Below, piece by piece: positions 1 to 64,000 of a stretch of DNA of 64,000 nucleotides (position 1 is the stretch's first letter; every line of letters begins with the position of its first letter). The stretch lies in the NCBI GenBank assembly GCA_913063265.1, contig CAJXZG010000019.1, forward strand, positions 1 through 64,000, written 5' to 3'. Below the pieces are notes generated by a model that did no database searches, was not told the origin of the DNA, and saw only the letters and a list, made by a program, of their open reading frames with translations. The position numbers and the translations under genes are program-made. The stretch is from an uncultured Prolixibacteraceae bacterium. GTDB taxonomy: Bacteria > Bacteroidota > Bacteroidia > Bacteroidales > Prolixibacteraceae.

Positions 1-1525
1 GCAGTTTTTTTACCACGGTGGCATAAGCCGGATTTTTGTATACATTGTTTAACTCCAAAGTATCTTTTTGTCGGTCATACAATTCCCATTCATCAATATC
101 ATCGTAAAAATGTACCAGTTTATAATCTTTTGTAACAATTCCAAAATGTCGTTTTACCATGTGTGGTCCCGGGTATTCGTAATAATGATAATAAACTGCC
201 TTTCGGTTCCACTTTTCAGTGTCGCCCTTTAGTAATGGGATTAAACTTTCGCCCTGCATATCCGAAGGAGGATTTATTCCGGCAGCTTCCAGAAATGTCT
301 GAGCAAAATCGAGGTTTTGCACCATTTCATCAGATTTTGTACCAGGCTCAATCATACCTGGCCACTTAATCAGCAACGGTGTAAGAAACGATTCATTATA
401 AATAAACCGTTTATCAAACCAACCGTGTTCACCCAAATAAAATCCCTGGTCGGAAGTATAAACCACTATGGTATTTTCCTCCAAATCATTTTCTTTTAAA
501 TAATCAAGCACCCGTCCAACATTTTCATCAACCGAAGCAATACAACCTAAATAATCCTGCATATATCTTTGGTAGCGCCACCGCATAAAATCGGCATCAC
601 TCATTTCAGAGTATTTTTGTTTAAAATCATTGTTAATCCCCTCGTAAACCGAATCCCAGGTTGCTTTTTGTTCGGGAGTAAATCTGGAGTATTTCATATT
701 AAAAACATGCTCACCCCAGTTACTTGGTTCTTTAATTCCCAACTCATTCACTATTTCAGGATAGATTTTGGAATCTGCTGAGCTTGTCATATGTTTAAGC
801 AAATTCATTTCCGCTTCTTTGGCCGCTGTACCGCGTCTTTCATAATCATCAAAAAGTGTTTCCGGTTCGGGAAAAGTTTTTTTGGTAAACGTTTTAAAAT
901 GTCTCGGAGCCGGAAACCACTCTCTGTGGGGAGCTTTGTGTAAATACATCAAAAAAAATGGTTTGGTCTCATCACGACGATTTTTAAGCCATTCTAACGT
1001 AAAATCTGTAATTACATCTGTCACATAACCTTCAACCCGGATATTGCCTTCGTTGGTAATAAAATCCGGATTATAATAATCACCCTGTCCGGGAAGTATT
1101 TTAAACTCATCGAATCCTTTTGGATTATTTCCAAAATGCAGTTTTCCAAACATAGCTGTTTGATAACCCGCCTCGTGCAATATTTGAGGAAAAGTAATAT
1201 TTGTTGTATCAAAAGGGAAACGGTTATCGATTTTACCATTAATATGACTGTGCTTTCCGGTAAGTATTGTGGCCCTTGATGGTGCACAAATTGAATTGGT
1301 AACACAAGCATTGGTAAACAATATTCCTTCGCTGGCAATCCTGTCTATATTTGGAGTTTCGATTAGCTTATCGCTGTAGGCGCTAATTGCCTGGTAAGCA
1401 TGGTCGTCGCTCATTATAAAAATAATGTTTGGTGGTTTGTTTTCTTTTGCTTCAAAACTGCATGAGATAAAAACAACTCCTGCAAACAATATTATCAATA
1501 GCTTAAAGATTCTTATATTATTCAT
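1..1525 (-). CDS. Type I sulfatase lipoprotein (S1 family), 3' end cut by window edge
   Basis: About 508 codons are visible and the frame is open to the left edge, so the C-terminus is missing. The protein starts with a lipoprotein signal (lipobox ending at Cys22), so it is probably anchored in the periplasm or on the surface. The metal-binding pair Asp40-Asp41 (MSDDH) and the formylglycine-modification motif C80-A-P-S-R identify a type I sulfatase; TSDQGFYLGEHG is the usual later metal-site region. Family knowledge: Cys80 must be converted to formylglycine by an anaerobic or aerobic maturase, which is not in this window. It lies 32 bp downstream of the GH3 gene in the same direction, so it probably ends or continues the region A operon. 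The sulfated substrate cannot be told from sequence. It resembles the N-acetylglucosamine-6-sulfatase-like branch, but this is a weak impression. Confidence 0.9.
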   Translation of the reverse strand, partial: MNNIRIFKLLIILFAGVVFISCSFEAKENKPPNIIFIMSDDHAYQAISAYSDKLIETPNIDRIASEGILFTNACVTNSICAPSRATILTGKHSHINGKIDNRFPFDTTNITFPQILHEAGYQTAMFGKLHFGNNPKGFDEFKILPGQGDYYNPDFITNEGNIRVEGYVTDVITDFTLEWLKNRRDETKPFFLMYLHKAPHREWFPAPRHFKTFTKKTFPEPETLFDDYERRGTAAKEAEMNLLKHMTSSADSKIYPEIVNELGIKEPSNWGEHVFNMKYSRFTPEQKATWDSVYEGINNDFKQKYSEMSDADFMRWRYQRYMQDYLGCIASVDENVGRVLDYLKENDLEENTIVVYTSDQGFYLGEHGWFDKRFIYNESFLTPLLIKWPGMIEPGTKSDEMVQNLDFAQTFLEAAGINPPSDMQGESLIPLLKGDTEKWNRKAVYYHYYEYPGPHMVKRHFGIVTKDYKLVHFYDDIDEWELYDRQKDTLELNNVYKNPAYATVVKKL

Positions 1526-1557
1526 CGTTTGATTTTTGTATAAAATAAAACAGTGAG

Positions 1558-3846
1558 CTACTTGCTCCAATTTACTTTAACAGATTGCAAATCTGCAGAA
1601 TTTGCACCGACCATAATTTCAAATTCTCCTTCTTCCCAATCGTAATCGAGATTGGCATTATAGAATTTCAGATCATCAACAGATATTTTAAAAGATACTG
1701 ACTTTGATTCTCCTTTTTTGACCGGCACTTTCTCAAATGCTTTTAACTCTTTTAAGGGGCGAGTAATTGAAGCCACCATATCGCGAATATAAAGTTGAAC
1801 TATCTCCTCCCCGTCATAATTCCCTGTATTTATTATATCAACAGTAATATTGAGTACTTCAGATTCAGTAAGTTTAGTCTTATCTGCTTTCAGGTTTGCA
1901 TATTCAAAATCTGTGTAACTTAATCCGTATCCAAAAGGTAAAAGTGGCGTATTTTCCACATCAAGGTAATTCGATTTAAATTTTTGAAATTCATCACTAC
2001 CCTGCGGCCTACCTGTATTTCTGATACTGTGATAAATGGGAACTTGTCCAACATTTCTTGGGAATGTTGCAGTTAATTTTCCTGACGGATTGTAATCTCC
2101 ATAAATTACATCTGCGATTGCATTTCCTGCTTCGACTCCCGGATGCCAGGTAAACAATACTGCATCTGCAAGTTCCAGTTCTTCTGTTAAAGCAAGTGGC
2201 CTTCCGCTCATAACAACCAACACCAGTGGTTTTCCGGTTTTTGCCAAAGCGCGTATTAATTTTTTCTGGTTTTCAGGAATTAACAGATTTGTCCGGTTTG
2301 CAGCCTCACCGGTCATTTCACTTGCTTCTCCAACTACAGCGACAATTACATTTGCCTTTTTTGAAACATTTATGGCCTCATCTATCATCTCTTTTGGTGA
2401 ACGTTTATCGATAAATACCTTTGGCCCAAAAACATTTATTTTTTTTGCATAATCCGGATCGTCAACAATATTAGCTCCTTTGGCATAAAATATCTGAACA
2501 GAACTACCTACATTTTTAATAAATCCGTCAACAACTTTTACTGCAAGATGATGTTCGCCTGTTGGTGCCCATGTTCCAAGCATATTATTCTGGCTGTCGG
2601 CAAGGGGCCCAACAAGAGCAATTTTACCTGATTTTTTTAGCGGCAAAACCTGATTATCATTCTTCAATAAAACACAAGCCCGGGCAGCAGCTTCTCTGGC
2701 AATCTGCCTGTTTTCCTTTGAAAGAATATCTTTTTCAGGCCTTGAGATATCATTGTATCTGTACGGGTCATCAAAAAGCCCTAGTTTGTATTTGGCTTCC
2801 AAAATCCTCCTGCAAGCCATATCGATTTGCTCTTCAGTAACTTTTCCTTCTTCCAGTGATTTTTCGAGCGTTGAAAGAAATCCTTCTCCTACCATATCCA
2901 TATCCAGTCCGGCATTTAATGCCATTGCAGACACAGCCTGTAAATCACCCATCCCATGGGCTATCATTTCGTTAATGGAAGTATAGTCTGAAACTACAAA
3001 ACCATCAAATCCCCATTGATTGCGAAGCAAGTCTGTTAACAACCATTTATTTCCGCTGGCAGGGATCCCATCAACATCGTTAAACGACGACATTGCACAA
3101 CCCACACCGGCTTCTACTGCAGCTTTATATGGTGGAAGATAATCGTTATACATACGCAGCTTACTCATATCCACAGTGTTATAATCGCGCCCTGCTTCAG
3201 AAGCCCCGTACAAAGCGAGATGCTTTACTGTTGCCATCATGGTTTTTGAATCACTTAAATCATCTCCCTGATAACCTTCTACCATAGCTTTTGCAATTGC
3301 AGAACCCAAAAACGGATCTTCTCCTGCTCCTTCTGCAATTCTTCCCCATCGGGGATCGCGTGCAATATCAACCATAGGAGAAAAATTCCAGAATATTCCA
3401 TCTGCAGTTGCTTCTTTGGCAGCAACCTGGGCCGTCTTTTTTATTAATTCCATATCCCAACTGCAAGACAAACCCAATGGAATCGGGAAGGTAGTTTTAT
3501 AACCATGAATTACATCGGAACCAAAAAGTAAAGGAATACCCAGCCTGCTCTCTTCTACTGCAAGTGCCTGCGCCTGTTTTACTTTTTCAGGTCCGTAAAT
3601 ACCAAAAATTCCTCCAACCTGTCCGCTTTTGATTTTCTCTTCCACATCAGTGCTTACCACCGAGCCTGTTAAAATTCCACCACCGGGAGTAACAAGGTTT
3701 AACTGTCCAATCTTTTCCTGAAGCGTCATTTCAGCCATTAATTCATTGATAAATGAATTAATTTCCATGTTTTCATCTGAAGATTTTTCAGTCTTACAGG
3801 AAACAAATACGACCAAAGCTAATAGTAGTATTATCCAGAATTTCAT
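1558..3846 (-). CDS. GH3 beta-glucosidase (BglX-like) lipoprotein
   Basis: 762 aa with a lipoprotein signal (Cys17). The GH3 N-terminal barrel covers roughly residues 35-360, the C-terminal sandwich about 390-620 and a fibronectin-like domain about 680-755, which is the full BglX layout and length. The substrate-binding KH (near 208) and the nucleophile motif VVSDY (Asp about 287) are present. It should release glucose or a related sugar from the non-reducing end of oligosaccharides in the periplasm. It sits 19 bp downstream of the GH43 gene in the same operon. GH3 enzymes linked to GH144 in Bacteroides and Chitinophaga act on sophoro-oligosaccharides, so a beta-1,2-glucosidase is the leading guess. 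Beta-1,3, beta-1,4 or xylosidase activity is not excluded. Confidence 0.93.
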   Translation of the reverse strand: MKFWIILLLALVVFVSCKTEKSSDENMEINSFINELMAEMTLQEKIGQLNLVTPGGGILTGSVVSTDVEEKIKSGQVGGIFGIYGPEKVKQAQALAVEESRLGIPLLFGSDVIHGYKTTFPIPLGLSCSWDMELIKKTAQVAAKEATADGIFWNFSPMVDIARDPRWGRIAEGAGEDPFLGSAIAKAMVEGYQGDDLSDSKTMMATVKHLALYGASEAGRDYNTVDMSKLRMYNDYLPPYKAAVEAGVGCAMSSFNDVDGIPASGNKWLLTDLLRNQWGFDGFVVSDYTSINEMIAHGMGDLQAVSAMALNAGLDMDMVGEGFLSTLEKSLEEGKVTEEQIDMACRRILEAKYKLGLFDDPYRYNDISRPEKDILSKENRQIAREAAARACVLLKNDNQVLPLKKSGKIALVGPLADSQNNMLGTWAPTGEHHLAVKVVDGFIKNVGSSVQIFYAKGANIVDDPDYAKKINVFGPKVFIDKRSPKEMIDEAINVSKKANVIVAVVGEASEMTGEAANRTNLLIPENQKKLIRALAKTGKPLVLVVMSGRPLALTEELELADAVLFTWHPGVEAGNAIADVIYGDYNPSGKLTATFPRNVGQVPIYHSIRNTGRPQGSDEFQKFKSNYLDVENTPLLPFGYGLSYTDFEYANLKADKTKLTESEVLNITVDIINTGNYDGEEIVQLYIRDMVASITRPLKELKAFEKVPVKKGESKSVSFKISVDDLKFYNANLDYDWEEGEFEIMVGANSADLQSVKVNWSK

Positions 3847-3865
3847 TTTATTTGATTTATAGTTA

Positions 3866-5671
3866 TTACTTTACTTCTATGATATCCGTCTTCACGGATA
3901 TTCCGTTTTCGTTAAATGCCTCTATACAGAAATAATAAGGCGTATCCCTGTCGAGACACCGCATCTTATGTTCGTTTGTGTCGTAAACCAGCCACGACTG
4001 GTAGATTTTATCCGGGGCAATTCCCCACCTGATATTGTATCCCTGGGCACCTTTTACAGGCTGCCAGGAAAAGGTGGCATCTCTGCGGTCTTCTTCCCGA
4101 TTAACTTCAAAACCTATAACTTTTTCAGGAGTTTTCCCGTTTCCAATTCCAAATACCCTTACTTCGGACATCGCCAGATTTGGTCCGGGGACTTCTATGT
4201 TTTTATATTTTACATATTTTGCCTGAACAGGCTGATTCAACACAATGTATGCATTGGGTGCATCTTTATAACTATTGCTTCTGTCAACCACTGTTTCCCA
4301 GGTTTCTCCATCTTCCGAAATTTCGATTGTAAACCTGTGCCGAAGGTCATCTTTACGGGTATAAATGGCAGATTCATGGTCGTGAAAATTGAGTTGAAAA
4401 GCATAGATTTTTCCAGGATTTAGCATTTCAATTTCAACCCATTGTTGATCATCGTTGGATTCTGCTACCCAATACGATTTTGGACTTTCATCTGTTAAAA
4501 TTCCGGAAATAATTTCCCCGGATTCGTTTTTTTCCTGCGGTAATTCAGTTTCGCTAACTTCATCATCATTTGAGGTAAATTTCTCGATTTGTATTAACGA
4601 CGATGAAACGGTAACCTTTCCTTTGAAGGACAGTAACATCCAACCACAATGCTCTCCTGCTTTTGTTGGATGACCTGGTGCAAAACGCGGATAATCGCCA
4701 TAATGTGTATTCGAAAACATTAAACCATCCTGATCAAAATATGTAGGAAACATACACAAACGACGTTCCCACTGGGCGTTAGATGCCAGTGCCATAGTAG
4801 CAAAATGCCAGTATTGTCCGTTGGTTTCTTTCACTGTTATTCCATGCCCCGCACCATTGGTAAATCCGCCGGGTTTAAAACACATCGGGTTATTTTTCAT
4901 GTATGTAAACGGCCCCAGGGGAGTTTCTCCAATATATGCACCATCGGCATATACATTAAATTGTGTTCCAGGTGCTGCGTATTGCAGGTAGTATTTGCCA
5001 TTGTATTTGGTCATGGATGCGCCTTCCATGTAGCCTTCTTTTAAGGTGGGATGAAAATTATTTTCACCAAATCGCTCCCAACCATGTTCCTCCTCAACCA
5101 GGTTTATCAAATCTTTTCTAACTCCGGTTTCCAACATCCGATCATTTTTGTCTAACATTTTTACCCGAATCGGATGAACATTGGATGAGCCCCAATACAA
5201 ATACGTCTTTCCATCATCATCAATAAAAAGTTCCGAATCCTGAAGGTTATTGGAAATGGATTCAACAGGCGTCCAAATACCACTTTTCGGGTTATCTGAA
5301 TAAAGAATACTTCCATAACCAGCTGGATCGCCTGCAAAATAAATAACCGAGTCTTTATAATTAAAAGCTGTTGGAGCATTACATCCTTCAAAAAACCATT
5401 GTGCCGGTCTGATAAACTGCCAGTTTACCAAATCTGTCGAATGCCAGTACCCAAAAGAGCGGGTAACAAACATATAATACTCACCCCGAAATTCGACAAC
5501 GGCAGGATCCGCCCCGGAACGATAAGAGATATTCCGGCTTGAATTGTATACCATGTAGGTGTAATCGATGTCCAAAGGATTACAAAAAGTTTTTGGTATT
5601 ATTTCCTGTGCATATAATCCAAATTCGCTAAAAAAAATAAAAGCAACAACAAATATTTTTATTGAACGCAT
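3866..5671 (-). CDS. GH43 glycosidase with F5/8 type C and FN3 domains
   Basis: 601 aa with a signal peptide (about 1-21). The five-bladed GH43 propeller fills about residues 28-340. The expected acidic triad is visible: Asp55 in SGADP (base), Asp145 in LQDSELFIDDDG (pKa modulator) and Glu216 in YMEGA (acid). A discoidin-like F5/8C domain (about 385-510) and a fibronectin III domain (about 515-600) follow, probably for carbohydrate binding. There is no T9SS tail or lipobox, so periplasmic location is likely. It is 20 bp downstream of the secreted GH144 gene and 19 bp upstream of GH3. The subfamily, and so the substrate (arabinan, xylan or galactan side chains), cannot be fixed by eye. A GH43 in a glucan-type PUL suggests the natural substrate is decorated. 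Confidence 0.9.
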   Translation of the reverse strand: MRSIKIFVVAFIFFSEFGLYAQEIIPKTFCNPLDIDYTYMVYNSSRNISYRSGADPAVVEFRGEYYMFVTRSFGYWHSTDLVNWQFIRPAQWFFEGCNAPTAFNYKDSVIYFAGDPAGYGSILYSDNPKSGIWTPVESISNNLQDSELFIDDDGKTYLYWGSSNVHPIRVKMLDKNDRMLETGVRKDLINLVEEEHGWERFGENNFHPTLKEGYMEGASMTKYNGKYYLQYAAPGTQFNVYADGAYIGETPLGPFTYMKNNPMCFKPGGFTNGAGHGITVKETNGQYWHFATMALASNAQWERRLCMFPTYFDQDGLMFSNTHYGDYPRFAPGHPTKAGEHCGWMLLSFKGKVTVSSSLIQIEKFTSNDDEVSETELPQEKNESGEIISGILTDESPKSYWVAESNDDQQWVEIEMLNPGKIYAFQLNFHDHESAIYTRKDDLRHRFTIEISEDGETWETVVDRSNSYKDAPNAYIVLNQPVQAKYVKYKNIEVPGPNLAMSEVRVFGIGNGKTPEKVIGFEVNREEDRRDATFSWQPVKGAQGYNIRWGIAPDKIYQSWLVYDTNEHKMRCLDRDTPYYFCIEAFNENGISVKTDIIEVK

Positions 5672-5691
5672 ACCAAATCGTTTTTAATAAA

Positions 5692-8070
5692 TTACCTCTG
5701 AATCAATAATTTTTGTCTAACAGCTTGTCCATTATGTATAATCTGTACGATATAAAGTCCGTTTTTTAAATCGGAAGAATTGAAAGAGTATGTTCCATAA
5801 TTGAACTGCACATTTTTTATCAAACTTCCTGCAGCAGTGAAAATTTGTACATTTAAAGGGTGATTATCCTTATGTTTTGAATATTTAATAAAAACTTCGT
5901 CTTTTGCAGGATTAGGATAGATTTCAAAAGAATCGTTTTTTTCAACTTCTCTGATATCTGTTATAACTTCGTATTGAAATCCAAGTTTATCCAAACCGGC
6001 CTGAACATCGGCATCCATCATAACATATTTCCACAAAAGCTGTGTTCTGTAGTTTTCAATCATAATAACAATTGGTCCCTGATCGATTCCGATATAAGCT
6101 TCCTTAACCCAGTTTCTTGAATCGTTAAAGGCATCGTACGGACCATATTTCCCAAACAATTCACTTCCACGTTCACGATAAAAGTATTTCAAAGCTTTCA
6201 TCGATTCTTCAGGAGTGTAAGGAAAACTTGCCAGTGCTGCTGTTGGACTTACCGTTCCATTATCATTATCCATGGGTCTGTGTGCGGTGTATCCATCCGG
6301 ATCATCGCTGGCAGTTAATCCCCAGTTTTTTTCGCTATAATTTACCCAACCCAGGGGATTGTCTTTCCCATATTCAAAATGAATTTTAGCAGTATTAACA
6401 TGTTCCTGCCAATACTCAGCATATTGATCGACCAAACCATGAGGATTGATTCCGTGGTGTGAATAATGAATCCAAAACAACGGCCCTCCCCAATTTCGCG
6501 AAAGGTTGATTTCGTATCCATAATATTTTCGACCGGGTTTTACCATGTTTCCGTTTCTTGCCCAACCGTTTGTATATACTTCTTTTGGTACTCCATAAGT
6601 AGGCGAAGCAGCTGCCATCACATAGGTGATTAAACATTCGTTCCAGCCCGTTATTTTCATATTCATGTCCCACCCATTGTTAGGTGACCAGTGCCAGTAC
6701 AATACATTTTGATTGTTTTGTCGATACCAACTCCAATCCACTTCTTTCCATAGTTGATCGGATTTTTCACGAATTTGAACCGACTTTGAATCATTTCCGG
6801 AGAAATAGTGTTTTAAGGCAATCAGTGCCTGGGCTACAAAAGAAGTTTCTACCAAATCTCCACCGTCATCTTTGGGAGAAAATGGCCGGGTTTTTTTTGT
6901 ATTGGAATCGTACCAATGCGACCAGGCCCCATGATGACGTTCACAGGTTTCAAGGAAATCGAGGATTTTTAAGATTCGTTCTTTAACCTCTTCACGTGGA
7001 CGATATTCCCGTTCATGTGCAACAATCATTGCCATTAATCCAAATCCTGTTGCACCCGAAGCTGTTGTTTTTCCATTTCCATTTGACCTTTCCAAGGCAG
7101 TGCCGCTTGCCTGATGAGCACCTTCCCAAAAATACCGGAATGAATATTCCTGCATCATATCCAATAATTCTTCATCTGAAAAATCACGAATTTGTACTGT
7201 TTCTTCAACCGGTTCTGATTCTTTGTTTTGCGTTACCGAAACCACACGATACACAACATCTTTATTTCTGCCTTGCTGAGGTACAAAATCGAGATAATAA
7301 TTTTCAGACACCTCTTTTCGTAATTCGAAATTTTGCCCGCTATCAAAAGATGCATAAACTCTGTATGAAAGTCCCACATCCGGTTTGGTCCAGCTAAGAT
7401 CTGCATGGCTGTCGTAGCCCCTGGCTTTAAAATCGACTACAGGCAAAACAAAATCAACACTTTTAAAAGCCGTTACTTCATCGATCAAAACCAAACGTGA
7501 TGTGTTGTTCTTTTCGGATTGATTAAATATCACCCCTTTTGCATGGGTATAATCAAGTCCGGGATTTTGATTTTTTATTACCGAAAGTGGAAATTTAACC
7601 TGGACCCATTGGGAAGCCGGAATATCATTGTTGTATTCTGATGTTGGATATAGATCTGAAATTCCACCTTCACAGTTTAAGCCAATAAGCGGCAGCGCAC
7701 TTTTGGGAATTGCGCTTTCAGAGTAGATAAAAAATGATATTGAATCCAGATTTGAAACATCTACCTGACTCCAACCTTTTCTAAAAATACTGACTTTCCA
7801 GTTTCCATTGTCAGAAGAAGTATAATTGAACTTTAACGAAGTTGAACTTTTAAATGCGGTAGTTGAACAAGGAACTTTATCGTTCCATTGCGGTCCACCA
7901 GGGGGGTGAGTATATTCAAAAGTACTTTCTCCAAGATTATTTTTATCTACAATTCCCTGATCATAAAAATTGTTGTCTGTTCCTTCATCGAAAAAAATTA
8001 CTTCCTGGCTGAAACCTACTATTGTTAAACTCAGAAAGATTAGTCCAAATACAATTCTCTTTTTATACAT
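5692..8070 (-). CDS. Secreted multidomain GH144 (endo-beta-1,2-glucanase family) with T9SS tail
   Basis: 792 aa. A signal peptide (about 1-21) is followed by a jelly-roll, CBM-like domain (about 22-210), a fibronectin III domain (about 210-295), the glycoamylase-like/GH144 (alpha/alpha)6 domain (about 300-705) and a T9SS sorting tail beginning FEIYPNPAKDEVFI. Conserved acidic segments KDDGGDLVET and WNECLI are present and match the second GH144 at 9035-10369. The founding GH144 enzyme from Chitinophaga is an endo-beta-1,2-glucanase, so cleavage of extracellular beta-1,2-glucan is the best prediction. T9SS export places it outside the cell or on its surface. It is encoded between the DUF1080 and GH43 genes, 85 bp after the DUF1080 start region, which contains a hairpin. 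Confidence 0.9.
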   Translation of the reverse strand: MYKKRIVFGLIFLSLTIVGFSQEVIFFDEGTDNNFYDQGIVDKNNLGESTFEYTHPPGGPQWNDKVPCSTTAFKSSTSLKFNYTSSDNGNWKVSIFRKGWSQVDVSNLDSISFFIYSESAIPKSALPLIGLNCEGGISDLYPTSEYNNDIPASQWVQVKFPLSVIKNQNPGLDYTHAKGVIFNQSEKNNTSRLVLIDEVTAFKSVDFVLPVVDFKARGYDSHADLSWTKPDVGLSYRVYASFDSGQNFELRKEVSENYYLDFVPQQGRNKDVVYRVVSVTQNKESEPVEETVQIRDFSDEELLDMMQEYSFRYFWEGAHQASGTALERSNGNGKTTASGATGFGLMAMIVAHEREYRPREEVKERILKILDFLETCERHHGAWSHWYDSNTKKTRPFSPKDDGGDLVETSFVAQALIALKHYFSGNDSKSVQIREKSDQLWKEVDWSWYRQNNQNVLYWHWSPNNGWDMNMKITGWNECLITYVMAAASPTYGVPKEVYTNGWARNGNMVKPGRKYYGYEINLSRNWGGPLFWIHYSHHGINPHGLVDQYAEYWQEHVNTAKIHFEYGKDNPLGWVNYSEKNWGLTASDDPDGYTAHRPMDNDNGTVSPTAALASFPYTPEESMKALKYFYRERGSELFGKYGPYDAFNDSRNWVKEAYIGIDQGPIVIMIENYRTQLLWKYVMMDADVQAGLDKLGFQYEVITDIREVEKNDSFEIYPNPAKDEVFIKYSKHKDNHPLNVQIFTAAGSLIKNVQFNYGTYSFNSSDLKNGLYIVQIIHNGQAVRQKLLIQR

Positions 8071-8096
8071 TTACTTTTTATGTTCTTAAAATTTAA

Positions 8097-8128
8097 TCCC
8101 CCTTTTATTCTCCCTTTTCTAAGGGGGA
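8097..8128 (-). other. Intergenic hairpin between DUF1080 and GH144 genes
   Basis: An 8-bp stem (TCCCCCTT / AAGGGGGA) surrounds a 16-nt loop in the 85-bp gap downstream of the DUF1080 gene. On the minus strand it is followed by ATTAAATTTT rather than a clean T run. It could be a weak terminator, an RNA-processing signal or an mRNA-stability element. Confidence 0.4.
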
Positions 8129-8155
8129 CGAAGAAATAAACTTTCTATTGATATT

Positions 8156-8911
8156 TTATAACTCCTTTATCCAGATATTTCTAAACTGCACCAGGCTCGA
8201 AGCCCCTTTCAGTTTTCCTGTTTTTGCATCGATGCCTCCATGATGTTGAAAACCAATCGGCCCTTTTACATTTAAACCCGGGTAGTAAGCATTATGAATT
8301 ACAATGATACCATTGTTTTTAATCGTAATATATTCACCTTTTACAGTGATATCAAATGCATTCCAAAATCCCACAGGATTATCCTGGTTAGAACCGGGAA
8401 CAGCAGCCGCTCTCACTTCAGCTGGTAAATCTTTATTGTTTCTGACCGACCATAATTCTCCTGAACCAACCGACCAGCACCAGAGGTTTGTCTGTCCTAC
8501 ACCTTTAAGAAGAATTCCTGAATCAGAGTTTGGTCCCAGAGGTTCAATTATATTTCCTTCCTCATCCCGCAAATATTCTCCACTGGGCAAAATTGTGGGT
8601 AGTTTAAAAAGATGATCTCCATAACCTTTAAATCGCCATTCAACATGTAGCTGAAAATCGGTATATTCTTTTTCAGACCAAAGACTTTTATCGTCTTCAG
8701 CTTCCGACCTGGCATCGTAATCAATTACCCCATCGATAACACTCCAGTGACCGTTGTCCCCTTCCGGGATAATCCAGCCGCTCAAATCTTTCCCATTAAA
8801 AAGTTTAGTAAATCCCTGTTCTTCGTAAACGCATTTTTTTTGAGAGAATACGGAGCTTGAAATGAAAACCGCCAAAGTAAAAATGGCAACAGTACGTATA
8901 GATTTTTTCAT
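8156..8911 (-). CDS. DUF1080 (3-keto-disaccharide hydrolase family) exported protein
   Basis: 251 aa with a signal peptide (about 1-23). The rest is one concanavalin-like DUF1080 domain: FTKLFNGKDLSGW near the start, an SDSGILLKG segment in the middle, and the typical GPIGFQHHGG and VQFRNIWIKEL blocks at the end. Family knowledge: DUF1080 proteins are common in Bacteroidota PULs and some hydrolyse 3-keto-glycosides, linking them to oxidative sugar degradation. No 3-glycoside dehydrogenase is visible nearby. It lies between the two GH144 genes on the same strand, so it probably acts on the released oligosaccharides in the periplasm. The domain call is firm; the reaction is inferred from the family. 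Confidence 0.88.
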   Translation of the reverse strand: MKKSIRTVAIFTLAVFISSSVFSQKKCVYEEQGFTKLFNGKDLSGWIIPEGDNGHWSVIDGVIDYDARSEAEDDKSLWSEKEYTDFQLHVEWRFKGYGDHLFKLPTILPSGEYLRDEEGNIIEPLGPNSDSGILLKGVGQTNLWCWSVGSGELWSVRNNKDLPAEVRAAAVPGSNQDNPVGFWNAFDITVKGEYITIKNNGIIVIHNAYYPGLNVKGPIGFQHHGGIDAKTGKLKGASSLVQFRNIWIKEL

Positions 8912-9034
8912 TTGTTATTGATTTAATTCGTTTTTAATCTTGATAATGTTAATTCAAAGCTGCATTGTAATCCAATAATTTTTCGATTTCCACTTTGAAA
9001 TACTTCCCTTTGAAATTGTTGTTTGATATTCTTT

Positions 9035-10369
9035 TTATTCAAAATCAATCTCAAAATCCAATGCTTTTAGTCCTTTTTGCACATCCCCGTTTTTCATAAA
9101 TAGTTTCCACAATAAACCTGTACGATAGTTTTCTATCATCACAGGAATAGGCCCCTGGTCAATCGCAAGATATCGTGGTAAATACCAGTTGTTTGAATGG
9201 CTGTACGCATCGTAAGGCCCGTATTTCCCGATTAAAGAATCTGCTTCGTTATACAAATAATCAAGATGTTGCATAGATTCTTTAGGTGTATAAGGAAAAG
9301 ATGATAAAGCTGCAGTTGGAGTGATAACACCCAAGTCTCTTCCCGGACGATGACCGGCATAACCTCTCATTGAATAGCTTGAAGTTAAGCCCCATTGTTT
9401 TTCACCATACCCCTCAAAACCTTCAGGATTGTCCAAACAATATTTATAATGAATCATTGCATGATTGGTGTTTAATTCCCAATAATCTGCATAACGGTCT
9501 GATAATCCTTTTGGATTTAAACCCAGATATGAATAATGTGCCCAAAACAACGGGCCGATAGGATCATCGTTGTGTTCATAAAAATCAAGTACTGTATTTA
9601 ATCCATAAAAAACAGTGTCTTCTGCAATTCTGCCATTCCCGGCCCAGCCTTTATGATAAGCAGCAGGTTGAATCGGATGAGTTGGAGAAGAAGCTGCCAG
9701 TACATACATTATCAAACATTCGTTATAACCCCCGACAGGAAAATTCATTTCCCAGCCATAATTTGGTGACCAATGCCAGTATAAAACATCTTTTCCTCCT
9801 TGTGTGTACCAATCCCACTCCACTTCTTCCCAAAGCTTTTGAATATCTTTTACCAGTTGTTTTTCTTCTTCATTTCCATCTTTGAAATACTCGGCAACTG
9901 TTAAAAGTCCCTGAATCATAAAAGCGGTTTCCACCAAATCGCCACCATCATCTTTTTTACTAAACGGCGCAACTTTTCCGGTAGGTCCATTCAGCCAATG
10001 AGGCCAGGCACCATAAAACCGGTCGGCTTTTGCCAGATAGTCCACATTTTTTTGAAAACGTTTTAACGCTTGTTCGCGGGTAATCCATCCTCGTTCGACA
10101 CCCACCAAAACCGCCATAACTCCAAAACCGGAACCTCCAAGCGTAATAATATCCTGATCATTACGTGGGTATACATTGTCCATGTGGATTCTTTCTCTTG
10201 CCAAACCGGAGGTTGGTTCTGCTCCATCCCAGAAATATTGGAAAGTCTGGTACTGAACGCTGTCTAACAATTGTTCATCGGTTAATACTGATTTTTCATC
10301 AGCTTTTTTTTGCACAGCATTACAACTTCCGAGAATAACAATCAGCAAAAAAATTGATAATACTTTCAT
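9035..10369 (-). CDS. GH144 endo-beta-1,2-glucanase-family lipoprotein
   Basis: 444 aa with a lipoprotein signal (lipobox LGSC near residue 16). The whole mature protein is one GH144 glycoamylase-like domain. It shares the KDDGGDLVET, YNECLI and IDQGPIPVMIENYRTGLLWK blocks with the 792-aa GH144 encoded downstream. As a lipid-anchored, single-domain version it may act at the outer membrane or in the periplasm, while its partner is secreted by T9SS. It is the first gene after the SusC-SusD-LamG unit, separated from it by a 149-bp gap that holds two hairpins, so it may be transcribed at a lower level than SusCD or from its own promoter. Beta-1,2-glucan is the most likely substrate by family; this is not proven here. 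Confidence 0.9.
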   Translation of the reverse strand: MKVLSIFLLIVILGSCNAVQKKADEKSVLTDEQLLDSVQYQTFQYFWDGAEPTSGLARERIHMDNVYPRNDQDIITLGGSGFGVMAVLVGVERGWITREQALKRFQKNVDYLAKADRFYGAWPHWLNGPTGKVAPFSKKDDGGDLVETAFMIQGLLTVAEYFKDGNEEEKQLVKDIQKLWEEVEWDWYTQGGKDVLYWHWSPNYGWEMNFPVGGYNECLIMYVLAASSPTHPIQPAAYHKGWAGNGRIAEDTVFYGLNTVLDFYEHNDDPIGPLFWAHYSYLGLNPKGLSDRYADYWELNTNHAMIHYKYCLDNPEGFEGYGEKQWGLTSSYSMRGYAGHRPGRDLGVITPTAALSSFPYTPKESMQHLDYLYNEADSLIGKYGPYDAYSHSNNWYLPRYLAIDQGPIPVMIENYRTGLLWKLFMKNGDVQKGLKALDFEIDFE

Positions 10370-10416
10370 TTCTATCTTTTTTACGCGAATTTGAAATTGA
10401 AAAAAGTCTGTACAAA

Positions 10417-10451
10417 CAAGAGAGGGCTGCTACAAATAACAGCCCTTCTTG
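10417..10451 (-). terminator. Hairpin terminator/attenuator after the LamG gene
   Basis: On the minus strand CAAGAAGGGCTG pairs imperfectly with CAGCCCTCTCTTG around a short loop, and a TTTTTT run follows about 15 nt later. It lies between the SusC-SusD-LamG trio and the enzyme genes, where partial termination would set the ratio of binding proteins to enzymes. Confidence 0.65.
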
Positions 10452-10479
10452 ATTGTAGCAAAATCTAACTAAACTAACT

Positions 10480-10496
10480 ATCCGGTTAAACCGGAT
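10480..10496. other. 17-bp perfect palindrome downstream of the LamG gene
   Basis: ATCCGGTT-A-AACCGGAT is a perfect inverted repeat 23 bp past the LamG stop codon and just upstream of the GGGCTG hairpin. It may be part of a double-hairpin 3' end or an operator. It has no strong T run of its own. Confidence 0.5.
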
Positions 10497-10518
10497 TATC
10501 TTCCCTGCTAACTATTAA

Positions 10519-12315
10519 TTATTTTTCAGCATCAATAATAGTCTGAACTTCCTCCTGGCTAAGTGCTTTGTCGAAAATTCGCAACTCATCCAATAAGCTT
10601 AAATCCGACTTGTGATCCCAACCTGTAAAACGAGGTGCCCCTGATCCTATTGAAAGGATATCACAACCTGTCCAGTCAATTCCATCAAAATCTCCCTGTT
10701 TAGCAACTTCACCATTGATATAAAATACACATTCGGTACCTGAAATGGTAAATGCCATATGCACCCATTCTCCGGTTGAAGGATCTACTTTTGCATCATC
10801 GCCGCCGTCGAACCAGCTGTCTGCTGTTCCATTCCCGGCATTTAACTTAAATATTTGATCGGTACCGGCTGCTTCCCTAAAGAACCTGAAACCACTTTTG
10901 CGGTTGTTCTGTTTCTCCGGATAATCTGCATTATCAGGATCTTCAGGCCCCATAACCAATACTCCTGCTCTATCCGGATCTGCATTGATTTTCATCCAGA
11001 AAACAGCACTGAAATTGTCGTTTTGTAAATTAGCTGTTGGGAAAGTAAGATAAGAATCGGCTGCTCCCATAAATGCTCTACCTTGTTTACCCTCGCTAAA
11101 ACCTGTGGTTCCCACCATGGTCGCTTCAGTTCCTGAAACCATTTCTTTGTTATCATCTTCGAATGGCATGTAAAACACTTCACCGTCGTATTTTGGATTA
11201 TAACCCACAGATTTTCCAGATTCATCAGCGATTATATTTGCAATATCTTCTGCAGAAAGTGCTCTTTTAAACAATCGTAATTCATCCATAAAACTTTCGT
11301 CAGAGAGGTGACTCCATCCGGTAAATCGGGGTGCCCCCGACATGATAGAGATAATATCACAGCCAGTCCAATCCACTCCTGCCAATTCTCCTTGTTTTAC
11401 AACCAGTCCATCGATATAAACTACTGCTTCGGTACCCGAAATTGTAAATGCCATATGCACCCATTCGTTTGTTGTAGGATCAACATCGGCTGCAGTATTT
11501 CCATCAAACCAGGAATCACTTTCACCGGTTCCCACATTCAATTTAAATCTTTGTTTTCCATTAGCATTTTCACGGAAGAACCTGAATCCGTGGTTACGGT
11601 TATTCATTGCGGTCGGATTTGCATCATCCGGTGCACCGATTACAAGAACTCCTGCCCTGTCGGGGACCGCATTTACTTTCATCCAGAAAACTGCTGAAAA
11701 TTCATTAGTTAATAAACCTTCTGTTGGAAATGTAAGGTAAGAATCAGCAGCTCCCGCATAGGCGTTTACACCTTCACCCTGAATTATACTTTCGCCGGCA
11801 AAACCCGGATTACCAACAACTGTAGCATCTGTGAAACTTATTTTCTCTGCAAAGTCGTTATCAAACGGCATATAAAAAATTTCATCAGGATATACCGGAG
11901 TATAAGGAGGTGCTTTGGAAAAGTTTACAGTTGCCGATGTGGTCTTATTTGTTAAATCGGTGGCTGTCACTTTTAACTCATGATCTCCGTTTGTTACATT
12001 CTCAAACAGGAATTCTTCAACTGCCCGACGATAATCTTTAAACTCAGTAAAACTGGCAATTTCGACTCCATCTATTAAAACGCTAATGTTACCGATTTCA
12101 ATGTCATCAGTCGCTTCAAAACTAATCATAACCGAAGCAACTAGTTCAGGAACCTGAATAGTTGTGCCTTCCACAGGAGATTTAATCACTACCTGAGGAG
12201 CATCTTCATCGGGTCCTGGTTCCACTTTTGAAATAGGATCTATGTAGTCTTTTTCACAGGCACCAAGTATGAATACTACCAGCACCAGAATCGTAAATTT
12301 AAAATATGTTTTCAT
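10519..12315 (-). CDS. Surface lipoprotein with Ig-like domain and two tandem LamG domains (putative SGBP)
   Basis: 598 aa with lipobox LGAC (Cys about 20). An Ig-like domain (about 40-135) is followed by two LamG/concanavalin-like domains (about 145-365 and 378-595). The two LamG copies are very similar, sharing for example AADSYLTFPT, NEWVHMAFTISGTE / GEWVHMAFTISGTE and SGAPRFTGW, so they arose by internal duplication. There is no catalytic signature. It is the third gene after SusC and SusD, 11 bp from SusD, the position usually taken by a surface glycan-binding protein. Glycan binding at the cell surface is therefore the likely job; the ligand is inferred from the neighbouring GH144 enzymes. 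Confidence 0.85.
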   Translation of the reverse strand: MKTYFKFTILVLVVFILGACEKDYIDPISKVEPGPDEDAPQVVIKSPVEGTTIQVPELVASVMISFEATDDIEIGNISVLIDGVEIASFTEFKDYRRAVEEFLFENVTNGDHELKVTATDLTNKTTSATVNFSKAPPYTPVYPDEIFYMPFDNDFAEKISFTDATVVGNPGFAGESIIQGEGVNAYAGAADSYLTFPTEGLLTNEFSAVFWMKVNAVPDRAGVLVIGAPDDANPTAMNNRNHGFRFFRENANGKQRFKLNVGTGESDSWFDGNTAADVDPTTNEWVHMAFTISGTEAVVYIDGLVVKQGELAGVDWTGCDIISIMSGAPRFTGWSHLSDESFMDELRLFKRALSAEDIANIIADESGKSVGYNPKYDGEVFYMPFEDDNKEMVSGTEATMVGTTGFSEGKQGRAFMGAADSYLTFPTANLQNDNFSAVFWMKINADPDRAGVLVMGPEDPDNADYPEKQNNRKSGFRFFREAAGTDQIFKLNAGNGTADSWFDGGDDAKVDPSTGEWVHMAFTISGTECVFYINGEVAKQGDFDGIDWTGCDILSIGSGAPRFTGWDHKSDLSLLDELRIFDKALSQEEVQTIIDAEK

Positions 12316-12326
12316 ATTAATTTTTT

Positions 12327-13868
12327 TTAGTTAGTTGGAGTAACTTCTTCCCCTAATTGTGGCAATTCAGCGACCTGAGGAGCAGGAATAACATAATATG
12401 CTTTGTCCATAGTAAACGTTCTTCCTTCGTAGCTCAGTGCAGCTTCATTTCCTGTACGCACCATATCATAATATCTGATTCCCCATTCTGTTCCCAGTTC
12501 GGCAAATTTCTCATCCAATACATTGTTAGTAGTAACGCCACTTAAATTATTCAGTCCGGCTCTGGCCCGTACTAAATTCACAGCTTCATCAGCAGTCATA
12601 GATATATTGCTTGATGCACCTCTTGTCAAAGCTTCGGCGTAAGTAAGCAGTATTTCAGCATATCTGATAACAATTAAGTTTTTATTACTTCCCGGAGAAG
12701 TTCTTCCCGGTATTAGTTCTGTTGATGGCTGAATGTATTTACCACTGCCAAACTTCAATCGTGCATTATTATTAAAAATATCTCCTTCCCTGTTCATATT
12801 AGAAATCCAATCGGGGATGGCTCCATACTCATTTTGAAGCTGATTGATTCCATCAGGAGTAAAAACAACACTTGTTTCCAGGCGAACACTTTCACCTCTG
12901 TCGAGCATAAATGTTACATATTTCATTGATGGAGCGTAGAAACCCCATCCTGCTCCTGCACCTGTTATCACAGGAGTCCAGCCTCCAATTCCGTAGGGAG
13001 CAAAAAGATGGGCAAATCGATCACCTTCACCCTGGTTGAAGTCTGAAAACTGGAATTCAAGAATGATTTCATCATTTAATTTTCCTGCTTTTTTGAACAA
13101 GTGATAATAATCAGGGAACAGGTTATATTCCCCAGAGCCAATAATTGCAGCAGCAGCATTTGCAACTCCTTGGTAATCCTCCATTTCCTGATAAGCAAGC
13201 GTTTGTATAGCATAAGCAGTAAACCTGGTAATTCCACCTCGTACATCACTACGTTTATTTGGATTAACAGCCGGTAGTTTTGATATTACTTCATCCATTT
13301 CCGCTACAATGTACTCCATTACCTGGGTTTTATTGCTTGCCGGTGTATTCTGTATATTATCCAGTTCATCGATAATAATTAACTTTCCGAATGCTTTCGC
13401 AAGACTTAAATATAAATAAGCTCTAATGGTTCGGCACTCAGCAATGTATTGATCAGCGAGTGCGTCGTTGTTTGCAGCCGGACGATATTTCTCAATTTCA
13501 TCCATAGCTGAAAATGTGTTTATTATATCGTTGTAATGATTTTGCCATACAGCGTTCAGGTTCCAGTGGCTGGGCAGATATTTATACTGGTCCTGTTCAG
13601 TCATAGGAACCTGATCTCCGGCAGCATCAACATCATCACCGCGAAAACCAAGTGTTAAAGGCCCTTCCCAGCCTCGTGTGTACAATCCATGATAGGCACC
13701 TATCAAAGGCAGTATCATATCACCACCTATTGTATAATCTACATCACTGGTAAAAGTCTCATTCTCGAAGGGCGCATCTAAATTATCGGAACATGAAAAC
13801 GCCAAAAATATGATTAATCCCGATAAGACTATGGATTTATATTGTATTGATTTCATTTTAATTTTCAT
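12327..13868 (-). CDS. SusD/RagB-type glycan-binding lipoprotein (region A)
   Basis: 513 aa with a lipoprotein signal (AFSC, Cys about 26). A second Met at residue 5 could also be the start. TPR-like helices occur in the N-terminal half (for example RTIRAYLYLSLAKAFGKL), and the C-terminal SusD block contains IRYAEILLTYAEAL and an aromatic-rich end. It caps the SusC barrel encoded 11 bp upstream and captures oligosaccharides at the outer surface. It belongs to the SusC-SusD-LamG trio, whose transcript is followed by a double hairpin. Confidence 0.93.
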   Translation of the reverse strand: MKIKMKSIQYKSIVLSGLIIFLAFSCSDNLDAPFENETFTSDVDYTIGGDMILPLIGAYHGLYTRGWEGPLTLGFRGDDVDAAGDQVPMTEQDQYKYLPSHWNLNAVWQNHYNDIINTFSAMDEIEKYRPAANNDALADQYIAECRTIRAYLYLSLAKAFGKLIIIDELDNIQNTPASNKTQVMEYIVAEMDEVISKLPAVNPNKRSDVRGGITRFTAYAIQTLAYQEMEDYQGVANAAAAIIGSGEYNLFPDYYHLFKKAGKLNDEIILEFQFSDFNQGEGDRFAHLFAPYGIGGWTPVITGAGAGWGFYAPSMKYVTFMLDRGESVRLETSVVFTPDGINQLQNEYGAIPDWISNMNREGDIFNNNARLKFGSGKYIQPSTELIPGRTSPGSNKNLIVIRYAEILLTYAEALTRGASSNISMTADEAVNLVRARAGLNNLSGVTTNNVLDEKFAELGTEWGIRYYDMVRTGNEAALSYEGRTFTMDKAYYVIPAPQVAELPQLGEEVTPTN

Positions 13869-13879
13869 TTTTCTGGAAT

Positions 13880-16800
13880 TTAGAATTTAAGATTAAGTCC
13901 TACAGTAAAAATTGAAGGCACCGGGTAAAACTGTCTGTCGATACCATTTGGTACTTCCGGATTAAATCCGTTGTATTTAAAAAGAGTCAATGGTTTTTCT
14001 GCAGTTACAAAAACTCTTGCATCCGGCATTCCTTTTCCAATCAATTCTTCCCCATCAATATTATACGCCAGGGTAATATTTTGAATCCTAAAGAATGAGC
14101 CGTCTTCAACCAGGTAGTCACTAAAATTCTGGTTCCATCCTCGTCTCAAACCAGAAGCCGAAGGATATCTGTTGGAAGTACCTTCCCCTGTCCATAATCC
14201 ATTTGCCAGTTCGGCATCTAAGTTTGTATCATTGGTCCAGATGATTTCTCCTCTTTTTCTGTTTAGAATTTTATTCCCGGTTTGTCCCATAACGCTTATG
14301 GAAAATTCCAGATCTTTATAAGTAAGGCCGAAAGAACCTCCATATGTAAAATTTGGGAAATATGATCCCAGAAAGACTTTGTCATCGTCGTCAATCACTT
14401 TATCATTGTCTTGATCTACAAACTTAAAATCTCCGGGAACAAGCCCGTTTTCTACTGCGATCGGATCTGCATCAATCTCTGCCTGGTTTTGGTAAACACC
14501 TGCTACCTGATATCCATAAAAAGAAAGCAATGGTTCACCGACCTGTGACCGTTGTCGAAATTCGGCCTGACCGCCATCAAGATAGGCTTGTCCATATAAA
14601 TCTCTGACTTCATTTTTAAGGGTTGCAAAATTTGCTCCTACATAGTAACTGAAGTCTTCGCTAATTTCATTTTGCCAGTTAATGTTCATTTCAAGTCCCG
14701 AGTTCCGGATAACACCAACATTCCGAAGTACACTTCCTGACTGGAGTTTCAAGCTCACCGGTATAGCCGCATTTTCAGTATCCCGGATATAATAATCTGC
14801 TTCAATATTTAATCTGCTATCCAGAAAATCTGCAGTAATACCAATATTCGTTTCGCTAACTGATTCCCATCCCAGATAACCAAAGGTACTGGTTGTGGTA
14901 GTTCCGTTTACCTGAGTATCATCAACAGCAATAAAAACAGGATTAGTTGTGTTTGCACCCGTTTGTCTGGGAATTTTATCATTACCCAATTTTCCCCAAC
15001 CTGCTCTAAGCTTTAAAAAATCAACAAAATTTGAGTTCTGCATAAATCCTTCTTCTGAAATCACCCAACCTAATCCAACTGCCGGGAAGGTTCCCCATTT
15101 TTCCTGATATTTGGAAGTACCCTCTTGTCTGAGTGTAAAGTAGGCAATATACTTGTTACTGTAATTGTAAGAAACACGTCCAAAGTATGATACACCATAT
15201 AAACGTTCTCCATTATCACCAGCCGTTTTTGATTCAGCTTGCCTTGATTGACTGATATACCATGAGTTTTCATTTAAGGGAATATCGCTGGCCGAACCTT
15301 GTAAGTAGTCCCACCATTCATCGCGATATGACATACCAACCATTGCAGTTACATTATGCTCACCAAAACTATCGCTATAGGTTAAGGTGTTGTCCCAAAA
15401 CTGATTCACTTCAGTAGTTCTGGAAGATGTGATAGTGGAAAACTGCCGATTTGTGGAATTGGTGATAAAGTAAGGCAGATTTACATTTCTCCCTTTCAAA
15501 AACAAGTATGAAAGATTATAAGTAGATTTAAACTTAAGTTCGGGTAGTATTTTGATATCTGCATAAATTCCTGTTAATACTTTTCGAATATCCTGCCTGT
15601 TATTGTTGTAATCCAATTGTAAAAACGGATTCTGAGAGCCCCTGTAATCCAAAAGTTGAGCACTGGAATACCGACTTGGATAATCCACTCCGGCTGCAAC
15701 ATTCTCCTCGTAGTTTTCTTCATCGTAAACCGGTAAAATTGGTACAGCATGATAGGCACTAAACCATGCACCATCATTGGCAATATATCTTTGTGCATTA
15801 CTAACATTCACATTCACTCCCCCTTTTAACCAGTCATTTACCTGATGATCGAGTTTAGTTCTGATATTCATTCTTTGGTAAGAGTTATCAGTTTTTAACA
15901 AGCCCTGCTGTTCAAAGTAACTGATTCCCATTGAATAAGTCGTACTTTCATTTCCGCCCAGAATGCCAACCGCGTGGTTTTGTTGTCTGGCACTGGGATG
16001 CATAATTTCTTTATACCAATCGGTATTAACGTTGGGCACATTAGGATTCAACCTGCTTCTGCCGTAACGTTGCATGGCATTCTCAACATAGCTGATATCC
16101 GCTGCCGATTCTGTCTGATAGACATAATTCACAAATTGTTCAGCATTTGACATTTTTAGCACATTTTGTGGTACCTGCATTCCTATATAACCTTCATAGG
16201 TAATAGTTGATTCAGTGTTTAGCTTACCATCTTTTGTAGTAATCAATACCACGCCATTTGCTGCTCTTACACCATAAATTGCAGAGGCCGAAGCATCTTT
16301 TAAAACAGACAGGGTTTCAATGTCATTTGGATTTAAAAAGTCAATGTTGTCAAAAAACATTCCATCCACAACGTACAAGGGTGAAGAGTTACTACTTCCG
16401 GGGAAAGAACCAATACCACGGATTCTAACTGTAGGTTCTGCTCCCGGTGCTCCGGCATTAACCACCTGAACACCTGCGACTTTACCTTGCAAGGCCTGCA
16501 TCGTTTGACCAGTAGGTGTTTTAACCAGTTCATCCGATTTTACCGTTACAATAGATGATGTAAGGTCTTTAACTTTTACCGAACCATAACCTACTACAAC
16601 AATTTCTTCCAAACCCACTACATCCTCCTTCAGGGTTACATTTAATGTCCTGGACTGTTCAATCATATATTCCTGGGAGAGAAAACCAATATAACTGAAC
16701 TGTAGTATTGCTCCCTGGGATACGGTCAACTGATAATTACCATCCAGGTCGGTCACTGTACCGTTGACGGTTCCTTTTTCAAGAACCGAGACACCCGGTA

Positions 16801-16909
16801 TAGTTTCTCCTTTTTCGTCGGTTACTGTACCATTTACAGTTTGAGCCTGAACCCATACCGAAAACAGCAGTAACATCATACTTAAAAAAACTTTGAGTAA
16901 TTTTTTCAT
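13880..16909 (-). CDS. SusC/RagA-type TonB-dependent outer-membrane transporter (region A)
   Basis: 1009 aa. Signal peptide (about 1-22), carboxypeptidase-D-like regulatory domain (about 23-105, GTVTDEKGETIPGVSV), TonB-box region EEIVVVGYG, plug domain (about 115-230, with the SusC signature SVLKDASASAIYGVRAANGV) and a beta-barrel ending in the aromatic GLNLKF. It imports oligosaccharides across the outer membrane with its SusD partner. It is the first gene of the minus-strand locus and faces the LuxR-type sensor gene across a 314-bp divergent region. Length and domain order are normal for SusC proteins, and no lesion was seen. Confidence 0.95.
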   Translation of the reverse strand: MKKLLKVFLSMMLLLFSVWVQAQTVNGTVTDEKGETIPGVSVLEKGTVNGTVTDLDGNYQLTVSQGAILQFSYIGFLSQEYMIEQSRTLNVTLKEDVVGLEEIVVVGYGSVKVKDLTSSIVTVKSDELVKTPTGQTMQALQGKVAGVQVVNAGAPGAEPTVRIRGIGSFPGSSNSSPLYVVDGMFFDNIDFLNPNDIETLSVLKDASASAIYGVRAANGVVLITTKDGKLNTESTITYEGYIGMQVPQNVLKMSNAEQFVNYVYQTESAADISYVENAMQRYGRSRLNPNVPNVNTDWYKEIMHPSARQQNHAVGILGGNESTTYSMGISYFEQQGLLKTDNSYQRMNIRTKLDHQVNDWLKGGVNVNVSNAQRYIANDGAWFSAYHAVPILPVYDEENYEENVAAGVDYPSRYSSAQLLDYRGSQNPFLQLDYNNNRQDIRKVLTGIYADIKILPELKFKSTYNLSYLFLKGRNVNLPYFITNSTNRQFSTITSSRTTEVNQFWDNTLTYSDSFGEHNVTAMVGMSYRDEWWDYLQGSASDIPLNENSWYISQSRQAESKTAGDNGERLYGVSYFGRVSYNYSNKYIAYFTLRQEGTSKYQEKWGTFPAVGLGWVISEEGFMQNSNFVDFLKLRAGWGKLGNDKIPRQTGANTTNPVFIAVDDTQVNGTTTTSTFGYLGWESVSETNIGITADFLDSRLNIEADYYIRDTENAAIPVSLKLQSGSVLRNVGVIRNSGLEMNINWQNEISEDFSYYVGANFATLKNEVRDLYGQAYLDGGQAEFRQRSQVGEPLLSFYGYQVAGVYQNQAEIDADPIAVENGLVPGDFKFVDQDNDKVIDDDDKVFLGSYFPNFTYGGSFGLTYKDLEFSISVMGQTGNKILNRKRGEIIWTNDTNLDAELANGLWTGEGTSNRYPSASGLRRGWNQNFSDYLVEDGSFFRIQNITLAYNIDGEELIGKGMPDARVFVTAEKPLTLFKYNGFNPEVPNGIDRQFYPVPSIFTVGLNLKF

Positions 16910-17223
16910 AGATAATAGTTTAATTTATTAGAATCTTGTACAATTCGAACTACAAAATTCCGACAAAGGCAAATGAAATAGAATTAATTCACCCATACAC
17001 CAATACGTATAGGTCAAAACTTTCAGACAAAATCGCTTAACTAACTACCTATCTGATAGTTATATTATATGTTGTACAACATAAATATTGGCTTTGTTGT
17101 GGTATTGTTGTGGTAATTGAATATAAATTCTTTAAATTGAACTTATATTTTTACAAAGAATAAAACAACAATTTGACAATTTGAGGCATTTTTGTCTTTT
17201 GATATTTATATAAGCTGTAACTT
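16910..17223. promoter_or_regulatory. Divergent control region between SusC and the LuxR-type sensor
   Basis: This 314-bp gap has no credible gene. It holds three close palindromes: ATACGTAT (17003-17010), CTATC-T-GATAG (17049-17059) and TATGTTGTACAACATA (17068-17083, 16 bp perfect). Further on are A/T tracts and a repeated TTGTGGTATTGTTGTGG. No unambiguous TTTG-N19-TAnnTTTG promoter was found for either gene. The palindromes are candidate binding sites for the adjacent HTH regulator. Confidence 0.55.
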
Positions 17224-20106
17224 TTGACTATAACATTGAAAGCAATATTCAAGTTTCTTCCAATCCTGATAATTTCTGTGCTTTTTGTTTTTCCTGTAAT
17301 AGGTCAACAAAACATAGAATACTCTTATCGGATAAGTCCGTTTATAAGAAATATAACAAAAACAGAATACCAGGCGGCCAATCAAAGTTGGTCGGCAACC
17401 CAGGCGATCGACGGAAATGTTTATGTTGCCAACAGGCTTGGTTTGCTCGCATACAACGGTAGTCAATGGACACTGTATTCAACAGAAAGTGTTCACCCGC
17501 TGCGTTCGGTTTTGGCCACAGATGACGGATTGATCTACTATGGTCATTTTGAAGATTTTGGATACTACAAAAAAGATGAGTTTGGGAATCTGGAAAAATA
17601 TTCAATTTCAGACCATCTGGTTTCTGCCGAGGATATTCTGAATCAAAATATCTGGTCAATAAGTCATATTGGTGAAAAAATATATTTCCGCTCGTTTGGG
17701 AAAATTTATGTTTACGATGGTACTTCAGTTAAAATCATTTCTCCCGGATTTGAAAAAACAATTTTTAGTTTATTTGAATACCGGGGACTTCCTTATATAA
17801 ATATTCTGGAAGAAGGATTGTTTTATCTCGATGCAAACGATGATGTGCAAAGGATTGAAGCTGAGACTGTAATCAAAAATCTCAGAATTATTGATATTTT
17901 ACACCTAGATGAAACTTCAGAATTGGTAATTACTGAGTTTAACGGTATTTATAAAAAAACGGGTGAAAAATACTCTCCCTGGTTCACCGAGGTAAATGAA
18001 TATTTACAGGATTGTCATTTAAACAAAAGCATCGCAATTAATAATAATTTGTTTGCTATCGGCACCATTGGTCAGGGAGTTATTTTATTTAACAGCGAGG
18101 GGAAAATCACCAGTATCCTGGACAAAATAAATGGCTTGCAGAACAATACGGTTCATGCTTTACAAATGGACAATTCAAACAATTTGTGGGTATGCCTGGA
18201 TAAGGGAATCGACTATGTTGAAATTAATTCTCCCTTTTTATATTGCCTCGACCGCCCCGGAAGTTTAGGCTCGGTATATTCGGCAGTACTGTTTCAAAAC
18301 AAACTTTATATTGGCACTAATCAAGGACTTTTCTATACAGCATGGGATTCGGAAAAAATGAAAAGTACAATCAATTTCGAAAGGATTGATGAAGCTAAAG
18401 GACAGGTTTGGGAACTTAAACTGATAAATGATAAACTGATTTGTAATTACAATTTGGGGATTTTACAGATTGATAAAAACGGTGTATCTGAAATCGGTGA
18501 TATCGGAGGCTTTACCTCGGCACCACACCCGGATAGAAAAGATGTATTTTTTCAGGGAAATTATTCAGGTATTCTAAAGTTTGTTAAGGATAAAAACGAA
18601 AACTGGAAATCGGAAAATTGGATATACCGTTCAATTGGTGGTGCAAAATCCTTACATGTTGACCAGTTTAGTAATTTGTGGGTTGGTGAAAATTTTAAAA
18701 ATGCCAGGCTTTTCAGGTTAGACCCGCAAACAGATACAATTCTGAATTCAAAAATCCTGGATGATGAAAGCGGTTTTAATCCCCGCAATAATGTTGGTGT
18801 ATTTGCTTTCGACAACAAAGTTATCTTTTCAAATTACAACCAGTTTTTCACTTATGATTTTATTGCGGAATCAGTTAAACCTTATTTGTGGTTAAACAAT
18901 GAACTGGGTGAATACAAGAATTCCAGCTATGTGTATAAAACCAATGCCAATGAATATTGGTTTGCAAAATCCGACAAAATCGGAATGTTTAAATACGATG
19001 GAGAGTATCTAAAACTTTTTAGAGAAATCAGCTACAACAATCTGCGTGGTTCGGCTGTCGATGATCGTCAAAATATCTGGAAGATAGATGATCATGAATA
19101 TATAGTCGGGCTGGATAATGGTTTTATGGTTTATGATTCGAATCTGGAAAAAGCTGTAGTAAATACCCGGTCGTATCCTTTAAAACTGGTTAAGGCAAAT
19201 TGTTCTAACGAAAAAGGAGAAAAGATTGATTTGCAGGTTGAGAAACGAACTAACTTCGAAATACCTTACCTATATAAAAATATTGCTTTTAGTTTTGCTA
19301 TTCCCGGCCAACTTCCGGAACTGTATTACATCACCTACAAAATGAATAATGATGAATGGGTAGTTAATTCAGAATCGAAATCGGTAACATTTAATTATTT
19401 AAGGTGGGGCAACCACACGCTTGTAGCCAAAGCAATTAGCGAAAATGGTACTGAATTGTCAGAATCAGTTTACAAAATTCATATTCTTCCTCCCTGGTAT
19501 TTGACCATATATGCTTTCATCGGATATTTGATTGTTGCCTCAATTTTGATATTATCGATAATTGTTTTTAACCGTTTCAGACTAAAAAAACAAAAGCTGG
19601 CGTACCTGAAAAAAATCAAATCTGATAATACCCGAAGAATTATCAGGATGAAAAACCAGTATTTGAAAACTGAGGTTCAGAATAAATCGGCAGAACTTGT
19701 AAACTATACGGTTCTACTTGGCAAAAAGAATGAGGTTTTAATAAGAATAAAAGAGCTGTTAGACAGAACCAACCCTAAGAACGGAAATTCGGAAAATAAT
19801 TCATTTAAAAAGATTTATGATATCATAGAACATAATTTATCAAATGAAAATGACTGGAAAATTTTTAGTTCACATTTTGATGAGGCTCATTCAAATTTTC
19901 TTAAAAAGATAAAAAGTGACCATTCGTTATTAACGCCAAGCGATTTACAACTTTGCGCCTTTCTGAAAATGAATCTTACCTCAAAAGAAATAGCAGCACT
20001 TTTGAATATTTCTTTGCGAAGTGTGGAAGTAAAAAGATACAGGCTTCGGAAAAAATTAGATTTGGAACACGATAAAAACCTGGTCGAATATCTTTTGGAA
20101 GTCTGA
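17224..20106 (+). CDS. Membrane-spanning one-component sensor: beta-propeller, Y_Y_Y, LuxR-type HTH
   Basis: 960 aa from a TTG start; a second TTG 12 bp on would give a tidier signal peptide. An exported N-terminal beta-propeller sensor (about 30-680) is followed by a Y_Y_Y (triple tyrosine) domain (about 690-755), one membrane segment (about 762-784), a charged coiled-coil linker (about 785-850) and a LuxR-type helix-turn-helix (about 900-960, SPSDLQLCAFLKMNLTSKEI then RSVEVKRYRLRKKL). No histidine kinase or receiver domain is present, so the periplasmic ligand signal would pass straight through the membrane to the DNA-binding domain. It is divergent from SusC and is the likely activator of the glucan PUL. 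It is related in layout to HTCS sensors but simpler. Confidence 0.9.
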   Translation: MTITLKAIFKFLPILIISVLFVFPVIGQQNIEYSYRISPFIRNITKTEYQAANQSWSATQAIDGNVYVANRLGLLAYNGSQWTLYSTESVHPLRSVLATDDGLIYYGHFEDFGYYKKDEFGNLEKYSISDHLVSAEDILNQNIWSISHIGEKIYFRSFGKIYVYDGTSVKIISPGFEKTIFSLFEYRGLPYINILEEGLFYLDANDDVQRIEAETVIKNLRIIDILHLDETSELVITEFNGIYKKTGEKYSPWFTEVNEYLQDCHLNKSIAINNNLFAIGTIGQGVILFNSEGKITSILDKINGLQNNTVHALQMDNSNNLWVCLDKGIDYVEINSPFLYCLDRPGSLGSVYSAVLFQNKLYIGTNQGLFYTAWDSEKMKSTINFERIDEAKGQVWELKLINDKLICNYNLGILQIDKNGVSEIGDIGGFTSAPHPDRKDVFFQGNYSGILKFVKDKNENWKSENWIYRSIGGAKSLHVDQFSNLWVGENFKNARLFRLDPQTDTILNSKILDDESGFNPRNNVGVFAFDNKVIFSNYNQFFTYDFIAESVKPYLWLNNELGEYKNSSYVYKTNANEYWFAKSDKIGMFKYDGEYLKLFREISYNNLRGSAVDDRQNIWKIDDHEYIVGLDNGFMVYDSNLEKAVVNTRSYPLKLVKANCSNEKGEKIDLQVEKRTNFEIPYLYKNIAFSFAIPGQLPELYYITYKMNNDEWVVNSESKSVTFNYLRWGNHTLVAKAISENGTELSESVYKIHILPPWYLTIYAFIGYLIVASILILSIIVFNRFRLKKQKLAYLKKIKSDNTRRIIRMKNQYLKTEVQNKSAELVNYTVLLGKKNEVLIRIKELLDRTNPKNGNSENNSFKKIYDIIEHNLSNENDWKIFSSHFDEAHSNFLKKIKSDHSLLTPSDLQLCAFLKMNLTSKEIAALLNISLRSVEVKRYRLRKKLDLEHDKNLVEYLLEV

Positions 20107-20141
20107 TATTATTACTTAATAACAATCCATTTAAAAAACTA

Positions 20142-21497
20142 TCAATTTGATATAATCCTAAAAAGCGCAGCTCCATGTGCTTCCACTTCCGGTAAAAATT
20201 CGTTTGAATTGGTTCCCAAGTTTTTTTGTTCCCACAAATCTCTTATTTGAACATCACCTTCAAAACCAAGTTCGTTAAGCGAAACCAACACCAGTTCCTT
20301 TTCCTCACCGGTATTAAAAACTGCGAGATATTTATCTTTGGAATTGGGTATATCAGCAATCCAGGCAATTTTGTTGTCTTCACGAAAAAGTTGCCTGTTA
20401 TTTTCGCTATTTTGGTTTACCTCCAAAACTTCTTTATTGGTTAAAAGCTTAAGTTCAACGGGACGCATCATCATTAAATCTCCACCATACATTAAAGGTG
20501 ATCGACAAATGCTCCAAAGTGTCATTAAGGTATATTTTTCATTGTTTGTGAAATTGGAACGCCGTTCAACACCATCGCCCGGTCCCCTTCTGTTTAAGAG
20601 TCCAAAAGGAATCATATCGGCGTCGGGCCAGTGTCCGGAACCAATATGTTCTTCCCATTTATGAATTCTGGCAAACTGTTTTTCAAGTGCTTCCCAATCG
20701 TCCCAAAAATCACCTGATATTCTCCAAAGGTTTGCGTTGTTTTTAAAAAATTCCGCTTCTTCAATAGGTGTTTTTCCTCCCGGCGATAAACTCAAAACCA
20801 TTGGCCTTCCACAATTATCTATTGCTTTACGGTATCCTTCTATTTCTTTTCCCCTGAAAGGAGAAGAAATATCATCTACTTTTACATAATCCACTCCCCA
20901 TTCAGCGTACAATTCAAGCAAAGAATTATAATACTCTTGTGCACCGGGTTTGTCCATATCCAATCCGTACATATTGTTTAACCAGTTGCAGGTTGAATAA
21001 TCTGTAATTTGATCGGCAGTGTATTCAGCACCTTTTACCGGAAGTTTTCTGGCCACAGCTTCGCGAGGAATTCCGCGCATCACATGAATACCAAATTTTA
21101 ATCCGAGACTATGAATGTAATCCCCAATTTCTTTAAAACCTTTGCCATTCGCAGCAGAAGGGAATCGGTCGATTGCGGGAAGAAGTCGTCCGTATCTATC
21201 CATTGGTAAAGAGGGAGAAAAATCTGCGGTTTGTGGTGGATTATTTAATGCCCCGACATACGGATAAAACCAGCAGTAGTCTATAACAATATATTCCCAT
21301 CCGGCATCTTTTAAATGCACTTCCATCATTTTGGCATTGCCTTTTACTTCTTCTTCATTCACAGCTGCACCAAAACAATCATAGCTGTTCCAGCCCATAG
21401 GTGGTTTGTCTGCCCATTTCAAAAATTCGTTGTTTTGGGAAAAAACGGAAATGGTAGTAAATAAAATAAGGGAAAAATTTAATATCGATTTTATCAT
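20142..21497 (-). CDS. GH27 alpha-galactosidase-like enzyme
   Basis: 451 aa with a signal peptide (about 1-20). The GH27 barrel starts at KPPMGWNSYDCFGA and includes the nucleophile motif YVKVDD (Asp about 208) and the acid/base region RISGDFWDDW (Asp about 263). A C-terminal beta-sandwich covers about residues 360-450. Full family length. It removes terminal alpha-galactosyl (or beta-L-arabinopyranosyl) residues, most likely in the periplasm. It is convergent with the sensor gene, with a 35-bp gap and no clear terminator, and divergent from the unassigned hydrolase at 21663. It may serve the glucan PUL or be an independent accessory enzyme. Confidence 0.92.
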   Translation of the reverse strand: MIKSILNFSLILFTTISVFSQNNEFLKWADKPPMGWNSYDCFGAAVNEEEVKGNAKMMEVHLKDAGWEYIVIDYCWFYPYVGALNNPPQTADFSPSLPMDRYGRLLPAIDRFPSAANGKGFKEIGDYIHSLGLKFGIHVMRGIPREAVARKLPVKGAEYTADQITDYSTCNWLNNMYGLDMDKPGAQEYYNSLLELYAEWGVDYVKVDDISSPFRGKEIEGYRKAIDNCGRPMVLSLSPGGKTPIEEAEFFKNNANLWRISGDFWDDWEALEKQFARIHKWEEHIGSGHWPDADMIPFGLLNRRGPGDGVERRSNFTNNEKYTLMTLWSICRSPLMYGGDLMMMRPVELKLLTNKEVLEVNQNSENNRQLFREDNKIAWIADIPNSKDKYLAVFNTGEEKELVLVSLNELGFEGDVQIRDLWEQKNLGTNSNEFLPEVEAHGAALFRIISN

Positions 21498-21594
21498 AAA
21501 AGTTTCGTTTTGATTTCTTTAAAAACTTAGTTTCAACTTAACTGAATTTAAATAAACAAAAATTTATCATATAAAATGACGAAATTTAAATTCT

Positions 21595-21627
21595 TTTGAT
21601 GAGTTCAGATTGAAGAGATTACCTTTA
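21595..21627 (+). promoter_or_regulatory. Possible Bacteroidota promoter for the hydrolase at 21663
   Basis: TTTG (21595-21598), 21 nt, then TACCTTTA (21620-21627), a 7/8 match to the TAnnTTTG -7 box. A transcript starting just downstream would exclude an earlier in-frame ATG at 21627 and supports the ATG at 21663. Confidence 0.35.
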
Positions 21628-21662
21628 TGTCTGATTTATATAAAACCAAATCATTCTGTTAT

Positions 21663-22865
21663 ATGAAACATTTCATTTTTATAATACTTTCCATTTTTTA
21701 TCTGCTTAGTTGTAACACCAAAAGTCCCCGGTCAATTGAGGTAGAAGCATTGCCAGTGGATGCGGTAAAAACAGGGGATATTTTGGTTGGGCCCTCGATA
21801 TTAAACGATCCTGACAAATTCGTTTGGGGAGGCAGTGTTGTAAAAGGTTATGACGGTAAATACCACATGCTATATTCTACCTGGGAATGTGGAGATTCGG
21901 TTGAAGTATTCAAAAACTCGTGGGTATTAAATTCAAAGATTGCTTATGCTGTGTCCGATTTCCCCGACCGTAATTTCGTGTCAAAGGGTATCGTTTTAAA
22001 AAGTAGAATTGCGGAAGGTGATTCTACAGCCTGGGATGCACAGATGGTGCACAATCCGCATGTTAGAATGTTTAATGGTAAATATTATCTCTATTTTATT
22101 GGGTCAAAAGATCCGGGGATTCAACCTCCGGGGTCACAAGGAGAAAAACTGGGATTAAGGGACCGGGTTCAGCAAAATCAGAAAATTGGCGTAATTGAAT
22201 TTGAAAGTTTTGATGATTTGTTAAGCGGGAATTTTCAACGCCCGGAGGAACCTATTTTACAGCCCCGAACAAGAGTAAAGCCTGATAATATTGTAAATCC
22301 ATCGCCAGCAGGAACGGTTCAAAAACCAGATAATATTATTACGGTAAATCCATCTGTGGTGTACAGGCCTGAAGATGAAAAGTATATGCTGTATTTTAAA
22401 GGTAATTTTTACGATCCCAATTGGAGAGGCGTACACGGTGTTGCCATTGGTGATTCACCTGCTGGCCCATTTACAGCAACCGATCATTTTGTTTTCGATA
22501 TTATTATCGAAGAAGGAAAGATAGCCAGTGGAGAAGATCCCTTTGTTTGGTATCATCCTATACACAAAAAGTTCTATGTGGTATTAAAAGATTTTTCCGG
22601 AAGAATAACCCAACGTGAACCGGGTTTGGCAATTCTGGAATCGAAAAACGGTATCGATTGGGAGGTTCCTGAAAATCCGTTTTTTATGAAAAAAGAGATT
22701 ATACTTAAAAGTGGGGAACACCTAAAAGCCAACCGACTGGAAAGGCCACAACTTTTAATAGATGAAAACGGTAATCCGATTGTAATGTATGCTGCGGCAG
22801 CATTGATAAATGTAAATGAGCGCAACGATGGGTCTTCGTTTAACGTCCATATTCCGTTGAAGTAA
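21663..22865 (+). CDS. Five-bladed beta-propeller glycosidase-like lipoprotein (GH43/GH117-like, unassigned)
   Basis: 400 aa from the ATG at 21663, chosen because it gives a clean lipoprotein signal (LLSC, Cys about 17); an in-frame ATG 36 bp upstream would add an unlikely leader. Blade-like repeats are visible: KYHMLYSTWE, KYYLYFIGSK, KYMLYFKGNF, KFYVVLKD and NPIVMYAAA. Acidic residues fall in GEDPFVWYHP and LERPQLLI. This pattern fits the GH43/GH32/GH117-type propeller fold, but the family could not be assigned by eye. It is divergent from the GH27 gene, with 165 bp between their starts, and the two may share control. Confidence 0.7.
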   Translation: MKHFIFIILSIFYLLSCNTKSPRSIEVEALPVDAVKTGDILVGPSILNDPDKFVWGGSVVKGYDGKYHMLYSTWECGDSVEVFKNSWVLNSKIAYAVSDFPDRNFVSKGIVLKSRIAEGDSTAWDAQMVHNPHVRMFNGKYYLYFIGSKDPGIQPPGSQGEKLGLRDRVQQNQKIGVIEFESFDDLLSGNFQRPEEPILQPRTRVKPDNIVNPSPAGTVQKPDNIITVNPSVVYRPEDEKYMLYFKGNFYDPNWRGVHGVAIGDSPAGPFTATDHFVFDIIIEEGKIASGEDPFVWYHPIHKKFYVVLKDFSGRITQREPGLAILESKNGIDWEVPENPFFMKKEIILKSGEHLKANRLERPQLLIDENGNPIVMYAAAALINVNERNDGSSFNVHIPLK

Positions 22866-22930
22866 AATATACTGAAAGAAGGATTCTGTATTTCTCATTC
22901 GATTGCAATTATTCATCCATAAAAGTGTTT

Positions 22931-22938
22931 TATCTTTG
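22931..22938 (+). promoter_or_regulatory. -7 box TATCTTTG upstream of the AraC-type regulator
   Basis: TATCTTTG matches TAnnTTTG perfectly and lies 17 bp before the TTG start at 22956. No TTTG was found at the usual 19-21 bp upstream; the nearest TTG is 25 bp away. Confidence 0.5.
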
Positions 22939-22955
22939 CAGATCTTCAACCTTTA

Positions 22956-23975
22956 TTGAAACATCGGAAGTTTGTGGAAACCATTATTCTTATAGGAAGT
23001 ATTGTTGGAATAGTAAACAGTTTTATCCTGGTTACCTATTCTTTAATTTCTAAAAAAGGAAATCGAACATCGAACCTGATTTTTGCATTTTTTATTTTAA
23101 TGCTCACTTTAAGGATTTCAAAATCAATCCTTTTAACTTTCTCCGATGGACTTCATGATTTTTTGCTCACCATTGGATTATCGGGTTTTATGGCAATTGG
23201 CCCGGCATTTTTCTTTTTTACCAAAAGTGTAATAAATCCCAAATACAGGTTTGAATGGAAGCAATTAATCCATCTTTTGCCTGCAATCATTTTTACTTTT
23301 ATGTGGGTATTGCTTGACAGCATCAGAAACGACGGTAACACCTGGCATATTTTTTACAGAAGTATTTTACTTCAATACATTATCTATACAACCATTGCAA
23401 TTTACAGAATTAATTTTGGAGTGTTGGATAATCAGAATGTTAGGAAGCAGCTCAATATTATTGCTCTTTTTTTGCTGGCAATTTGGTTTGCATATTTGCT
23501 AAATGAAGTTGCGGGATTTCCATACATTTCAGGGGCAATTTTGTATAGCGTTCTAATATACTTTTCATTGATTATAATTATCAACAAAGGATATATCATC
23601 AATACCACTAATGCAAAGTATCAGAAAACCGGACTAAAACCGGAGGAAAACAAACGAATTTTTAACGATTTAAAACATACAATAACAAGGGAAAAAGCTT
23701 TTAGCGACAATACCATTTCTTTGGCAAAACTGGCAAAGAAATTAAATACCACAACGCACGCACTTTCTCAGGTTATTAACGAGAATTTTCAGCTTACTTT
23801 TTTCGAGTTGATTGGATATTATCGAATTGAAGAAGCCAAGCAGCTTTTGAAATCAAACACCGAAATAAAAGTTTCGGAAATTGCTTTTGAAGTTGGTTAC
23901 AATTCACTTTCTGCTTTTAACACGGCATTTAAAAAAGCTACAGGATTAACTCCTACAAAATTTAGAAATGAGTAA
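22956..23975 (+). CDS. Membrane-anchored AraC-family regulator
   Basis: 339 aa from a TTG start placed just after a good -7 box. The N-terminal two-thirds (about 1-220) contains roughly six to seven hydrophobic helices; the C-terminal 100 residues form an AraC-type HTH with SLAKLAKKLNTTTHALSQVI and the signature KVSEIAFEVGYNSLSAFNTAFKKATGLTP. This is the common Bacteroidota layout of a membrane sensor fused to an AraC domain. The stop overlaps the next gene by 8 bp, so it is probably co-transcribed with, and may control, the two CPBP-type membrane proteins downstream. The signal it senses is unknown. Confidence 0.85.
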   Translation: MKHRKFVETIILIGSIVGIVNSFILVTYSLISKKGNRTSNLIFAFFILMLTLRISKSILLTFSDGLHDFLLTIGLSGFMAIGPAFFFFTKSVINPKYRFEWKQLIHLLPAIIFTFMWVLLDSIRNDGNTWHIFYRSILLQYIIYTTIAIYRINFGVLDNQNVRKQLNIIALFLLAIWFAYLLNEVAGFPYISGAILYSVLIYFSLIIIINKGYIINTTNAKYQKTGLKPEENKRIFNDLKHTITREKAFSDNTISLAKLAKKLNTTTHALSQVINENFQLTFFELIGYYRIEEAKQLLKSNTEIKVSEIAFEVGYNSLSAFNTAFKKATGLTPTKFRNE

Positions 23976-24663
23976 AACAATCCGACATATTATCGCTTTA
24001 CTTCTGGTCGTTGTACCTTTTTATCTGTCGGCATTTTTACGTAAAATACTGTTAGACAGTGGAGATTTGATGGCTGAGGAGTTTTTGGGCTATTATATGA
24101 TTTTGAGTGTTCTCGGGATTGCGGTGGTTTTATTGCTCAACAAATATTTACTTGGAAATACCCTGAAAGCTTTTTTCCCGGCAAACAAAAAGTTTATTTA
24201 TGACCTCTCCTTAGGTTTTCTTTTACTGGGGGCATTCTTTTTTATCCGTAGTTTGGGCCGGATAACATACGTGCATTGGATTCATCAAACCATTGACAAA
24301 ACAGCAATGGTTGAATTGCTGAATTCTATCTTTTCCAACTTTGTACATGGAATAATAATTATCGGGCCATTTGTTTGGTCGAATGAAATTTTTGCAGTTT
24401 TATCACTTGCATTCATCCTAAACAATCTTTGGGCAATAAACGATAAAAAAAGCTGGAGTTGGTTTACAATTTTGTTTACGGCATTGATTTTTTCCTTACT
24501 TCAAATCGATAATGGTTATGCAACCATAATAGATTCCATTTTACTGGTCACAATCTCAAACTATATATACTTTCATTATCGAAGTATTTTGCCTCTGTTA
24601 ATTGCTGCAATCCTATTTCAATCCATTGATCTGATTACTTATTGGGTTTATGTAATTCACTGA
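23968..24663 (+). CDS. Multi-pass membrane protein, degenerate CPBP-type paralogue
   Basis: 231 aa with about six membrane helices. It aligns over most of its length with the next protein, but the CPBP catalytic motifs are gone: the EExxR position reads AVLSL, the FTHW position reads LLQI and the AHALYDG position reads AAILFQS. It is therefore probably a non-catalytic relative of the CPBP intramembrane proteases. Its start overlaps the AraC-type gene by 8 bp, implying translational coupling. Possible roles are partner, regulator or self-protection protein for its active neighbour. Function is not known. Confidence 0.7.
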   Translation: MSKTIRHIIALLLVVVPFYLSAFLRKILLDSGDLMAEEFLGYYMILSVLGIAVVLLLNKYLLGNTLKAFFPANKKFIYDLSLGFLLLGAFFFIRSLGRITYVHWIHQTIDKTAMVELLNSIFSNFVHGIIIIGPFVWSNEIFAVLSLAFILNNLWAINDKKSWSWFTILFTALIFSLLQIDNGYATIIDSILLVTISNYIYFHYRSILPLLIAAILFQSIDLITYWVYVIH

Positions 24664-24764
24664 TTATGTAGTGCTTGACTTTTCTGTTTTTACTTCCCGA
24701 TAAGACAGAAAGTGTTTTTCATTGTTTTTTTGAAAAATTGTTCCTGAAATCAAAACGGAACCTT

Positions 24765-25451
24765 ATGTCAAAAATCAAAAACCTGGTTACGCTGTTTATT
24801 TTGGTACTCATTCCATCGGCAATTATGATTTGGTACCGAAATCATAATACCACAGGCTTTGCTTCAACCGAACTCATTTTATATCCTTTGTTGTATGGAG
24901 GTGGAAGTATTGTTTTGCTGTTTATACTTAAAAAATATTTTTTAAAAGAACCTTTTTCCGACTTCAATTCCGGAAATACTTTACAACAAAATGACTGGCT
25001 TTGGGGCTTTGCTTTAACTGCTGTCTATTTTGTTTTATTCTATCTTGAACGATTAACCCTAATGGACATTCTCGAATTTAGGTCGAATCAGGAATTATTG
25101 GGTCTAATGCTTGATATGCGTGAAAGACCCGTATTACTTGTTTTGTGGTTTGGACCTGTTTTGTGGGTGGGTATTGCTTTATACGAAGAAATCATCCGGG
25201 TATTTATGTTGAGCAGCTTGTGGAAATTTTCTTCTTCAAAAACATGGACATTTTCCGTAATTTTTATGACCTCGCTTTTAATTGGGTTTACCCATTGGAG
25301 TCAGGGCAGCTACGGCATTGTTACCATTGCAATAAAAAGCCTGGTTGCCTGCTTTTTCTTCTTTAAATCCCGCCGATTGGCGCCACTTGTAATAGCACAT
25401 GCCTTGTACGATGGAATTCAGGTGGTAATTTTGCTATTTACCTTTCCGTAA
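24765..25451 (+). CDS. CPBP-family intramembrane metalloprotease
   Basis: 228 aa from the ATG at 24765. An in-frame TTG at 24675 would add 30 residues that do not resemble the family or its paralogue. Several membrane helices carry the three CPBP motifs: EEIIR, FTHW and AHALYDG, which supply the glutamates and histidines of the predicted metal site. Family knowledge: CPBP proteins include CAAX prenyl protease-like enzymes and bacteriocin self-immunity proteins. It follows its degenerate paralogue and an AraC-type regulator on the same strand. The substrate is unknown. Confidence 0.83.
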   Translation: MSKIKNLVTLFILVLIPSAIMIWYRNHNTTGFASTELILYPLLYGGGSIVLLFILKKYFLKEPFSDFNSGNTLQQNDWLWGFALTAVYFVLFYLERLTLMDILEFRSNQELLGLMLDMRERPVLLVLWFGPVLWVGIALYEEIIRVFMLSSLWKFSSSKTWTFSVIFMTSLLIGFTHWSQGSYGIVTIAIKSLVACFFFFKSRRLAPLVIAHALYDGIQVVILLFTFP

Positions 25452-25463
25452 AACAAACACAGT

Positions 25464-25556
25464 CCGCCAATTGATTTTCTCTGTATACCCAGATCCGCCA
25501 GTTGGCGGAAGCAGAGACAATCAATTCGCTTCCGCCAGCTGGCGGACCGGGGTAAA
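25464..25556. repeat. GC-rich compound palindromic repeat (REP-like)
   Basis: Two copies of TCCGCCA-GY-TGGCGGA (25494-25509 and 25531-25546, the second a perfect 16-bp palindrome) are nested in a larger inverted repeat. TACCCAGATCCGCCAG pairs in reverse with the right arm CTGGCGGACCGGGGTA. The AATTGATTTTCTCTG segment also has an inverted partner at 25512-25526. The surrounding DNA is AT-rich and this 172-bp gap holds no gene, so it looks like a mobile or bounded REP/BIME-type element that may also act as an mRNA 3' barrier. Confidence 0.7.
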
Positions 25557-25623
25557 CGAATTGAAATTCAGTAAGAAAAAATAAGTGAAACTAAAAAGCT
25601 GAACATTTAAAAACCATAAAAAA

Positions 25624-25935
25624 ATGAAAAACAGAAACCCATTGGATATTTTTAAAGAAGAAGCACCTCAAGTTCAAAAAGCTTACGCCGGAGTATTAAA
25701 TTCCCTGGCTGCCTTAGAGTCCTTAAATAAGAAAACAAAACAATTAATCTATATTGGAATGAAGGTAGTTGCTGACGACAAAAATGCGGTTTACTACCAT
25801 ATACCAATGGCGAAAGCTGTTGGTGCTTCACGCGACGAAATCAAAGAAACTATTGTACTGTCGTTAACCGTAACCGGCCTAAAAAGTATCAGTACATTTT
25901 TATGGCGGGCACTTGAAATTTACGACAATGCCTAA
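25624..25935 (+). CDS. Carboxymuconolactone decarboxylase/AhpD-like protein without the CxxC pair
   Basis: 103 aa, matching the single-domain CMD/AhpD fold: KAYAGVLNSLAALESLNKKTKQLIYIGMKV is the N-terminal helix pair, followed by YHIPMAKAVGASRDEIKE. The conserved histidine is present, but the two positions that carry the AhpD redox cysteines (four and seven before it) are Ala and Asp, so thiol peroxidase activity of the AhpD kind is unlikely. No signal peptide, so cytoplasmic. The stop overlaps the following beta-lactamase-like gene by 8 bp. The real reaction is unknown. Confidence 0.8.
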   Translation: MKNRNPLDIFKEEAPQVQKAYAGVLNSLAALESLNKKTKQLIYIGMKVVADDKNAVYYHIPMAKAVGASRDEIKETIVLSLTVTGLKSISTFLWRALEIYDNA

Positions 25936-27088
25936 AATTATTTTCATTATTCTGTTTTTTGTCTTATTGTTACTCTCTGCATGTTCTCACAAAGATCAGT
26001 CCTTGCGACTGGCTAAAGATTTTGCGGTAAAATATAACCCGGAACAATCGCTCGACACCTTTGCCTGTCGGATAAAAGAATATTACCAACTCCCGGCAAT
26101 CGGAATTGGCACAATTGATAAAAATGGAAACAGAACAATAGCGGTTACCGGGAAAAATAAAACTGCAAATGGTAGCCCGGTAAACGCGCTGAGTAAGTTT
26201 CAGATCGCATCGTGTACCAAAACATTTACGGCTTTGTTAGTCGCTCTGATGGTTTCGGAAGGAAAAATTACCTGGGAGACAACTTTGTATGAGATTTTTC
26301 CAGAGTTTGAAATTCATCCACTAAACCAAAAGATTAATGTTCTGGATTTACTTACTCATACTTCCGGGCTTGCACAATTTTGGACCGATGAAGAAGTTTT
26401 TGGAATTGATTCAATAATCCCCGGACTTTCCGGCCCTGTTGAAATGCAAAGAAATAAATTTGCATCTTATAATTTAAAATTGCCTCCTCCATTTAAAAAT
26501 GGCGATTATCATTATTCAAACGGAGGATATGTAATTTTGGCTGCAATGTTGGAAAAAATTACCGGACAAAGCTATGAAAACTTAGTGAAAGAGTGGATAT
26601 TTAAACCTTTACAATTACATACTGCTGAGCCTGGTTACTCGTTTTTAAATGATCCACATCAACCTCATCGACATTTCGACAGAGATAATAACGGTGTTGG
26701 AATTCCGCTGCAAAAGTCTGAAAAAGTACCACCTGAATTATTTAATCCCTGCGGATTTATTTCCTTAAGTATCGAAGATTTTACAAAATACACAGCTCAT
26801 TGTATCCGGTTAAATACTGGGCAATCATTTTTGCTTCCAAAACATATTTCATCAAAACTTTTTGAACGGCACCTCTCGTTGCCTGACGGAACCGGTGTTG
26901 GTCTGGGATGGCAAATCATCGAAGTTAAGGGGATAAAAACCTACGGACACACAGGCAGCGATCAAACAATGCGTGCTGCACTGGCCATTAACCCAAAAAA
27001 AGAAAAGGGAGTTGTATTTGCCTCAAATATCGGTGACCTTCGTTCAGAACAGGCTTTGGTTAATGTGATTCATGAACTCGTAAATTAA
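25928..27088 (+). CDS. Serine beta-lactamase-like (class C/DD-peptidase fold) lipoprotein
   Basis: 386 aa from the ATG at 25928, preferred over a TTG 15 bp upstream because it gives a clean lipoprotein signal (LSAC, Cys about 19). The serine hydrolase motifs are complete: SxxK as S95-C-T-K98, YSN in HYSNGGYV and the KTG-like HTGSD near residue 340. Family knowledge: such proteins are D-Ala-D-Ala peptidases, esterases or class C beta-lactamases; sequence alone does not separate them. It overlaps the CMD-like gene by 8 bp and is followed by the exported peroxiredoxin after 138 bp. Confidence 0.87.
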   Translation: MPKIIFIILFFVLLLLSACSHKDQSLRLAKDFAVKYNPEQSLDTFACRIKEYYQLPAIGIGTIDKNGNRTIAVTGKNKTANGSPVNALSKFQIASCTKTFTALLVALMVSEGKITWETTLYEIFPEFEIHPLNQKINVLDLLTHTSGLAQFWTDEEVFGIDSIIPGLSGPVEMQRNKFASYNLKLPPPFKNGDYHYSNGGYVILAAMLEKITGQSYENLVKEWIFKPLQLHTAEPGYSFLNDPHQPHRHFDRDNNGVGIPLQKSEKVPPELFNPCGFISLSIEDFTKYTAHCIRLNTGQSFLLPKHISSKLFERHLSLPDGTGVGLGWQIIEVKGIKTYGHTGSDQTMRAALAINPKKEKGVVFASNIGDLRSEQALVNVIHELVN

Positions 27089-27226
27089 AAAGTTCAGGCT
27101 TAGCATACTCCATAAATCCATAACTTACAACACTTTACTGACTATTTAGTATTGCATCCGTTGAACCTTAGCTGACATTTTATGTTTTTATGTAGAATTA
27201 GTTTTAATTAAATTAAGCCAAATTTT

Positions 27227-27955
27227 ATGAAACCAATTATTCTCTCCGTTTTTTTAATTGTATTGTTTTCAGATTTTACTCTGGCGCAAAAGGGGGAAAG
27301 TCAACGGATTCCTTTAATCGGAAATCAAGCACCTTCTTTTAAAGCGCCCACTACAAACGAAATGTTAAACTTTCCAAAGGACTATGGAAAACAATGGAAA
27401 ATACTTTTTGCCCACCCACGTGATTTTACTCCGGTTTGTTCTTCCGAAATACTGGAACTGGCCTATCGACAGGAAGAGTTTCAAAAGCTCAATGCCCAAA
27501 TCGTAATTCTGTCCGTGGATAAAATGGTTTCGCATTTAAGTTGGAAATCTGATCTGGAATCGATTGAGTTTAAGGGGAGAGAAAAAGTAAAAATTCAATT
27601 CCCGCTGGTGGTGGACAGCTCGGCTGTGATTTCATATAAATACGGAATGCTTGACTCCAAATCGGAAGTCGGGCAAAGTGTTCGCGGTGTATTTTTTATT
27701 GATCCTGAAAATACCATTCGTTTGTTTCAGTTTTATCCAATTGAGATAGGCAGGAACATCGATGAAATTTTACGGGCGTTAAAAGCACTTCAGGAACGTG
27801 ACCAAATGAAAAACATTGTACTGCCGGCAAACTGGCAACCCGGAGATGATTATATGATTCCTGCTTTAACACCGGAGGACAAGGAAGAACTTAAAAAACC
27901 TGATTCAGATGTGTATTACATCAACTGGTACATGATTTACAAAAAGAGTAAATAG
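27227..27955 (+). CDS. Exported Prx6-type (1-Cys) peroxiredoxin
   Basis: 242 aa with an N-terminal signal peptide (about 1-20, ending LAQ). The peroxidatic motif P-R-D-F-T-P-V-C71 followed by SSE is the Prx6/1-Cys form, and the long C-terminal arm with NWQPGDDYMIP is also typical of Prx6. No second conserved resolving cysteine is evident. It should reduce peroxides in the periplasm. Prx6 proteins are usually cytoplasmic, so the signal peptide is notable. It is upstream of the interrupted outer-membrane receptor by 42 bp. Confidence 0.87.
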   Translation: MKPIILSVFLIVLFSDFTLAQKGESQRIPLIGNQAPSFKAPTTNEMLNFPKDYGKQWKILFAHPRDFTPVCSSEILELAYRQEEFQKLNAQIVILSVDKMVSHLSWKSDLESIEFKGREKVKIQFPLVVDSSAVISYKYGMLDSKSEVGQSVRGVFFIDPENTIRLFQFYPIEIGRNIDEILRALKALQERDQMKNIVLPANWQPGDDYMIPALTPEDKEELKKPDSDVYYINWYMIYKKSK

Positions 27956-27997
27956 CCGGTATCTCCTTTCACTTCAATTCTCATCAATTAAATAAAA

Positions 27998-30430
27998 ATG
28001 AAATTTAATAAAATTCCCTTTCTCCTTCTTTTCACTTTTCTGATTGGTTTTTCTCTGAAGGCTCAAGAAAATAAAACCGGAATAAATGGAATTGTGATGA
28101 CTCCGGAGAACGAACCTTCACAATTCTCAACAATAGTTTTAATGAACAAAGATTCCGTTTTTATGAAAGGAACTTTAAGCACTAACGATGGTTCTTTTTT
28201 GTTTGAAAAACTGGATCCGGGAGAATACAGAATTATGGTAAGAAACATCGAGTTTAACACCTACATTTCAGACATTATTAATCTTTCTGAAAGCCAAACG
28301 TTTTTGCTTGATACCATTAATCTGGAAACCAAAGTTATGGGTATTGCCGAAGTGGTTATTAAAGGAGAAAAAGCACTGATTGAAGTTAAGCCCGATAAAA
28401 TGGTTTACAATGTTTCGGCCAGTGCCAATGCCTCGGGAAACAACGGCCTGGAACTTTTAAGTAAAACACCCGGTGTGATGGTAGATATGGATAATAACAT
28501 AATCCTTCAGGGAAAAAGCGGAGTAAGAATTTATATCAATGGCCGGCCCTCAAGATTATCTGGTTCAGATCTGACAAACTACCTCGAGGGAATTCGTTCT
28601 GATGACATTGAATCGATAGACATAATTACCAATCCTTCGTCGAAATACGAAGCCGAGGGTTCGGGAGGAATTCTTGATATCAAATTAAAGAGAAATGTTA
28701 CAGGGAGATTTAACGGGACAGTTATTGCAAATTATTCTAAAGGAACTTTTGCCCGTTCGAGTTTGGGAACCACACTAAATTTTAACCGCGAAAAAGTAAA
28801 CTTCTTCGGAAATATTAATGTTTCAGACTTTAATAGTCAGACAGATTTTGATGAAACAATTATTCTTGAAAAGTATTCTTTGGATGAGATTTCTTATGGT
28901 CATGCCAACCGGAAAGGGATAAATTTTAACGGTGGTCTTGATTATAAAATCAACTCTGAAAACACTCTCGGTTTCGATGCTAAAATTTTATTAAACAACA
29001 GAACAAACAATGTGGAAAGCAACACCATTATTACCCATCTGGAAAATATCGAACCCACAGAACGTTTGAATTCACAGGTAATTGATGATTCGCCCAGCGA
29101 TAATTATAATATGAACATGTATTACAATTTTTCGCCAAACGGAAGTTCCAATTTTTCGGCCGACTTAAGTTTTGGAAGATATACCAACGATAAAAACACA
29201 CTGCAACCCAATATTTATTTCGACGAAGATGACAATGTGCTCAGAACTATAAACAACGAATACGATTCTGATAAATTAATTGAGATTGTATCTGGTAAAA
29301 TAGATTATGAAAAAAGAATCAATAAACTGAGTTTTGGAGCAGGAGCCAAATATTCGTATATCTCTACCGACAATTCATTGAAATTTTATAACTACGAAAA
29401 TGGTGTCCCGATTCTCGATATCGACAGAAGTAATGATTTTTCTTACCTCGAAAAAGTGGCGGCGGCTTATTTTACCTTTGGAGCAAAAATTACCGAAAGA
29501 ATAAGTTTGAATTCCGGTATTCGGGTTGAAAATACTTCTTCGTTAGGCGAGCTAACCAGTGCCAAACCAACCGACGATGATGTTGTGGCCCGCAATTATA
29601 CCAGCTTCTTTCCAAATATTAGTTTCTCGTATGATGACCAGAAAAATCACGGAGTAAGTATTAGTTAAGGCCGCAGAATTACCCGTCCGAATTACCAGGA
29701 TTTAAATCCTTTTGAATCTAAAACAAGCGAAATTGCATCGTGGAAAGGAAATCCATTTTTAAAACCCAATTATATTAGCAATTACCAGATAAGCTATTCA
29801 TATAAACGAAAACTGGTGATCTCAAATAATTTTAGTGTTACACAAGACTTTTTTGCCAATATTTTTGAAGTGGTTGATAGCATAAGAACAATATTAACTC
29901 CGCGTAATATGGACCGGGTGTTGAACAACGGTCTTTCGGTAAGTTACTCGCATCGACCTTTTGAGTGGTGGAATTTTACCTCATTTTTTATCTATAATTA
30001 CGAAAAATATGATGGTGATTTAGAAGGAACTGTTATAGATTTGGAAACTCATAAAACCAACTTTAGATTACAAAACAATTTTAATCTGCCACAAGATATT
30101 CGTTTTGAAGTAAGCTACTTTTACAGCAGCCCGTGGATTTGGAGAGGCAGTGTAAATGTTGAGGCTTATCACAGGGTTGATTTAGGGCTTAAAAGAGAGT
30201 TTTTTAAAAACAGGCTTCTGGTACAATTAACTGCCAACGATTTACTAAATACAAGCAGCGACTACACCTATACAAGCAACTACGGAGGGATGGTTGTAGA
30301 TGGTGTTATTTCTTTTGATAATCAGAGGTACGGAATAAGCGTTACCTACAAATTAGGAAACCAGAAACTTAAAAGTTTAAGACGTAAAAAATCGGCCATT
30401 GATGAGGAAATGAATCGTATTTCAGAATAA
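27998..30430 (+). pseudogene. TonB-dependent/outer-membrane beta-barrel receptor interrupted by an in-frame TAA
   Basis: The reading frame is about 810 codons, the normal length for this family. It contains a signal peptide (about 1-22), a carboxypeptidase-regulatory-like domain (about 28-105), a plug (about 135-230, LLSKTPGVMVD and EAEGSGGILDIKL) and an outer-membrane beta-barrel (OMP_b-brl_3 type). At 29666-29668 a TAA stop follows GVSIS, and the same frame resumes at once with GRRITRPNYQDLNPF, a strongly conserved block. One base (TAT or TAC to TAA) would restore a Tyr expected there. No other lesion is seen, so this is a recent nonsense mutation, a read-through case or a sequencing error. 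Intact halves are 27998-29668 and 29669-30430. Confidence 0.85.
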
Positions 30431-30480
30431 ATTTTAGTTGGCAACAATTTAACAATTCGATGATATTCTGGGTGTTAACA

Positions 30481-30495
30481 TTTTGGGAACTATTC
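30481..30495 (-). promoter_or_regulatory. Candidate pectin-regulon site 1 upstream of the HTCS gene
   Basis: On the minus strand this reads GAATAGTTCCCAAAA, a weaker member of the TA-N-TTCCCA family found before other pectin genes. It lies about 170 bp before the HTCS start. Confidence 0.4.
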
Positions 30496-30566
30496 TTTTC
30501 TTCATCCGGTTCCCCGGGGAAAGGAGATTTTACTTCAACACCAAAATAATTAAGCTGTAACATTTT

Positions 30567-30583
30567 GCGGGTATATTTTCCCA
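30567..30583 (+). promoter_or_regulatory. Candidate pectin-regulon site 2 upstream of the HTCS gene
   Basis: GCGGGTATATTTTCCCA differs at two positions from each of the copies upstream of the 736-aa beta-helix gene (52866-52882) and the GH105 gene (61355-61371). It ends 24 bp before the -33 box of the HTCS promoter, a good position for an activator and consistent with autoregulation. Confidence 0.6.
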
Positions 30584-30607
30584 GAACATTTGTTAACAAA
30601 CAATTTA

Positions 30608-30638
30608 TTTGCTCGTATATTTAAAATCTTTATTATTG
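30608..30638 (+). promoter_or_regulatory. Bacteroidota-type promoter of the HTCS gene
   Basis: TTTG (30608-30611), exactly 19 nt, then TATTATTG (30631-30638), a 7/8 match to TAnnTTTG. It lies inside the extra leader implied by a TTG start at 30590, which supports the ATG at 30662 as the true start. Confidence 0.6.
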
Positions 30639-30661
30639 TAACAGAAGTTAAAACTAAGTTC

Positions 30662-33600
30662 ATGGCATATTTGAATCATATTCAGCGTATAATATCTTTG
30701 CTGCTTTTAGGGCTTTTGCTTCAAATTCCTTTTAATTTAATTGCGCAATCGGAACTAAGTTTTGATATTTTCACACTTGAGAACGGACTCCCAAATAACA
30801 GAATTCAATGTATTTACCAGGATAACAAAGGGTGGATATGGGCTGGTACCAACCAGGGATTAAGCCGATTTGACGGGTATAGATTTATTAATTTTTTACC
30901 CAATGAAAATGATACTAACAGCTTGCAGGGAAATCTGGTTAGGGTAATCAAAGAAGACCATAAGGGTAATCTGTTGATAGGTACAGAAACAGGTGGATTA
31001 AATGTTTTTAACCGTGAAACTGAAACTTTTTCTTTCCCCTTAAAAAACTTGCAGGAATTTAATTTTAAGGAAATCTCTGTCAACGACATTGTGATTAACC
31101 AAAATAATGATTTATGGCTGGCAACGGATTTTAATATTTTAAAACTTGACACACTTCATCAGGTAAGTATTTTAAATTATAAAAACAAGGAAATTTCACT
31201 TTCAGGCAGGTTTGTGCGTACTATTAAACTGGATTCTTCCAAACAGCTTTGGATAGGCACCAACGATGGTTTGTTTTTATATGATTGTAACACTGAATTT
31301 TTACAATATATAGATCTGCCGTTTAAAGATGAATCCAACAAAGAAATCTGGGAAATATTTATAGATACAGATGGTATGGTATGGATTGGAACCTACTCAT
31401 CCGGCCTTTTTACAATTGATCCAATAAACAAACAAACAACCAGAATTAACCTTGTCCCTGAGTTACCAAGAACCGAAACTGTGAGAGCCATTTCAAAAGG
31501 TAATTTTGGTGAATACTGGATTGGCACAAGAGGAGGCCTGTATTCATATTCAAAAGAAAAAGGTGTTACCGGTTTTTTTAGAAATAATCTTCAGGAACCT
31601 AAAAGTCTCTCAAATAATTCTGTTTTGTCGGTTTTTCAGGATATTAATGGTGAAACATGGATTGGAACCAGAAACGGACTTAATCTTCTCGCCAAAAGTA
31701 AACAGGTATTTAAAAACTTTACTGCACTTCCGGGAAACGATAAGTATTTAAACAGCGGAACAATCTGGGCATTCTGGATTGACCCAGAAGAAAATATCTG
31801 GATTGGAACAGAAGACGGAGGAATTAATATTTACAATAAGCAAACCAATAATTACAGATATATTACTTCGGATGGACCAAAAAACTACGCTTTGTCAAAA
31901 AACTGTGTGAAGAAATTTTTACACGATGGAAAAGGAAACCTATGGGTTGGTACTTATATGGGGGGTATTGATGTAATCAATTTAAAAACAGGATTGATAA
32001 AAAACTACAGTCGGAATCCGGATAAGAAAAACAGTTTGAGTGATAACCGTATCTGGGATATGTGTTTGGATAGTCAAGGTAATATCTGGATTGTAACTTC
32101 CCAAGGGCTAAATAAATTTGATGCCGGTACCCAATCGTTTATTCATTTAATTCAGGTAAATGGGAATGAACGAATTTTATGGATTGAGCCGGATTCAAAG
32201 GGAAATCTCTGGATGGGAAGCTCAGATGAGGTTATTGTGTTTAATCCGGAATCCAATCAAATTAAACGATTTTTTGAGCATTCCCGCACCATGTTTGAAG
32301 ATTCGCATAAAGAGATATGGATTACTACAGACGATAAAGGTATTGCCAGATATTCAGTGGAAAATGGTCCGTTGGAGTATTTTACAGAATCAAACGGACT
32401 TGTAAACAACCAGACTTTATGTATTCTGGAAGATAACTTCCAAAACCTCTGGGTTAGTACATCTAATGGCTTGTCAAAATTTAATCCCCGAAATCAGACC
32501 TTCCAAAATTTTACAGTAAAAGAAGGTTTAAGTAATAACCAGTTTTCATATGGTGCCTCTTACAAAACAAAAGATGGTGAATTACTATTTGGCACTATTT
32601 CGGGTTTTAATAAATTCAATCCTGACGACATAAAAGAAGAGGATGCTAACGTTCCTTTAGTTTTTACTGATTTTAGGGTATTTAATAAAAAAGTAGAAAT
32701 CGGTTCGGGGAAAAAAAAACTTTTGGAAAAAAGTATAAGTGAAACTAAACTGCTTGTTCTCGACTATAATCAGAATGTATTTACTTTGGAATTTGCGGCT
32801 TTAAACTACGTTAACACTGCCAATAATATATACACATACAAACTTGAGGGATTTAATTCTAATTGGGTGGAGCCGAGTAAAGATCGAACAGCCACCTACA
32901 CTAACTTAAATCCGGGAGACTATGTGTTTATGGTAAAACGTGTAATTCCCGGAAGCAATGTCGATTCGGAAATTTTAGAATTAAATATTAAAATATTACC
33001 TCCATTTTGGAAAACCAACTGGTTTTTAGCCCTCATCTTTTTTATCATATTAATATTAATATATGTATTGGTTCAGTTTTTTATTAATCGTGAAAAAATT
33101 AAAAGTCAGCTTGTCTTAGAACGTGTAAAAGCCAGAAAATTACACGAGTTAGACATGATGAAATTAAAGTTTTTCACCAATATTTCGCATGAAATCAGAA
33201 CTCCTTTAACTCTCATTTTGGGGCCACTTGAAAAGATGCTGAATAATAACTCGGTTAAAAAAGACGATTTGGAAAACCTGAAGTTAATGCATAGAAATGC
33301 CAAAAACCTGGATAAATTAATAAACCAGCTGCTTGATTTCAGAAAACTTCAGTCTGGTAATTTAAAACTTAATTTAACCGAAGCAGATATTGTTGCTTTT
33401 TTAAAAAATATTGTGGATTCTTTCCACGACTTTGCCGAAGAAAAACAAGTTAACTTAAGTTTTAACACCCTGAAAAAAACCCTGTTCATTTCTTTCGATC
33501 CGGATAAAATTGAAAAAATAATGAATAACCTTTTATCCAATGCTTTTAAGTTTACAGAGCCAAATGATTCCATATCAGTAAACGTTTCTGTTGTTTTTGA

Positions 33601-34744
33601 TTCAGAGGATGAAGAATTTTCAGACCAACAAATTGAGAAACGATTTGTGGAAATTTATATCAAGGATACAGGAAGAGGAATCTCTACTGAAAATGTAAAT
33701 AAAATATTTACACGTTTTTTCCAAAGTAATAAAAAGGATACAGAATCGGGAGCCGGAATCGGATTGGCGTTGGTAAACGATTTGGTTAAACTTCACATGG
33801 GAAAAATTAATGTAACAAGCAAATTAGGAAAAGGTACAAAATTTACAATCAGAATCCCTGTTGACGTAACAAATGAAAAAAGTGTTGAAAAATCAGAAAT
33901 CCGAAATAAAATTCAAAATGGTGAAAACTTGTTAGGAGAAAAAATTCGATTTAGACCGGACGATAGCTTGCATTCAAAAATAATGTTAATTGTTGAAGAT
34001 AATTCCGATGTCAGACAATTTATAAAAGGGCATTTCGATACCATTTACACTATTTATGAAGCTTCTAACGGAGAAAAGGGATGGGAAAAGGCGCTTAAAT
34101 TAGTACCTGATATTATTATCAGTGATATTTTAATGCCAAAACTAAACGGTTATGACCTCTGTAAAAAAATTAAAAATGATGAAAGAACTTCTCATATTCC
34201 CGTCATTTTGTTAACTGCCATGCATTCAAAAGAGCACGAACTTAAAGGACTTACAACCGGAGCAGATGACTATATTACCAAACCTTTTGATTTATCTGTA
34301 CTACAGGCAAAAGTTGAAAATATTCTTTCTATTCGTGAATCATTAAAAGAGAGATACACCGATACAGTTGTTCTGGAGCCAACAAATGTTGTTCTTTCTT
34401 CTCCTGACGAACGATTTTTACAAAAAGCAATGGATGTTGTAGAAGCCAATATTTCGGATGGAAATTTAGATATTGAAAGTTTTGCAAAAAAAGTAGGTGT
34501 AAGCAGAATGCAATTGTACAGGAAGCTACATGCACTAACCAATATGACAGTCAAAGAATTTATCCGACATATCAGGTTAAAAAGAGCAGCTCAGTTACTG
34601 ATTCAAAAAAAGCTTAATGTTTCAGAAGTTGCATACGAAGTTGGTTTTAACGACTTGTCCCATTTTAGAAAATGTTTTAAACAGGAATTTGGAATGAGTG
34701 CAACAGAATACATCACAAATGCCAAGGAAAAATCAAATACATAA
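30662..34744 (+). CDS. Hybrid two-component system sensor/regulator (HTCS) of the pectin PUL
   Basis: 1360 aa from the ATG at 30662, which gives a signal peptide and lies just after the promoter; a TTG at 30590 is less likely. The periplasmic part has Reg_prop beta-propeller repeats (about 35-670, many WIGT motifs) and a Y_Y_Y domain (about 700-770). Then come a membrane segment (about 785-807), a HisKA domain with phospho-His about 843 (NISHEIRTPL), an HATPase domain (NLLSNAFKFTE, DTGRGIS, GAGIGLALV), a receiver domain with phospho-Asp about 1155 (SDILMPKLNGYD) and an AraC-type HTH (about 1260-1355). It senses imported pectic oligosaccharides and activates the PUL. SusC and SusD lie directly downstream. 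Confidence 0.95.
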   Translation: MAYLNHIQRIISLLLLGLLLQIPFNLIAQSELSFDIFTLENGLPNNRIQCIYQDNKGWIWAGTNQGLSRFDGYRFINFLPNENDTNSLQGNLVRVIKEDHKGNLLIGTETGGLNVFNRETETFSFPLKNLQEFNFKEISVNDIVINQNNDLWLATDFNILKLDTLHQVSILNYKNKEISLSGRFVRTIKLDSSKQLWIGTNDGLFLYDCNTEFLQYIDLPFKDESNKEIWEIFIDTDGMVWIGTYSSGLFTIDPINKQTTRINLVPELPRTETVRAISKGNFGEYWIGTRGGLYSYSKEKGVTGFFRNNLQEPKSLSNNSVLSVFQDINGETWIGTRNGLNLLAKSKQVFKNFTALPGNDKYLNSGTIWAFWIDPEENIWIGTEDGGINIYNKQTNNYRYITSDGPKNYALSKNCVKKFLHDGKGNLWVGTYMGGIDVINLKTGLIKNYSRNPDKKNSLSDNRIWDMCLDSQGNIWIVTSQGLNKFDAGTQSFIHLIQVNGNERILWIEPDSKGNLWMGSSDEVIVFNPESNQIKRFFEHSRTMFEDSHKEIWITTDDKGIARYSVENGPLEYFTESNGLVNNQTLCILEDNFQNLWVSTSNGLSKFNPRNQTFQNFTVKEGLSNNQFSYGASYKTKDGELLFGTISGFNKFNPDDIKEEDANVPLVFTDFRVFNKKVEIGSGKKKLLEKSISETKLLVLDYNQNVFTLEFAALNYVNTANNIYTYKLEGFNSNWVEPSKDRTATYTNLNPGDYVFMVKRVIPGSNVDSEILELNIKILPPFWKTNWFLALIFFIILILIYVLVQFFINREKIKSQLVLERVKARKLHELDMMKLKFFTNISHEIRTPLTLILGPLEKMLNNNSVKKDDLENLKLMHRNAKNLDKLINQLLDFRKLQSGNLKLNLTEADIVAFLKNIVDSFHDFAEEKQVNLSFNTLKKTLFISFDPDKIEKIMNNLLSNAFKFTEPNDSISVNVSVVFDSEDEEFSDQQIEKRFVEIYIKDTGRGISTENVNKIFTRFFQSNKKDTESGAGIGLALVNDLVKLHMGKINVTSKLGKGTKFTIRIPVDVTNEKSVEKSEIRNKIQNGENLLGEKIRFRPDDSLHSKIMLIVEDNSDVRQFIKGHFDTIYTIYEASNGEKGWEKALKLVPDIIISDILMPKLNGYDLCKKIKNDERTSHIPVILLTAMHSKEHELKGLTTGADDYITKPFDLSVLQAKVENILSIRESLKERYTDTVVLEPTNVVLSSPDERFLQKAMDVVEANISDGNLDIESFAKKVGVSRMQLYRKLHALTNMTVKEFIRHIRLKRAAQLLIQKKLNVSEVAYEVGFNDLSHFRKCFKQEFGMSATEYITNAKEKSNT

Positions 34745-34806
34745 TTTATACAATCAGGATTAATCTATCTTGTACAGCCTGTTTTAGGCATGCCGGTTAA
34801 AAAACT

Positions 34807-34866
34807 CCCGCTTTTTGGGAATTATTTCACGTTCGGGGAAAGGAAGCAATATTATTTGGGAAAATA
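34807..34866 (-). promoter_or_regulatory. Two candidate pectin-regulon sites upstream of the small ORF and SusC
   Basis: Read on the minus strand, site b1 (34807-34826) is AATAATTCCCAAAAAGCGGG and site b2 (34857-34866, flanked by A/T) is TATTTTCCCA, the core of the motif seen before the HTCS, beta-helix and GH105 genes. They sit 60-120 bp before the 35-aa ORF. The remaining parts of the 336-bp gap between HTCS and SusC (34745-35080) hold no clear terminator or promoter. Confidence 0.5.
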
Positions 34867-34925
34867 TTTTATTTAAAAATACCTGCATAATTTAACTTGC
34901 CATTGATTTTATATCACTTTTCCCT

Positions 34926-35033
34926 ATGAAAGAAATCAATCGAAATTTAAAAAGGATAAATGCAAAAATTGTAGCATTCGGAATTATTCTTTTGATACTT
35001 GTGATTATACTTCTACTCATTATTTTAAGATAA
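34926..35033 (+). CDS. 35-aa single-pass membrane peptide between HTCS and SusC
   Basis: ATG to TAA without interruption. A basic N-terminus (KEINRNLKRINAK) is followed by one very hydrophobic helix of about 18 residues rich in Ile and Leu, ending in Arg. It lies 181 bp after the HTCS stop, 48 bp before SusC, on the same strand and downstream of the candidate regulator sites, so it would be the first gene of the SusCD transcript. Composition fits an inner-membrane microprotein. It could also be a leader ORF or chance; no homologue is recognised. Confidence 0.4.
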   Translation: MKEINRNLKRINAKIVAFGIILLILVIILLLIILR

Positions 35034-35080
35034 AATCATAAAAATTATACAATTTAAATAATCAAACTAAATAACTAAGT

Positions 35081-38000
35081 ATGGCATGTTTTAATGTAAA
35101 AGACCAAAAGCCCCGTGAGATTTCATATATCTCAAAGGTGCTCATGTTGTCTGTTGTCCAGTTATTTTTTGTATTTTCTGTTTTTGCTCAAACAATTACA
35201 GTTAAAGGAAAAGTAACTGACGCGCAAACCGGTGAAGAACTCCCGGGAGTTAATGTTGTTATTAAAGGAACAACCAATGGTACGGTAACTCAGGTTGATG
35301 GCTCTTACCAGATTGAAGCATCATCTGATGCAATTCTGACGTATTCTTTTATTGGATACAAAGCACAGGAAATTTCAGTAAATGGTCAATCCGAAATTCT
35401 CGTCGCACTTGAATTTGAAACGACTCAATTGGATGAAGTAGTTGCAATTGGATACGGTACCGTGAAAAAACGCGATATTACAGGCTCTGTATCTTCTATC
35501 AAGGGTGAAAAATTACAGGCAATCCCCGTTGCAAGTGCTGAGCAGGCACTAAGCGGACAACTGGCAGGTGTACAGGTGTTGGCTACTGAAGGATCTCCTG
35601 ATGCTGAAATAAAAATTCGTGTACGTGGAGGAGGTTCAATTACACAGGACAATTCACCATTATTCATTGTTGATGGATTTCCGGTAAATTCCATTTCTGA
35701 CATCGCACCTTCTAACATTGAATCAATTGATGTTTTAAAAGATGCATCATCAACAGCAATTTATGGTTCGAGAGGAGCAAATGGTGTTATCATAGTTACA
35801 ACCAAAAGTGGTACAGAAGGAAAAATTTCTGTTGGATATAATGCCTATCTCGGATTCAAAAAAATTGCAAATACACTGGATGTTCTGGACCCATATGATT
35901 ATGTGAACTGGCAATATGAATATGCCATTTTAGATAATGGTATGGATGATTTAAGCTCTTATGAAAAATATTTCGGAAGTTACAAAGACATCGATTTATA
36001 CAAAAATCAACCCGGGAATAATTGGCAGGAACAGGTTTATGGCAGAACCGGTGAAGTTTTTAATCACGACCTGAGTATTATGGGAGGAACAGAAAAAATG
36101 AGGTATGCTTTCACCTACGCCCATATTTATGATAAAGCAATTATGATTGGTTCGAATTTTAATCGTGACAATGTTTCGCTAAAATTAAACAGCAATCCTA
36201 ATGATAAAGTGGAACTGGCATTTTCAGTTCGTTATGCTGACACCAAAATCAGCGGTGGTGGTGCAAACGAACAAAATGAAGTTTCTTCTTCAGATTCAAG
36301 ATTAAAACACAGTGTAACCTATTCGCCTATACCACTTTCGGGTTTAACCACTGACGATACCGATGAAGAAATTGCAAGTTATCTTGTTAATCCAATTATT
36401 GCAACAGCAGATAACGATCGCACTCAGCACAAAAAGAACTTTAACATGGCAGGTAGCTTTTCGTGGGAGATTATCAATAATTTAAAATTTAAAACCGATT
36501 TTGGACTGGATAATTATTATTATAACGATAATCGTTTTTACGGACTAACTACCTACTATGTAAAAAATGCTCCTTCAGCTGAAAATCAGGACCTCCCGGC
36601 AGTAAGATTAAGAGACAGAAAACAGGAAAGATTCAGAAATACGAATACCTTAAATTACAGCTTTAACGAAATGTTAAGCGAAGACCATCAACTATCTCTT
36701 CTTGTCGGTCAGGAAATGGTAGAGACCAAAACCAATGAACTGACTTCTATTGTTCATGGATTTCCTGAATTGTTTACTTCTGAGGAAGCATTTAAGCTAA
36801 CCACCCAGGGTGTGGCACACTCAACAGATAATTACTTTAGTCCTGATGATAAATTACTTTCATTCTTTGGCCGTGTAAATTACGACTTCAGAAGTAAATA
36901 CCTATTATCTGCGACATTCAGGGCTGACGGTTCGAGTAAATTTTCAAAAGATAATAAATGGGGTTATTTTCCATCTGCAGCTTTTGCATGGAGAATTTCC
37001 CAGGAAAGTTTTATGGAAAATTCTTCAAACTGGCTCGATGACCTTAAACTGAGGTTAAGTTACGGAACCGCAGGTAACAATAAGATTCCGGCCGGACAAA
37101 TGACGCAATCATTTGAATCACGTTCCACTTCGTGGATGAACGGTTTCGAGAGTTACTGGTCAGCCTCTAAAAGAATGGCCAACCCTGATTTAAAATGGGA
37201 AACAACTTTTACCCGAAATATTGGAGTCGATTTTGCACTTTTTAGATCCAGATTAAATGGTAGCATGGAGTTCTACCTGAACAACACAAAAGATTTGTTA
37301 ATTGAATTCCCGGTTGCGGGAACAGGTTACGATACTCAGTTCAGAAATATGGGTGAAACAGAAAACAAAGGATTTGAGCTTACTGTAAACTGGGTAGCAA
37401 TTAATAAGGAAGATTTTGGATTGGATTTCAATTTCAATATTGGATTTAATAAAAACAAAATTAAATCTCTGGGTATTATGGATGATTTTGGTGCTTCAAC
37501 AGGATGGGCATCAACTGAAATCGGGGATGACTTTTGGATTGCAACCGGAGGATCGGTTGGGCAAATGTATGGCTATTTGTCTGACGGAAGATATGAAGTT
37601 TCAGATTTTGAAGGATATGATGAAACCTCAGGTGAATGGATTTTACGAGAAGGAGTAGCAGATAACTCAGGCATTATAGGAGATTTAAGACCCGGAATGC
37701 TGAAGCTTAAAAATATTGTAGGCGACGACAATATGGTAACCATTGATGACCGTACAATAATTGGTGATGCAAATCCGGTAAATACAGGAGGTTTTACTAT
37801 CAATGGTAGAGTGTATGGTTTCGACCTTTCTGCATTTTTTAACTGGAGTTTAGGTAACGATATCTATAATGCCAATAAAATCGAATATACAACTTCCAGC
37901 CAACGTTACCAGTATCGCAACATGATAACAATGATGGCAGACGGCACAAGATGGACCAACATCGACAAAGAAACGGGAACTTTAATAAATGACCCTGAAA

Positions 38001-38329
38001 AATTAAGTTCACTAAATGCGAACGCTACCATGTGGTCGCCTTACATGAGTAAGTATGTATTTAGCGACTGGGCAGTTGAAGATGGATCATTTCTTAGGCT
38101 AAGCACATTAACGCTGGGCTACACACTTCCTTCAAGTCTTATGGATAAACCGAATATTCAGAATCTGAGATTTTACGTTACAGGTTATAATCTGTTTATA
38201 CTTACAAACTATACAGGATTTGATCCTGAAGTATCTACAAGAAGAAAAACGGCATTGACACCAGGTGTTGACTATTCTGCATACCCTAGAAGCAGACAAA
38301 TTGTATTTGGATTAAATCTTAATTTTTAA
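35081..38329 (+). CDS. SusC/RagA-type TonB-dependent transporter (pectin PUL)
   Basis: 1082 aa. An extended N-terminus precedes the signal sequence, which ends near residue 37 (VFAQ). Then come the carboxypeptidase-regulatory-like domain (about 40-125, GKVTDAQTGEELPGVNVVIKG in part), LDEVVAIGYG, the plug with the SusC signature VLKDASSTAIYGSRGANGV and the barrel ending in GLNLNF. It should import pectic oligosaccharides across the outer membrane. SusD starts 5 bp after its stop, so the two are co-expressed. It shows no lesion and is clearly distinct from the region A SusC. Confidence 0.95.
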   Translation: MACFNVKDQKPREISYISKVLMLSVVQLFFVFSVFAQTITVKGKVTDAQTGEELPGVNVVIKGTTNGTVTQVDGSYQIEASSDAILTYSFIGYKAQEISVNGQSEILVALEFETTQLDEVVAIGYGTVKKRDITGSVSSIKGEKLQAIPVASAEQALSGQLAGVQVLATEGSPDAEIKIRVRGGGSITQDNSPLFIVDGFPVNSISDIAPSNIESIDVLKDASSTAIYGSRGANGVIIVTTKSGTEGKISVGYNAYLGFKKIANTLDVLDPYDYVNWQYEYAILDNGMDDLSSYEKYFGSYKDIDLYKNQPGNNWQEQVYGRTGEVFNHDLSIMGGTEKMRYAFTYAHIYDKAIMIGSNFNRDNVSLKLNSNPNDKVELAFSVRYADTKISGGGANEQNEVSSSDSRLKHSVTYSPIPLSGLTTDDTDEEIASYLVNPIIATADNDRTQHKKNFNMAGSFSWEIINNLKFKTDFGLDNYYYNDNRFYGLTTYYVKNAPSAENQDLPAVRLRDRKQERFRNTNTLNYSFNEMLSEDHQLSLLVGQEMVETKTNELTSIVHGFPELFTSEEAFKLTTQGVAHSTDNYFSPDDKLLSFFGRVNYDFRSKYLLSATFRADGSSKFSKDNKWGYFPSAAFAWRISQESFMENSSNWLDDLKLRLSYGTAGNNKIPAGQMTQSFESRSTSWMNGFESYWSASKRMANPDLKWETTFTRNIGVDFALFRSRLNGSMEFYLNNTKDLLIEFPVAGTGYDTQFRNMGETENKGFELTVNWVAINKEDFGLDFNFNIGFNKNKIKSLGIMDDFGASTGWASTEIGDDFWIATGGSVGQMYGYLSDGRYEVSDFEGYDETSGEWILREGVADNSGIIGDLRPGMLKLKNIVGDDNMVTIDDRTIIGDANPVNTGGFTINGRVYGFDLSAFFNWSLGNDIYNANKIEYTTSSQRYQYRNMITMMADGTRWTNIDKETGTLINDPEKLSSLNANATMWSPYMSKYVFSDWAVEDGSFLRLSTLTLGYTLPSSLMDKPNIQNLRFYVTGYNLFILTNYTGFDPEVSTRRKTALTPGVDYSAYPRSRQIVFGLNLNF

Positions 38330-38334
38330 AGAAA

Positions 38335-40116
38335 ATGAAAAAATTAATATATATAACAATTGTATTTTTCGCAGGAATACTGGTTTCATGCGAAGATTAT
38401 CTTGAAGCACCAACCAAGTCTTCACTGGATGAATCAGTAATTTTCTCAACACCCGATCTTGCAAAAGGAGCAGTTGATGGAATTAAAGTTTCATTTGCTG
38501 AAACCAATTCATACAGAGGTAGATTTTTACCGTATTACGGTATGAATACTGATATTGAATGGTACAACTCTTCTGAGAATGTGGGCGATGGCAAAGCAGA
38601 TTTGTCAGTTTATAAATCTACACCCAGTAACAACCAAATGAATTCAACAAATAATGCATGGGCAAAGATGTATGAGGGTATCGAAAGAGCTAATATCTGT
38701 ATTAAAGGTTTACGTGCCTATGGTAATCCAGAACCAGGAACTGAGTTAGGATATTTGCTTGGTGAAGCATTAACATTAAGAGCTGTGTATTATTCCGATC
38801 TGCTTAAAACATGGGGAGATGTTCCTGCGCGTTTTGAACCTATCACTACAGAAACTTTATATTTACCAAAATCGAGTCGTGATGTAATTTATAAACAATT
38901 GATTGACGACCTCGAAGAAGCATCAACCCTGGTTCCCTGGCCAAATGAATCAGCAGCTACACAAAGTGTAGAGCGTGTAAGTAAAGCATTTACAAAAGGA
39001 TTGCGGGCAAGACTCTGTTTGGCGGCAAGTGGTTATTCTCAATATCCCGACGGAATTCGTCGAAGCAGCGATCCTGAACTATCAGTTAGCACTTTATACC
39101 CAATCGCCAGACAGGAATGTCTGGATATTATCAACAGTAATTCGTGTAAACTGGAAAATGCATTTGAAACAGTCTTTATGAAAAACTGCCAGGATAATAT
39201 AAATGCAGGGAGTGAATCGATTTGGGAAATACCATTCTCGGCGGGTAGAGGAAGAATGTTATTTACATTTGCTATCAGACATAACAGCGTCGATCAATAT
39301 ACAAGTCAGGCAAAAGGAGGAAATGCAGGGCCTGTACCCTACCTTTTTTACGATTATGATGTAAAAGATACCAGAAGAGATGTTAGCGTTGTACCATATG
39401 AATGGGGAAAAGCTGTTGATGGTTTTGCTCAGCAGGAAATGTTAAGTCTTGAGCGTTGGAGCTTTGGTAAGTTTCGCTACGAATGGATGAATCGAATTGT
39501 TACTTCCAGTAATGACGATGGAGTAAATAAATTGTACATGCGTTATGCTGAGGTCATATTAATGCTCGCCGAAATTGAAAATGAACTAAATGGATCATCA
39601 GCTGCAGCACCTTATTTAAAAATGATTCGTCAAAGAGCATTTAATCCTGCAGACTGGCCTGAAAAAGTTGATGCATACATCAATTCCATTTCAACAAAAG
39701 AAGCCATGTTTGATGCAATTGTTGAAGAACATAAATTTGAATTTTGTGGGGAAATGGTTCGTAAACAAGCATTAATTCGCTGGAATCTTTTAAAAACCAA
39801 ACTGGATGAGGCAAAATCAAAAATGTACACCCTAAGGGAAAGAACAGGTGAATATGCCGACGTACCAGAGAAAGTATATTACAAATATGCAGAAGACGGT
39901 GAATCCTTAATTATATATGGTTTAAATCGTGGAGAAACAGAAGACAAATCTGCAGAATACGACTACAATACAACATGGGTTGCACCGGAAGAACTGGAAG
40001 ATGAAAAAATTGAATCTATTTATGCTCAAAATCCTGATGAATGGCAATTCTGGCCTATATGGCAGGTTTTTCTAGATGCGAGTAATGGTAAATTGGTAAA
40101 TGACTACGGTTACTAA
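38335..40116 (+). CDS. SusD/RagB-type glycan-binding lipoprotein (pectin PUL)
   Basis: 593 aa with a lipoprotein signal (LVSC, Cys about 19). The N-terminal TPR-like helices include ALTLRAVYYSDLLKTWGDVPAR, and the C-terminal half includes LYMRYAEVILMLAEIENELNG, the usual SusD signature, and an aromatic-rich end. It starts 5 bp after SusC and is followed 16 bp later by the beta-helix lipoprotein. It caps the SusC transporter and binds pectic oligosaccharides at the outer surface. Confidence 0.94.
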   Translation: MKKLIYITIVFFAGILVSCEDYLEAPTKSSLDESVIFSTPDLAKGAVDGIKVSFAETNSYRGRFLPYYGMNTDIEWYNSSENVGDGKADLSVYKSTPSNNQMNSTNNAWAKMYEGIERANICIKGLRAYGNPEPGTELGYLLGEALTLRAVYYSDLLKTWGDVPARFEPITTETLYLPKSSRDVIYKQLIDDLEEASTLVPWPNESAATQSVERVSKAFTKGLRARLCLAASGYSQYPDGIRRSSDPELSVSTLYPIARQECLDIINSNSCKLENAFETVFMKNCQDNINAGSESIWEIPFSAGRGRMLFTFAIRHNSVDQYTSQAKGGNAGPVPYLFYDYDVKDTRRDVSVVPYEWGKAVDGFAQQEMLSLERWSFGKFRYEWMNRIVTSSNDDGVNKLYMRYAEVILMLAEIENELNGSSAAAPYLKMIRQRAFNPADWPEKVDAYINSISTKEAMFDAIVEEHKFEFCGEMVRKQALIRWNLLKTKLDEAKSKMYTLRERTGEYADVPEKVYYKYAEDGESLIIYGLNRGETEDKSAEYDYNTTWVAPEELEDEKIESIYAQNPDEWQFWPIWQVFLDASNGKLVNDYGY

Positions 40117-40132
40117 AAAAAGAAAATGTCTT

Positions 40133-41737
40133 ATGAAAAATATATTTAAAAATATAGCCATTGTAATTGGCTTATCCGCAATCCTTTTTTCGGGATGTAA
40201 AGATGACATAGCTCCAATTATTGAGGAACTTGATTTTAACCGGGTATTTGCACCCACGGAAGTTACAGTAAGAATCAGAAATATGACTACTGCCGAATTA
40301 AGTTGGGAAGTACGGCCTGACGCTGCTAGTTATATTGTTGAATTTAGCGAAGACAGTTTAGAGTTTAACAATATAGTTGCCTCGGAAACTGTAATGCCGG
40401 ACGAAATTCCGTTTAGTTACAGACTAGCGGGAGAAACACTATATTCCGCCCGAATTAAAGGGGTAAGTAATAAAGGAATTGAAGATTCAAAATGGACCGA
40501 AATTGTTTTCAGAACTGATGCAGAAAACATTTTATATCCACTTGAAGACGGAGATGTACAAGCTAAAAGCGCCATAATAAAATGGCCTGCAGGTGAAGAA
40601 GCAACACATTTTGTAATTAATCCCGGGAATATAAATCGCCCCATTACAGCCGAAGAAATTGCAGCTGGAGAAGCAACAATTACTGACCTTACAGGGGAAA
40701 CGGAATATAATGTTAAAATGCTGGAAAATGATAAACAACGCGGAGAACTAACCTTTACAACCTTGGTTGACCTTGAAGGCGTTATCCAGGTTCGTCCTGA
40801 GGATGATTTAAATGCAATCATTACCGAAGCAGAAGATGGTGCTGAATTGATTTTATATCCGGGAGAATATACAGTATTTCAGGGAGACATCGTAATTAAC
40901 AAATCCATTTCAATAAAAGGACTTTACCCATACGACAAACCTAAAATCAATATCCAGTTTTTGATCGAAACAGGAGCCGGTGATATTTCTGTTGCAGATA
41001 TTGAAATGATCGGTGAATATGTAGAAGAAAACGGTGGTGAAGAAATTTTAAGTTATGCATTTAAATTCAATTCTTCAGGCAATGCAGAGCATGGAAATCT
41101 AAGCATTCAGGGATGTGTTATTCATGGTTACGAGAAATCACTGCTTGCAGGAAGTAGTAATGTGTTCTCTGTAGAATCAGTTATGGTAGATGATTGTATT
41201 GTTTCAGATGTTTTAAACGATGGAGGTGACTTTATAGATTTCCGTAACAGCTATGTTGCAAAACTAACTGTTACCAATTCAACTTTCTATAATGTAGCTA
41301 CTGAATACACCAGGGATTTTATAAGAATGGATGGAAGTACAAAAGGTAATACCTACGATGATGGAACACGTACACCGGAAATTGTAGTAACAAACTGTAC
41401 GATGAATAACGTGATGAACAGCGGTTCTACAATGAAACGTTATTTCTATGTTCGTTGGTCGCAACATACTATTGAATCTGAAAACAACTTGTTTACAGAT
41501 ATGGGTATTTCTGTATACACAAATCAGTCACTCACTCTTCAGCCTCAGTGTTCATTAAACAATTATTTTAATGCTGACGGTTATTTCACCGAAGCTGAAC
41601 AAATTAAAATTGATAATTCTGATAATTACACCACAGTAGATCCTGGTTTTGCAGATCCGGCGAATGGTGATTTTACAGTGTCAAATCAAACTATTCTGGA
41701 CAATAATGTCGGAGATCCAAGGTGGCTAAACAACTAA
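40133..41737 (+). CDS. DUF4957/DUF5123-type beta-helix lipoprotein with FN3 domains (putative pectin SGBP)
   Basis: 534 aa from the ATG at 40133; an ATG at 40100 overlapping SusD would add a basic leader before the signal. Lipobox FSGC (Cys about 22). Two fibronectin III domains (about 40-215) are followed by a right-handed beta-helix of the DUF4957 type and a DUF5123-like C-terminal part ending in VDPGFADPANGDFTVSNQ and GDPRW. There is no lyase or hydrolase catalytic signature. As third gene of the SusC-SusD unit it is probably a surface pectin-binding protein. The secreted 736-aa protein at 50503-52713 has a related beta-helix. Confidence 0.85.
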   Translation: MKNIFKNIAIVIGLSAILFSGCKDDIAPIIEELDFNRVFAPTEVTVRIRNMTTAELSWEVRPDAASYIVEFSEDSLEFNNIVASETVMPDEIPFSYRLAGETLYSARIKGVSNKGIEDSKWTEIVFRTDAENILYPLEDGDVQAKSAIIKWPAGEEATHFVINPGNINRPITAEEIAAGEATITDLTGETEYNVKMLENDKQRGELTFTTLVDLEGVIQVRPEDDLNAIITEAEDGAELILYPGEYTVFQGDIVINKSISIKGLYPYDKPKINIQFLIETGAGDISVADIEMIGEYVEENGGEEILSYAFKFNSSGNAEHGNLSIQGCVIHGYEKSLLAGSSNVFSVESVMVDDCIVSDVLNDGGDFIDFRNSYVAKLTVTNSTFYNVATEYTRDFIRMDGSTKGNTYDDGTRTPEIVVTNCTMNNVMNSGSTMKRYFYVRWSQHTIESENNLFTDMGISVYTNQSLTLQPQCSLNNYFNADGYFTEAEQIKIDNSDNYTTVDPGFADPANGDFTVSNQTILDNNVGDPRWLNN

Positions 41738-41800
41738 GGATAACGTAAAAAGGGTTTGAATGGAAATAATTTCATAATAAGTTTTAGTGGTTAATAAAAG

Positions 41801-41840
41801 CTCCGGATACAATGTTTTGTATCCGGGAGTTTTTATTTTT
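41801..41840 (+). terminator. Intrinsic terminator after the SusC-SusD-lipoprotein unit
   Basis: CTCCGGATACAA pairs with TTGTATCCGGGAG (one bulged G) around a 3-4 nt loop and is followed by TTTTTATTTTT. It separates the nutrient-binding trio from the enzyme operon that begins 39 bp later, so read-through or a separate promoter must feed the enzymes. Confidence 0.85.
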
Positions 41841-41879
41841 CACAAATCACAAAAGAAAGAAAATTATTGTATCAATAAC

Positions 41880-43256
41880 ATGAAGTATTTGCTTTTAATT
41901 CTGACAGTAATTTTATCGTATCATCCTGTCATTTCACAAACCATAGCCTTTCCCAGGGCGGAAGGTGGAGGAAAATTTACTTCCGGTGGTCGTGGAGGGA
42001 AAATACTTTTTGTTGATAATTTAAAGGACAAAGGTGATGGAAGTCTCAGAAAGGCAATCGAACAAAAAGGACCAAGAACAATAATCTTCAGGATATCAGG
42101 AAACATAGAATTGAAGAAACCTATCTATATTAAAAACGGGGATCTTACCATTGCCGGTCAAACAGCACCGGGAGATGGAATTTGTTTGAAAAATTTTGGT
42201 ATCGAAATTGAAGCTGATAACGTTATTATCCGATATATACGGGTCCGGCCGGGAGATAAAATTCCGGGAGCAAAAGATGCAATTTCCGGTTTACGAAACA
42301 AAGATATCATCATTGATCATTGTAGTTTTAGCTGGGCTAACGATGAAGTTGCCTCTTTCTACGAAAATGAAAATTTTACTTTACAATGGTGTATCATCAG
42401 CGAAAGTTTGCATCAATCTTCACATTACAAAGGCAATCATGGTTTTGGAGGTATCTGGGGTGGTTTAAATGCAAGTTTTCATCACAACCTGATTTCGGAC
42501 CATACAAGCCGGAATCCAAGGTTTCACGGTTCGCGATACAATAATAATCCTGAAACTGAAAAAGTCGATTTCAGAAATAATATAATTTATAATTGGGGAT
42601 ATAACAGTATTTATGGTGGAGAGGAAGGGTACTACAATATCGTTGGAAATTATTTTAAAGCCGGTCCTGCCACCAGGGAAAATGTTCGTAACCGTATTTT
42701 AAATCTTACTCAGGAATTTTTTAATGCAAAATATAACAAAGATACATTGCGTGCGGGTTGGTTTTTTATTGAAAACAATATAGTCGAAGGTAATCCTGAT
42801 ATTTCGGCAAATAACTGGGATGGCGGGATTCAGGTAAAAGGATGGAATAAAACCATTCTGAATCAATCCAAATTAAATGCTCCTGTTGAACATACCCCAA
42901 TAAATTCAGAAGATGCAAAAACAAGTTTTGTGAAAGTGTTACAATCTGCCGGAGCCAGTTTAAGTCGTGATGACGTTGATCAAAGAATAATAAAAGAAAC
43001 GAAAAACGGAACAGAAAAATATGGAAAATCTTTTATGGGAGGAGGAAAAGGTATCATTGACGAGCCCGAAGATGTTGGAGGCTGGCCTGACTTAAAAACA
43101 CTAACGCCGCCAATAGATTCGGATAATGATGGAATGCCGGACAATTGGGAAAACAAAAATGGACTGAATCCACAAAATAAAGATCACAACGATTTTAAAC
43201 TCGATAAAAACTATACAAATATTGAAGTTTATATCAACTCAATTATTAAAAAGTGA
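41880..43256 (+). CDS. Pectate lyase, PL1_2-like
   Basis: 458 aa from the ATG at 41880, which gives the signal peptide ending VISQ; an upstream GTG would run through the terminator. A right-handed beta-helix with the hallmarks of the PL1 subfamily 2 group: GGRGGKILFVDNL, DLTIAGQTAPGDGI, IIDHCSFSWANDE, FHHNLISDHTSRNPRFHGSR and, near the C-terminus, a calcium-loop-like DSDNDGMPDNWE. It cleaves polygalacturonate by beta-elimination, giving 4,5-unsaturated products that the GH105 enzyme of this locus can finish. It is first in the enzyme operon; the CE8 gene starts 2 bp after its stop. Confidence 0.9.
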   Translation: MKYLLLILTVILSYHPVISQTIAFPRAEGGGKFTSGGRGGKILFVDNLKDKGDGSLRKAIEQKGPRTIIFRISGNIELKKPIYIKNGDLTIAGQTAPGDGICLKNFGIEIEADNVIIRYIRVRPGDKIPGAKDAISGLRNKDIIIDHCSFSWANDEVASFYENENFTLQWCIISESLHQSSHYKGNHGFGGIWGGLNASFHHNLISDHTSRNPRFHGSRYNNNPETEKVDFRNNIIYNWGYNSIYGGEEGYYNIVGNYFKAGPATRENVRNRILNLTQEFFNAKYNKDTLRAGWFFIENNIVEGNPDISANNWDGGIQVKGWNKTILNQSKLNAPVEHTPINSEDAKTSFVKVLQSAGASLSRDDVDQRIIKETKNGTEKYGKSFMGGGKGIIDEPEDVGGWPDLKTLTPPIDSDNDGMPDNWENKNGLNPQNKDHNDFKLDKNYTNIEVYINSIIKK

Positions 43257-43258
43257 AT

Positions 43259-44221
43259 ATGAAATTATGGGCCATATTAATTGTTTTATTGAGTGTTGTT
43301 TTTACAACAAAGGCTTATGATTTTGTAGTTGCCAAGGATGGCAGCGGCAATTTCACAACGGTACAGGAAGCGGTTAATGCTGTTCCTGATTTCAGAAAAA
43401 CACGAACTACAATTTTTATAAAAGCGGGAATTTACAAAGAGAAACTGGTATTGCCTGCCAGTAAAACCTTAGTTTCTTTTGTAGGCGAAGAAGTAAACCA
43501 TACGATTCTAACCAACGATGATTTTGCTCAAAAAAAGAATCGTTTTGGAGAAGAAATGGGAACCACAGGTTCAACATCATTTTACATTTTTGCTGAAGGA
43601 TTTACTGCCGAAAATATCACATTTGAAAATTCGGCCGGACCGGTTGGACAAGCTGTTGCAGTTCGAATAGACGGAGACAAAGTTGCATTTAAAAATTGCC
43701 GTTTTCTTGGGAACCAGGACACATTGTATCCACATGGTAAAAACAGCCGGCAGTATTATTTGAACTGTTATATCGAAGGAACAGTAGATTTTATATTTGG
43801 CTGGTCAACTGCAATATTTGATCGTTGTACTATTTTTTGTAAAGACCACGGATATATTACTGCGCCTTCAACAGATGAAAATCAGGAATTTGGTTTTGTA
43901 TTTCTGAATTGTAACATTACCGGTGATGCCCCCGATAATTCTTTCTACCTGGGTCGTCCATGGCGTCCTTTTGGGAAAGCAGTATTTATTGAATGTAATT
44001 TGGGTAAACATATAAAACCTGAAGGTTGGCACAACTGGGGCAGTACCGACAAAGAAAAAACAGCTTTTTTTGCGGAGTATAACAACTCAGGAGCAGGAGC
44101 ATACAATGAAAAAAGAGTAAAATGGTCAAATCAACTAAATGCTGAGCAGGCCCAACAATATACAATTGAAAATATTTTAGGAGACTGGGAAATTACACCC
44201 CAAACTTTTCTATCCGAATAA
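43259..44221 (+). CDS. Pectinesterase (CE8)
   Basis: 320 aa from the ATG at 43259 (a GTG 6 bp upstream is also possible). Signal peptide about 1-19. The CE8 beta-helix has a complete active site: Gln in GQAVAVRI, Gln-Asp in NQDTLY (Asp 154), Asp 177 in VDFIFG and Arg 233 in LGRPW. It removes methyl esters from homogalacturonan, making substrate for the neighbouring lyases and polygalacturonase. It has no T9SS tail or lipobox, so it is probably periplasmic, acting on imported oligomers, in contrast to the giant CE8 protein of this locus, which has a secretion tail. Confidence 0.94.
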   Translation: MKLWAILIVLLSVVFTTKAYDFVVAKDGSGNFTTVQEAVNAVPDFRKTRTTIFIKAGIYKEKLVLPASKTLVSFVGEEVNHTILTNDDFAQKKNRFGEEMGTTGSTSFYIFAEGFTAENITFENSAGPVGQAVAVRIDGDKVAFKNCRFLGNQDTLYPHGKNSRQYYLNCYIEGTVDFIFGWSTAIFDRCTIFCKDHGYITAPSTDENQEFGFVFLNCNITGDAPDNSFYLGRPWRPFGKAVFIECNLGKHIKPEGWHNWGSTDKEKTAFFAEYNNSGAGAYNEKRVKWSNQLNAEQAQQYTIENILGDWEITPQTFLSE

Positions 44222-44233
44222 AAAATAAAAAAT

Positions 44234-45922
44234 ATGATACCAAAACAAATTGTTAAACTAACGGTAATCCTGATGATGGTTATAGGTGCATATAAATCAG
44301 GACATGCACAACAAAACTCAGTTGTTGATATTTATAAGGGAGTTGAGTTTGACATGCCAAAAATTCTGGAACCTGTTATCCCTGATAATGCTGTTCGAAT
44401 AACCGATTTTGGTGCAGTAAGTGGCGGACAAATTATTAACACCGAAGCTTTTGCCAATGCAATTGATGCCGTTACCAAAAAAGGCGGTGGAAAAGTAATT
44501 ATTCCTCCCGGCATATGGCTTACCGGGCCAATAACATTAAAAAGCAATCTGGAGTTACATGCTGAGCAGGGAGCATTAATTCTCTTTTCAACAAATAAAG
44601 ATTTGTACCCGGTTGTTAAAACCAATTTTGAAGGATTGGATACCTGGCGCTGTTTATCTCCCATCAATGGTAAAAATCTTGAAAACATAGCTTTTACCGG
44701 GAAAGGTGTTTGGGATGGCAACGGTGACGCATGGAGACATGTCAAAAAAAGTAAACTTACAGAAAGCCAATGGAAAAAGCTGATAAAATCAGGCGGAGTA
44801 GTCAATAAAAAAGGGGATCTGTGGTTTCCGTCAGAACAATTTAAAAAAGGTTATGAAGGAAGTGGTGATCAGAATGTTCGCGACGATATTAAATCCAAAG
44901 AAGATTTTGAAGCCATACGGGATTATCTTCGCCCGGTTTTTGTAAGCATTCAAAACAGTAAACGTGTTATGTTTGACGGACCGGTGTTTCAAAACTCACC
45001 TGCGTGGAATATTCATCCCCTTTGGGTGGAAGATTTAATCGTCAGAAACATAACGGTTCGAAATCCCTGGTATTCGCAAAACGGAGATGGAATTGATATT
45101 GAATCATGTAAAAATGTATTGGTTTACAATTGCAATTTTGATGTAGGAGACGATGCGATTTGTATAAAATCGGGCAAAAACGAAGATGGAAGACGTTACG
45201 GAATCCCTTGTGAAAATCTGGTGATTAAAAACAATATTGTTTATCATGGACATGGTGGAGTTACTGTAGGTAGCGAAGTGTCAGGTGGTGTGCGAAATAT
45301 GCACGTTTCAAACTGCACGTTTATGGGAACCGATGTGGGCCTGCGTTTTAAAAGTACAAGAGGCAGAGGTGGTGTTGTCGAAAACATATTTATTTCAAAT
45401 GTTTATATGACCGACATCCCGACAAATGCAATTTCATTTAACTTATATTACGGAGGACGTTCAATTTCAGAAATGTTAGCCGAAAAGGGAGGTATGAAAA
45501 CTTCAACAGAATTAATGCCGGTAACCGAAGAAACACCTCGGTTTAGAAATATTAAAATATCAGATATTGTTGTTAATGGTGCCGAAAAAGCTGTTTTCCT
45601 GCAAGGATTACCCGAAATGAACATCGAAAATGTGGAGCTAAAAGATATGATTCTTGATGCCAATAACGGCTTTACTGTAATTGATGCAAATGGAGTAAAG
45701 ATTAAAAATATTGAGTTGAATACTGAAAAACAAACGGCAATTGAAATATTCAACGGTAAAAACATTGAAATTGATAATTTCAAATATGATTTCGACAAAC
45801 CGGAAAATTTAAAAGTTAATGGTTCAGTTTGTGAAAACATCTCTATTCAATCAAAAAGTAAAAAGTTAGAACAATTTGTAACGATTGGAGATGAAGTAAA
45901 ATCAGGAGCTGTAAAATTCTAG
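44234..45922 (+). CDS. Polygalacturonase-family GH28 enzyme
   Basis: 562 aa with a signal peptide (about 1-25). A right-handed beta-helix with the GH28 motifs NGDGIDIES, VGDDAICIKSGK (Asp 306 and 307), HGHGGVTVGSE and RFKSTRGRGG. A family insertion near residues 165-225 (GDLWFPSEQF region) is typical of exo-acting bacterial members. It should hydrolyse galacturonic acid linkages in homogalacturonan or rhamnogalacturonan fragments in the periplasm. It is 12 bp after the CE8 gene and 8 bp before the acetylesterase, in one operon. Confidence 0.93.
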   Translation: MIPKQIVKLTVILMMVIGAYKSGHAQQNSVVDIYKGVEFDMPKILEPVIPDNAVRITDFGAVSGGQIINTEAFANAIDAVTKKGGGKVIIPPGIWLTGPITLKSNLELHAEQGALILFSTNKDLYPVVKTNFEGLDTWRCLSPINGKNLENIAFTGKGVWDGNGDAWRHVKKSKLTESQWKKLIKSGGVVNKKGDLWFPSEQFKKGYEGSGDQNVRDDIKSKEDFEAIRDYLRPVFVSIQNSKRVMFDGPVFQNSPAWNIHPLWVEDLIVRNITVRNPWYSQNGDGIDIESCKNVLVYNCNFDVGDDAICIKSGKNEDGRRYGIPCENLVIKNNIVYHGHGGVTVGSEVSGGVRNMHVSNCTFMGTDVGLRFKSTRGRGGVVENIFISNVYMTDIPTNAISFNLYYGGRSISEMLAEKGGMKTSTELMPVTEETPRFRNIKISDIVVNGAEKAVFLQGLPEMNIENVELKDMILDANNGFTVIDANGVKIKNIELNTEKQTAIEIFNGKNIEIDNFKYDFDKPENLKVNGSVCENISIQSKSKKLEQFVTIGDEVKSGAVKF

Positions 45923-45930
45923 ATTGGAAA

Positions 45931-46668
45931 ATGGGAAGGATTGTTCTGATATTAATTATTGCTGTGGTAACTGTTTTTACATCGTGTAGCAAGGAAAAAG
46001 AAATAAGGATTTTCTGCATTGGTGATTCAACTATGGCAAATAAAAAAACAAAAGTATATCCTGAAACCGGTTGGTGCCAGGTTTTAGATTTGTATTTCGA
46101 TAATACAGTACAAATAAAAAATCATGCAGTTAACGGGCGAAGCAGCAAAAGTTTTATTGATGAAGGCCGATGGAAATCAGTACTTGACAGCTTGCAAAAA
46201 GGTGATTATGTTTTTATACAGTTCGGCCATAATGACCAAAAAGAATACGACTCAACCCGGTATACAACTCCATACGGAACTTATTCCGATAACCTGAAAA
46301 AATTTGTTAACGAATCGAGAAGTAAAAAAGCAAAACCTGTACTGTTTACTTCTATCGTCAGACGCCATTTTGATAAAAACGGAACATTAATTGATACCCA
46401 TGGAGATTATCCTGAAGCTTGTAGAGATTTAGCTAACGAAATGAATGTTCCCTTGATAGATTTACAGAAGCTGACAGAGGAAATGATAAATGAAACTGGT
46501 GAGAATAATTCAAAAGAAATATATGTTTGGACAGCTCCAAACAATGAATACCCTGATGGAAGAAAAGACAACACACACTTGTCTGAAAAGGGGGCAAAAA
46601 TCGTTGCTCAAATAGCATTAGAAGAAAGTAAAAAACTAAATTTAGAATTTTCAAAAAGATTAAAATAG
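45931..46668 (+). CDS. SGNH-hydrolase, rhamnogalacturonan acetylesterase-like (CE12)
   Basis: 245 aa with a lipobox (FTSC, Cys 19). SGNH blocks are visible: block I IGDST (Ser 33), block II NGRSSKSF, block III FGHNDQK and block V DNTHLSEKG, giving Ser, Gly, Asn and the Asp-His pair. This pattern fits the CE12 rhamnogalacturonan/pectin acetylesterases. It would remove acetyl groups that block the lyases and GH28. Its stop codon abuts the start of the following lyase gene. Confidence 0.88.
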   Translation: MGRIVLILIIAVVTVFTSCSKEKEIRIFCIGDSTMANKKTKVYPETGWCQVLDLYFDNTVQIKNHAVNGRSSKSFIDEGRWKSVLDSLQKGDYVFIQFGHNDQKEYDSTRYTTPYGTYSDNLKKFVNESRSKKAKPVLFTSIVRRHFDKNGTLIDTHGDYPEACRDLANEMNVPLIDLQKLTEEMINETGENNSKEIYVWTAPNNEYPDGRKDNTHLSEKGAKIVAQIALEESKKLNLEFSKRLK

Positions 46669-48369
46669 ATGTTTAAAATGAAGAAAGATTTGATGAGCCT
46701 GTTATTTATAATACTGGCAGTATTTATTGGATACGCACAAGAAGATGTTCCCGCATTTCCTGGTGCAGAGGGGTATGGCAAATATACGACAGGCGGACGT
46801 GGTGGAAAGGTAATTTATGTAACTACACTGGAAGATACCGGAGCGGAAGGTTCTCTTCGTTATGCGATAAACCAGAGTGGGGCAAGAATTATAATGTTCA
46901 AAGTTTCGGGTACGATAAAATTAAATTCCAGATTACAAATAAAAAAAGGTGACGTTACAATTGCCGGGCAAACTGCACCGGGAGATGGAATTACAATACG
47001 CGATTATCCGGTAACTGTAGATGCTGATAATGTAATTATTCGTTTTATGCGATTTCGTATGGGCGATGAAACTAAACAGGAAGCTGATGCTTTGGGTGGG
47101 CGCAGGTATAAAAGAATAATGGTCGACCATTGTTCAATGAGCTGGTCAACAGATGAATGTGTTTCATTTTATGATAACGAATTATTTACACTTCAATGGA
47201 GTATAATTTCTGAAAGTTTAAGAATTTCGGTACACGACAAGGGCCGACACGGTTATGGAGGAATATGGGGAGGAAGAGGTGTTTCTTTTCATCACAATTT
47301 ATTAGCAAGCCACGATAGCAGAAATCCACGTTTTTGTGGCAGTCGTTATTCTAACAGACCCGATGATGAATTGGTTGATTACCGAAATAATGTAATCTTT
47401 AACTGGGGAGGAAACAGTGCTTACGCTGCCGAAGGAGGAAGTTATAACATGGTAAACAATTATTATAAAGCCGGTCCCGCAACTTCATCATCAAAAGCAA
47501 GACGGATTATTGAACCTTATCCGGATAACGGAGGTAATAGTCAGCCAAAAGGAACCTATGGCATTTTTTATATAACCGGAAATTACATGACAGAAAGCTC
47601 AGCAGTTACCAACGATAACTGGCAGGGTGTCGATATGCACTCATCTTTTGCGACGTTGGCACCGGGAACAACTTTGGAGGATTTAAAATCAAATACTGAG
47701 TTCGAAAAAGGTGAAGTAACCACCCATACTGCAGAATTAGCTTATGAAAGGGTTTTGGAATTTGGTGGTGCAAGCCTGAGTTATGATTCTGTAGACTTAA
47801 GAATTCTTCATGATTTGGAAACTGGAACTGTAACGTTTCCGGATGGCGGAAACGGCAGTAAAAATGGCCTTATCGATACCCAGGAAGCAGTCGGAGGATG
47901 GCCGGTGTTAGAATCAAAAGATGCTCCGTTAGATAGCGATGAAGATGGAATGCCCGATGAATGGGAAAATGCCAATGGCCTGAATCCAAACAGTGCTGAA
48001 GATGCACAGTTAAAAACAGTAGATGGTGTCTACCCCAATGTTGAGGTATACTTGTACAGCTTGGTTCAGGATATTGTTGAAGCTCAAAACGAGGATGGAA
48101 TTCATACCTCAAACAAAACACTGGCTGTTAATAAAAAAACTATCAATTTGTACTGGAACAATTTTTCAAAAGAACTAATTATTAATCATGAGGATTGGAT
48201 TAAAAATGTAAAAATTTATTCCATCTCCGGAACGTTAGTATATCAGGGCGAAAACTTTAATTCTTCATCAATTCGAAAAGGGATATACAATTTAAATCGT
48301 GGAATTTTTATCGTTAAAATTGTAGATGAAAATAACCAGGTTTTTTCCAGAAAAATTATTAATAATTAA
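46669..48369 (+). CDS. Secreted pectate lyase, PL1_2-like, with T9SS tail
   Basis: 566 aa; the ATG directly follows the preceding TAG, and a second Met 9 bp later is also plausible. Signal peptide ends at GYAQ. The beta-helix shares nearly every block with the lyase at 41880: FPGAEGYGKYTTGGRGG, VTIAGQTAPGDGITIRD, MVDHCSMSWSTDE, FHHNLLASHDSRNPRFCGSR and DSDEDGMPDEWE. The last 75 residues form a T9SS sorting domain (VKIYSISGTLVYQGE), absent in its paralogue, so this copy acts outside the cell on polymer. Confidence 0.9.
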   Translation: MFKMKKDLMSLLFIILAVFIGYAQEDVPAFPGAEGYGKYTTGGRGGKVIYVTTLEDTGAEGSLRYAINQSGARIIMFKVSGTIKLNSRLQIKKGDVTIAGQTAPGDGITIRDYPVTVDADNVIIRFMRFRMGDETKQEADALGGRRYKRIMVDHCSMSWSTDECVSFYDNELFTLQWSIISESLRISVHDKGRHGYGGIWGGRGVSFHHNLLASHDSRNPRFCGSRYSNRPDDELVDYRNNVIFNWGGNSAYAAEGGSYNMVNNYYKAGPATSSSKARRIIEPYPDNGGNSQPKGTYGIFYITGNYMTESSAVTNDNWQGVDMHSSFATLAPGTTLEDLKSNTEFEKGEVTTHTAELAYERVLEFGGASLSYDSVDLRILHDLETGTVTFPDGGNGSKNGLIDTQEAVGGWPVLESKDAPLDSDEDGMPDEWENANGLNPNSAEDAQLKTVDGVYPNVEVYLYSLVQDIVEAQNEDGIHTSNKTLAVNKKTINLYWNNFSKELIINHEDWIKNVKIYSISGTLVYQGENFNSSSIRKGIYNLNRGIFIVKIVDENNQVFSRKIINN

Positions 48370-48393
48370 ATCTTTGAATGGAATAAATCATTT

Positions 48394-50322
48394 GTGAAAC
48401 CATTTTATTTAATCAGTTTATTTGCAGGATTATTTCTTTATTCAGCAGTAAACGGCACAGTATATGAAGCCGAAACTGCGGTATTATATAAAGCAGTATC
48501 CGAAGTAAAAAACAGTGGTTATTCGGGAAATTCGTACGTTAACTTTGATAACGAAAAAGGAAGCTATCTTGAATTAAAAGTCGGGATGAAAAAAGCGGGA
48601 CGGCAAAAGATTACAATCCGCTTTTCAAATGGAAGTAGTTCTGCCCGGCCAATGAAAGTTGAGATTAATAATGTGGTAATTCAAGACGCATTGATTTTTA
48701 ACCCTACCAATGAATGGACCAACTGGGATACGATTTCTACATATGCAGATTTTAAGGAAGGAGTAAATTTTCTAAAGTTAACATCAACCGGAAACGATGG
48801 CGGACCTAATATCGATTGGTTTGATATCTCAGGAGAACAGTCCCCAACTTATAATTTAAATTTATCTGTTGAGGGAAACGGACAAATAATTCAAATTCCT
48901 GCAAATGGACTCCTGTTTGAAAATGAGCAAATAACATTAATTGCAAAGCCCGGTTTTAACAGTGCTTTCAATCAATGGTCGGGAGATTTCACTTCTTCAT
49001 CGGATACTTTACGGTTTATATTAAATCAAAATAAAAAGATTCACGCCCGTTTTTTTGAAATTGAAATAACACTCCCCGAACCTGATTTTACCATGAAAGG
49101 TTATGCAAGCCTTAGTGGAGAAGGAATCGAAACCACAACAGGCGGAGAAGGGGGCCAAATTATTATTATTGAAAACCTCGAACAATTAATAAAATGGGGC
49201 GAAAGCCGTGAGAATAATTATACAGCAGAAACTGTAATCATTAAAGGGAAAATAGAAGCGAAGGAAACAACTGTAATTACCATAAAAAGAGGAAAGGATA
49301 TCTCAATTCTGGGGGATTCTGAAACAAAGGGAGATTTTGGAGAGTTGCAAAATATATCCTTAAATATTCGTGATTATTCAAATGTAATTGTAAGAAATTT
49401 GAAAATGCACGAAGTTCTTTATCCTCACGATGATTTAACTATTGACAATTGTCATCATGTTTGGATTGATCATTGTGAGTTTCACAGTAAAATTGGAGAG
49501 GATATCGATTACGACACTTATGATGGGCTCCTGGATATAAAAAAAGGATCCCGAAATGTTACCGTCTCCTGGTGCCACTTTCATGACCACATGAAATCTG
49601 TATTGATAGGACACAGCGATAACAATGAAGAACAGGATAAAAATCTCCAGGTAACTTTTCATCATAATTGGTTTGCAAATACTGATGGCAGAAATCCAAG
49701 TTTACGTTTTGGACAAATTCACTATTTTAACAATTACCTCGAAAATATTGCGGATTATGGTTTTGCCGTTAGAAATGGAGCTCATGCAAAAATTGAAAAT
49801 TGCCATTTCGAAAGTGTAAAGCTTCCGGTTACTACCGATAAATTTACAGGTCATGGCTTTGCGTGTGTTTCAGGTTGTATTTACACAGGTTCCTGTTCCG
49901 AATTCAGTAATCAGATTTCAGAACCTACAGATTGTGAATTTTGGAACGACCAGATTCCTTATGAGTATTCATTGGAAAATACAAATACCGTTTTACTCTC
50001 AACTAAAACTTATTCGGGAGTTGGGAAAATTGATATTGTTTCCAAAACTTCTGAAATTAAAGATCTGAATAATTTAGATTTAAAGAATATCGGTTTTTAT
50101 AGCGGAAATTTACATGTATCATTTAGTTTAAAATCGAGTGATAAGCTGGTTATATCTGTTCACACAGTTAATGGCCAAAAACTATATCTTGAAACCGGAA
50201 ATTATAGTGCGGGAATTCATCAGATTCAAATTCCTTTTTCAGAGATAAAGAATGGAATATATTTGCTTGGAATAGAAAATTCGGGCAAAAGAATATCAAA
50301 AAAATGGGTGAAGTTTGAATAG
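48394..50322 (+). CDS. Secreted CBM35/CBM6-type plus PL1 pectate lyase with T9SS tail
   Basis: 642 aa from a GTG start. A signal peptide is followed by a CBM6/35-like domain (about 22-150, YEAETAVLYKAV at the start, GGPNIDWFDI at the end), a repeat domain with NQWSGDF (about 155-225), a classical PL1 beta-helix (about 230-555) and a T9SS tail (about 570-642). PL1 motifs: WIDHCEFH, DGLLDI, SWCHFHDHMKSVLIGHSD, FHHNWF and RNPSLRFG (RxPxxR with the catalytic Arg). It would cleave low-methylated pectin outside the cell while held to a glycan by its CBM. Last gene of the plus-strand operon. Confidence 0.9.
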   Translation: MKPFYLISLFAGLFLYSAVNGTVYEAETAVLYKAVSEVKNSGYSGNSYVNFDNEKGSYLELKVGMKKAGRQKITIRFSNGSSSARPMKVEINNVVIQDALIFNPTNEWTNWDTISTYADFKEGVNFLKLTSTGNDGGPNIDWFDISGEQSPTYNLNLSVEGNGQIIQIPANGLLFENEQITLIAKPGFNSAFNQWSGDFTSSSDTLRFILNQNKKIHARFFEIEITLPEPDFTMKGYASLSGEGIETTTGGEGGQIIIIENLEQLIKWGESRENNYTAETVIIKGKIEAKETTVITIKRGKDISILGDSETKGDFGELQNISLNIRDYSNVIVRNLKMHEVLYPHDDLTIDNCHHVWIDHCEFHSKIGEDIDYDTYDGLLDIKKGSRNVTVSWCHFHDHMKSVLIGHSDNNEEQDKNLQVTFHHNWFANTDGRNPSLRFGQIHYFNNYLENIADYGFAVRNGAHAKIENCHFESVKLPVTTDKFTGHGFACVSGCIYTGSCSEFSNQISEPTDCEFWNDQIPYEYSLENTNTVLLSTKTYSGVGKIDIVSKTSEIKDLNNLDLKNIGFYSGNLHVSFSLKSSDKLVISVHTVNGQKLYLETGNYSAGIHQIQIPFSEIKNGIYLLGIENSGKRISKKWVKFE

Positions 50323-50445
50323 AAAAAAGTATTCGGAATTCATTATACTTTTTAGCTAAATTGTCAACTTATACTATTGAAAATTTTACTGAATTAGGTA
50401 ATCAATAACAGCCCAATAAGGATAAGTTTAATATTTATAGAGTGC

Positions 50446-50477
50446 AAAAAAAGGGCTGTTCTATAAAAAACAGCCCT
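50446..50477 (-). terminator. Intrinsic terminator of the 736-aa beta-helix gene
   Basis: On the minus strand AGGGCTGTT pairs with AACAGCCCT around 8 nt and is followed by TTTTTTT. The rest of the 180-bp convergent gap after the CBM-PL1 gene shows no plus-strand terminator. Confidence 0.82.
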
Positions 50478-50502
50478 CAACTAACTATACTAATCTAAAA
50501 AA

Positions 50503-52713
50503 CTATTGAATTATTACTTTTTGAGTTGAACCTCCCTGCTCAAGAGATTTCACAAAATACATTCCTGATGGTAATCCTGATACATCGATATAGTCCATCG
50601 ACGAATTTACAACCCTGCGAATCAACAGATTTCCGGAAATTCCAAAAACACCGATATCTGTAGGTTTATTTATATCTACATAGATTTTATCTCTTGCAGG
50701 ATTTGGATAAACTTTAAATTCCGAAGTTTCATAAGTAATTGATGATGTAGTCATTTTGGCCGATTTAATATAATAAAGGTTTACCCCGCTACTTGGAGAG
50801 AAAAGATAAATAGTGGTAGCTTCGCCGGTATAGGTAAAAGTCCCTTCACTAATCGATTCGCCCAGCGCAGGAAATGTTCCAATTACGTTGTCTTTTGTGC
50901 CTGCTGCAATTGTTAATTCTCTGTCGGCACTGCTGGATGAAGACATTCCCATTACCGTAATGGTAGAGCTTCCCGGAACTTTAAATGACACGACTCTTGC
51001 CACCGGAAGACCAAACTCATCGAAAGAACCACTACCTCCAAACTTAAGGCGGTGAGTAAAGTCCATGCCTCCCAAAGATTTGTTGTTTTCATCCACCGTT
51101 ACACTTTTATCACTATTTGCATGAATTGTAAGTCCTTCAACTGTGGTAGTTTCGGTCATTTCTCCCAAACCATTAAAAGCATCAAGACTTATATTCCATT
51201 CCTGTACATCGGGCAATTCGGGTGTATAAGGTGCGGTTTTTACATGATAAAGGTTTACACCACTGCTAGGAGAAAATAAATAAATGGTGGCTGCTCCGCC
51301 CATGTAGTTAAATTCGCCTTTTGAAATTGATTCTCCCAATGCCGGGAATCTTCCCAGTTCTGTATCTTTATTATCAACGGCTATTACCAATTCTCTGTCA
51401 GCACTACTTGATGAAGACATCCCAATAACTGTAATTGTAGTGTTTCCTTCCACATCAAATGCCAATACTCTGCCTGTAGGCATACCGCTTTCATCAAATT
51501 GTCCGCTTCCACCCAATTTTAATCTGTGGGTATAGTCCATTCCGTCCAGTGATTTGTTGTTTTCGTCAATAGTTACCTTTTTCTCATCATTGGCGTAAAT
51601 GGTTAATCCGTCAATTGTTGTTGTTGCAACTATTTCACCCAAAGCATTAAAATTATCATCACTAAAATTCCATTCTGTTCCTCCTCCCATTTGAGGTCTC
51701 CAACGTGGGTCTCCGGCATTGTCTTTTCCCGCAAAGGTTTCATCCATAATTGTAAAATCTCCATTCATCGGATCAACCCAAAGATCAGTTGCAGTTCCTG
51801 AATAAGTTACATTCGGGAAGCCTACCAGTGTATCTGATGAAAACATAAAATCAGCGCTTGCATAAGTATTGTCAAAAGTTAATGTTGTATTTGGAAGTCC
51901 TTCGTACCCTTTTACACCGGTTTTCATCTCATTATCCATGTCCCAGCCAGGACCCCAAATTGTATTTCGAATTGTCAGACCTTCTGTAATATCGTTTTTG
52001 CCTTCTCCACCACGCCATCTAAACATCTGGCGACCAACATCCGGAACTTCATACAATGTACAGCTTTCAATGGTTAAAGATTTTGAGTTGCTGCGACTGG
52101 CAAGAAAATACTGAATCCTTTTAAATGTAGAATTCTCCAATAAAATATCACCTGCTTCCCAGGTATCTTTGTCAACATACAAAACACCATAGTTTTTAAG
52201 ACTGTCGACAATACAATCGGAAACGATAAATTTACCAAGTGTACCACCTCCACTTTTTAATCTTAATATTCCTCTTAGTGATCGTATTTTACAACCTTCA
52301 AATTTTACTTCTCCAATGTTTCCACTTTCATCGATATTGAAAACATACCGGTTGTCGAAACCATCTATACCATTATCAAATCCAATATTCTGGAACCTGA
52401 TATAATCAACACTGGCATCCGGAACAAGATTAAAATTCTTACTACAGTCAATCATAGGTAGTTCCATAGCTGAAGGATCGCTACTTCTGAATTCAATCGA
52501 TTTATCGAAGGAATATCCTTCTATACTGTCTGTTTTGTACATTTTGCCAGGACCTAAGAGAATAATAGTCCCATCGGCAACATTAGGCAAAGTGTCTCCC
52601 AGTACGTAAGGATTATCGAATCCTGACAAATCCACCACATCCTGGGCATTGGAGAATCCGGACATAGCCAGAATAAATACTCCTAAAAATAATGTGAAAG
52701 TAAAATTTTTCAT
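50503..52713 (-). CDS. Secreted beta-helix protein with two repeated binding modules and T9SS tail
   Basis: 736 aa with a signal peptide ending at SNAQ (about 24). A DUF4957/DUF5123-like beta-helix (about 40-340, ending in NAGDPRWRP) is followed by two homologous beta-sandwich modules (about 345-490 and 500-645), each running from a Trp-Asn motif through GLTI.A and MSSSSSADREL to YLFSPSSGVNLY. A T9SS tail begins near 665 (FKVYPNPARDKIYVD). No catalytic signature is recognised, so it is probably a cell-surface or released pectin-binding protein; the modules are candidate CBMs. A perfect-dyad regulator site lies 153 bp upstream. Confidence 0.8.
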   Translation of the reverse strand: MKNFTFTLFLGVFILAMSGFSNAQDVVDLSGFDNPYVLGDTLPNVADGTIILLGPGKMYKTDSIEGYSFDKSIEFRSSDPSAMELPMIDCSKNFNLVPDASVDYIRFQNIGFDNGIDGFDNRYVFNIDESGNIGEVKFEGCKIRSLRGILRLKSGGGTLGKFIVSDCIVDSLKNYGVLYVDKDTWEAGDILLENSTFKRIQYFLASRSNSKSLTIESCTLYEVPDVGRQMFRWRGGEGKNDITEGLTIRNTIWGPGWDMDNEMKTGVKGYEGLPNTTLTFDNTYASADFMFSSDTLVGFPNVTYSGTATDLWVDPMNGDFTIMDETFAGKDNAGDPRWRPQMGGGTEWNFSDDNFNALGEIVATTTIDGLTIYANDEKKVTIDENNKSLDGMDYTHRLKLGGSGQFDESGMPTGRVLAFDVEGNTTITVIGMSSSSSADRELVIAVDNKDTELGRFPALGESISKGEFNYMGGAATIYLFSPSSGVNLYHVKTAPYTPELPDVQEWNISLDAFNGLGEMTETTTVEGLTIHANSDKSVTVDENNKSLGGMDFTHRLKFGGSGSFDEFGLPVARVVSFKVPGSSTITVMGMSSSSSADRELTIAAGTKDNVIGTFPALGESISEGTFTYTGEATTIYLFSPSSGVNLYYIKSAKMTTSSITYETSEFKVYPNPARDKIYVDINKPTDIGVFGISGNLLIRRVVNSSMDYIDVSGLPSGMYFVKSLEQGGSTQKVIIQ

Positions 52714-52865
52714 AAACTCTAATTTTAATTAATTACTTATTGATTTTGATAAATACCATTTGTTAAATACAATGAATAAAATTACTGCATAAAGTATAGT
52801 TATAAAAATGCAAAATTCTCAAAAGGGGGGTACATTTTCTCCTTACAGTGCATGTGTATCAAAAA

Positions 52866-52882
52866 GCGGGATTATTTTCCCA
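52866..52882 (+). promoter_or_regulatory. Candidate pectin-regulon site upstream of the beta-helix gene
   Basis: GCGGGATTATTTTCCCA, containing the dyad GGGA-N6-TCCC. It differs by one base from the copy before the GH105 gene. The rest of the gap (52714-52999, 286 bp) has only A/T-rich sequence and no clear -7 box. Confidence 0.6.
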
Positions 52883-52999
52883 AAAAATCAATTTCTTCTG
52901 TTATAAATTTTTCCAATGATATAAATTAACCTTATGAAAATCAGAAGAGAAAATTCATTTCAGGGTGATAAGATGCTGTTTACTAAAAGAGACAGAATA

Positions 53000-53992
53000 T
53001 CAACTTGGTGTGAATATTTTGTTTAAAAACAAAATTACATGTCCGGTAGCCTTATCAAACCATGGATAAAACAACCAAAAAGGATGAGGTGTTTCAGGTA
53101 AAGTATGTATTTCGTAATATTGATGATTGTTTTCCAATACCTCAACAAATGCTTCCCTTCCTGCATGAAATCTTGGAATTGAACTGTTGATAAAAAGTGT
53201 TGGCGGGGTATTTTCGTTCACATAATTCAAGGGTGATGCCTGTATCCACAATTCAGGTTTTTGTGCATAAGTGTACCCAAACCAGCGTGCTCCTGCTGAA
53301 GGTTTATCCGGACTTGTATCTTTTCCGCTTTCTGCAGGATCTGTAAAATCAAGTATTCCATCGATATTTATTATTGCATGTACCCGGTCATTTACTTCCG
53401 TTTTTTGATGAGATTTAAAAAGCGGATTTGCCGCAGTTGTTCCGATTAAACTTGCCAATGTTGCACCTGCAGAAGTACCTAATATGGCTATTCGTGATGT
53501 ATCTACGTTAAATTTTGTTGCATTTTGTTTTAACCAAACCAAAGCTGATTTAATGTCTTTTACACCTGCTGGATATATGGCTTCGGGCGATAATCTGTAT
53601 TCGACTGCTGCTGCAAAAAAACCGGCGTTAGCAAGTTTTTGTGCCATTGGAACCATATGCGATTTATTTCCTGAAGCCCAACCACCCCCATGAATCAGAA
53701 TAACTGCCGGAATCTTTTTATTACTTACATTTGGGTAAAACAAATCAGTATGTAACCTGCGATCTCCTAATTCATAATAAACCACATTTCTTTCACTTTT
53801 TATTTCCTTCAAATCAAACGCTTTGACAGGAATTGCAATAGGAAAGTCTTTTGTAATTTTTTGTGTAGCACTCCAAACTGAAAAACTTGTATCTGTTGGA
53901 AAATCAGTTTTTTCGTGTTGTCCAAAAAGTAATACGGGTGAAATAATAAGAAAAAAAGCAAATGTATTCAGTTTAATCTTGAAATTGCACAT
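53000..53992 (-). CDS. Alpha/beta-hydrolase esterase (HSL/BD-FAE-like)
   Basis: 330 aa with a signal peptide (about 1-24). The HGGGW oxyanion motif (about 101-105), nucleophile elbow GTSAG (Ser about 174), an Asp in the DGILDF region and a late TPHPFW His give an HSL-type esterase. Such enzymes deacylate plant polysaccharides; in a pectin locus a pectin acetylesterase or feruloyl-type esterase is plausible. It lies between two minus-strand pectin genes, but 286 bp and 441 bp gaps and no regulator motif suggest its own control. Confidence 0.82.
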   Translation of the reverse strand: MCNFKIKLNTFAFFLIISPVLLFGQHEKTDFPTDTSFSVWSATQKITKDFPIAIPVKAFDLKEIKSERNVVYYELGDRRLHTDLFYPNVSNKKIPAVILIHGGGWASGNKSHMVPMAQKLANAGFFAAAVEYRLSPEAIYPAGVKDIKSALVWLKQNATKFNVDTSRIAILGTSAGATLASLIGTTAANPLFKSHQKTEVNDRVHAIINIDGILDFTDPAESGKDTSPDKPSAGARWFGYTYAQKPELWIQASPLNYVNENTPPTLFINSSIPRFHAGREAFVEVLENNHQYYEIHTLPETPHPFWLFYPWFDKATGHVILFLNKIFTPS

Positions 53993-54170
53993 AAATGGTT
54001 TTCAGTTTGTAAAACAAAGGAGAAGATGAAGAGACTGTTTTGAATTTATTATAATATCGTCTTTTTCACTTTTACTACTATAACAAATCCTTCAAGCTAT
54101 TTCTAACAAATAATACCAAAACGGTCTCTAAAAAACCTTCTCTGATTCTTTTTTACCTTTGGTTATTTTA

Positions 54171-54434
54171 ACGTGAGTTCAGGATAAGACATCGTCACAG
54201 CTTTAGAAAATTTTTACAGAGACAAACCAAATTTAAGAAGGACTATCGGGATAATTCAATAAAATTTGGAGCAGTATATGTGAAAATTTTCAAAGCCTTG
54301 TAAAGGAAAGTCCAAAGCACATCATCTTTGAGCTATAAAATCTTAAAAATAACCCGTTATTCCCGGATATTTTATAACTCAAATCTGAAGCACTTATGAC
54401 TTTCTGTGATTGATGGCTTATCCCGAATTCACGT
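54171..54434. mobile_element. 264-bp MITE-like element with 7-bp target-site duplication
   Basis: The ends are imperfect inverted repeats: left ACGTGAGTTCAGGATAAG, right (read inward on the minus strand) ACGTGAATTCGGGATAAG, with similarity continuing for about a dozen further bases. The direct repeat TATTTTA flanks both ends (54164-54170 and 54435-54441), as expected for a target-site duplication. The interior has no credible coding sequence, so it is a non-autonomous element or a small IS remnant. Family not assigned. It fills most of the 441-bp gap 53993-54433; the remaining 53993-54163 holds nothing recognised. Confidence 0.8.
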
Positions 54435-57400
54435 TATTTTACAAATACTTTCTCTGTTTTTGAGCCTTCAATTGATTGTGTTTTTATAATCCAGATTCCG
54501 CTTTTAAAATTAAAATCTGTATCAACATCTGTTTCAAACATTTTTACTTTACTTCCGGAAATACTGTATATACTTACCCAGGTATGTGCCTGAACATTTT
54601 TTAAATAAATTCTGTTTCCACTTGAGTAAATATTTACATTCGATTCAAAACCAAACTGATAAACCGAAGTGCTTGGATCCATAGCAATCAAATCAGGAAG
54701 TGGGTCCCACCCGTCATTTCCTTTTGTAAAATTGAAAGTGGTAATTTCGGTTCCATCGTTTAGTTTCGGTTCAGATAAAACTGTCGACCATGAAGCCCTG
54801 TCGGATTGGTTGTTCTCTCCCGATTCTTCAACAGTACCGAATTCATACATTTTAGTTGACTCCCCACCTAAACTGCTTTTCCAACCTTCAGGAGCAATTA
54901 AAGATTTTCCTTCAGAACCCGGATAATCCGATATTCCGATTGAAGTATTATAAAACACAACCTCACTTGTTGTAGCCTGCCAGGGACGTCCAAAATAACC
55001 GGGTTTGGCTTTGTGTTGGGAAGCTGTTTCGATGCCGGGTTGGGTTGATTTTATAAAACACTCATACATCAGATAACCACGTCCACTGCTTTGCTGAGCA
55101 GCTGTTATATACGATGCATCGCTACTTGCGTCACTGGTGTTCATTACCAAATCCGACTTATAAAATACTGCAGTCATTCCGCCAAAAATATAATCTACGG
55201 CACCCATCATCGCTCCTTTATAAATTACAGTTCGTATTCCTGAACTTCCGTAGAATGAATCCTGACGGCCGATAACACGACATTTGTACAAAATTGCTTT
55301 ATCAGCACTTCCGGTAAATGCAATGGCTGCAGCACGTTCTACAAAACTTCTGTCCTGCACTGAGGTATTTCCATAGTCAACCGGACGTTCTCCTTTGCCG
55401 CCCGATTCCCACATTACCACTTTGTCTTGTGATTCTTTCATGGATATATACTGATTGAATGAGTTTTCAAAGATTATATCGTAAGCTTCAAAACCTGAAG
55501 CATTAACAACAACAGTAGCATTCCAATAGGAACCATTGCTTGTTCCCGCTCCTTTGTTTTTATATGAATAATAACCGTTTTCTTTATTTACCCTTAAAAT
55601 ATCGGCATTCCACTTTTGGTTGTTGTCCATACTAAAATAATCATAACCATGTCCGTAATACGAGGTAATACGAACGGCATTGTCATCTATATGAACACCC
55701 TCGTTTTTTATTCCGATTCCCGGAGTATTTGCTGCATTTTTAAGGGTAATATTTGCTGCATTAATTACAAGCATCTCCTCATAATTCCCCGGATCAATCA
55801 TAACAGTTACTCTTTCATTTTCGTTACGTACCATTTTGTCGATGGCATTCAGTGCTTCGTTTAAAGTTTTGAACTCCTTATCTATTCCAACATATAGTTT
55901 TGCTTTGTATTCAACAGAAGCTCCGGTTGAAATATTGGTAAAGTAAGTAGTTCCGGCACCTGAATTTATTGTAATCGTTATATATCCTTTTTCAGTACCT
56001 GTATATGCATATTCTGCAAATTCCAGCTTACTTGTGCTTCCGCTTGATGTGGTATAAGTGTCTGTCCCTTCAATAGTAAAATCAGCAGAATAATAAAATG
56101 CAATATTTACTTTATCACCCGGATTAACCGGTACCTGAATGCTTGCTTCCGGTTTGGCAGATAAATGCCCTTTTGCCATTTCATTGTATACATTCCCGGT
56201 AAATAACAAACCTTTGTAATTCGGAGTTCCATTTTCAATGACTTTATCATCAAAAGGCCAGTTGTTCACTGCCTTGAACGAAAGTGTTTTTGAAGTTGCT
56301 TCATCTGCTATAGTTAAGTTGGATGTGAGTCCCATTTCTACCGGATATTGATCTAATCCATCGGATAAAATAGCGTACGTGCCGTTTCGAAGTTTCACCT
56401 GATCAATCGATTCAAAACCATATGTGTAACCTTCTTCGTGCAGGTTGGTAAACGTTAAATTTAGTTTTGCTTTTTGCTCTTCAGTTAATCCTTCCGTAAT
56501 AAACGTAACATTATAAACAGGTTTTGCCATAAAATCTAAATCGATAGTGGTATCGCCAGCTTCTATAGTAATTTTATCTTCGGGAAGGTAAAAATCATTA
56601 ATTCCGTTTGCTGAAATGGTGTATTCACAATTGGGTTCCAATTCAACAGCATAAGATGAGTCTTCAATATTGATAACCGGTTCGGGAACAAAAATCTTAT
56701 TGGCGGCAGAATCGGGAGAAAATGCCAGACTAAGATTAGACAAGTGCATTCCCAGGCCTGTTATGGTTCCTGTTACCGTATAAAGCTCCACCCGAATGAT
56801 TGAAATGTTAAAAGTGGTAGTGGTGTCGTTAACTTCCAGTTCAGTATTACTACTAATTACATAACCGTTGGCATTTGACAGACTCAGGCTGTATGAGAAA
56901 CCTGTTGGCAAATCAACTGAATAAGCATTTTCTGAAACGACTGAAGTCCATTTTTTACCTTCGTTATTTGTAAATACAATTGCATATCCTTCAGGAATTC
57001 CAGGTGCTTCTGATTCATCCACTGTGCCACTTACAGTTGCCCGTGCTGCATCTTTTCGGTAAATACGAAAATAACTGGGTTTATCCTGGTCATCGAAAAT
57101 ATGGTAGGTACCTGCATTTTTAGCTACAAAAACCAGGGTGTCAACTTCTGGTCCCAACGGCAACTGGTCGGTCTGAACTTCAGGATCAGCTACGTATTCA
57201 AAATTTAATCGTCCACTACCATTCTGAGATAAACCGATTACTGTCACTTCATCATCTTCACTAAGTGTAAGGCTCATAAAACGTCCGGTATTCGAAGCTG
57301 AGTTCACATAAACGCGACCGGTATACAAATCTTTTCCTTTTGAAATGTTTTCATCATAACGGGTTAGCTTGGTATTTGTAGTTCTTAACCTGTCGTTATG

Positions 57401-59941
57401 TCCGCCAATCCAGCTTAAAACTCCCGCCGTAAAACCCGGCAGCACATTCCCGCTGCTTCCCGTTGTAATGGATTCGTCGTACCATGAATTGATTATTTCT
57501 TCATTTAAACGGTTTTTATAGATAGAAGTATCCAACTGTTCAGCACCAAAATCCCAAACATCAATTTTGCCCGATGAAGGTTCAATAATTGCTGCATTTT
57601 CAACCACCAACCCGTGAATATAAACAGAACCACCCGAAACCAGGTGAGCTGAAATAACTCCGGCCGGTCCCGTATATGAATAACTTACCGCATGTGCATC
57701 GTCGCCACCATTGTTTTCCGCAGCTATGGTCCCCAATGGATTGCCCTCTCCATCAAGCAGATTAAAAACAGATTCATCGGCACTGTAGGTGCAAGTGATA
57801 AAGGTTATGGTTGCATTTCCTGCAACTGTAATGTGAATTGAATTTTTATCGTAAATAACCACACCATGAGTAGCATCGTGATACCAGAATTCTTTTCCAC
57901 CACCATTGCTCAATTCAACCAATCCATCGTTGGTTATAAATGTGGTATATTTTATCTCGGTATTTTGCGGCATTTCACTACCATCAGCAAAACTATAGGT
58001 ATAAGTTTTACCCGGCTCTGCCTCTGTCACAAGGCTACTGTCGTTAATTTTTAGTTTATATGTTTTTGGATCTGTAGAGTCATCAGAGAAATAAATATTT
58101 ATCGTACTTCCTTCTACTGCTGTTGAATCGATGTCACCCGAAAGAACCGGAGTAAATGAAGACAATTCCTGGCCTGCAAGGTCAATACTCAGTGAAGCTT
58201 CTTTATCGGTCGCGCTAATAACTTTTCCTTTGCTTGCAGTAACTACAGCACTTTCACCGGATGCCGAACCAGTGGTTATATTGATTGAATCGCCGTTTAT
58301 TACTAATGTTCCCGATTTTTGTTTCCACTCCCTTATTTTAACCGCACCGGGAATAACTTCAATTAAGGGTAAATATACATCAGAACCACTGCCTGTTGCG
58401 GTAAATATTAAGGTATCGGCGCTGCCACTATAAGCAAATTCAAATTTATCGCTTAAATCATTTACAACTTTTGTAGATTGTACAGAGGGATCAAGTGCAG
58501 TACCATCTGAAGTTTCTCCACTCATGGAAAGGCTTGAATGTTTAGAACCCAAAAACCTTAACATACAACTGCCATTTACTGCAATTTTTATTTTAGAATC
58601 CACTTTCATATCCATGCCATACGTTGTACCATGATGGTTATAGTTTCCACCCAGTTGTAACGAACCATCGGCACTTTGTCCGGCTGCTATTATTGTTCCA
58701 TCCCTGAAATCATAAGCTATCGGAGGATCAAGCGGAATTACATTAAGCGATGGAAGATATACATCAGAACCACTTCCGGTAGCAGTAAACAACAAAGTAT
58801 CTTCAAAACCATAATATATGAATTCATAAGTGTCGCTCAAATCGTTTGTTACCTTTGTGGATTGTTCTGCAGGTTCAAGAGCAGTTCCGTCAGAAGTTTC
58901 TCCACTCATGGATAAACTTGAGTGTTTTGATCCCAAAAAACTTACTTTACAACTGCCGTCAACAGCAATTTTAATTGTAGCATCTGCTTTCATATTCAAA
59001 CCATAGCTTGTTCCATGATGACCATAATTACCTCCAAGCATTAGTTTTGTATCGTCACTTTGTCCGTTTGCTATAATTGTACCATCTCTAAAATCATAAC
59101 CGGTTACCGGATCGGATGGAATAATCTGAACCAATGGAAGATAAACATCGGATCCATCTCCTTTAGCTGTAAAAATAAGAGTATCAGCACTTCCATTGTA
59201 TGAGAATTCGTATGTGTCACTTAAATCATTGGTAACTTTTGTTGATTGCTCTGCGGGATCAAGAGAAGTACCACCTGAAGTTTTACCACTCATTGAAAGA
59301 CTGGAGTGTTTTGAACCAAGAAAACGTACAACACAACTTCCACTTACAGCAAGTTTTATTTCAGAATCTACTTTCATATCAAGGCCGTAAGTTGTTCCAT
59401 GATGATTATAATTACCATTTAATTTAAGTGAACCATCAGAACTTTGACCTGCTGCGATTATTGTTCCGTCTCTAAAATCGTAATTTAAGGTAGAGGATAT
59501 TACTTTAACTAAAGGAAGATAAACATCAGAACCATCTCCAATTGCTGTAAATATCAAAGTATCCGCACCACCGATGTACGAAAATTCATAGGTATCGCTT
59601 AAATCGTTAATAACTTTGCTTGATTGTTCTGCAGGTTCGAGCGCTGATCCATCAGATGTTTCTCCGCTCATGGATAAACTAGAATGCTTAGAACCTAAAA
59701 ACTGAACTGTACAACTACCATCTACGGCAATTTTAATCTTAGAATCTACTTTCATATCCAGGCCGTAAGTTGTTCCATGATGATTAAAATTACCACCTAA
59801 TAAAAGCTTTCCATCATCGCTTTGTCCGGCCGCAATAATTACTCCATCTCTAAAATCATAAATAATTGTATCAGCTGATTGTCCGAACAAAAATGTACCA
59901 AAGAAAAAGGTACAAACTAAAAGTATAGCACTTCGTTTCAT
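54434..59941 (-). CDS. Giant secreted CE8 pectinesterase with four tandem N-terminal modules and T9SS tail
   Basis: 1835 aa. Signal peptide (about 1-20) followed by four near-identical modules of about 126 residues (starting about 28, 154, 282 and 410, each opening YDFRDG and containing FLGSKHSSLSMSG), then further beta-sandwich and Ig-like segments (about 535-1390), a CE8 domain (about 1390-1740) and a T9SS tail (about 1760-1835). CE8 catalytic residues are present in RQDSFYG, VDYIFGG and FGRPW. The Gln of the first oxyanion-hole motif (QAVAVR in the short CE8) appears replaced by Arg-Ala. It probably demethylates pectin outside the cell while binding it through many modules. The terminal A of its TAA is the last base of the MITE. 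Confidence 0.9.
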   Translation of the reverse strand: MKRSAILLVCTFFFGTFLFGQSADTIIYDFRDGVIIAAGQSDDGKLLLGGNFNHHGTTYGLDMKVDSKIKIAVDGSCTVQFLGSKHSSLSMSGETSDGSALEPAEQSSKVINDLSDTYEFSYIGGADTLIFTAIGDGSDVYLPLVKVISSTLNYDFRDGTIIAAGQSSDGSLKLNGNYNHHGTTYGLDMKVDSEIKLAVSGSCVVRFLGSKHSSLSMSGKTSGGTSLDPAEQSTKVTNDLSDTYEFSYNGSADTLIFTAKGDGSDVYLPLVQIIPSDPVTGYDFRDGTIIANGQSDDTKLMLGGNYGHHGTSYGLNMKADATIKIAVDGSCKVSFLGSKHSSLSMSGETSDGTALEPAEQSTKVTNDLSDTYEFIYYGFEDTLLFTATGSGSDVYLPSLNVIPLDPPIAYDFRDGTIIAAGQSADGSLQLGGNYNHHGTTYGMDMKVDSKIKIAVNGSCMLRFLGSKHSSLSMSGETSDGTALDPSVQSTKVVNDLSDKFEFAYSGSADTLIFTATGSGSDVYLPLIEVIPGAVKIREWKQKSGTLVINGDSINITTGSASGESAVVTASKGKVISATDKEASLSIDLAGQELSSFTPVLSGDIDSTAVEGSTINIYFSDDSTDPKTYKLKINDSSLVTEAEPGKTYTYSFADGSEMPQNTEIKYTTFITNDGLVELSNGGGKEFWYHDATHGVVIYDKNSIHITVAGNATITFITCTYSADESVFNLLDGEGNPLGTIAAENNGGDDAHAVSYSYTGPAGVISAHLVSGGSVYIHGLVVENAAIIEPSSGKIDVWDFGAEQLDTSIYKNRLNEEIINSWYDESITTGSSGNVLPGFTAGVLSWIGGHNDRLRTTNTKLTRYDENISKGKDLYTGRVYVNSASNTGRFMSLTLSEDDEVTVIGLSQNGSGRLNFEYVADPEVQTDQLPLGPEVDTLVFVAKNAGTYHIFDDQDKPSYFRIYRKDAARATVSGTVDESEAPGIPEGYAIVFTNNEGKKWTSVVSENAYSVDLPTGFSYSLSLSNANGYVISSNTELEVNDTTTTFNISIIRVELYTVTGTITGLGMHLSNLSLAFSPDSAANKIFVPEPVINIEDSSYAVELEPNCEYTISANGINDFYLPEDKITIEAGDTTIDLDFMAKPVYNVTFITEGLTEEQKAKLNLTFTNLHEEGYTYGFESIDQVKLRNGTYAILSDGLDQYPVEMGLTSNLTIADEATSKTLSFKAVNNWPFDDKVIENGTPNYKGLLFTGNVYNEMAKGHLSAKPEASIQVPVNPGDKVNIAFYYSADFTIEGTDTYTTSSGSTSKLEFAEYAYTGTEKGYITITINSGAGTTYFTNISTGASVEYKAKLYVGIDKEFKTLNEALNAIDKMVRNENERVTVMIDPGNYEEMLVINAANITLKNAANTPGIGIKNEGVHIDDNAVRITSYYGHGYDYFSMDNNQKWNADILRVNKENGYYSYKNKGAGTSNGSYWNATVVVNASGFEAYDIIFENSFNQYISMKESQDKVVMWESGGKGERPVDYGNTSVQDRSFVERAAAIAFTGSADKAILYKCRVIGRQDSFYGSSGIRTVIYKGAMMGAVDYIFGGMTAVFYKSDLVMNTSDASSDASYITAAQQSSGRGYLMYECFIKSTQPGIETASQHKAKPGYFGRPWQATTSEVVFYNTSIGISDYPGSEGKSLIAPEGWKSSLGGESTKMYEFGTVEESGENNQSDRASWSTVLSEPKLNDGTEITTFNFTKGNDGWDPLPDLIAMDPSTSVYQFGFESNVNIYSSGNRIYLKNVQAHTWVSIYSISGSKVKMFETDVDTDFNFKSGIWIIKTQSIEGSKTEKVFVK
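58337..59860 (-). repeat. Four tandem ~380-bp coding repeats in the giant CE8 gene
   Basis: Each unit encodes one YDFRDG...DVYLPL module (126-128 codons). Phrases such as GSKHSSLSMSG and NDLSDTYEF recur with little change, and long DNA stretches are nearly identical, so copy number is likely to vary by recombination and to be error-prone in assembly. Confidence 0.9.
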
Positions 59942-60053
59942 AAGTATAAATTTTAAATTTTCTGCCTGTTTTTACAATTTGAAAATTACAACAGACTCAT
60001 TTAAATGGATATGAAATTAATATCAAAGGAAGTGGTAAGAAGTATCAAATTAA

Positions 60054-60067
60054 GGACTTACTTCCCA
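60054..60067 (+). promoter_or_regulatory. Candidate pectin-regulon site upstream of the giant CE8 gene
   Basis: GGACTTACTTCCCA keeps the GGA-N6-TCC dyad and the TTCCCA core of the regulon motif. AAAATACGGGA follows, as in the SusC upstream site. It lies about 113 bp before the CE8 start. Confidence 0.45.
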
Positions 60068-60118
60068 AAATACGGGAAAATGAACAATATGGTAAATATG
60101 TAATATATGGAAATTAAA

Positions 60119-61285
60119 TTATCTGCCCAACTCAATTGCTGCCAGAATAAGCGGAGCAACTCCTTTCTGGTCGTTATCAACAATTTTTTCAGAAATGTAA
60201 TATTCGTAATCTCCTTCACGGTAAGGATTTCCACCCAATCCGCAGGCTCCGCATGTATTTTTTAGTACGGCATATCCATCTTCATCCAGTTCAACAAGAT
60301 TTTCTACCAGACTGTCAAAAGCTTTATGGGCTATACTGAGGTATTTTTCAGGAAGCCATTCATTTTTTGCTCCTTTGGCAAAAGCATAAATAAACATTGC
60401 CGATCCTGACGCTTCCAGGTAATTGCCTTCTTCTCCTCCCATATCCAAAACCTGATACCAGAGTCCGGTTTTATTATCCTGAACTTTTATTATTGCCTTG
60501 CTCAGATTCTGGAGAATGGAAATAATCTTTTCCCTTTCAGGATGATCCTCCGGCAGGTATTCCAAAACATCAACCATCGCCATCATATACCAACCCGTAG
60601 CCCGGCTCCAAAAGTGTTTTGACTGGCCGGTTTCAGGATTGCACCAGCGTTGTTCGCGGCTTTCATCCCAGGCATGATAAACCAATCCGGTCTTTTTGTC
60701 CAACGTTCTTTTATATACTTCCTGAAGCTGAAATGTTACCTCATCAAACCATTGTGGCTGATTGAATTCCAAAGCATAGCGTGTTAAAAAGGGAGAAGCC
60801 ATATATAAACCATCCAGCCACATCTGGTAAGGATATACTTTCTTATGCCAGTAACCTCCGGAATTGGTTCGTGGTTGATTTTCCATCTGATTAACCAGTA
60901 TTTCAATTGCATTTTTATATTTAGGTTCACCGGTTTCCAGATATAAAGTTATCATACTGTTTCCGGGCCTTACCCTGTCGATGTTATAATCCGACAGTTT
61001 GTGCCCGCTTATTTTTCCTTCTTCTTTAAGGAAATAATCGATATAGTCCTTCATGTATTTTCCATAACCGGCATCTACATTTTTTAATTTGTAAATGGCA
61101 TCACCCAAAAAGGCATAATCATATTCATACTTGGGTTTTTCTCGTAAATAATAGATTAGGCTGTCTGCCTCATGCATAACTGCATTGGCAAATTTTACCG
61201 ACCATGTTTTTTCTTTTTCGACAGGCTTATTAATTCCTGAACTGGTTATCAGCAACAGAATCACAGATAAAAACAATCCATTCAT
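60119..61285 (-). CDS. GH105 unsaturated rhamnogalacturonyl/galacturonyl hydrolase
   Basis: 388 aa with a short signal peptide (about 1-17). An (alpha/alpha)6 barrel with the GH88/GH105 hallmark YPYQMWLDGLYMA (catalytic Asp about 158), HFWSRATGWYMMAMVDVL, LWYQVLD and SGSAMFIYA. It hydrolyses the 4,5-unsaturated galacturonic acid left at oligomer ends by the PL1 lyases of this locus, most likely in the periplasm. It has its own -7 box and a regulator motif 70 bp upstream. Confidence 0.93.
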   Translation of the reverse strand: MNGLFLSVILLLITSSGINKPVEKEKTWSVKFANAVMHEADSLIYYLREKPKYEYDYAFLGDAIYKLKNVDAGYGKYMKDYIDYFLKEEGKISGHKLSDYNIDRVRPGNSMITLYLETGEPKYKNAIEILVNQMENQPRTNSGGYWHKKVYPYQMWLDGLYMASPFLTRYALEFNQPQWFDEVTFQLQEVYKRTLDKKTGLVYHAWDESREQRWCNPETGQSKHFWSRATGWYMMAMVDVLEYLPEDHPEREKIISILQNLSKAIIKVQDNKTGLWYQVLDMGGEEGNYLEASGSAMFIYAFAKGAKNEWLPEKYLSIAHKAFDSLVENLVELDEDGYAVLKNTCGACGLGGNPYREGDYEYYISEKIVDNDQKGVAPLILAAIELGR

Positions 61286-61306
61286 ATTGATAATTTTGAA
61301 TGTGTC

Positions 61307-61314
61307 AAAGTTAA
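61307..61314 (-). promoter_or_regulatory. -7 box TAACTTTG of the GH105 gene
   Basis: On the minus strand TAACTTTG is a perfect TAnnTTTG match 21 bp before the GH105 start. No TTTG lies at the standard spacing (the nearest is 25 bp away), so an activator bound at 61355-61371 may substitute. Confidence 0.6.
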
Positions 61315-61354
61315 TTTGAGCTTTTTAAATAGTGAAAACAAATCGTAACACAAT

Positions 61355-61371
61355 GCGGGACTATTTTCCCA
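61355..61371 (+). promoter_or_regulatory. Candidate pectin-regulon site upstream of the GH105 gene
   Basis: GCGGGACTATTTTCCCA with the perfect dyad GGGA-N6-TCCC. It is 40 bp upstream of the GH105 -7 box, a spacing similar to that at the HTCS promoter (47 bp). Confidence 0.65.
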
Positions 61372-61399
61372 ATTATCTTAAACCATTATGTATAACACC

Positions 61400-61430
61400 A
61401 AAAAAACCATTCCCTCAACAAGGAATGGTT
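61400..61430 (-). terminator. Intrinsic terminator of the PQQ-propeller gene
   Basis: On the minus strand AACCATTCC pairs with GGAATGGTT around an 8-nt loop, running into TTTTTTT. It lies 54 bp after the propeller gene stop and isolates the GH105 promoter downstream. Confidence 0.85.
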
Positions 61431-61483
61431 TGTAAATCACTGTAGTTTGATTTCCTTTTCAAACTAACTATGAAGAAATTTTT

Positions 61484-62839
61484 TTATTCTGCCACCTTCA
61501 AACACATCATCCGGCTCTGGTCGCGGATTAGCAGCTTACCATCCGCCAATGCTATGGGAGCCCAGTTTTGATTGGCAAATCTGCCCGACATTTGTTCATC
61601 ACCTGCTTTTTCATTCAGTATTTCTGCCGATGCAAGCGGTTTAAATCCTTCCGGATCAGGCTCAATTAAATAAATCGATTTTGCACCATCGGTTGCCAAA
61701 ATAAGCCCGTCGGCCAAAATCATACTTCCTTTGTTAAAATCAGGTTCACGTTTGGTATTCCATAGTATTTCGCCATCCATGTTCATACAGCTTAAACCTT
61801 CCCGTTTATTGTTGGTTCCGTATTGGGCATAAAAATATCCATCAAAAAAAATGGGTGGTTTGGTCTGGTCGCCAAATTCTTCAGTCCTGAATAATTCTTT
61901 GGTGCCATAAGTTCCATCCTCTTTTTTCTCCACTTGTATCATTAATGCTCCCAGTTCGTATCCACCCACAATCAAAAGTTTATTATCACCGGCTTCTACC
62001 GCATTGGGTACGGGAATATGACAATCCCAATTATTAAATTCCCAGATTTTTTCACCGGAAAGTGGGTCAAGCCCCACTACATTTCCCGGAGTGTGCGGAG
62101 TTCCGCCACGTCCACCTCCGGAAGCTGTAACCATTACCAAATGGTCGTTGCCATCAATTTTAATAATTTGCGGACTTACATAGCCTGTTAATCCAAGCGA
62201 GCGTGTCTTCCATTTTAATTCGCCCGATTTTTTATCATAAGCCACTACCCCGGCTTCGGGGGCTTGCGACGCTACAATAATTAAATCTCCGTAAAGCAGT
62301 GGATTTTGCGAAATCGCCCACATTGGGAAACTTCCCGGCTCCCTTGATCGGGAACCATCGGTTGGCGCAGGAGCACCGCCAAAATCTGTCCAGACATTGT
62401 GCATCCAAACCGGTTTTTGGGTATTAAGGTCGAAACAATACAATTCGCCATTATGCCCGCATGAATACACAAAATTATCTTCTACTACAGGTACACTTCG
62501 GGATCCGGGAAACATTACACTTGCCGGAGCATCATAACCATAACTCCATATTTCTGTGCCGCTTGAAAGTTCAAAACAACGCATTTTATCGCCTACTGTA
62601 TCATCACGATCCAACAGATAAACTTTCCCGTCTTTTACAACCGGGCCACCATAACCTTTGCCGATCTCAACCGTCCAGAGTATTTCCGGACCAGCTTCAG
62701 GCCAGGTGCGTAAAAGATTTTTTTGTGGTGAAGTGCTGTTTCTTTCAGGTCCAAGAAATTGAGGCCAGTCCTGAGCAAACAAGGTGGTAATGGCAAATAC
62801 AAATACCACGAGTGCAACTAATTTTTTTTGAGTGTTCAT
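61484..62839 (-). CDS. PQQ-binding-like beta-propeller protein, exported
   Basis: 451 aa with a signal peptide (about 1-22, ending LFAQ). Repeated blades of the PQQ_2/quinoprotein-like type are visible (VVKDGKVYLLDRDD, VVEDNFVYSCGHNGELYCFD, GEKIWEFNNWDC, LLIRDQSRMMCLK). The opening DWPQFLGPERNSTS is typical of the WD40-like PQQ proteins of Bacteroidota and Planctomycetes. No dehydrogenase signature was recognised, so it may be a scaffold or a sugar-binding/oxidising protein. It is divergent from the GH51 gene (223-bp gap) and terminates before the GH105 promoter. Confidence 0.8.
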   Translation of the reverse strand: MNTQKKLVALVVFVFAITTLFAQDWPQFLGPERNSTSPQKNLLRTWPEAGPEILWTVEIGKGYGGPVVKDGKVYLLDRDDTVGDKMRCFELSSGTEIWSYGYDAPASVMFPGSRSVPVVEDNFVYSCGHNGELYCFDLNTQKPVWMHNVWTDFGGAPAPTDGSRSREPGSFPMWAISQNPLLYGDLIIVASQAPEAGVVAYDKKSGELKWKTRSLGLTGYVSPQIIKIDGNDHLVMVTASGGGRGGTPHTPGNVVGLDPLSGEKIWEFNNWDCHIPVPNAVEAGDNKLLIVGGYELGALMIQVEKKEDGTYGTKELFRTEEFGDQTKPPIFFDGYFYAQYGTNNKREGLSCMNMDGEILWNTKREPDFNKGSMILADGLILATDGAKSIYLIEPDPEGFKPLASAEILNEKAGDEQMSGRFANQNWAPIALADGKLLIRDQSRMMCLKVAE

Positions 62840-63062
62840 GATTTCGATAATTTGGTTAGTTTTTTTACAAAATCATTTGACTTAAAATTATTTATATGGT
62901 TTAATCAAACTTTCAAAAAACCATGAGCGTCATCTTGATAACTTTCAAACCCAAAATTACGATGCTACTAATTCAACAATATCCAATACTATTATTGCAG
63001 AATGTAAAATTTTCAAAACACATTATTATATTTACCATATAATGCAATAAAACTATATTATC

Positions 63063-64000
63063 ATGAACTTAAAACAATTTACCCTTGTGCTTTTTGCAGC
63101 ACTAACAACTATCTCTGTTTTTGCTCAAAACAAAATCATTATCAATGCCGATTTGGGCAAGGAAAAAATCGATAAACACATTTACGGGCACTTCTCTGAA
63201 CACCTCGGCAACTGTATTTATGGCGGTTACTGGGTATCTGAAGAATCGGATATTCCAAATACAAACGGTATTCGGAATGATGTGGTTGATGCACTAAAAG
63301 AAATGGGTATTCCCAACCTGCGCTGGCCGGGAGGTTGTTTTGCCGATGAATACCACTGGAAAGACGGAATTGGTCCACGTGAAGAACGCCCGACAATGAT
63401 TAACACCCACTGGGGCGGAGTTACCGAAGACAATAGTTTTGGAACCCACGAGTTTTTGGAACTTTGCCGGCAACTGGATTGCGAACCGGTTATTTGCGGA
63501 AACCTTGGAAGTGGTACAGTTCAGGAAATGTCGCAATGGGTAGAATATATCAACTCTGATAATATTAGTCCGATGACCGATTTAAGAAAAGCCAACGGAC
63601 AGGAAGAACCTTGGGGTGTTAGATACTGGGGGCTTGGAAATGAAAACTGGGGTTGCGGAGGAGACATGACTGCACAATTCTACACCGATCAAATGAGACG
63701 ATATTCAGTTTATACTAAAAACTATGGTGAAAATCGATTGTATAAAATAGCAGGTGGCCCAAATGCCGCAGACTATAACTGGATGGAAACATTAATGAAA
63801 AACGGAAATCCCGGTCGAAGTTTCCAGGGAGTTTCGCTGCATTTTTATACCATCACTCATAACTGGCGTAACAAGGGTTCGGCTACTCAATTTGATGAAA
63901 AAGAGTATTTCACCACGATGCGCAAAACACTTTTTATGGATGAGCTTTTAAACAATCATATTGCCATTATGGACAAATATGATCCACGGAACCGCGTGGG
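63063..64000 (+). CDS. GH51 alpha-L-arabinofuranosidase, 3' part beyond window
   Basis: About 312 codons visible, running off the right edge. Signal peptide ends VFAQ (about 22). The GH51 barrel is clear: IYGHFSEHLG near residue 40, LRWPGGCFADEYHWKDGIGP near 87 and acid/base Glu 194 in GLGNENWGCGG. The nucleophile Glu should lie beyond the edge. It removes arabinofuranosyl residues from arabinan or pectin side chains, extending the locus from homogalacturonan to branched pectin. It is divergent from the PQQ-like gene; no confident promoter was found in 62840-63062. Confidence 0.92.
   Translation, partial: MNLKQFTLVLFAALTTISVFAQNKIIINADLGKEKIDKHIYGHFSEHLGNCIYGGYWVSEESDIPNTNGIRNDVVDALKEMGIPNLRWPGGCFADEYHWKDGIGPREERPTMINTHWGGVTEDNSFGTHEFLELCRQLDCEPVICGNLGSGTVQEMSQWVEYINSDNISPMTDLRKANGQEEPWGVRYWGLGNENWGCGGDMTAQFYTDQMRRYSVYTKNYGENRLYKIAGGPNAADYNWMETLMKNGNPGRSFQGVSLHFYTITHNWRNKGSATQFDEKEYFTTMRKTLFMDELLNNHIAIMDKYDPRNRV

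Follow-up and report, generated by a model that had tools for sequence, protein, structure and literature searches.

The window, a stretch of 64,000 nucleotides from an uncultured Prolixibacteraceae bacterium, carries a pectin utilization locus in which a short motif recurs upstream of several genes, raising the question of which regulator reads this motif and how much of the complete site it represents. A preliminary description had proposed it as a dyad and a good candidate for the operator of the hybrid two-component system (HTCS) encoded in the locus:

30662..34744, + strand: HTCS, a sensor/kinase/receiver/AraC-type regulator of 1360 aa and the proposed binder (translation; Pfam Reg_prop, Y_Y_Y, HisKA, HATPase_c, Response_reg, HTH_18)

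This protein combines a Reg_prop/Y_Y_Y sensor, a kinase, a receiver and an AraC DNA-binding domain in one chain, as expected of an AraC-type HTCS, and its gene adjoins a SusC/SusD pair together with substrate enzymes. Co-occurrence with HTCS orthologs, a matrix built from other genomes, promoter geometry and the position before pectin genes all lend strong support to the proposal, and the motif is very probably one unit of the operator of this pectin HTCS.

Occurrence of the 17-bp motif

The 17-mer GCGGGNNTATTTTCCCA has three exact matches in the whole 5,487,558-base assembly (30567-30583, 52866-52882 and 61355-61371), all of them inside the window and intergenic. These are the near-identical sites before the HTCS, beta-helix and GH105 genes, found exactly where the preliminary description had placed them. 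Allowing up to two mismatches, the assembly gave 21 matches compared to seven for a reversed control pattern. None of the three window sites overlaps an open reading frame of at least 90 aa, while 17 of the 18 remaining matches do; the sole other match clear of such frames lies on contig C82 (position 15849, locus L016). The extended 28-mer TGGGAANATANNCCCNCNNNNTGNTACA, at up to three mismatches, matched only the three window sites and the C82 site assembly-wide, with no match for its control. The scan thus did not show the exact and extended motif to be as frequent in coding DNA or in unrelated promoters, the outcome that would speak against an operator. The significance of the motif rests on these exact matches, the whole-genome search and the relatives rather than on the window-only count, which is not impressive (five matches at up to three mismatches versus 2.07 expected; at least five in 6 of 100 shuffles). 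The half of the window that carries the glucan locus gave no match at up to three mismatches; the preliminary description likewise had seen none there. As a search tool across 149 genomes, the short 17-mer at one mismatch (one more base freed) was dropped as too noisy, with matches in 106 of them.

Direct-repeat arrays after HTCS orthologs

To define the conserved arrangement, we considered the best 29 ortholog places outside this genome, which reach down to 48% identity (next listed places, 43%). In the 29 promoters just after these HTCS orthologs, pairs of GGGAA were spaced by 22 bp in 17, by 41 bp in 12 and by 19 bp in 10, compared to shuffle means of 0.02-0.03; these spacing counts and the matrix below omit the own locus and L028, which is almost a copy of L027. 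A triple array was conserved in 19 of 31 ortholog loci including the own one; its absence from the other 12 weighs against the operator reading. The last unit of the triple precedes a TANNTT (-7) box by 35-36 bp in 18 of 18 promoters (own locus included, L028 left out), and the first gene after these 18 arrays encodes SusC in 11 cases, a GH105-family protein in six and none of the query genes in one. A triple-array search of the 149 genomes returned 20 genomes with one match each (reversed control, seven matches). The array was found in 16 of the 32 genomes counted with an HTCS ortholog versus 4 of 117 others (Fisher p 1.5e-9, an optimistic value because related genomes are non-independent samples), and by coordinate comparison all 16 fall just after the HTCS gene. 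A matrix that drew on 63 units from 21 ortholog loci, none of them in the genome analysed here, led back to the window: five of its six best matches are intergenic, in a window of which 10.1% is intergenic, and coincide with sites of the preliminary description. The matrix units were picked for GGGA, which fixes these four columns by construction, and the CCC columns are much less conserved across the 63 units than this selected GGGA.

These comparisons bear on the proposed dyad. The 17-mer does form an imperfect inverted repeat (GGGA-N6-TCCC), and its GGG and CCC boxes sit within one direct-repeat unit. Because direct repeats are what the promoters after HTCS orthologs conserve, the 17-mer was rejected as the entire operator, and inverted symmetry, as in a palindromic operator of a dimeric repressor or activator, was not the conserved arrangement. 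The motif is best read as one unit of an array of two to four direct repeats at about 21 bp, not as a stand-alone dyad. On the protein side, the stretches SRMQLYRK and DLSHFRKCF, which we take to be the recognition helices from their usual placement in AraC domains, show almost no variation among the 29 orthologs. The HTCS2 paralogs of genomes G008 and G029 differ there, as does the HTCS on contig C115.

Each unit, of about TTTTGGGAAAATANTCCCGC, has two boxes, GGGAA and CCCG, which lie one helical turn apart and are probably read by the pair of helix-turn-helix motifs in a single AraC-type DNA-binding domain. The units form two to four direct repeats spaced at about 19-22 bp, and those downstream are often degenerate (TGATACA, GAGAA). 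Bacteroidetes promoters have the -7 consensus TAnnTTTG and a -33 element. Lying 35-36 bp before the -7 box, the last unit would overlap the -33 region, a position suited to a class II-like activator. In the proposed mechanism, pectin fragments would activate the HTCS, which, once phosphorylated, would bind the array in dimeric form, recruit RNA polymerase and activate the SusCD operon, the beta-helix gene, the GH105 gene and probably the giant CE8 gene. A stricter grammar for HTCSs of this family is conceivable but doubtful: tandem units would keep a phase of two helical turns, with the last one fixed at 36 bp from the -7 box, and the strength of each target would depend on whether it has 2, 3 or 4 units. 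A reversed class I-like unit would give the sensor gene positive feedback, and dimers would extend to higher oligomers along the array.

The general design is already known from gut Bacteroides; this site set and its fixed promoter spacing are newly described. Excerpts of PMC3878776 predict direct-repeat operators for the Bacteroides thetaiotaomicron HTCS_Rgu-1 and HTCS_Rgu-2 regulons (BT4111/BT4124, BT4178/BT4182), with 12-bp sites and a 9-bp spacer or 14-bp sites and a 6-bp spacer, and an average of 21 bp over all HTCSs, a distance between sites that our arrays reproduce. Shared features are an AraC-type HTCS adjoining SusC/D in a pectin locus, a direct-repeat operator and distant target genes; as the motif logos of that study are figures, the comparison is one of layout. 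In contrast to the two-site repeat in those excerpts, the system described here belongs to a different bacterial family and has two to four units per promoter, a measured fixed -7 distance and, before the sensor gene, a site in reverse orientation. According to passages of PMC11253607, the BT4663 (heparin) and BT4124 HTCSs bind the bt4662 and bt4114 promoters in EMSA; they resemble the window HTCS in protein architecture, including the S/C-H-I-P receiver motif (here SHIP), and in having a SusC promoter as target. In the portions consulted, HTCS operators in the literature are predictions or promoter fragments from Bacteroides. With the present site set and spacing rule, HTCS targets could become predictable by sequence alone across an environmental family, and the sites offer compact fragments for studying promoter activation by a membrane-bound AraC-type regulator in Bacteroidota.

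Target promoters in the window and in relatives

The operators in the window and their target genes are as follows:

34807..34873, + strand: SusC operator, a CCCGC half unit and GGGAA units starting at 34817, 34836 and 34858 (spacings 19 and 22)
34893..34900, + strand: -7 box of the SusC operon, TAACTTGC; the last unit starts 35 bp upstream
35081..50322, + strand: target operon, presumed to be one from gene order and strand: SusC, SusD, a DUF4957/DUF5123 protein, a 489-aa protein without Pfam match, Pectinesterase (CE8), GH28, a GDSL esterase, a protein with a T9SS-tail-like end (below cut-off) and a Pectate_lyase_4 protein
52815..52882, - strand: beta-helix operator, four units with the first G at 52881, 52860, 52841 and 52820, the last three degenerate
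52777..52784, - strand: -7 box of the beta-helix gene, TAATTTTA, invariant in three genomes; the last unit starts 36 bp upstream
50503..52713, - strand: target, beta-helix protein (label of the preliminary description; DUF4957, DUF5123, T9SS tail)
60042..60067, - strand: weaker CE8 operator, GGGAAGTAAGTCC from 60066 and GATAC 20 bp on
54434..59941, - strand: probable target, giant protein of 1835 aa with a Pectinesterase domain
61344..61371, - strand: GH105 operator, units starting at 61370 (GGGAAAATAGTCCCGC) and 61349 (GTTAC)
61306..61313, - strand: -7 box of the GH105 gene, TAACTTTG, 57 (= 21 + 36) bp after the first unit
60119..61285, - strand: target, GH88/GH105-family gene (Pfam Glyco_hydro_88; GH105 is the label of the preliminary description)

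The weaker relative suggested near 60054 before the giant CE8 gene holds up, since its minus-strand GGGAA from 60066 ranks fifth among all window positions by the matrix; no -7 box was seen at the expected distance. In the SusC region, relatives are indeed present, as three GGGAA units rather than two copies, and only the first ranks high by score (ranks 2, 113 and 63 for 34817, 34836 and 34858).

The same unit-to-(-7) distance as in the arrays after HTCS orthologs was observed at the beta-helix and GH105 promoters, both here and in relatives. In G083 and G072, which belong to one other genus, the beta-helix orthologs have kept the exact 17-mer and the unit offsets, with identical offsets of 0, 21, 40 and 61 in loci L150 and L151. 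A 27-mer made from the known sites picked up five GH105 orthologs unasked in genomes of relatives. A two-unit-plus-promoter pattern, composed after its GH105 targets had been seen, gave nine matches in the 149 genomes (control, none): eight GH105 orthologs and a DUF4861 gene on C82. The latter belongs to the DUF4861/GH88 cluster of this genome, which would form a sixth regulon unit outside the window. Examination of 30 of the 44 listed GH105 places showed that a good site is absent in 8 of the 16 HTCS genomes with an examined GH105 locus; GH105 promoters from HTCS-bearing and HTCS-lacking relatives offer a ready-made natural comparison. The gene behind a site in G003 (L207) is an 871-aa open reading frame without Pfam match, for which a 25% tblastn match to a CE8 protein was the only, weak, similarity.

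The reversed site at the HTCS gene and alternative readers of the motif

Upstream of the HTCS gene, the arrangement differs:

30556..30583, - strand: operator-like site, reversed relative to the gene (TGGGAAAATATACCCGC then TGTTACA), found by motif searches and the ortholog matrix, with the same orientation in four other ortholog loci
30616..30623, + strand: candidate -7 box of the HTCS gene, TATATTTA, 47 bp after the GGG of the reversed site; weak, its offset not conserved

This reversed unit may provide autoregulation. Of the positive autoregulation put forward in the preliminary description, the upstream site stands, but it is reversed, occurs in 5 of 30 ortholog loci (L050, too short, was left out) and lies at varying distances from a TANNTT box (47, 35, 25 and 37 bp), and the sign of its effect cannot be read from sequence. 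The five sites share one orientation, 80-98 bp before the chosen ATG. Positive autoregulation is therefore a weaker proposal than the operator itself. A further relative suggested at 30481 (GGGAA at 30485) ranked 52nd in the window by the matrix and was rejected. It is quite possible, if somewhat less than even, that the reversed site serves, or once served, a divergent gene instead: at each of the five loci with such a site, its orientation is away from the HTCS gene, and G036 has a SusC-like gene (54% identical) on the side it faces. However, the upstream gene in the window runs toward the HTCS gene, no divergent gene of at least 120 aa is present, and in loci L194, L197 and L198 the side away from the HTCS gene has no -7 box at a distance of 57 bp. 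In class I MarA promoters, moreover, it is normal to find reversed boxes upstream of -35, according to the parts of PMC12052159 consulted. There, MarA/SoxS/Rob factors, likewise of AraC type, use forward boxes overlapping -35 at class II promoters and reversed boxes further upstream, an analogy only, as these enterobacterial promoters have a single marbox with no direct-repeat array described in those parts. Sections of the literature on HTCS sites, regulons and autoregulation, including PMC12125979, PMC10766802, PMC11697453, PMC8534201 and PMC5706477, contained no description of these sites or of HTCS-gene autoregulation; in passages of papers that mention both HTCSs and autoregulation, the latter refers to other regulators.

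Could another protein read the array? A paralogous HTCS (HTCS2, about 36% identical and adjoining the HTCS in G008) with overlapping specificity is an improbable main binder at GH105-type promoters. G029 carries HTCS2 and a good GH105 site in the absence of a window-HTCS ortholog, so the paralog may read similar sites, and excerpts of PMC3878776 propose a common motif for HTCS pairs in Bacteroides. Yet a search with the HTCS at E <=1e-150 gave a single match in the genome analysed here. In G002, G010, G025 and G030, which have no window-HTCS ortholog, the first GH105 box is changed (GTGAA, GGAAA) with the -7 box kept, and the presumed recognition helices of HTCS2 differ, as noted above.

Even less likely is a reading of the motif by a different regulator, such as the stand-alone AraC-type protein encoded at 22956-23975, 6.7 kb from the HTCS gene, or a dimeric factor for which the imperfect 17-bp dyad would be the site. 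The AraC-type candidate was rejected because its relatives are confined to 3 of the 149 genomes, this one included (E <=1e-60). In eight of nine loci checked around HTCS orthologs its best match was the DNA-binding end of the HTCS itself (27-34%), and the ninth, which does not include the HTCS, gave no match. The array, by contrast, adjoins the HTCS in 16 genomes, and its units are fixed-phase direct repeats, as described for HTCSs in the excerpts of PMC3878776. That the likeness of the sites merely reflects chance in AT-rich intergenic DNA, as the modest window-only count might suggest, or shared descent of recently copied promoters is hardly credible, since exact and long-pattern searches exceed their controls, arrays were not seen equally often at unrelated promoters in the searches made, and the sequence between the boxes differs while their spacing stays.

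Genomic distribution of the motif

We compared the sites in the window with the whole assembly (G000; 5,487,558 bases) and with 149 searched genomes. The three 17-mers near 30567, 52866 and 61355, which the preliminary description had placed in intergenic DNA upstream of the genes for the HTCS (a hybrid two-component sensor/kinase/receiver/AraC-type regulator), a beta-helix protein and a GH105 protein, were recovered position for position, and none overlapped an ORF of 90 aa or longer. A scan of the whole assembly found the exact 17-mer confined to these three sites. With up to two mismatches, the assembly contained 21 matches versus seven for the reversed pattern; 17 of the 18 other matches overlapped such an ORF. 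The sole exception (15849 on contig C82) lay upstream of a DUF4861 gene. Extension to a 28-mer by the following TGNTACA left four matches at up to three mismatches, namely the three window sites and C82:15849 (control, none). Within the window alone, five matches at three mismatches versus 2.07 expected were unremarkable; genome-wide, the motif is genuine and far above chance.

Across the 149 genomes, a 27-mer derived from the known sites gave 21 matches with up to two mismatches (reversed control, two): four in G000, five at previously unseen GH105 orthologs (69-75% identical), two at beta-helix orthologs, three upstream of HTCS orthologs, one before an ORF without Pfam match (L207), and six overlapping ORFs and chance-like. 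A pattern of two array units, the 21+36 spacing of the window GH105 promoter and TANNTTTG matched nine times (control, none), at GH105 genes in G000, G003, G005, G006, G008, G014, G029 and G036 and at the C82 DUF4861 gene. This pattern was composed after its GH105 promoters were known; its contribution is the absence of any further matches in the 149 genomes. With the spacing one base off, it gave no matches (control, one).

On C82, behind the DUF4861 gene with the upstream site come another DUF4861 gene, a gene for a 647-aa protein without Pfam match and a GH88-family gene. This cluster (L108, G000:C82:8000-25158), a sixth regulon candidate, lies next to genes for an apiosidase-like protein, a sugar isomerase, an FGGY kinase and a transketolase encoded by two genes. 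GH105 is immediately followed by a DUF4861 gene in the loci of three relatives.

Direct-repeat arrays and the -7 box

The protein encoded at 30662-34744 (+) is a complete HTCS. Of the 149 genomes searched, G000 among them, 93 had a match at E <=1e-150, many to paralogs only; the 29 best places outside G000 (48-65% identity, L023-L051) were taken as orthologs, and L052 from a second collection was joined to the locus counts. The named relatives were Draconibacterium (Prolixibacteraceae), Mariniphaga and Maribellus. The presumed recognition-helix stretches were near-invariant across the 29 orthologs and differed in the paralog HTCS2 (G008, G029) and in another G000 HTCS (contig C115).

In the DNA directly 3' of the HTCS gene, GGGAA pairs recurred at 22 bp (17/29 loci), 41 bp (12/29) and 19 bp (10/29), counts that omit the own locus and L028; dinucleotide shuffles gave 0.02-0.03. 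A GGGAA triple (18-21 plus 22 bp) was present in 19 of 31 loci, the own counted, and absent there in 12. The first recognised gene behind the 19 arrays was SusC in 11, a GH105-family gene in six and no query gene in two (L027, L028). In these six HTCS loci (L034, L036, L039, L042, L046, L048), the triple array precedes a GH105-family gene (42-50% identical to the window GH105) in place of SusC, so the target operon has exchanged its leading gene and kept the array.

A CCC box lies about one helical turn from the GGGA boxes. The two do form the dyad that had been proposed, but the boxes sit in direct repeats rather than in a lone dyad. When a matrix of 63 GGGA/CCC units from 21 loci, own genome excluded, was scanned over the window, the top six matches were 52881(-), 34817(+), 30582(-), 6153(-, coding), 60066(-) and 61370(-); five are intergenic and coincide with sites of the preliminary description, intergenic DNA making up 10.1% of the window. 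Units 2 and 3 of the SusC array and degenerate units elsewhere were not among the high ranks and were called from spacing and conservation.

In all 18 triple promoters examined (own locus in, L028 out), the distance from the opening G of the final GGGA to the start of a TANNTT -7 box was 35 bp (four) or 36 bp (14). The beta-helix promoters of G000, L150 (G083) and L151 (G072), the latter two from one other genus, carried units at 0, 21, 40 and 61 and TAATTTTA at 97 (61+36) in 3/3 cases. The window GH105 promoter has its second unit at 21 and its -7 box at 57 (21+36).

The window sites match the kind of operator predicted for 16 B. thetaiotaomicron HTCSs including pectin ones, direct repeats whose period averages 21 bp (PMC3878776). 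Our searches of the literature on HTCS sites, regulons and autoregulation showed no description of this motif, of two- to four-unit arrays with a 36-bp link to a -7 box, or of an HTCS gene with a reversed site upstream. Sequence comparison makes the window sites well-supported candidates for HTCS direct-repeat operators of an already predicted type.

Co-occurrence with the HTCS

The triple array occurred in 20 of 149 genomes, with a single match each (reversed control, seven). It was found in 16 of 32 genomes with an HTCS ortholog (G083 and G074 added as partial matches), adjoining the HTCS every time, versus 4/117 without one; three of these four overlap ORFs and the fourth (L174) lies within a repeat. 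Relatedness among the genomes makes the Fisher p of 1.5e-9 optimistic. In 30 genomes, one GH105 locus each was examined; sites with up to three mismatches were present in 8/16 genomes with an HTCS ortholog versus 1/14 without (G029). As G029 carries HTCS2, the paralogs may overlap in site specificity. In G002, G010, G025 and G030, which have no HTCS ortholog, the first box was changed and TAGTTTTG at 57 retained.

At L214, L219, L220 and L221, from four genomes lacking the HTCS ortholog, the first box of the GH105 promoter is a variant, GTGAATAGCTNCCCGC or GGAAAAATTTTCCCGC, accompanied by ATAATACA and an unchanged -7 box; this is possibly an HTCS2 operator. An HTCS2-like gene lies near GH105 in G029. 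In L242 (G008:C1:1515000-1531000), HTCS genes stand in tandem at 3694-7908 (HTCS2) and 8572-12708 (the ortholog of the window HTCS), HTCS2 being 36% identical.

The site upstream of the HTCS gene

Of the 30 ortholog loci, five had a site upstream of the HTCS gene, namely the own locus and those of G003, G011, G036 and G021 (in G021 a weak one, with five mismatches); it was reversed in 5/5 and stood 80-98 bp upstream of the chosen start codon. The remaining 25 upstream regions had seven to nine mismatches to the 27-mer, like shuffles; among them, L032 (forward, 13.8) and L043 (reversed, same place, 10.6) reached moderate matrix scores. Offsets from GGG to the next TANNTT past the site were 47 (own), 35, 25 and 37, differing by about one helical turn and not fixed. 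Class I MarA promoters have their boxes reversed and upstream of -35 (PMC12052159), making it plausible that the site activates the HTCS gene. It could instead repress that gene or serve a divergent target, as the SusC-like gene on its far side in G036 would suggest, but the window has no divergent gene of 120 aa or more beyond the site.

Elsewhere in the window, ORFs 27998-29668 and 29816-30430 match consecutive parts of the PF14905 outer-membrane beta-barrel (8-178, 236-408), as if they were one split gene. The giant 1835-aa protein (54434-59941) has a Pfam match (Pectinesterase) at residues 1534-1741 only. A stand-alone AraC-type regulator (22956-23975) has relatives in just three of 149 genomes, G000 counted.
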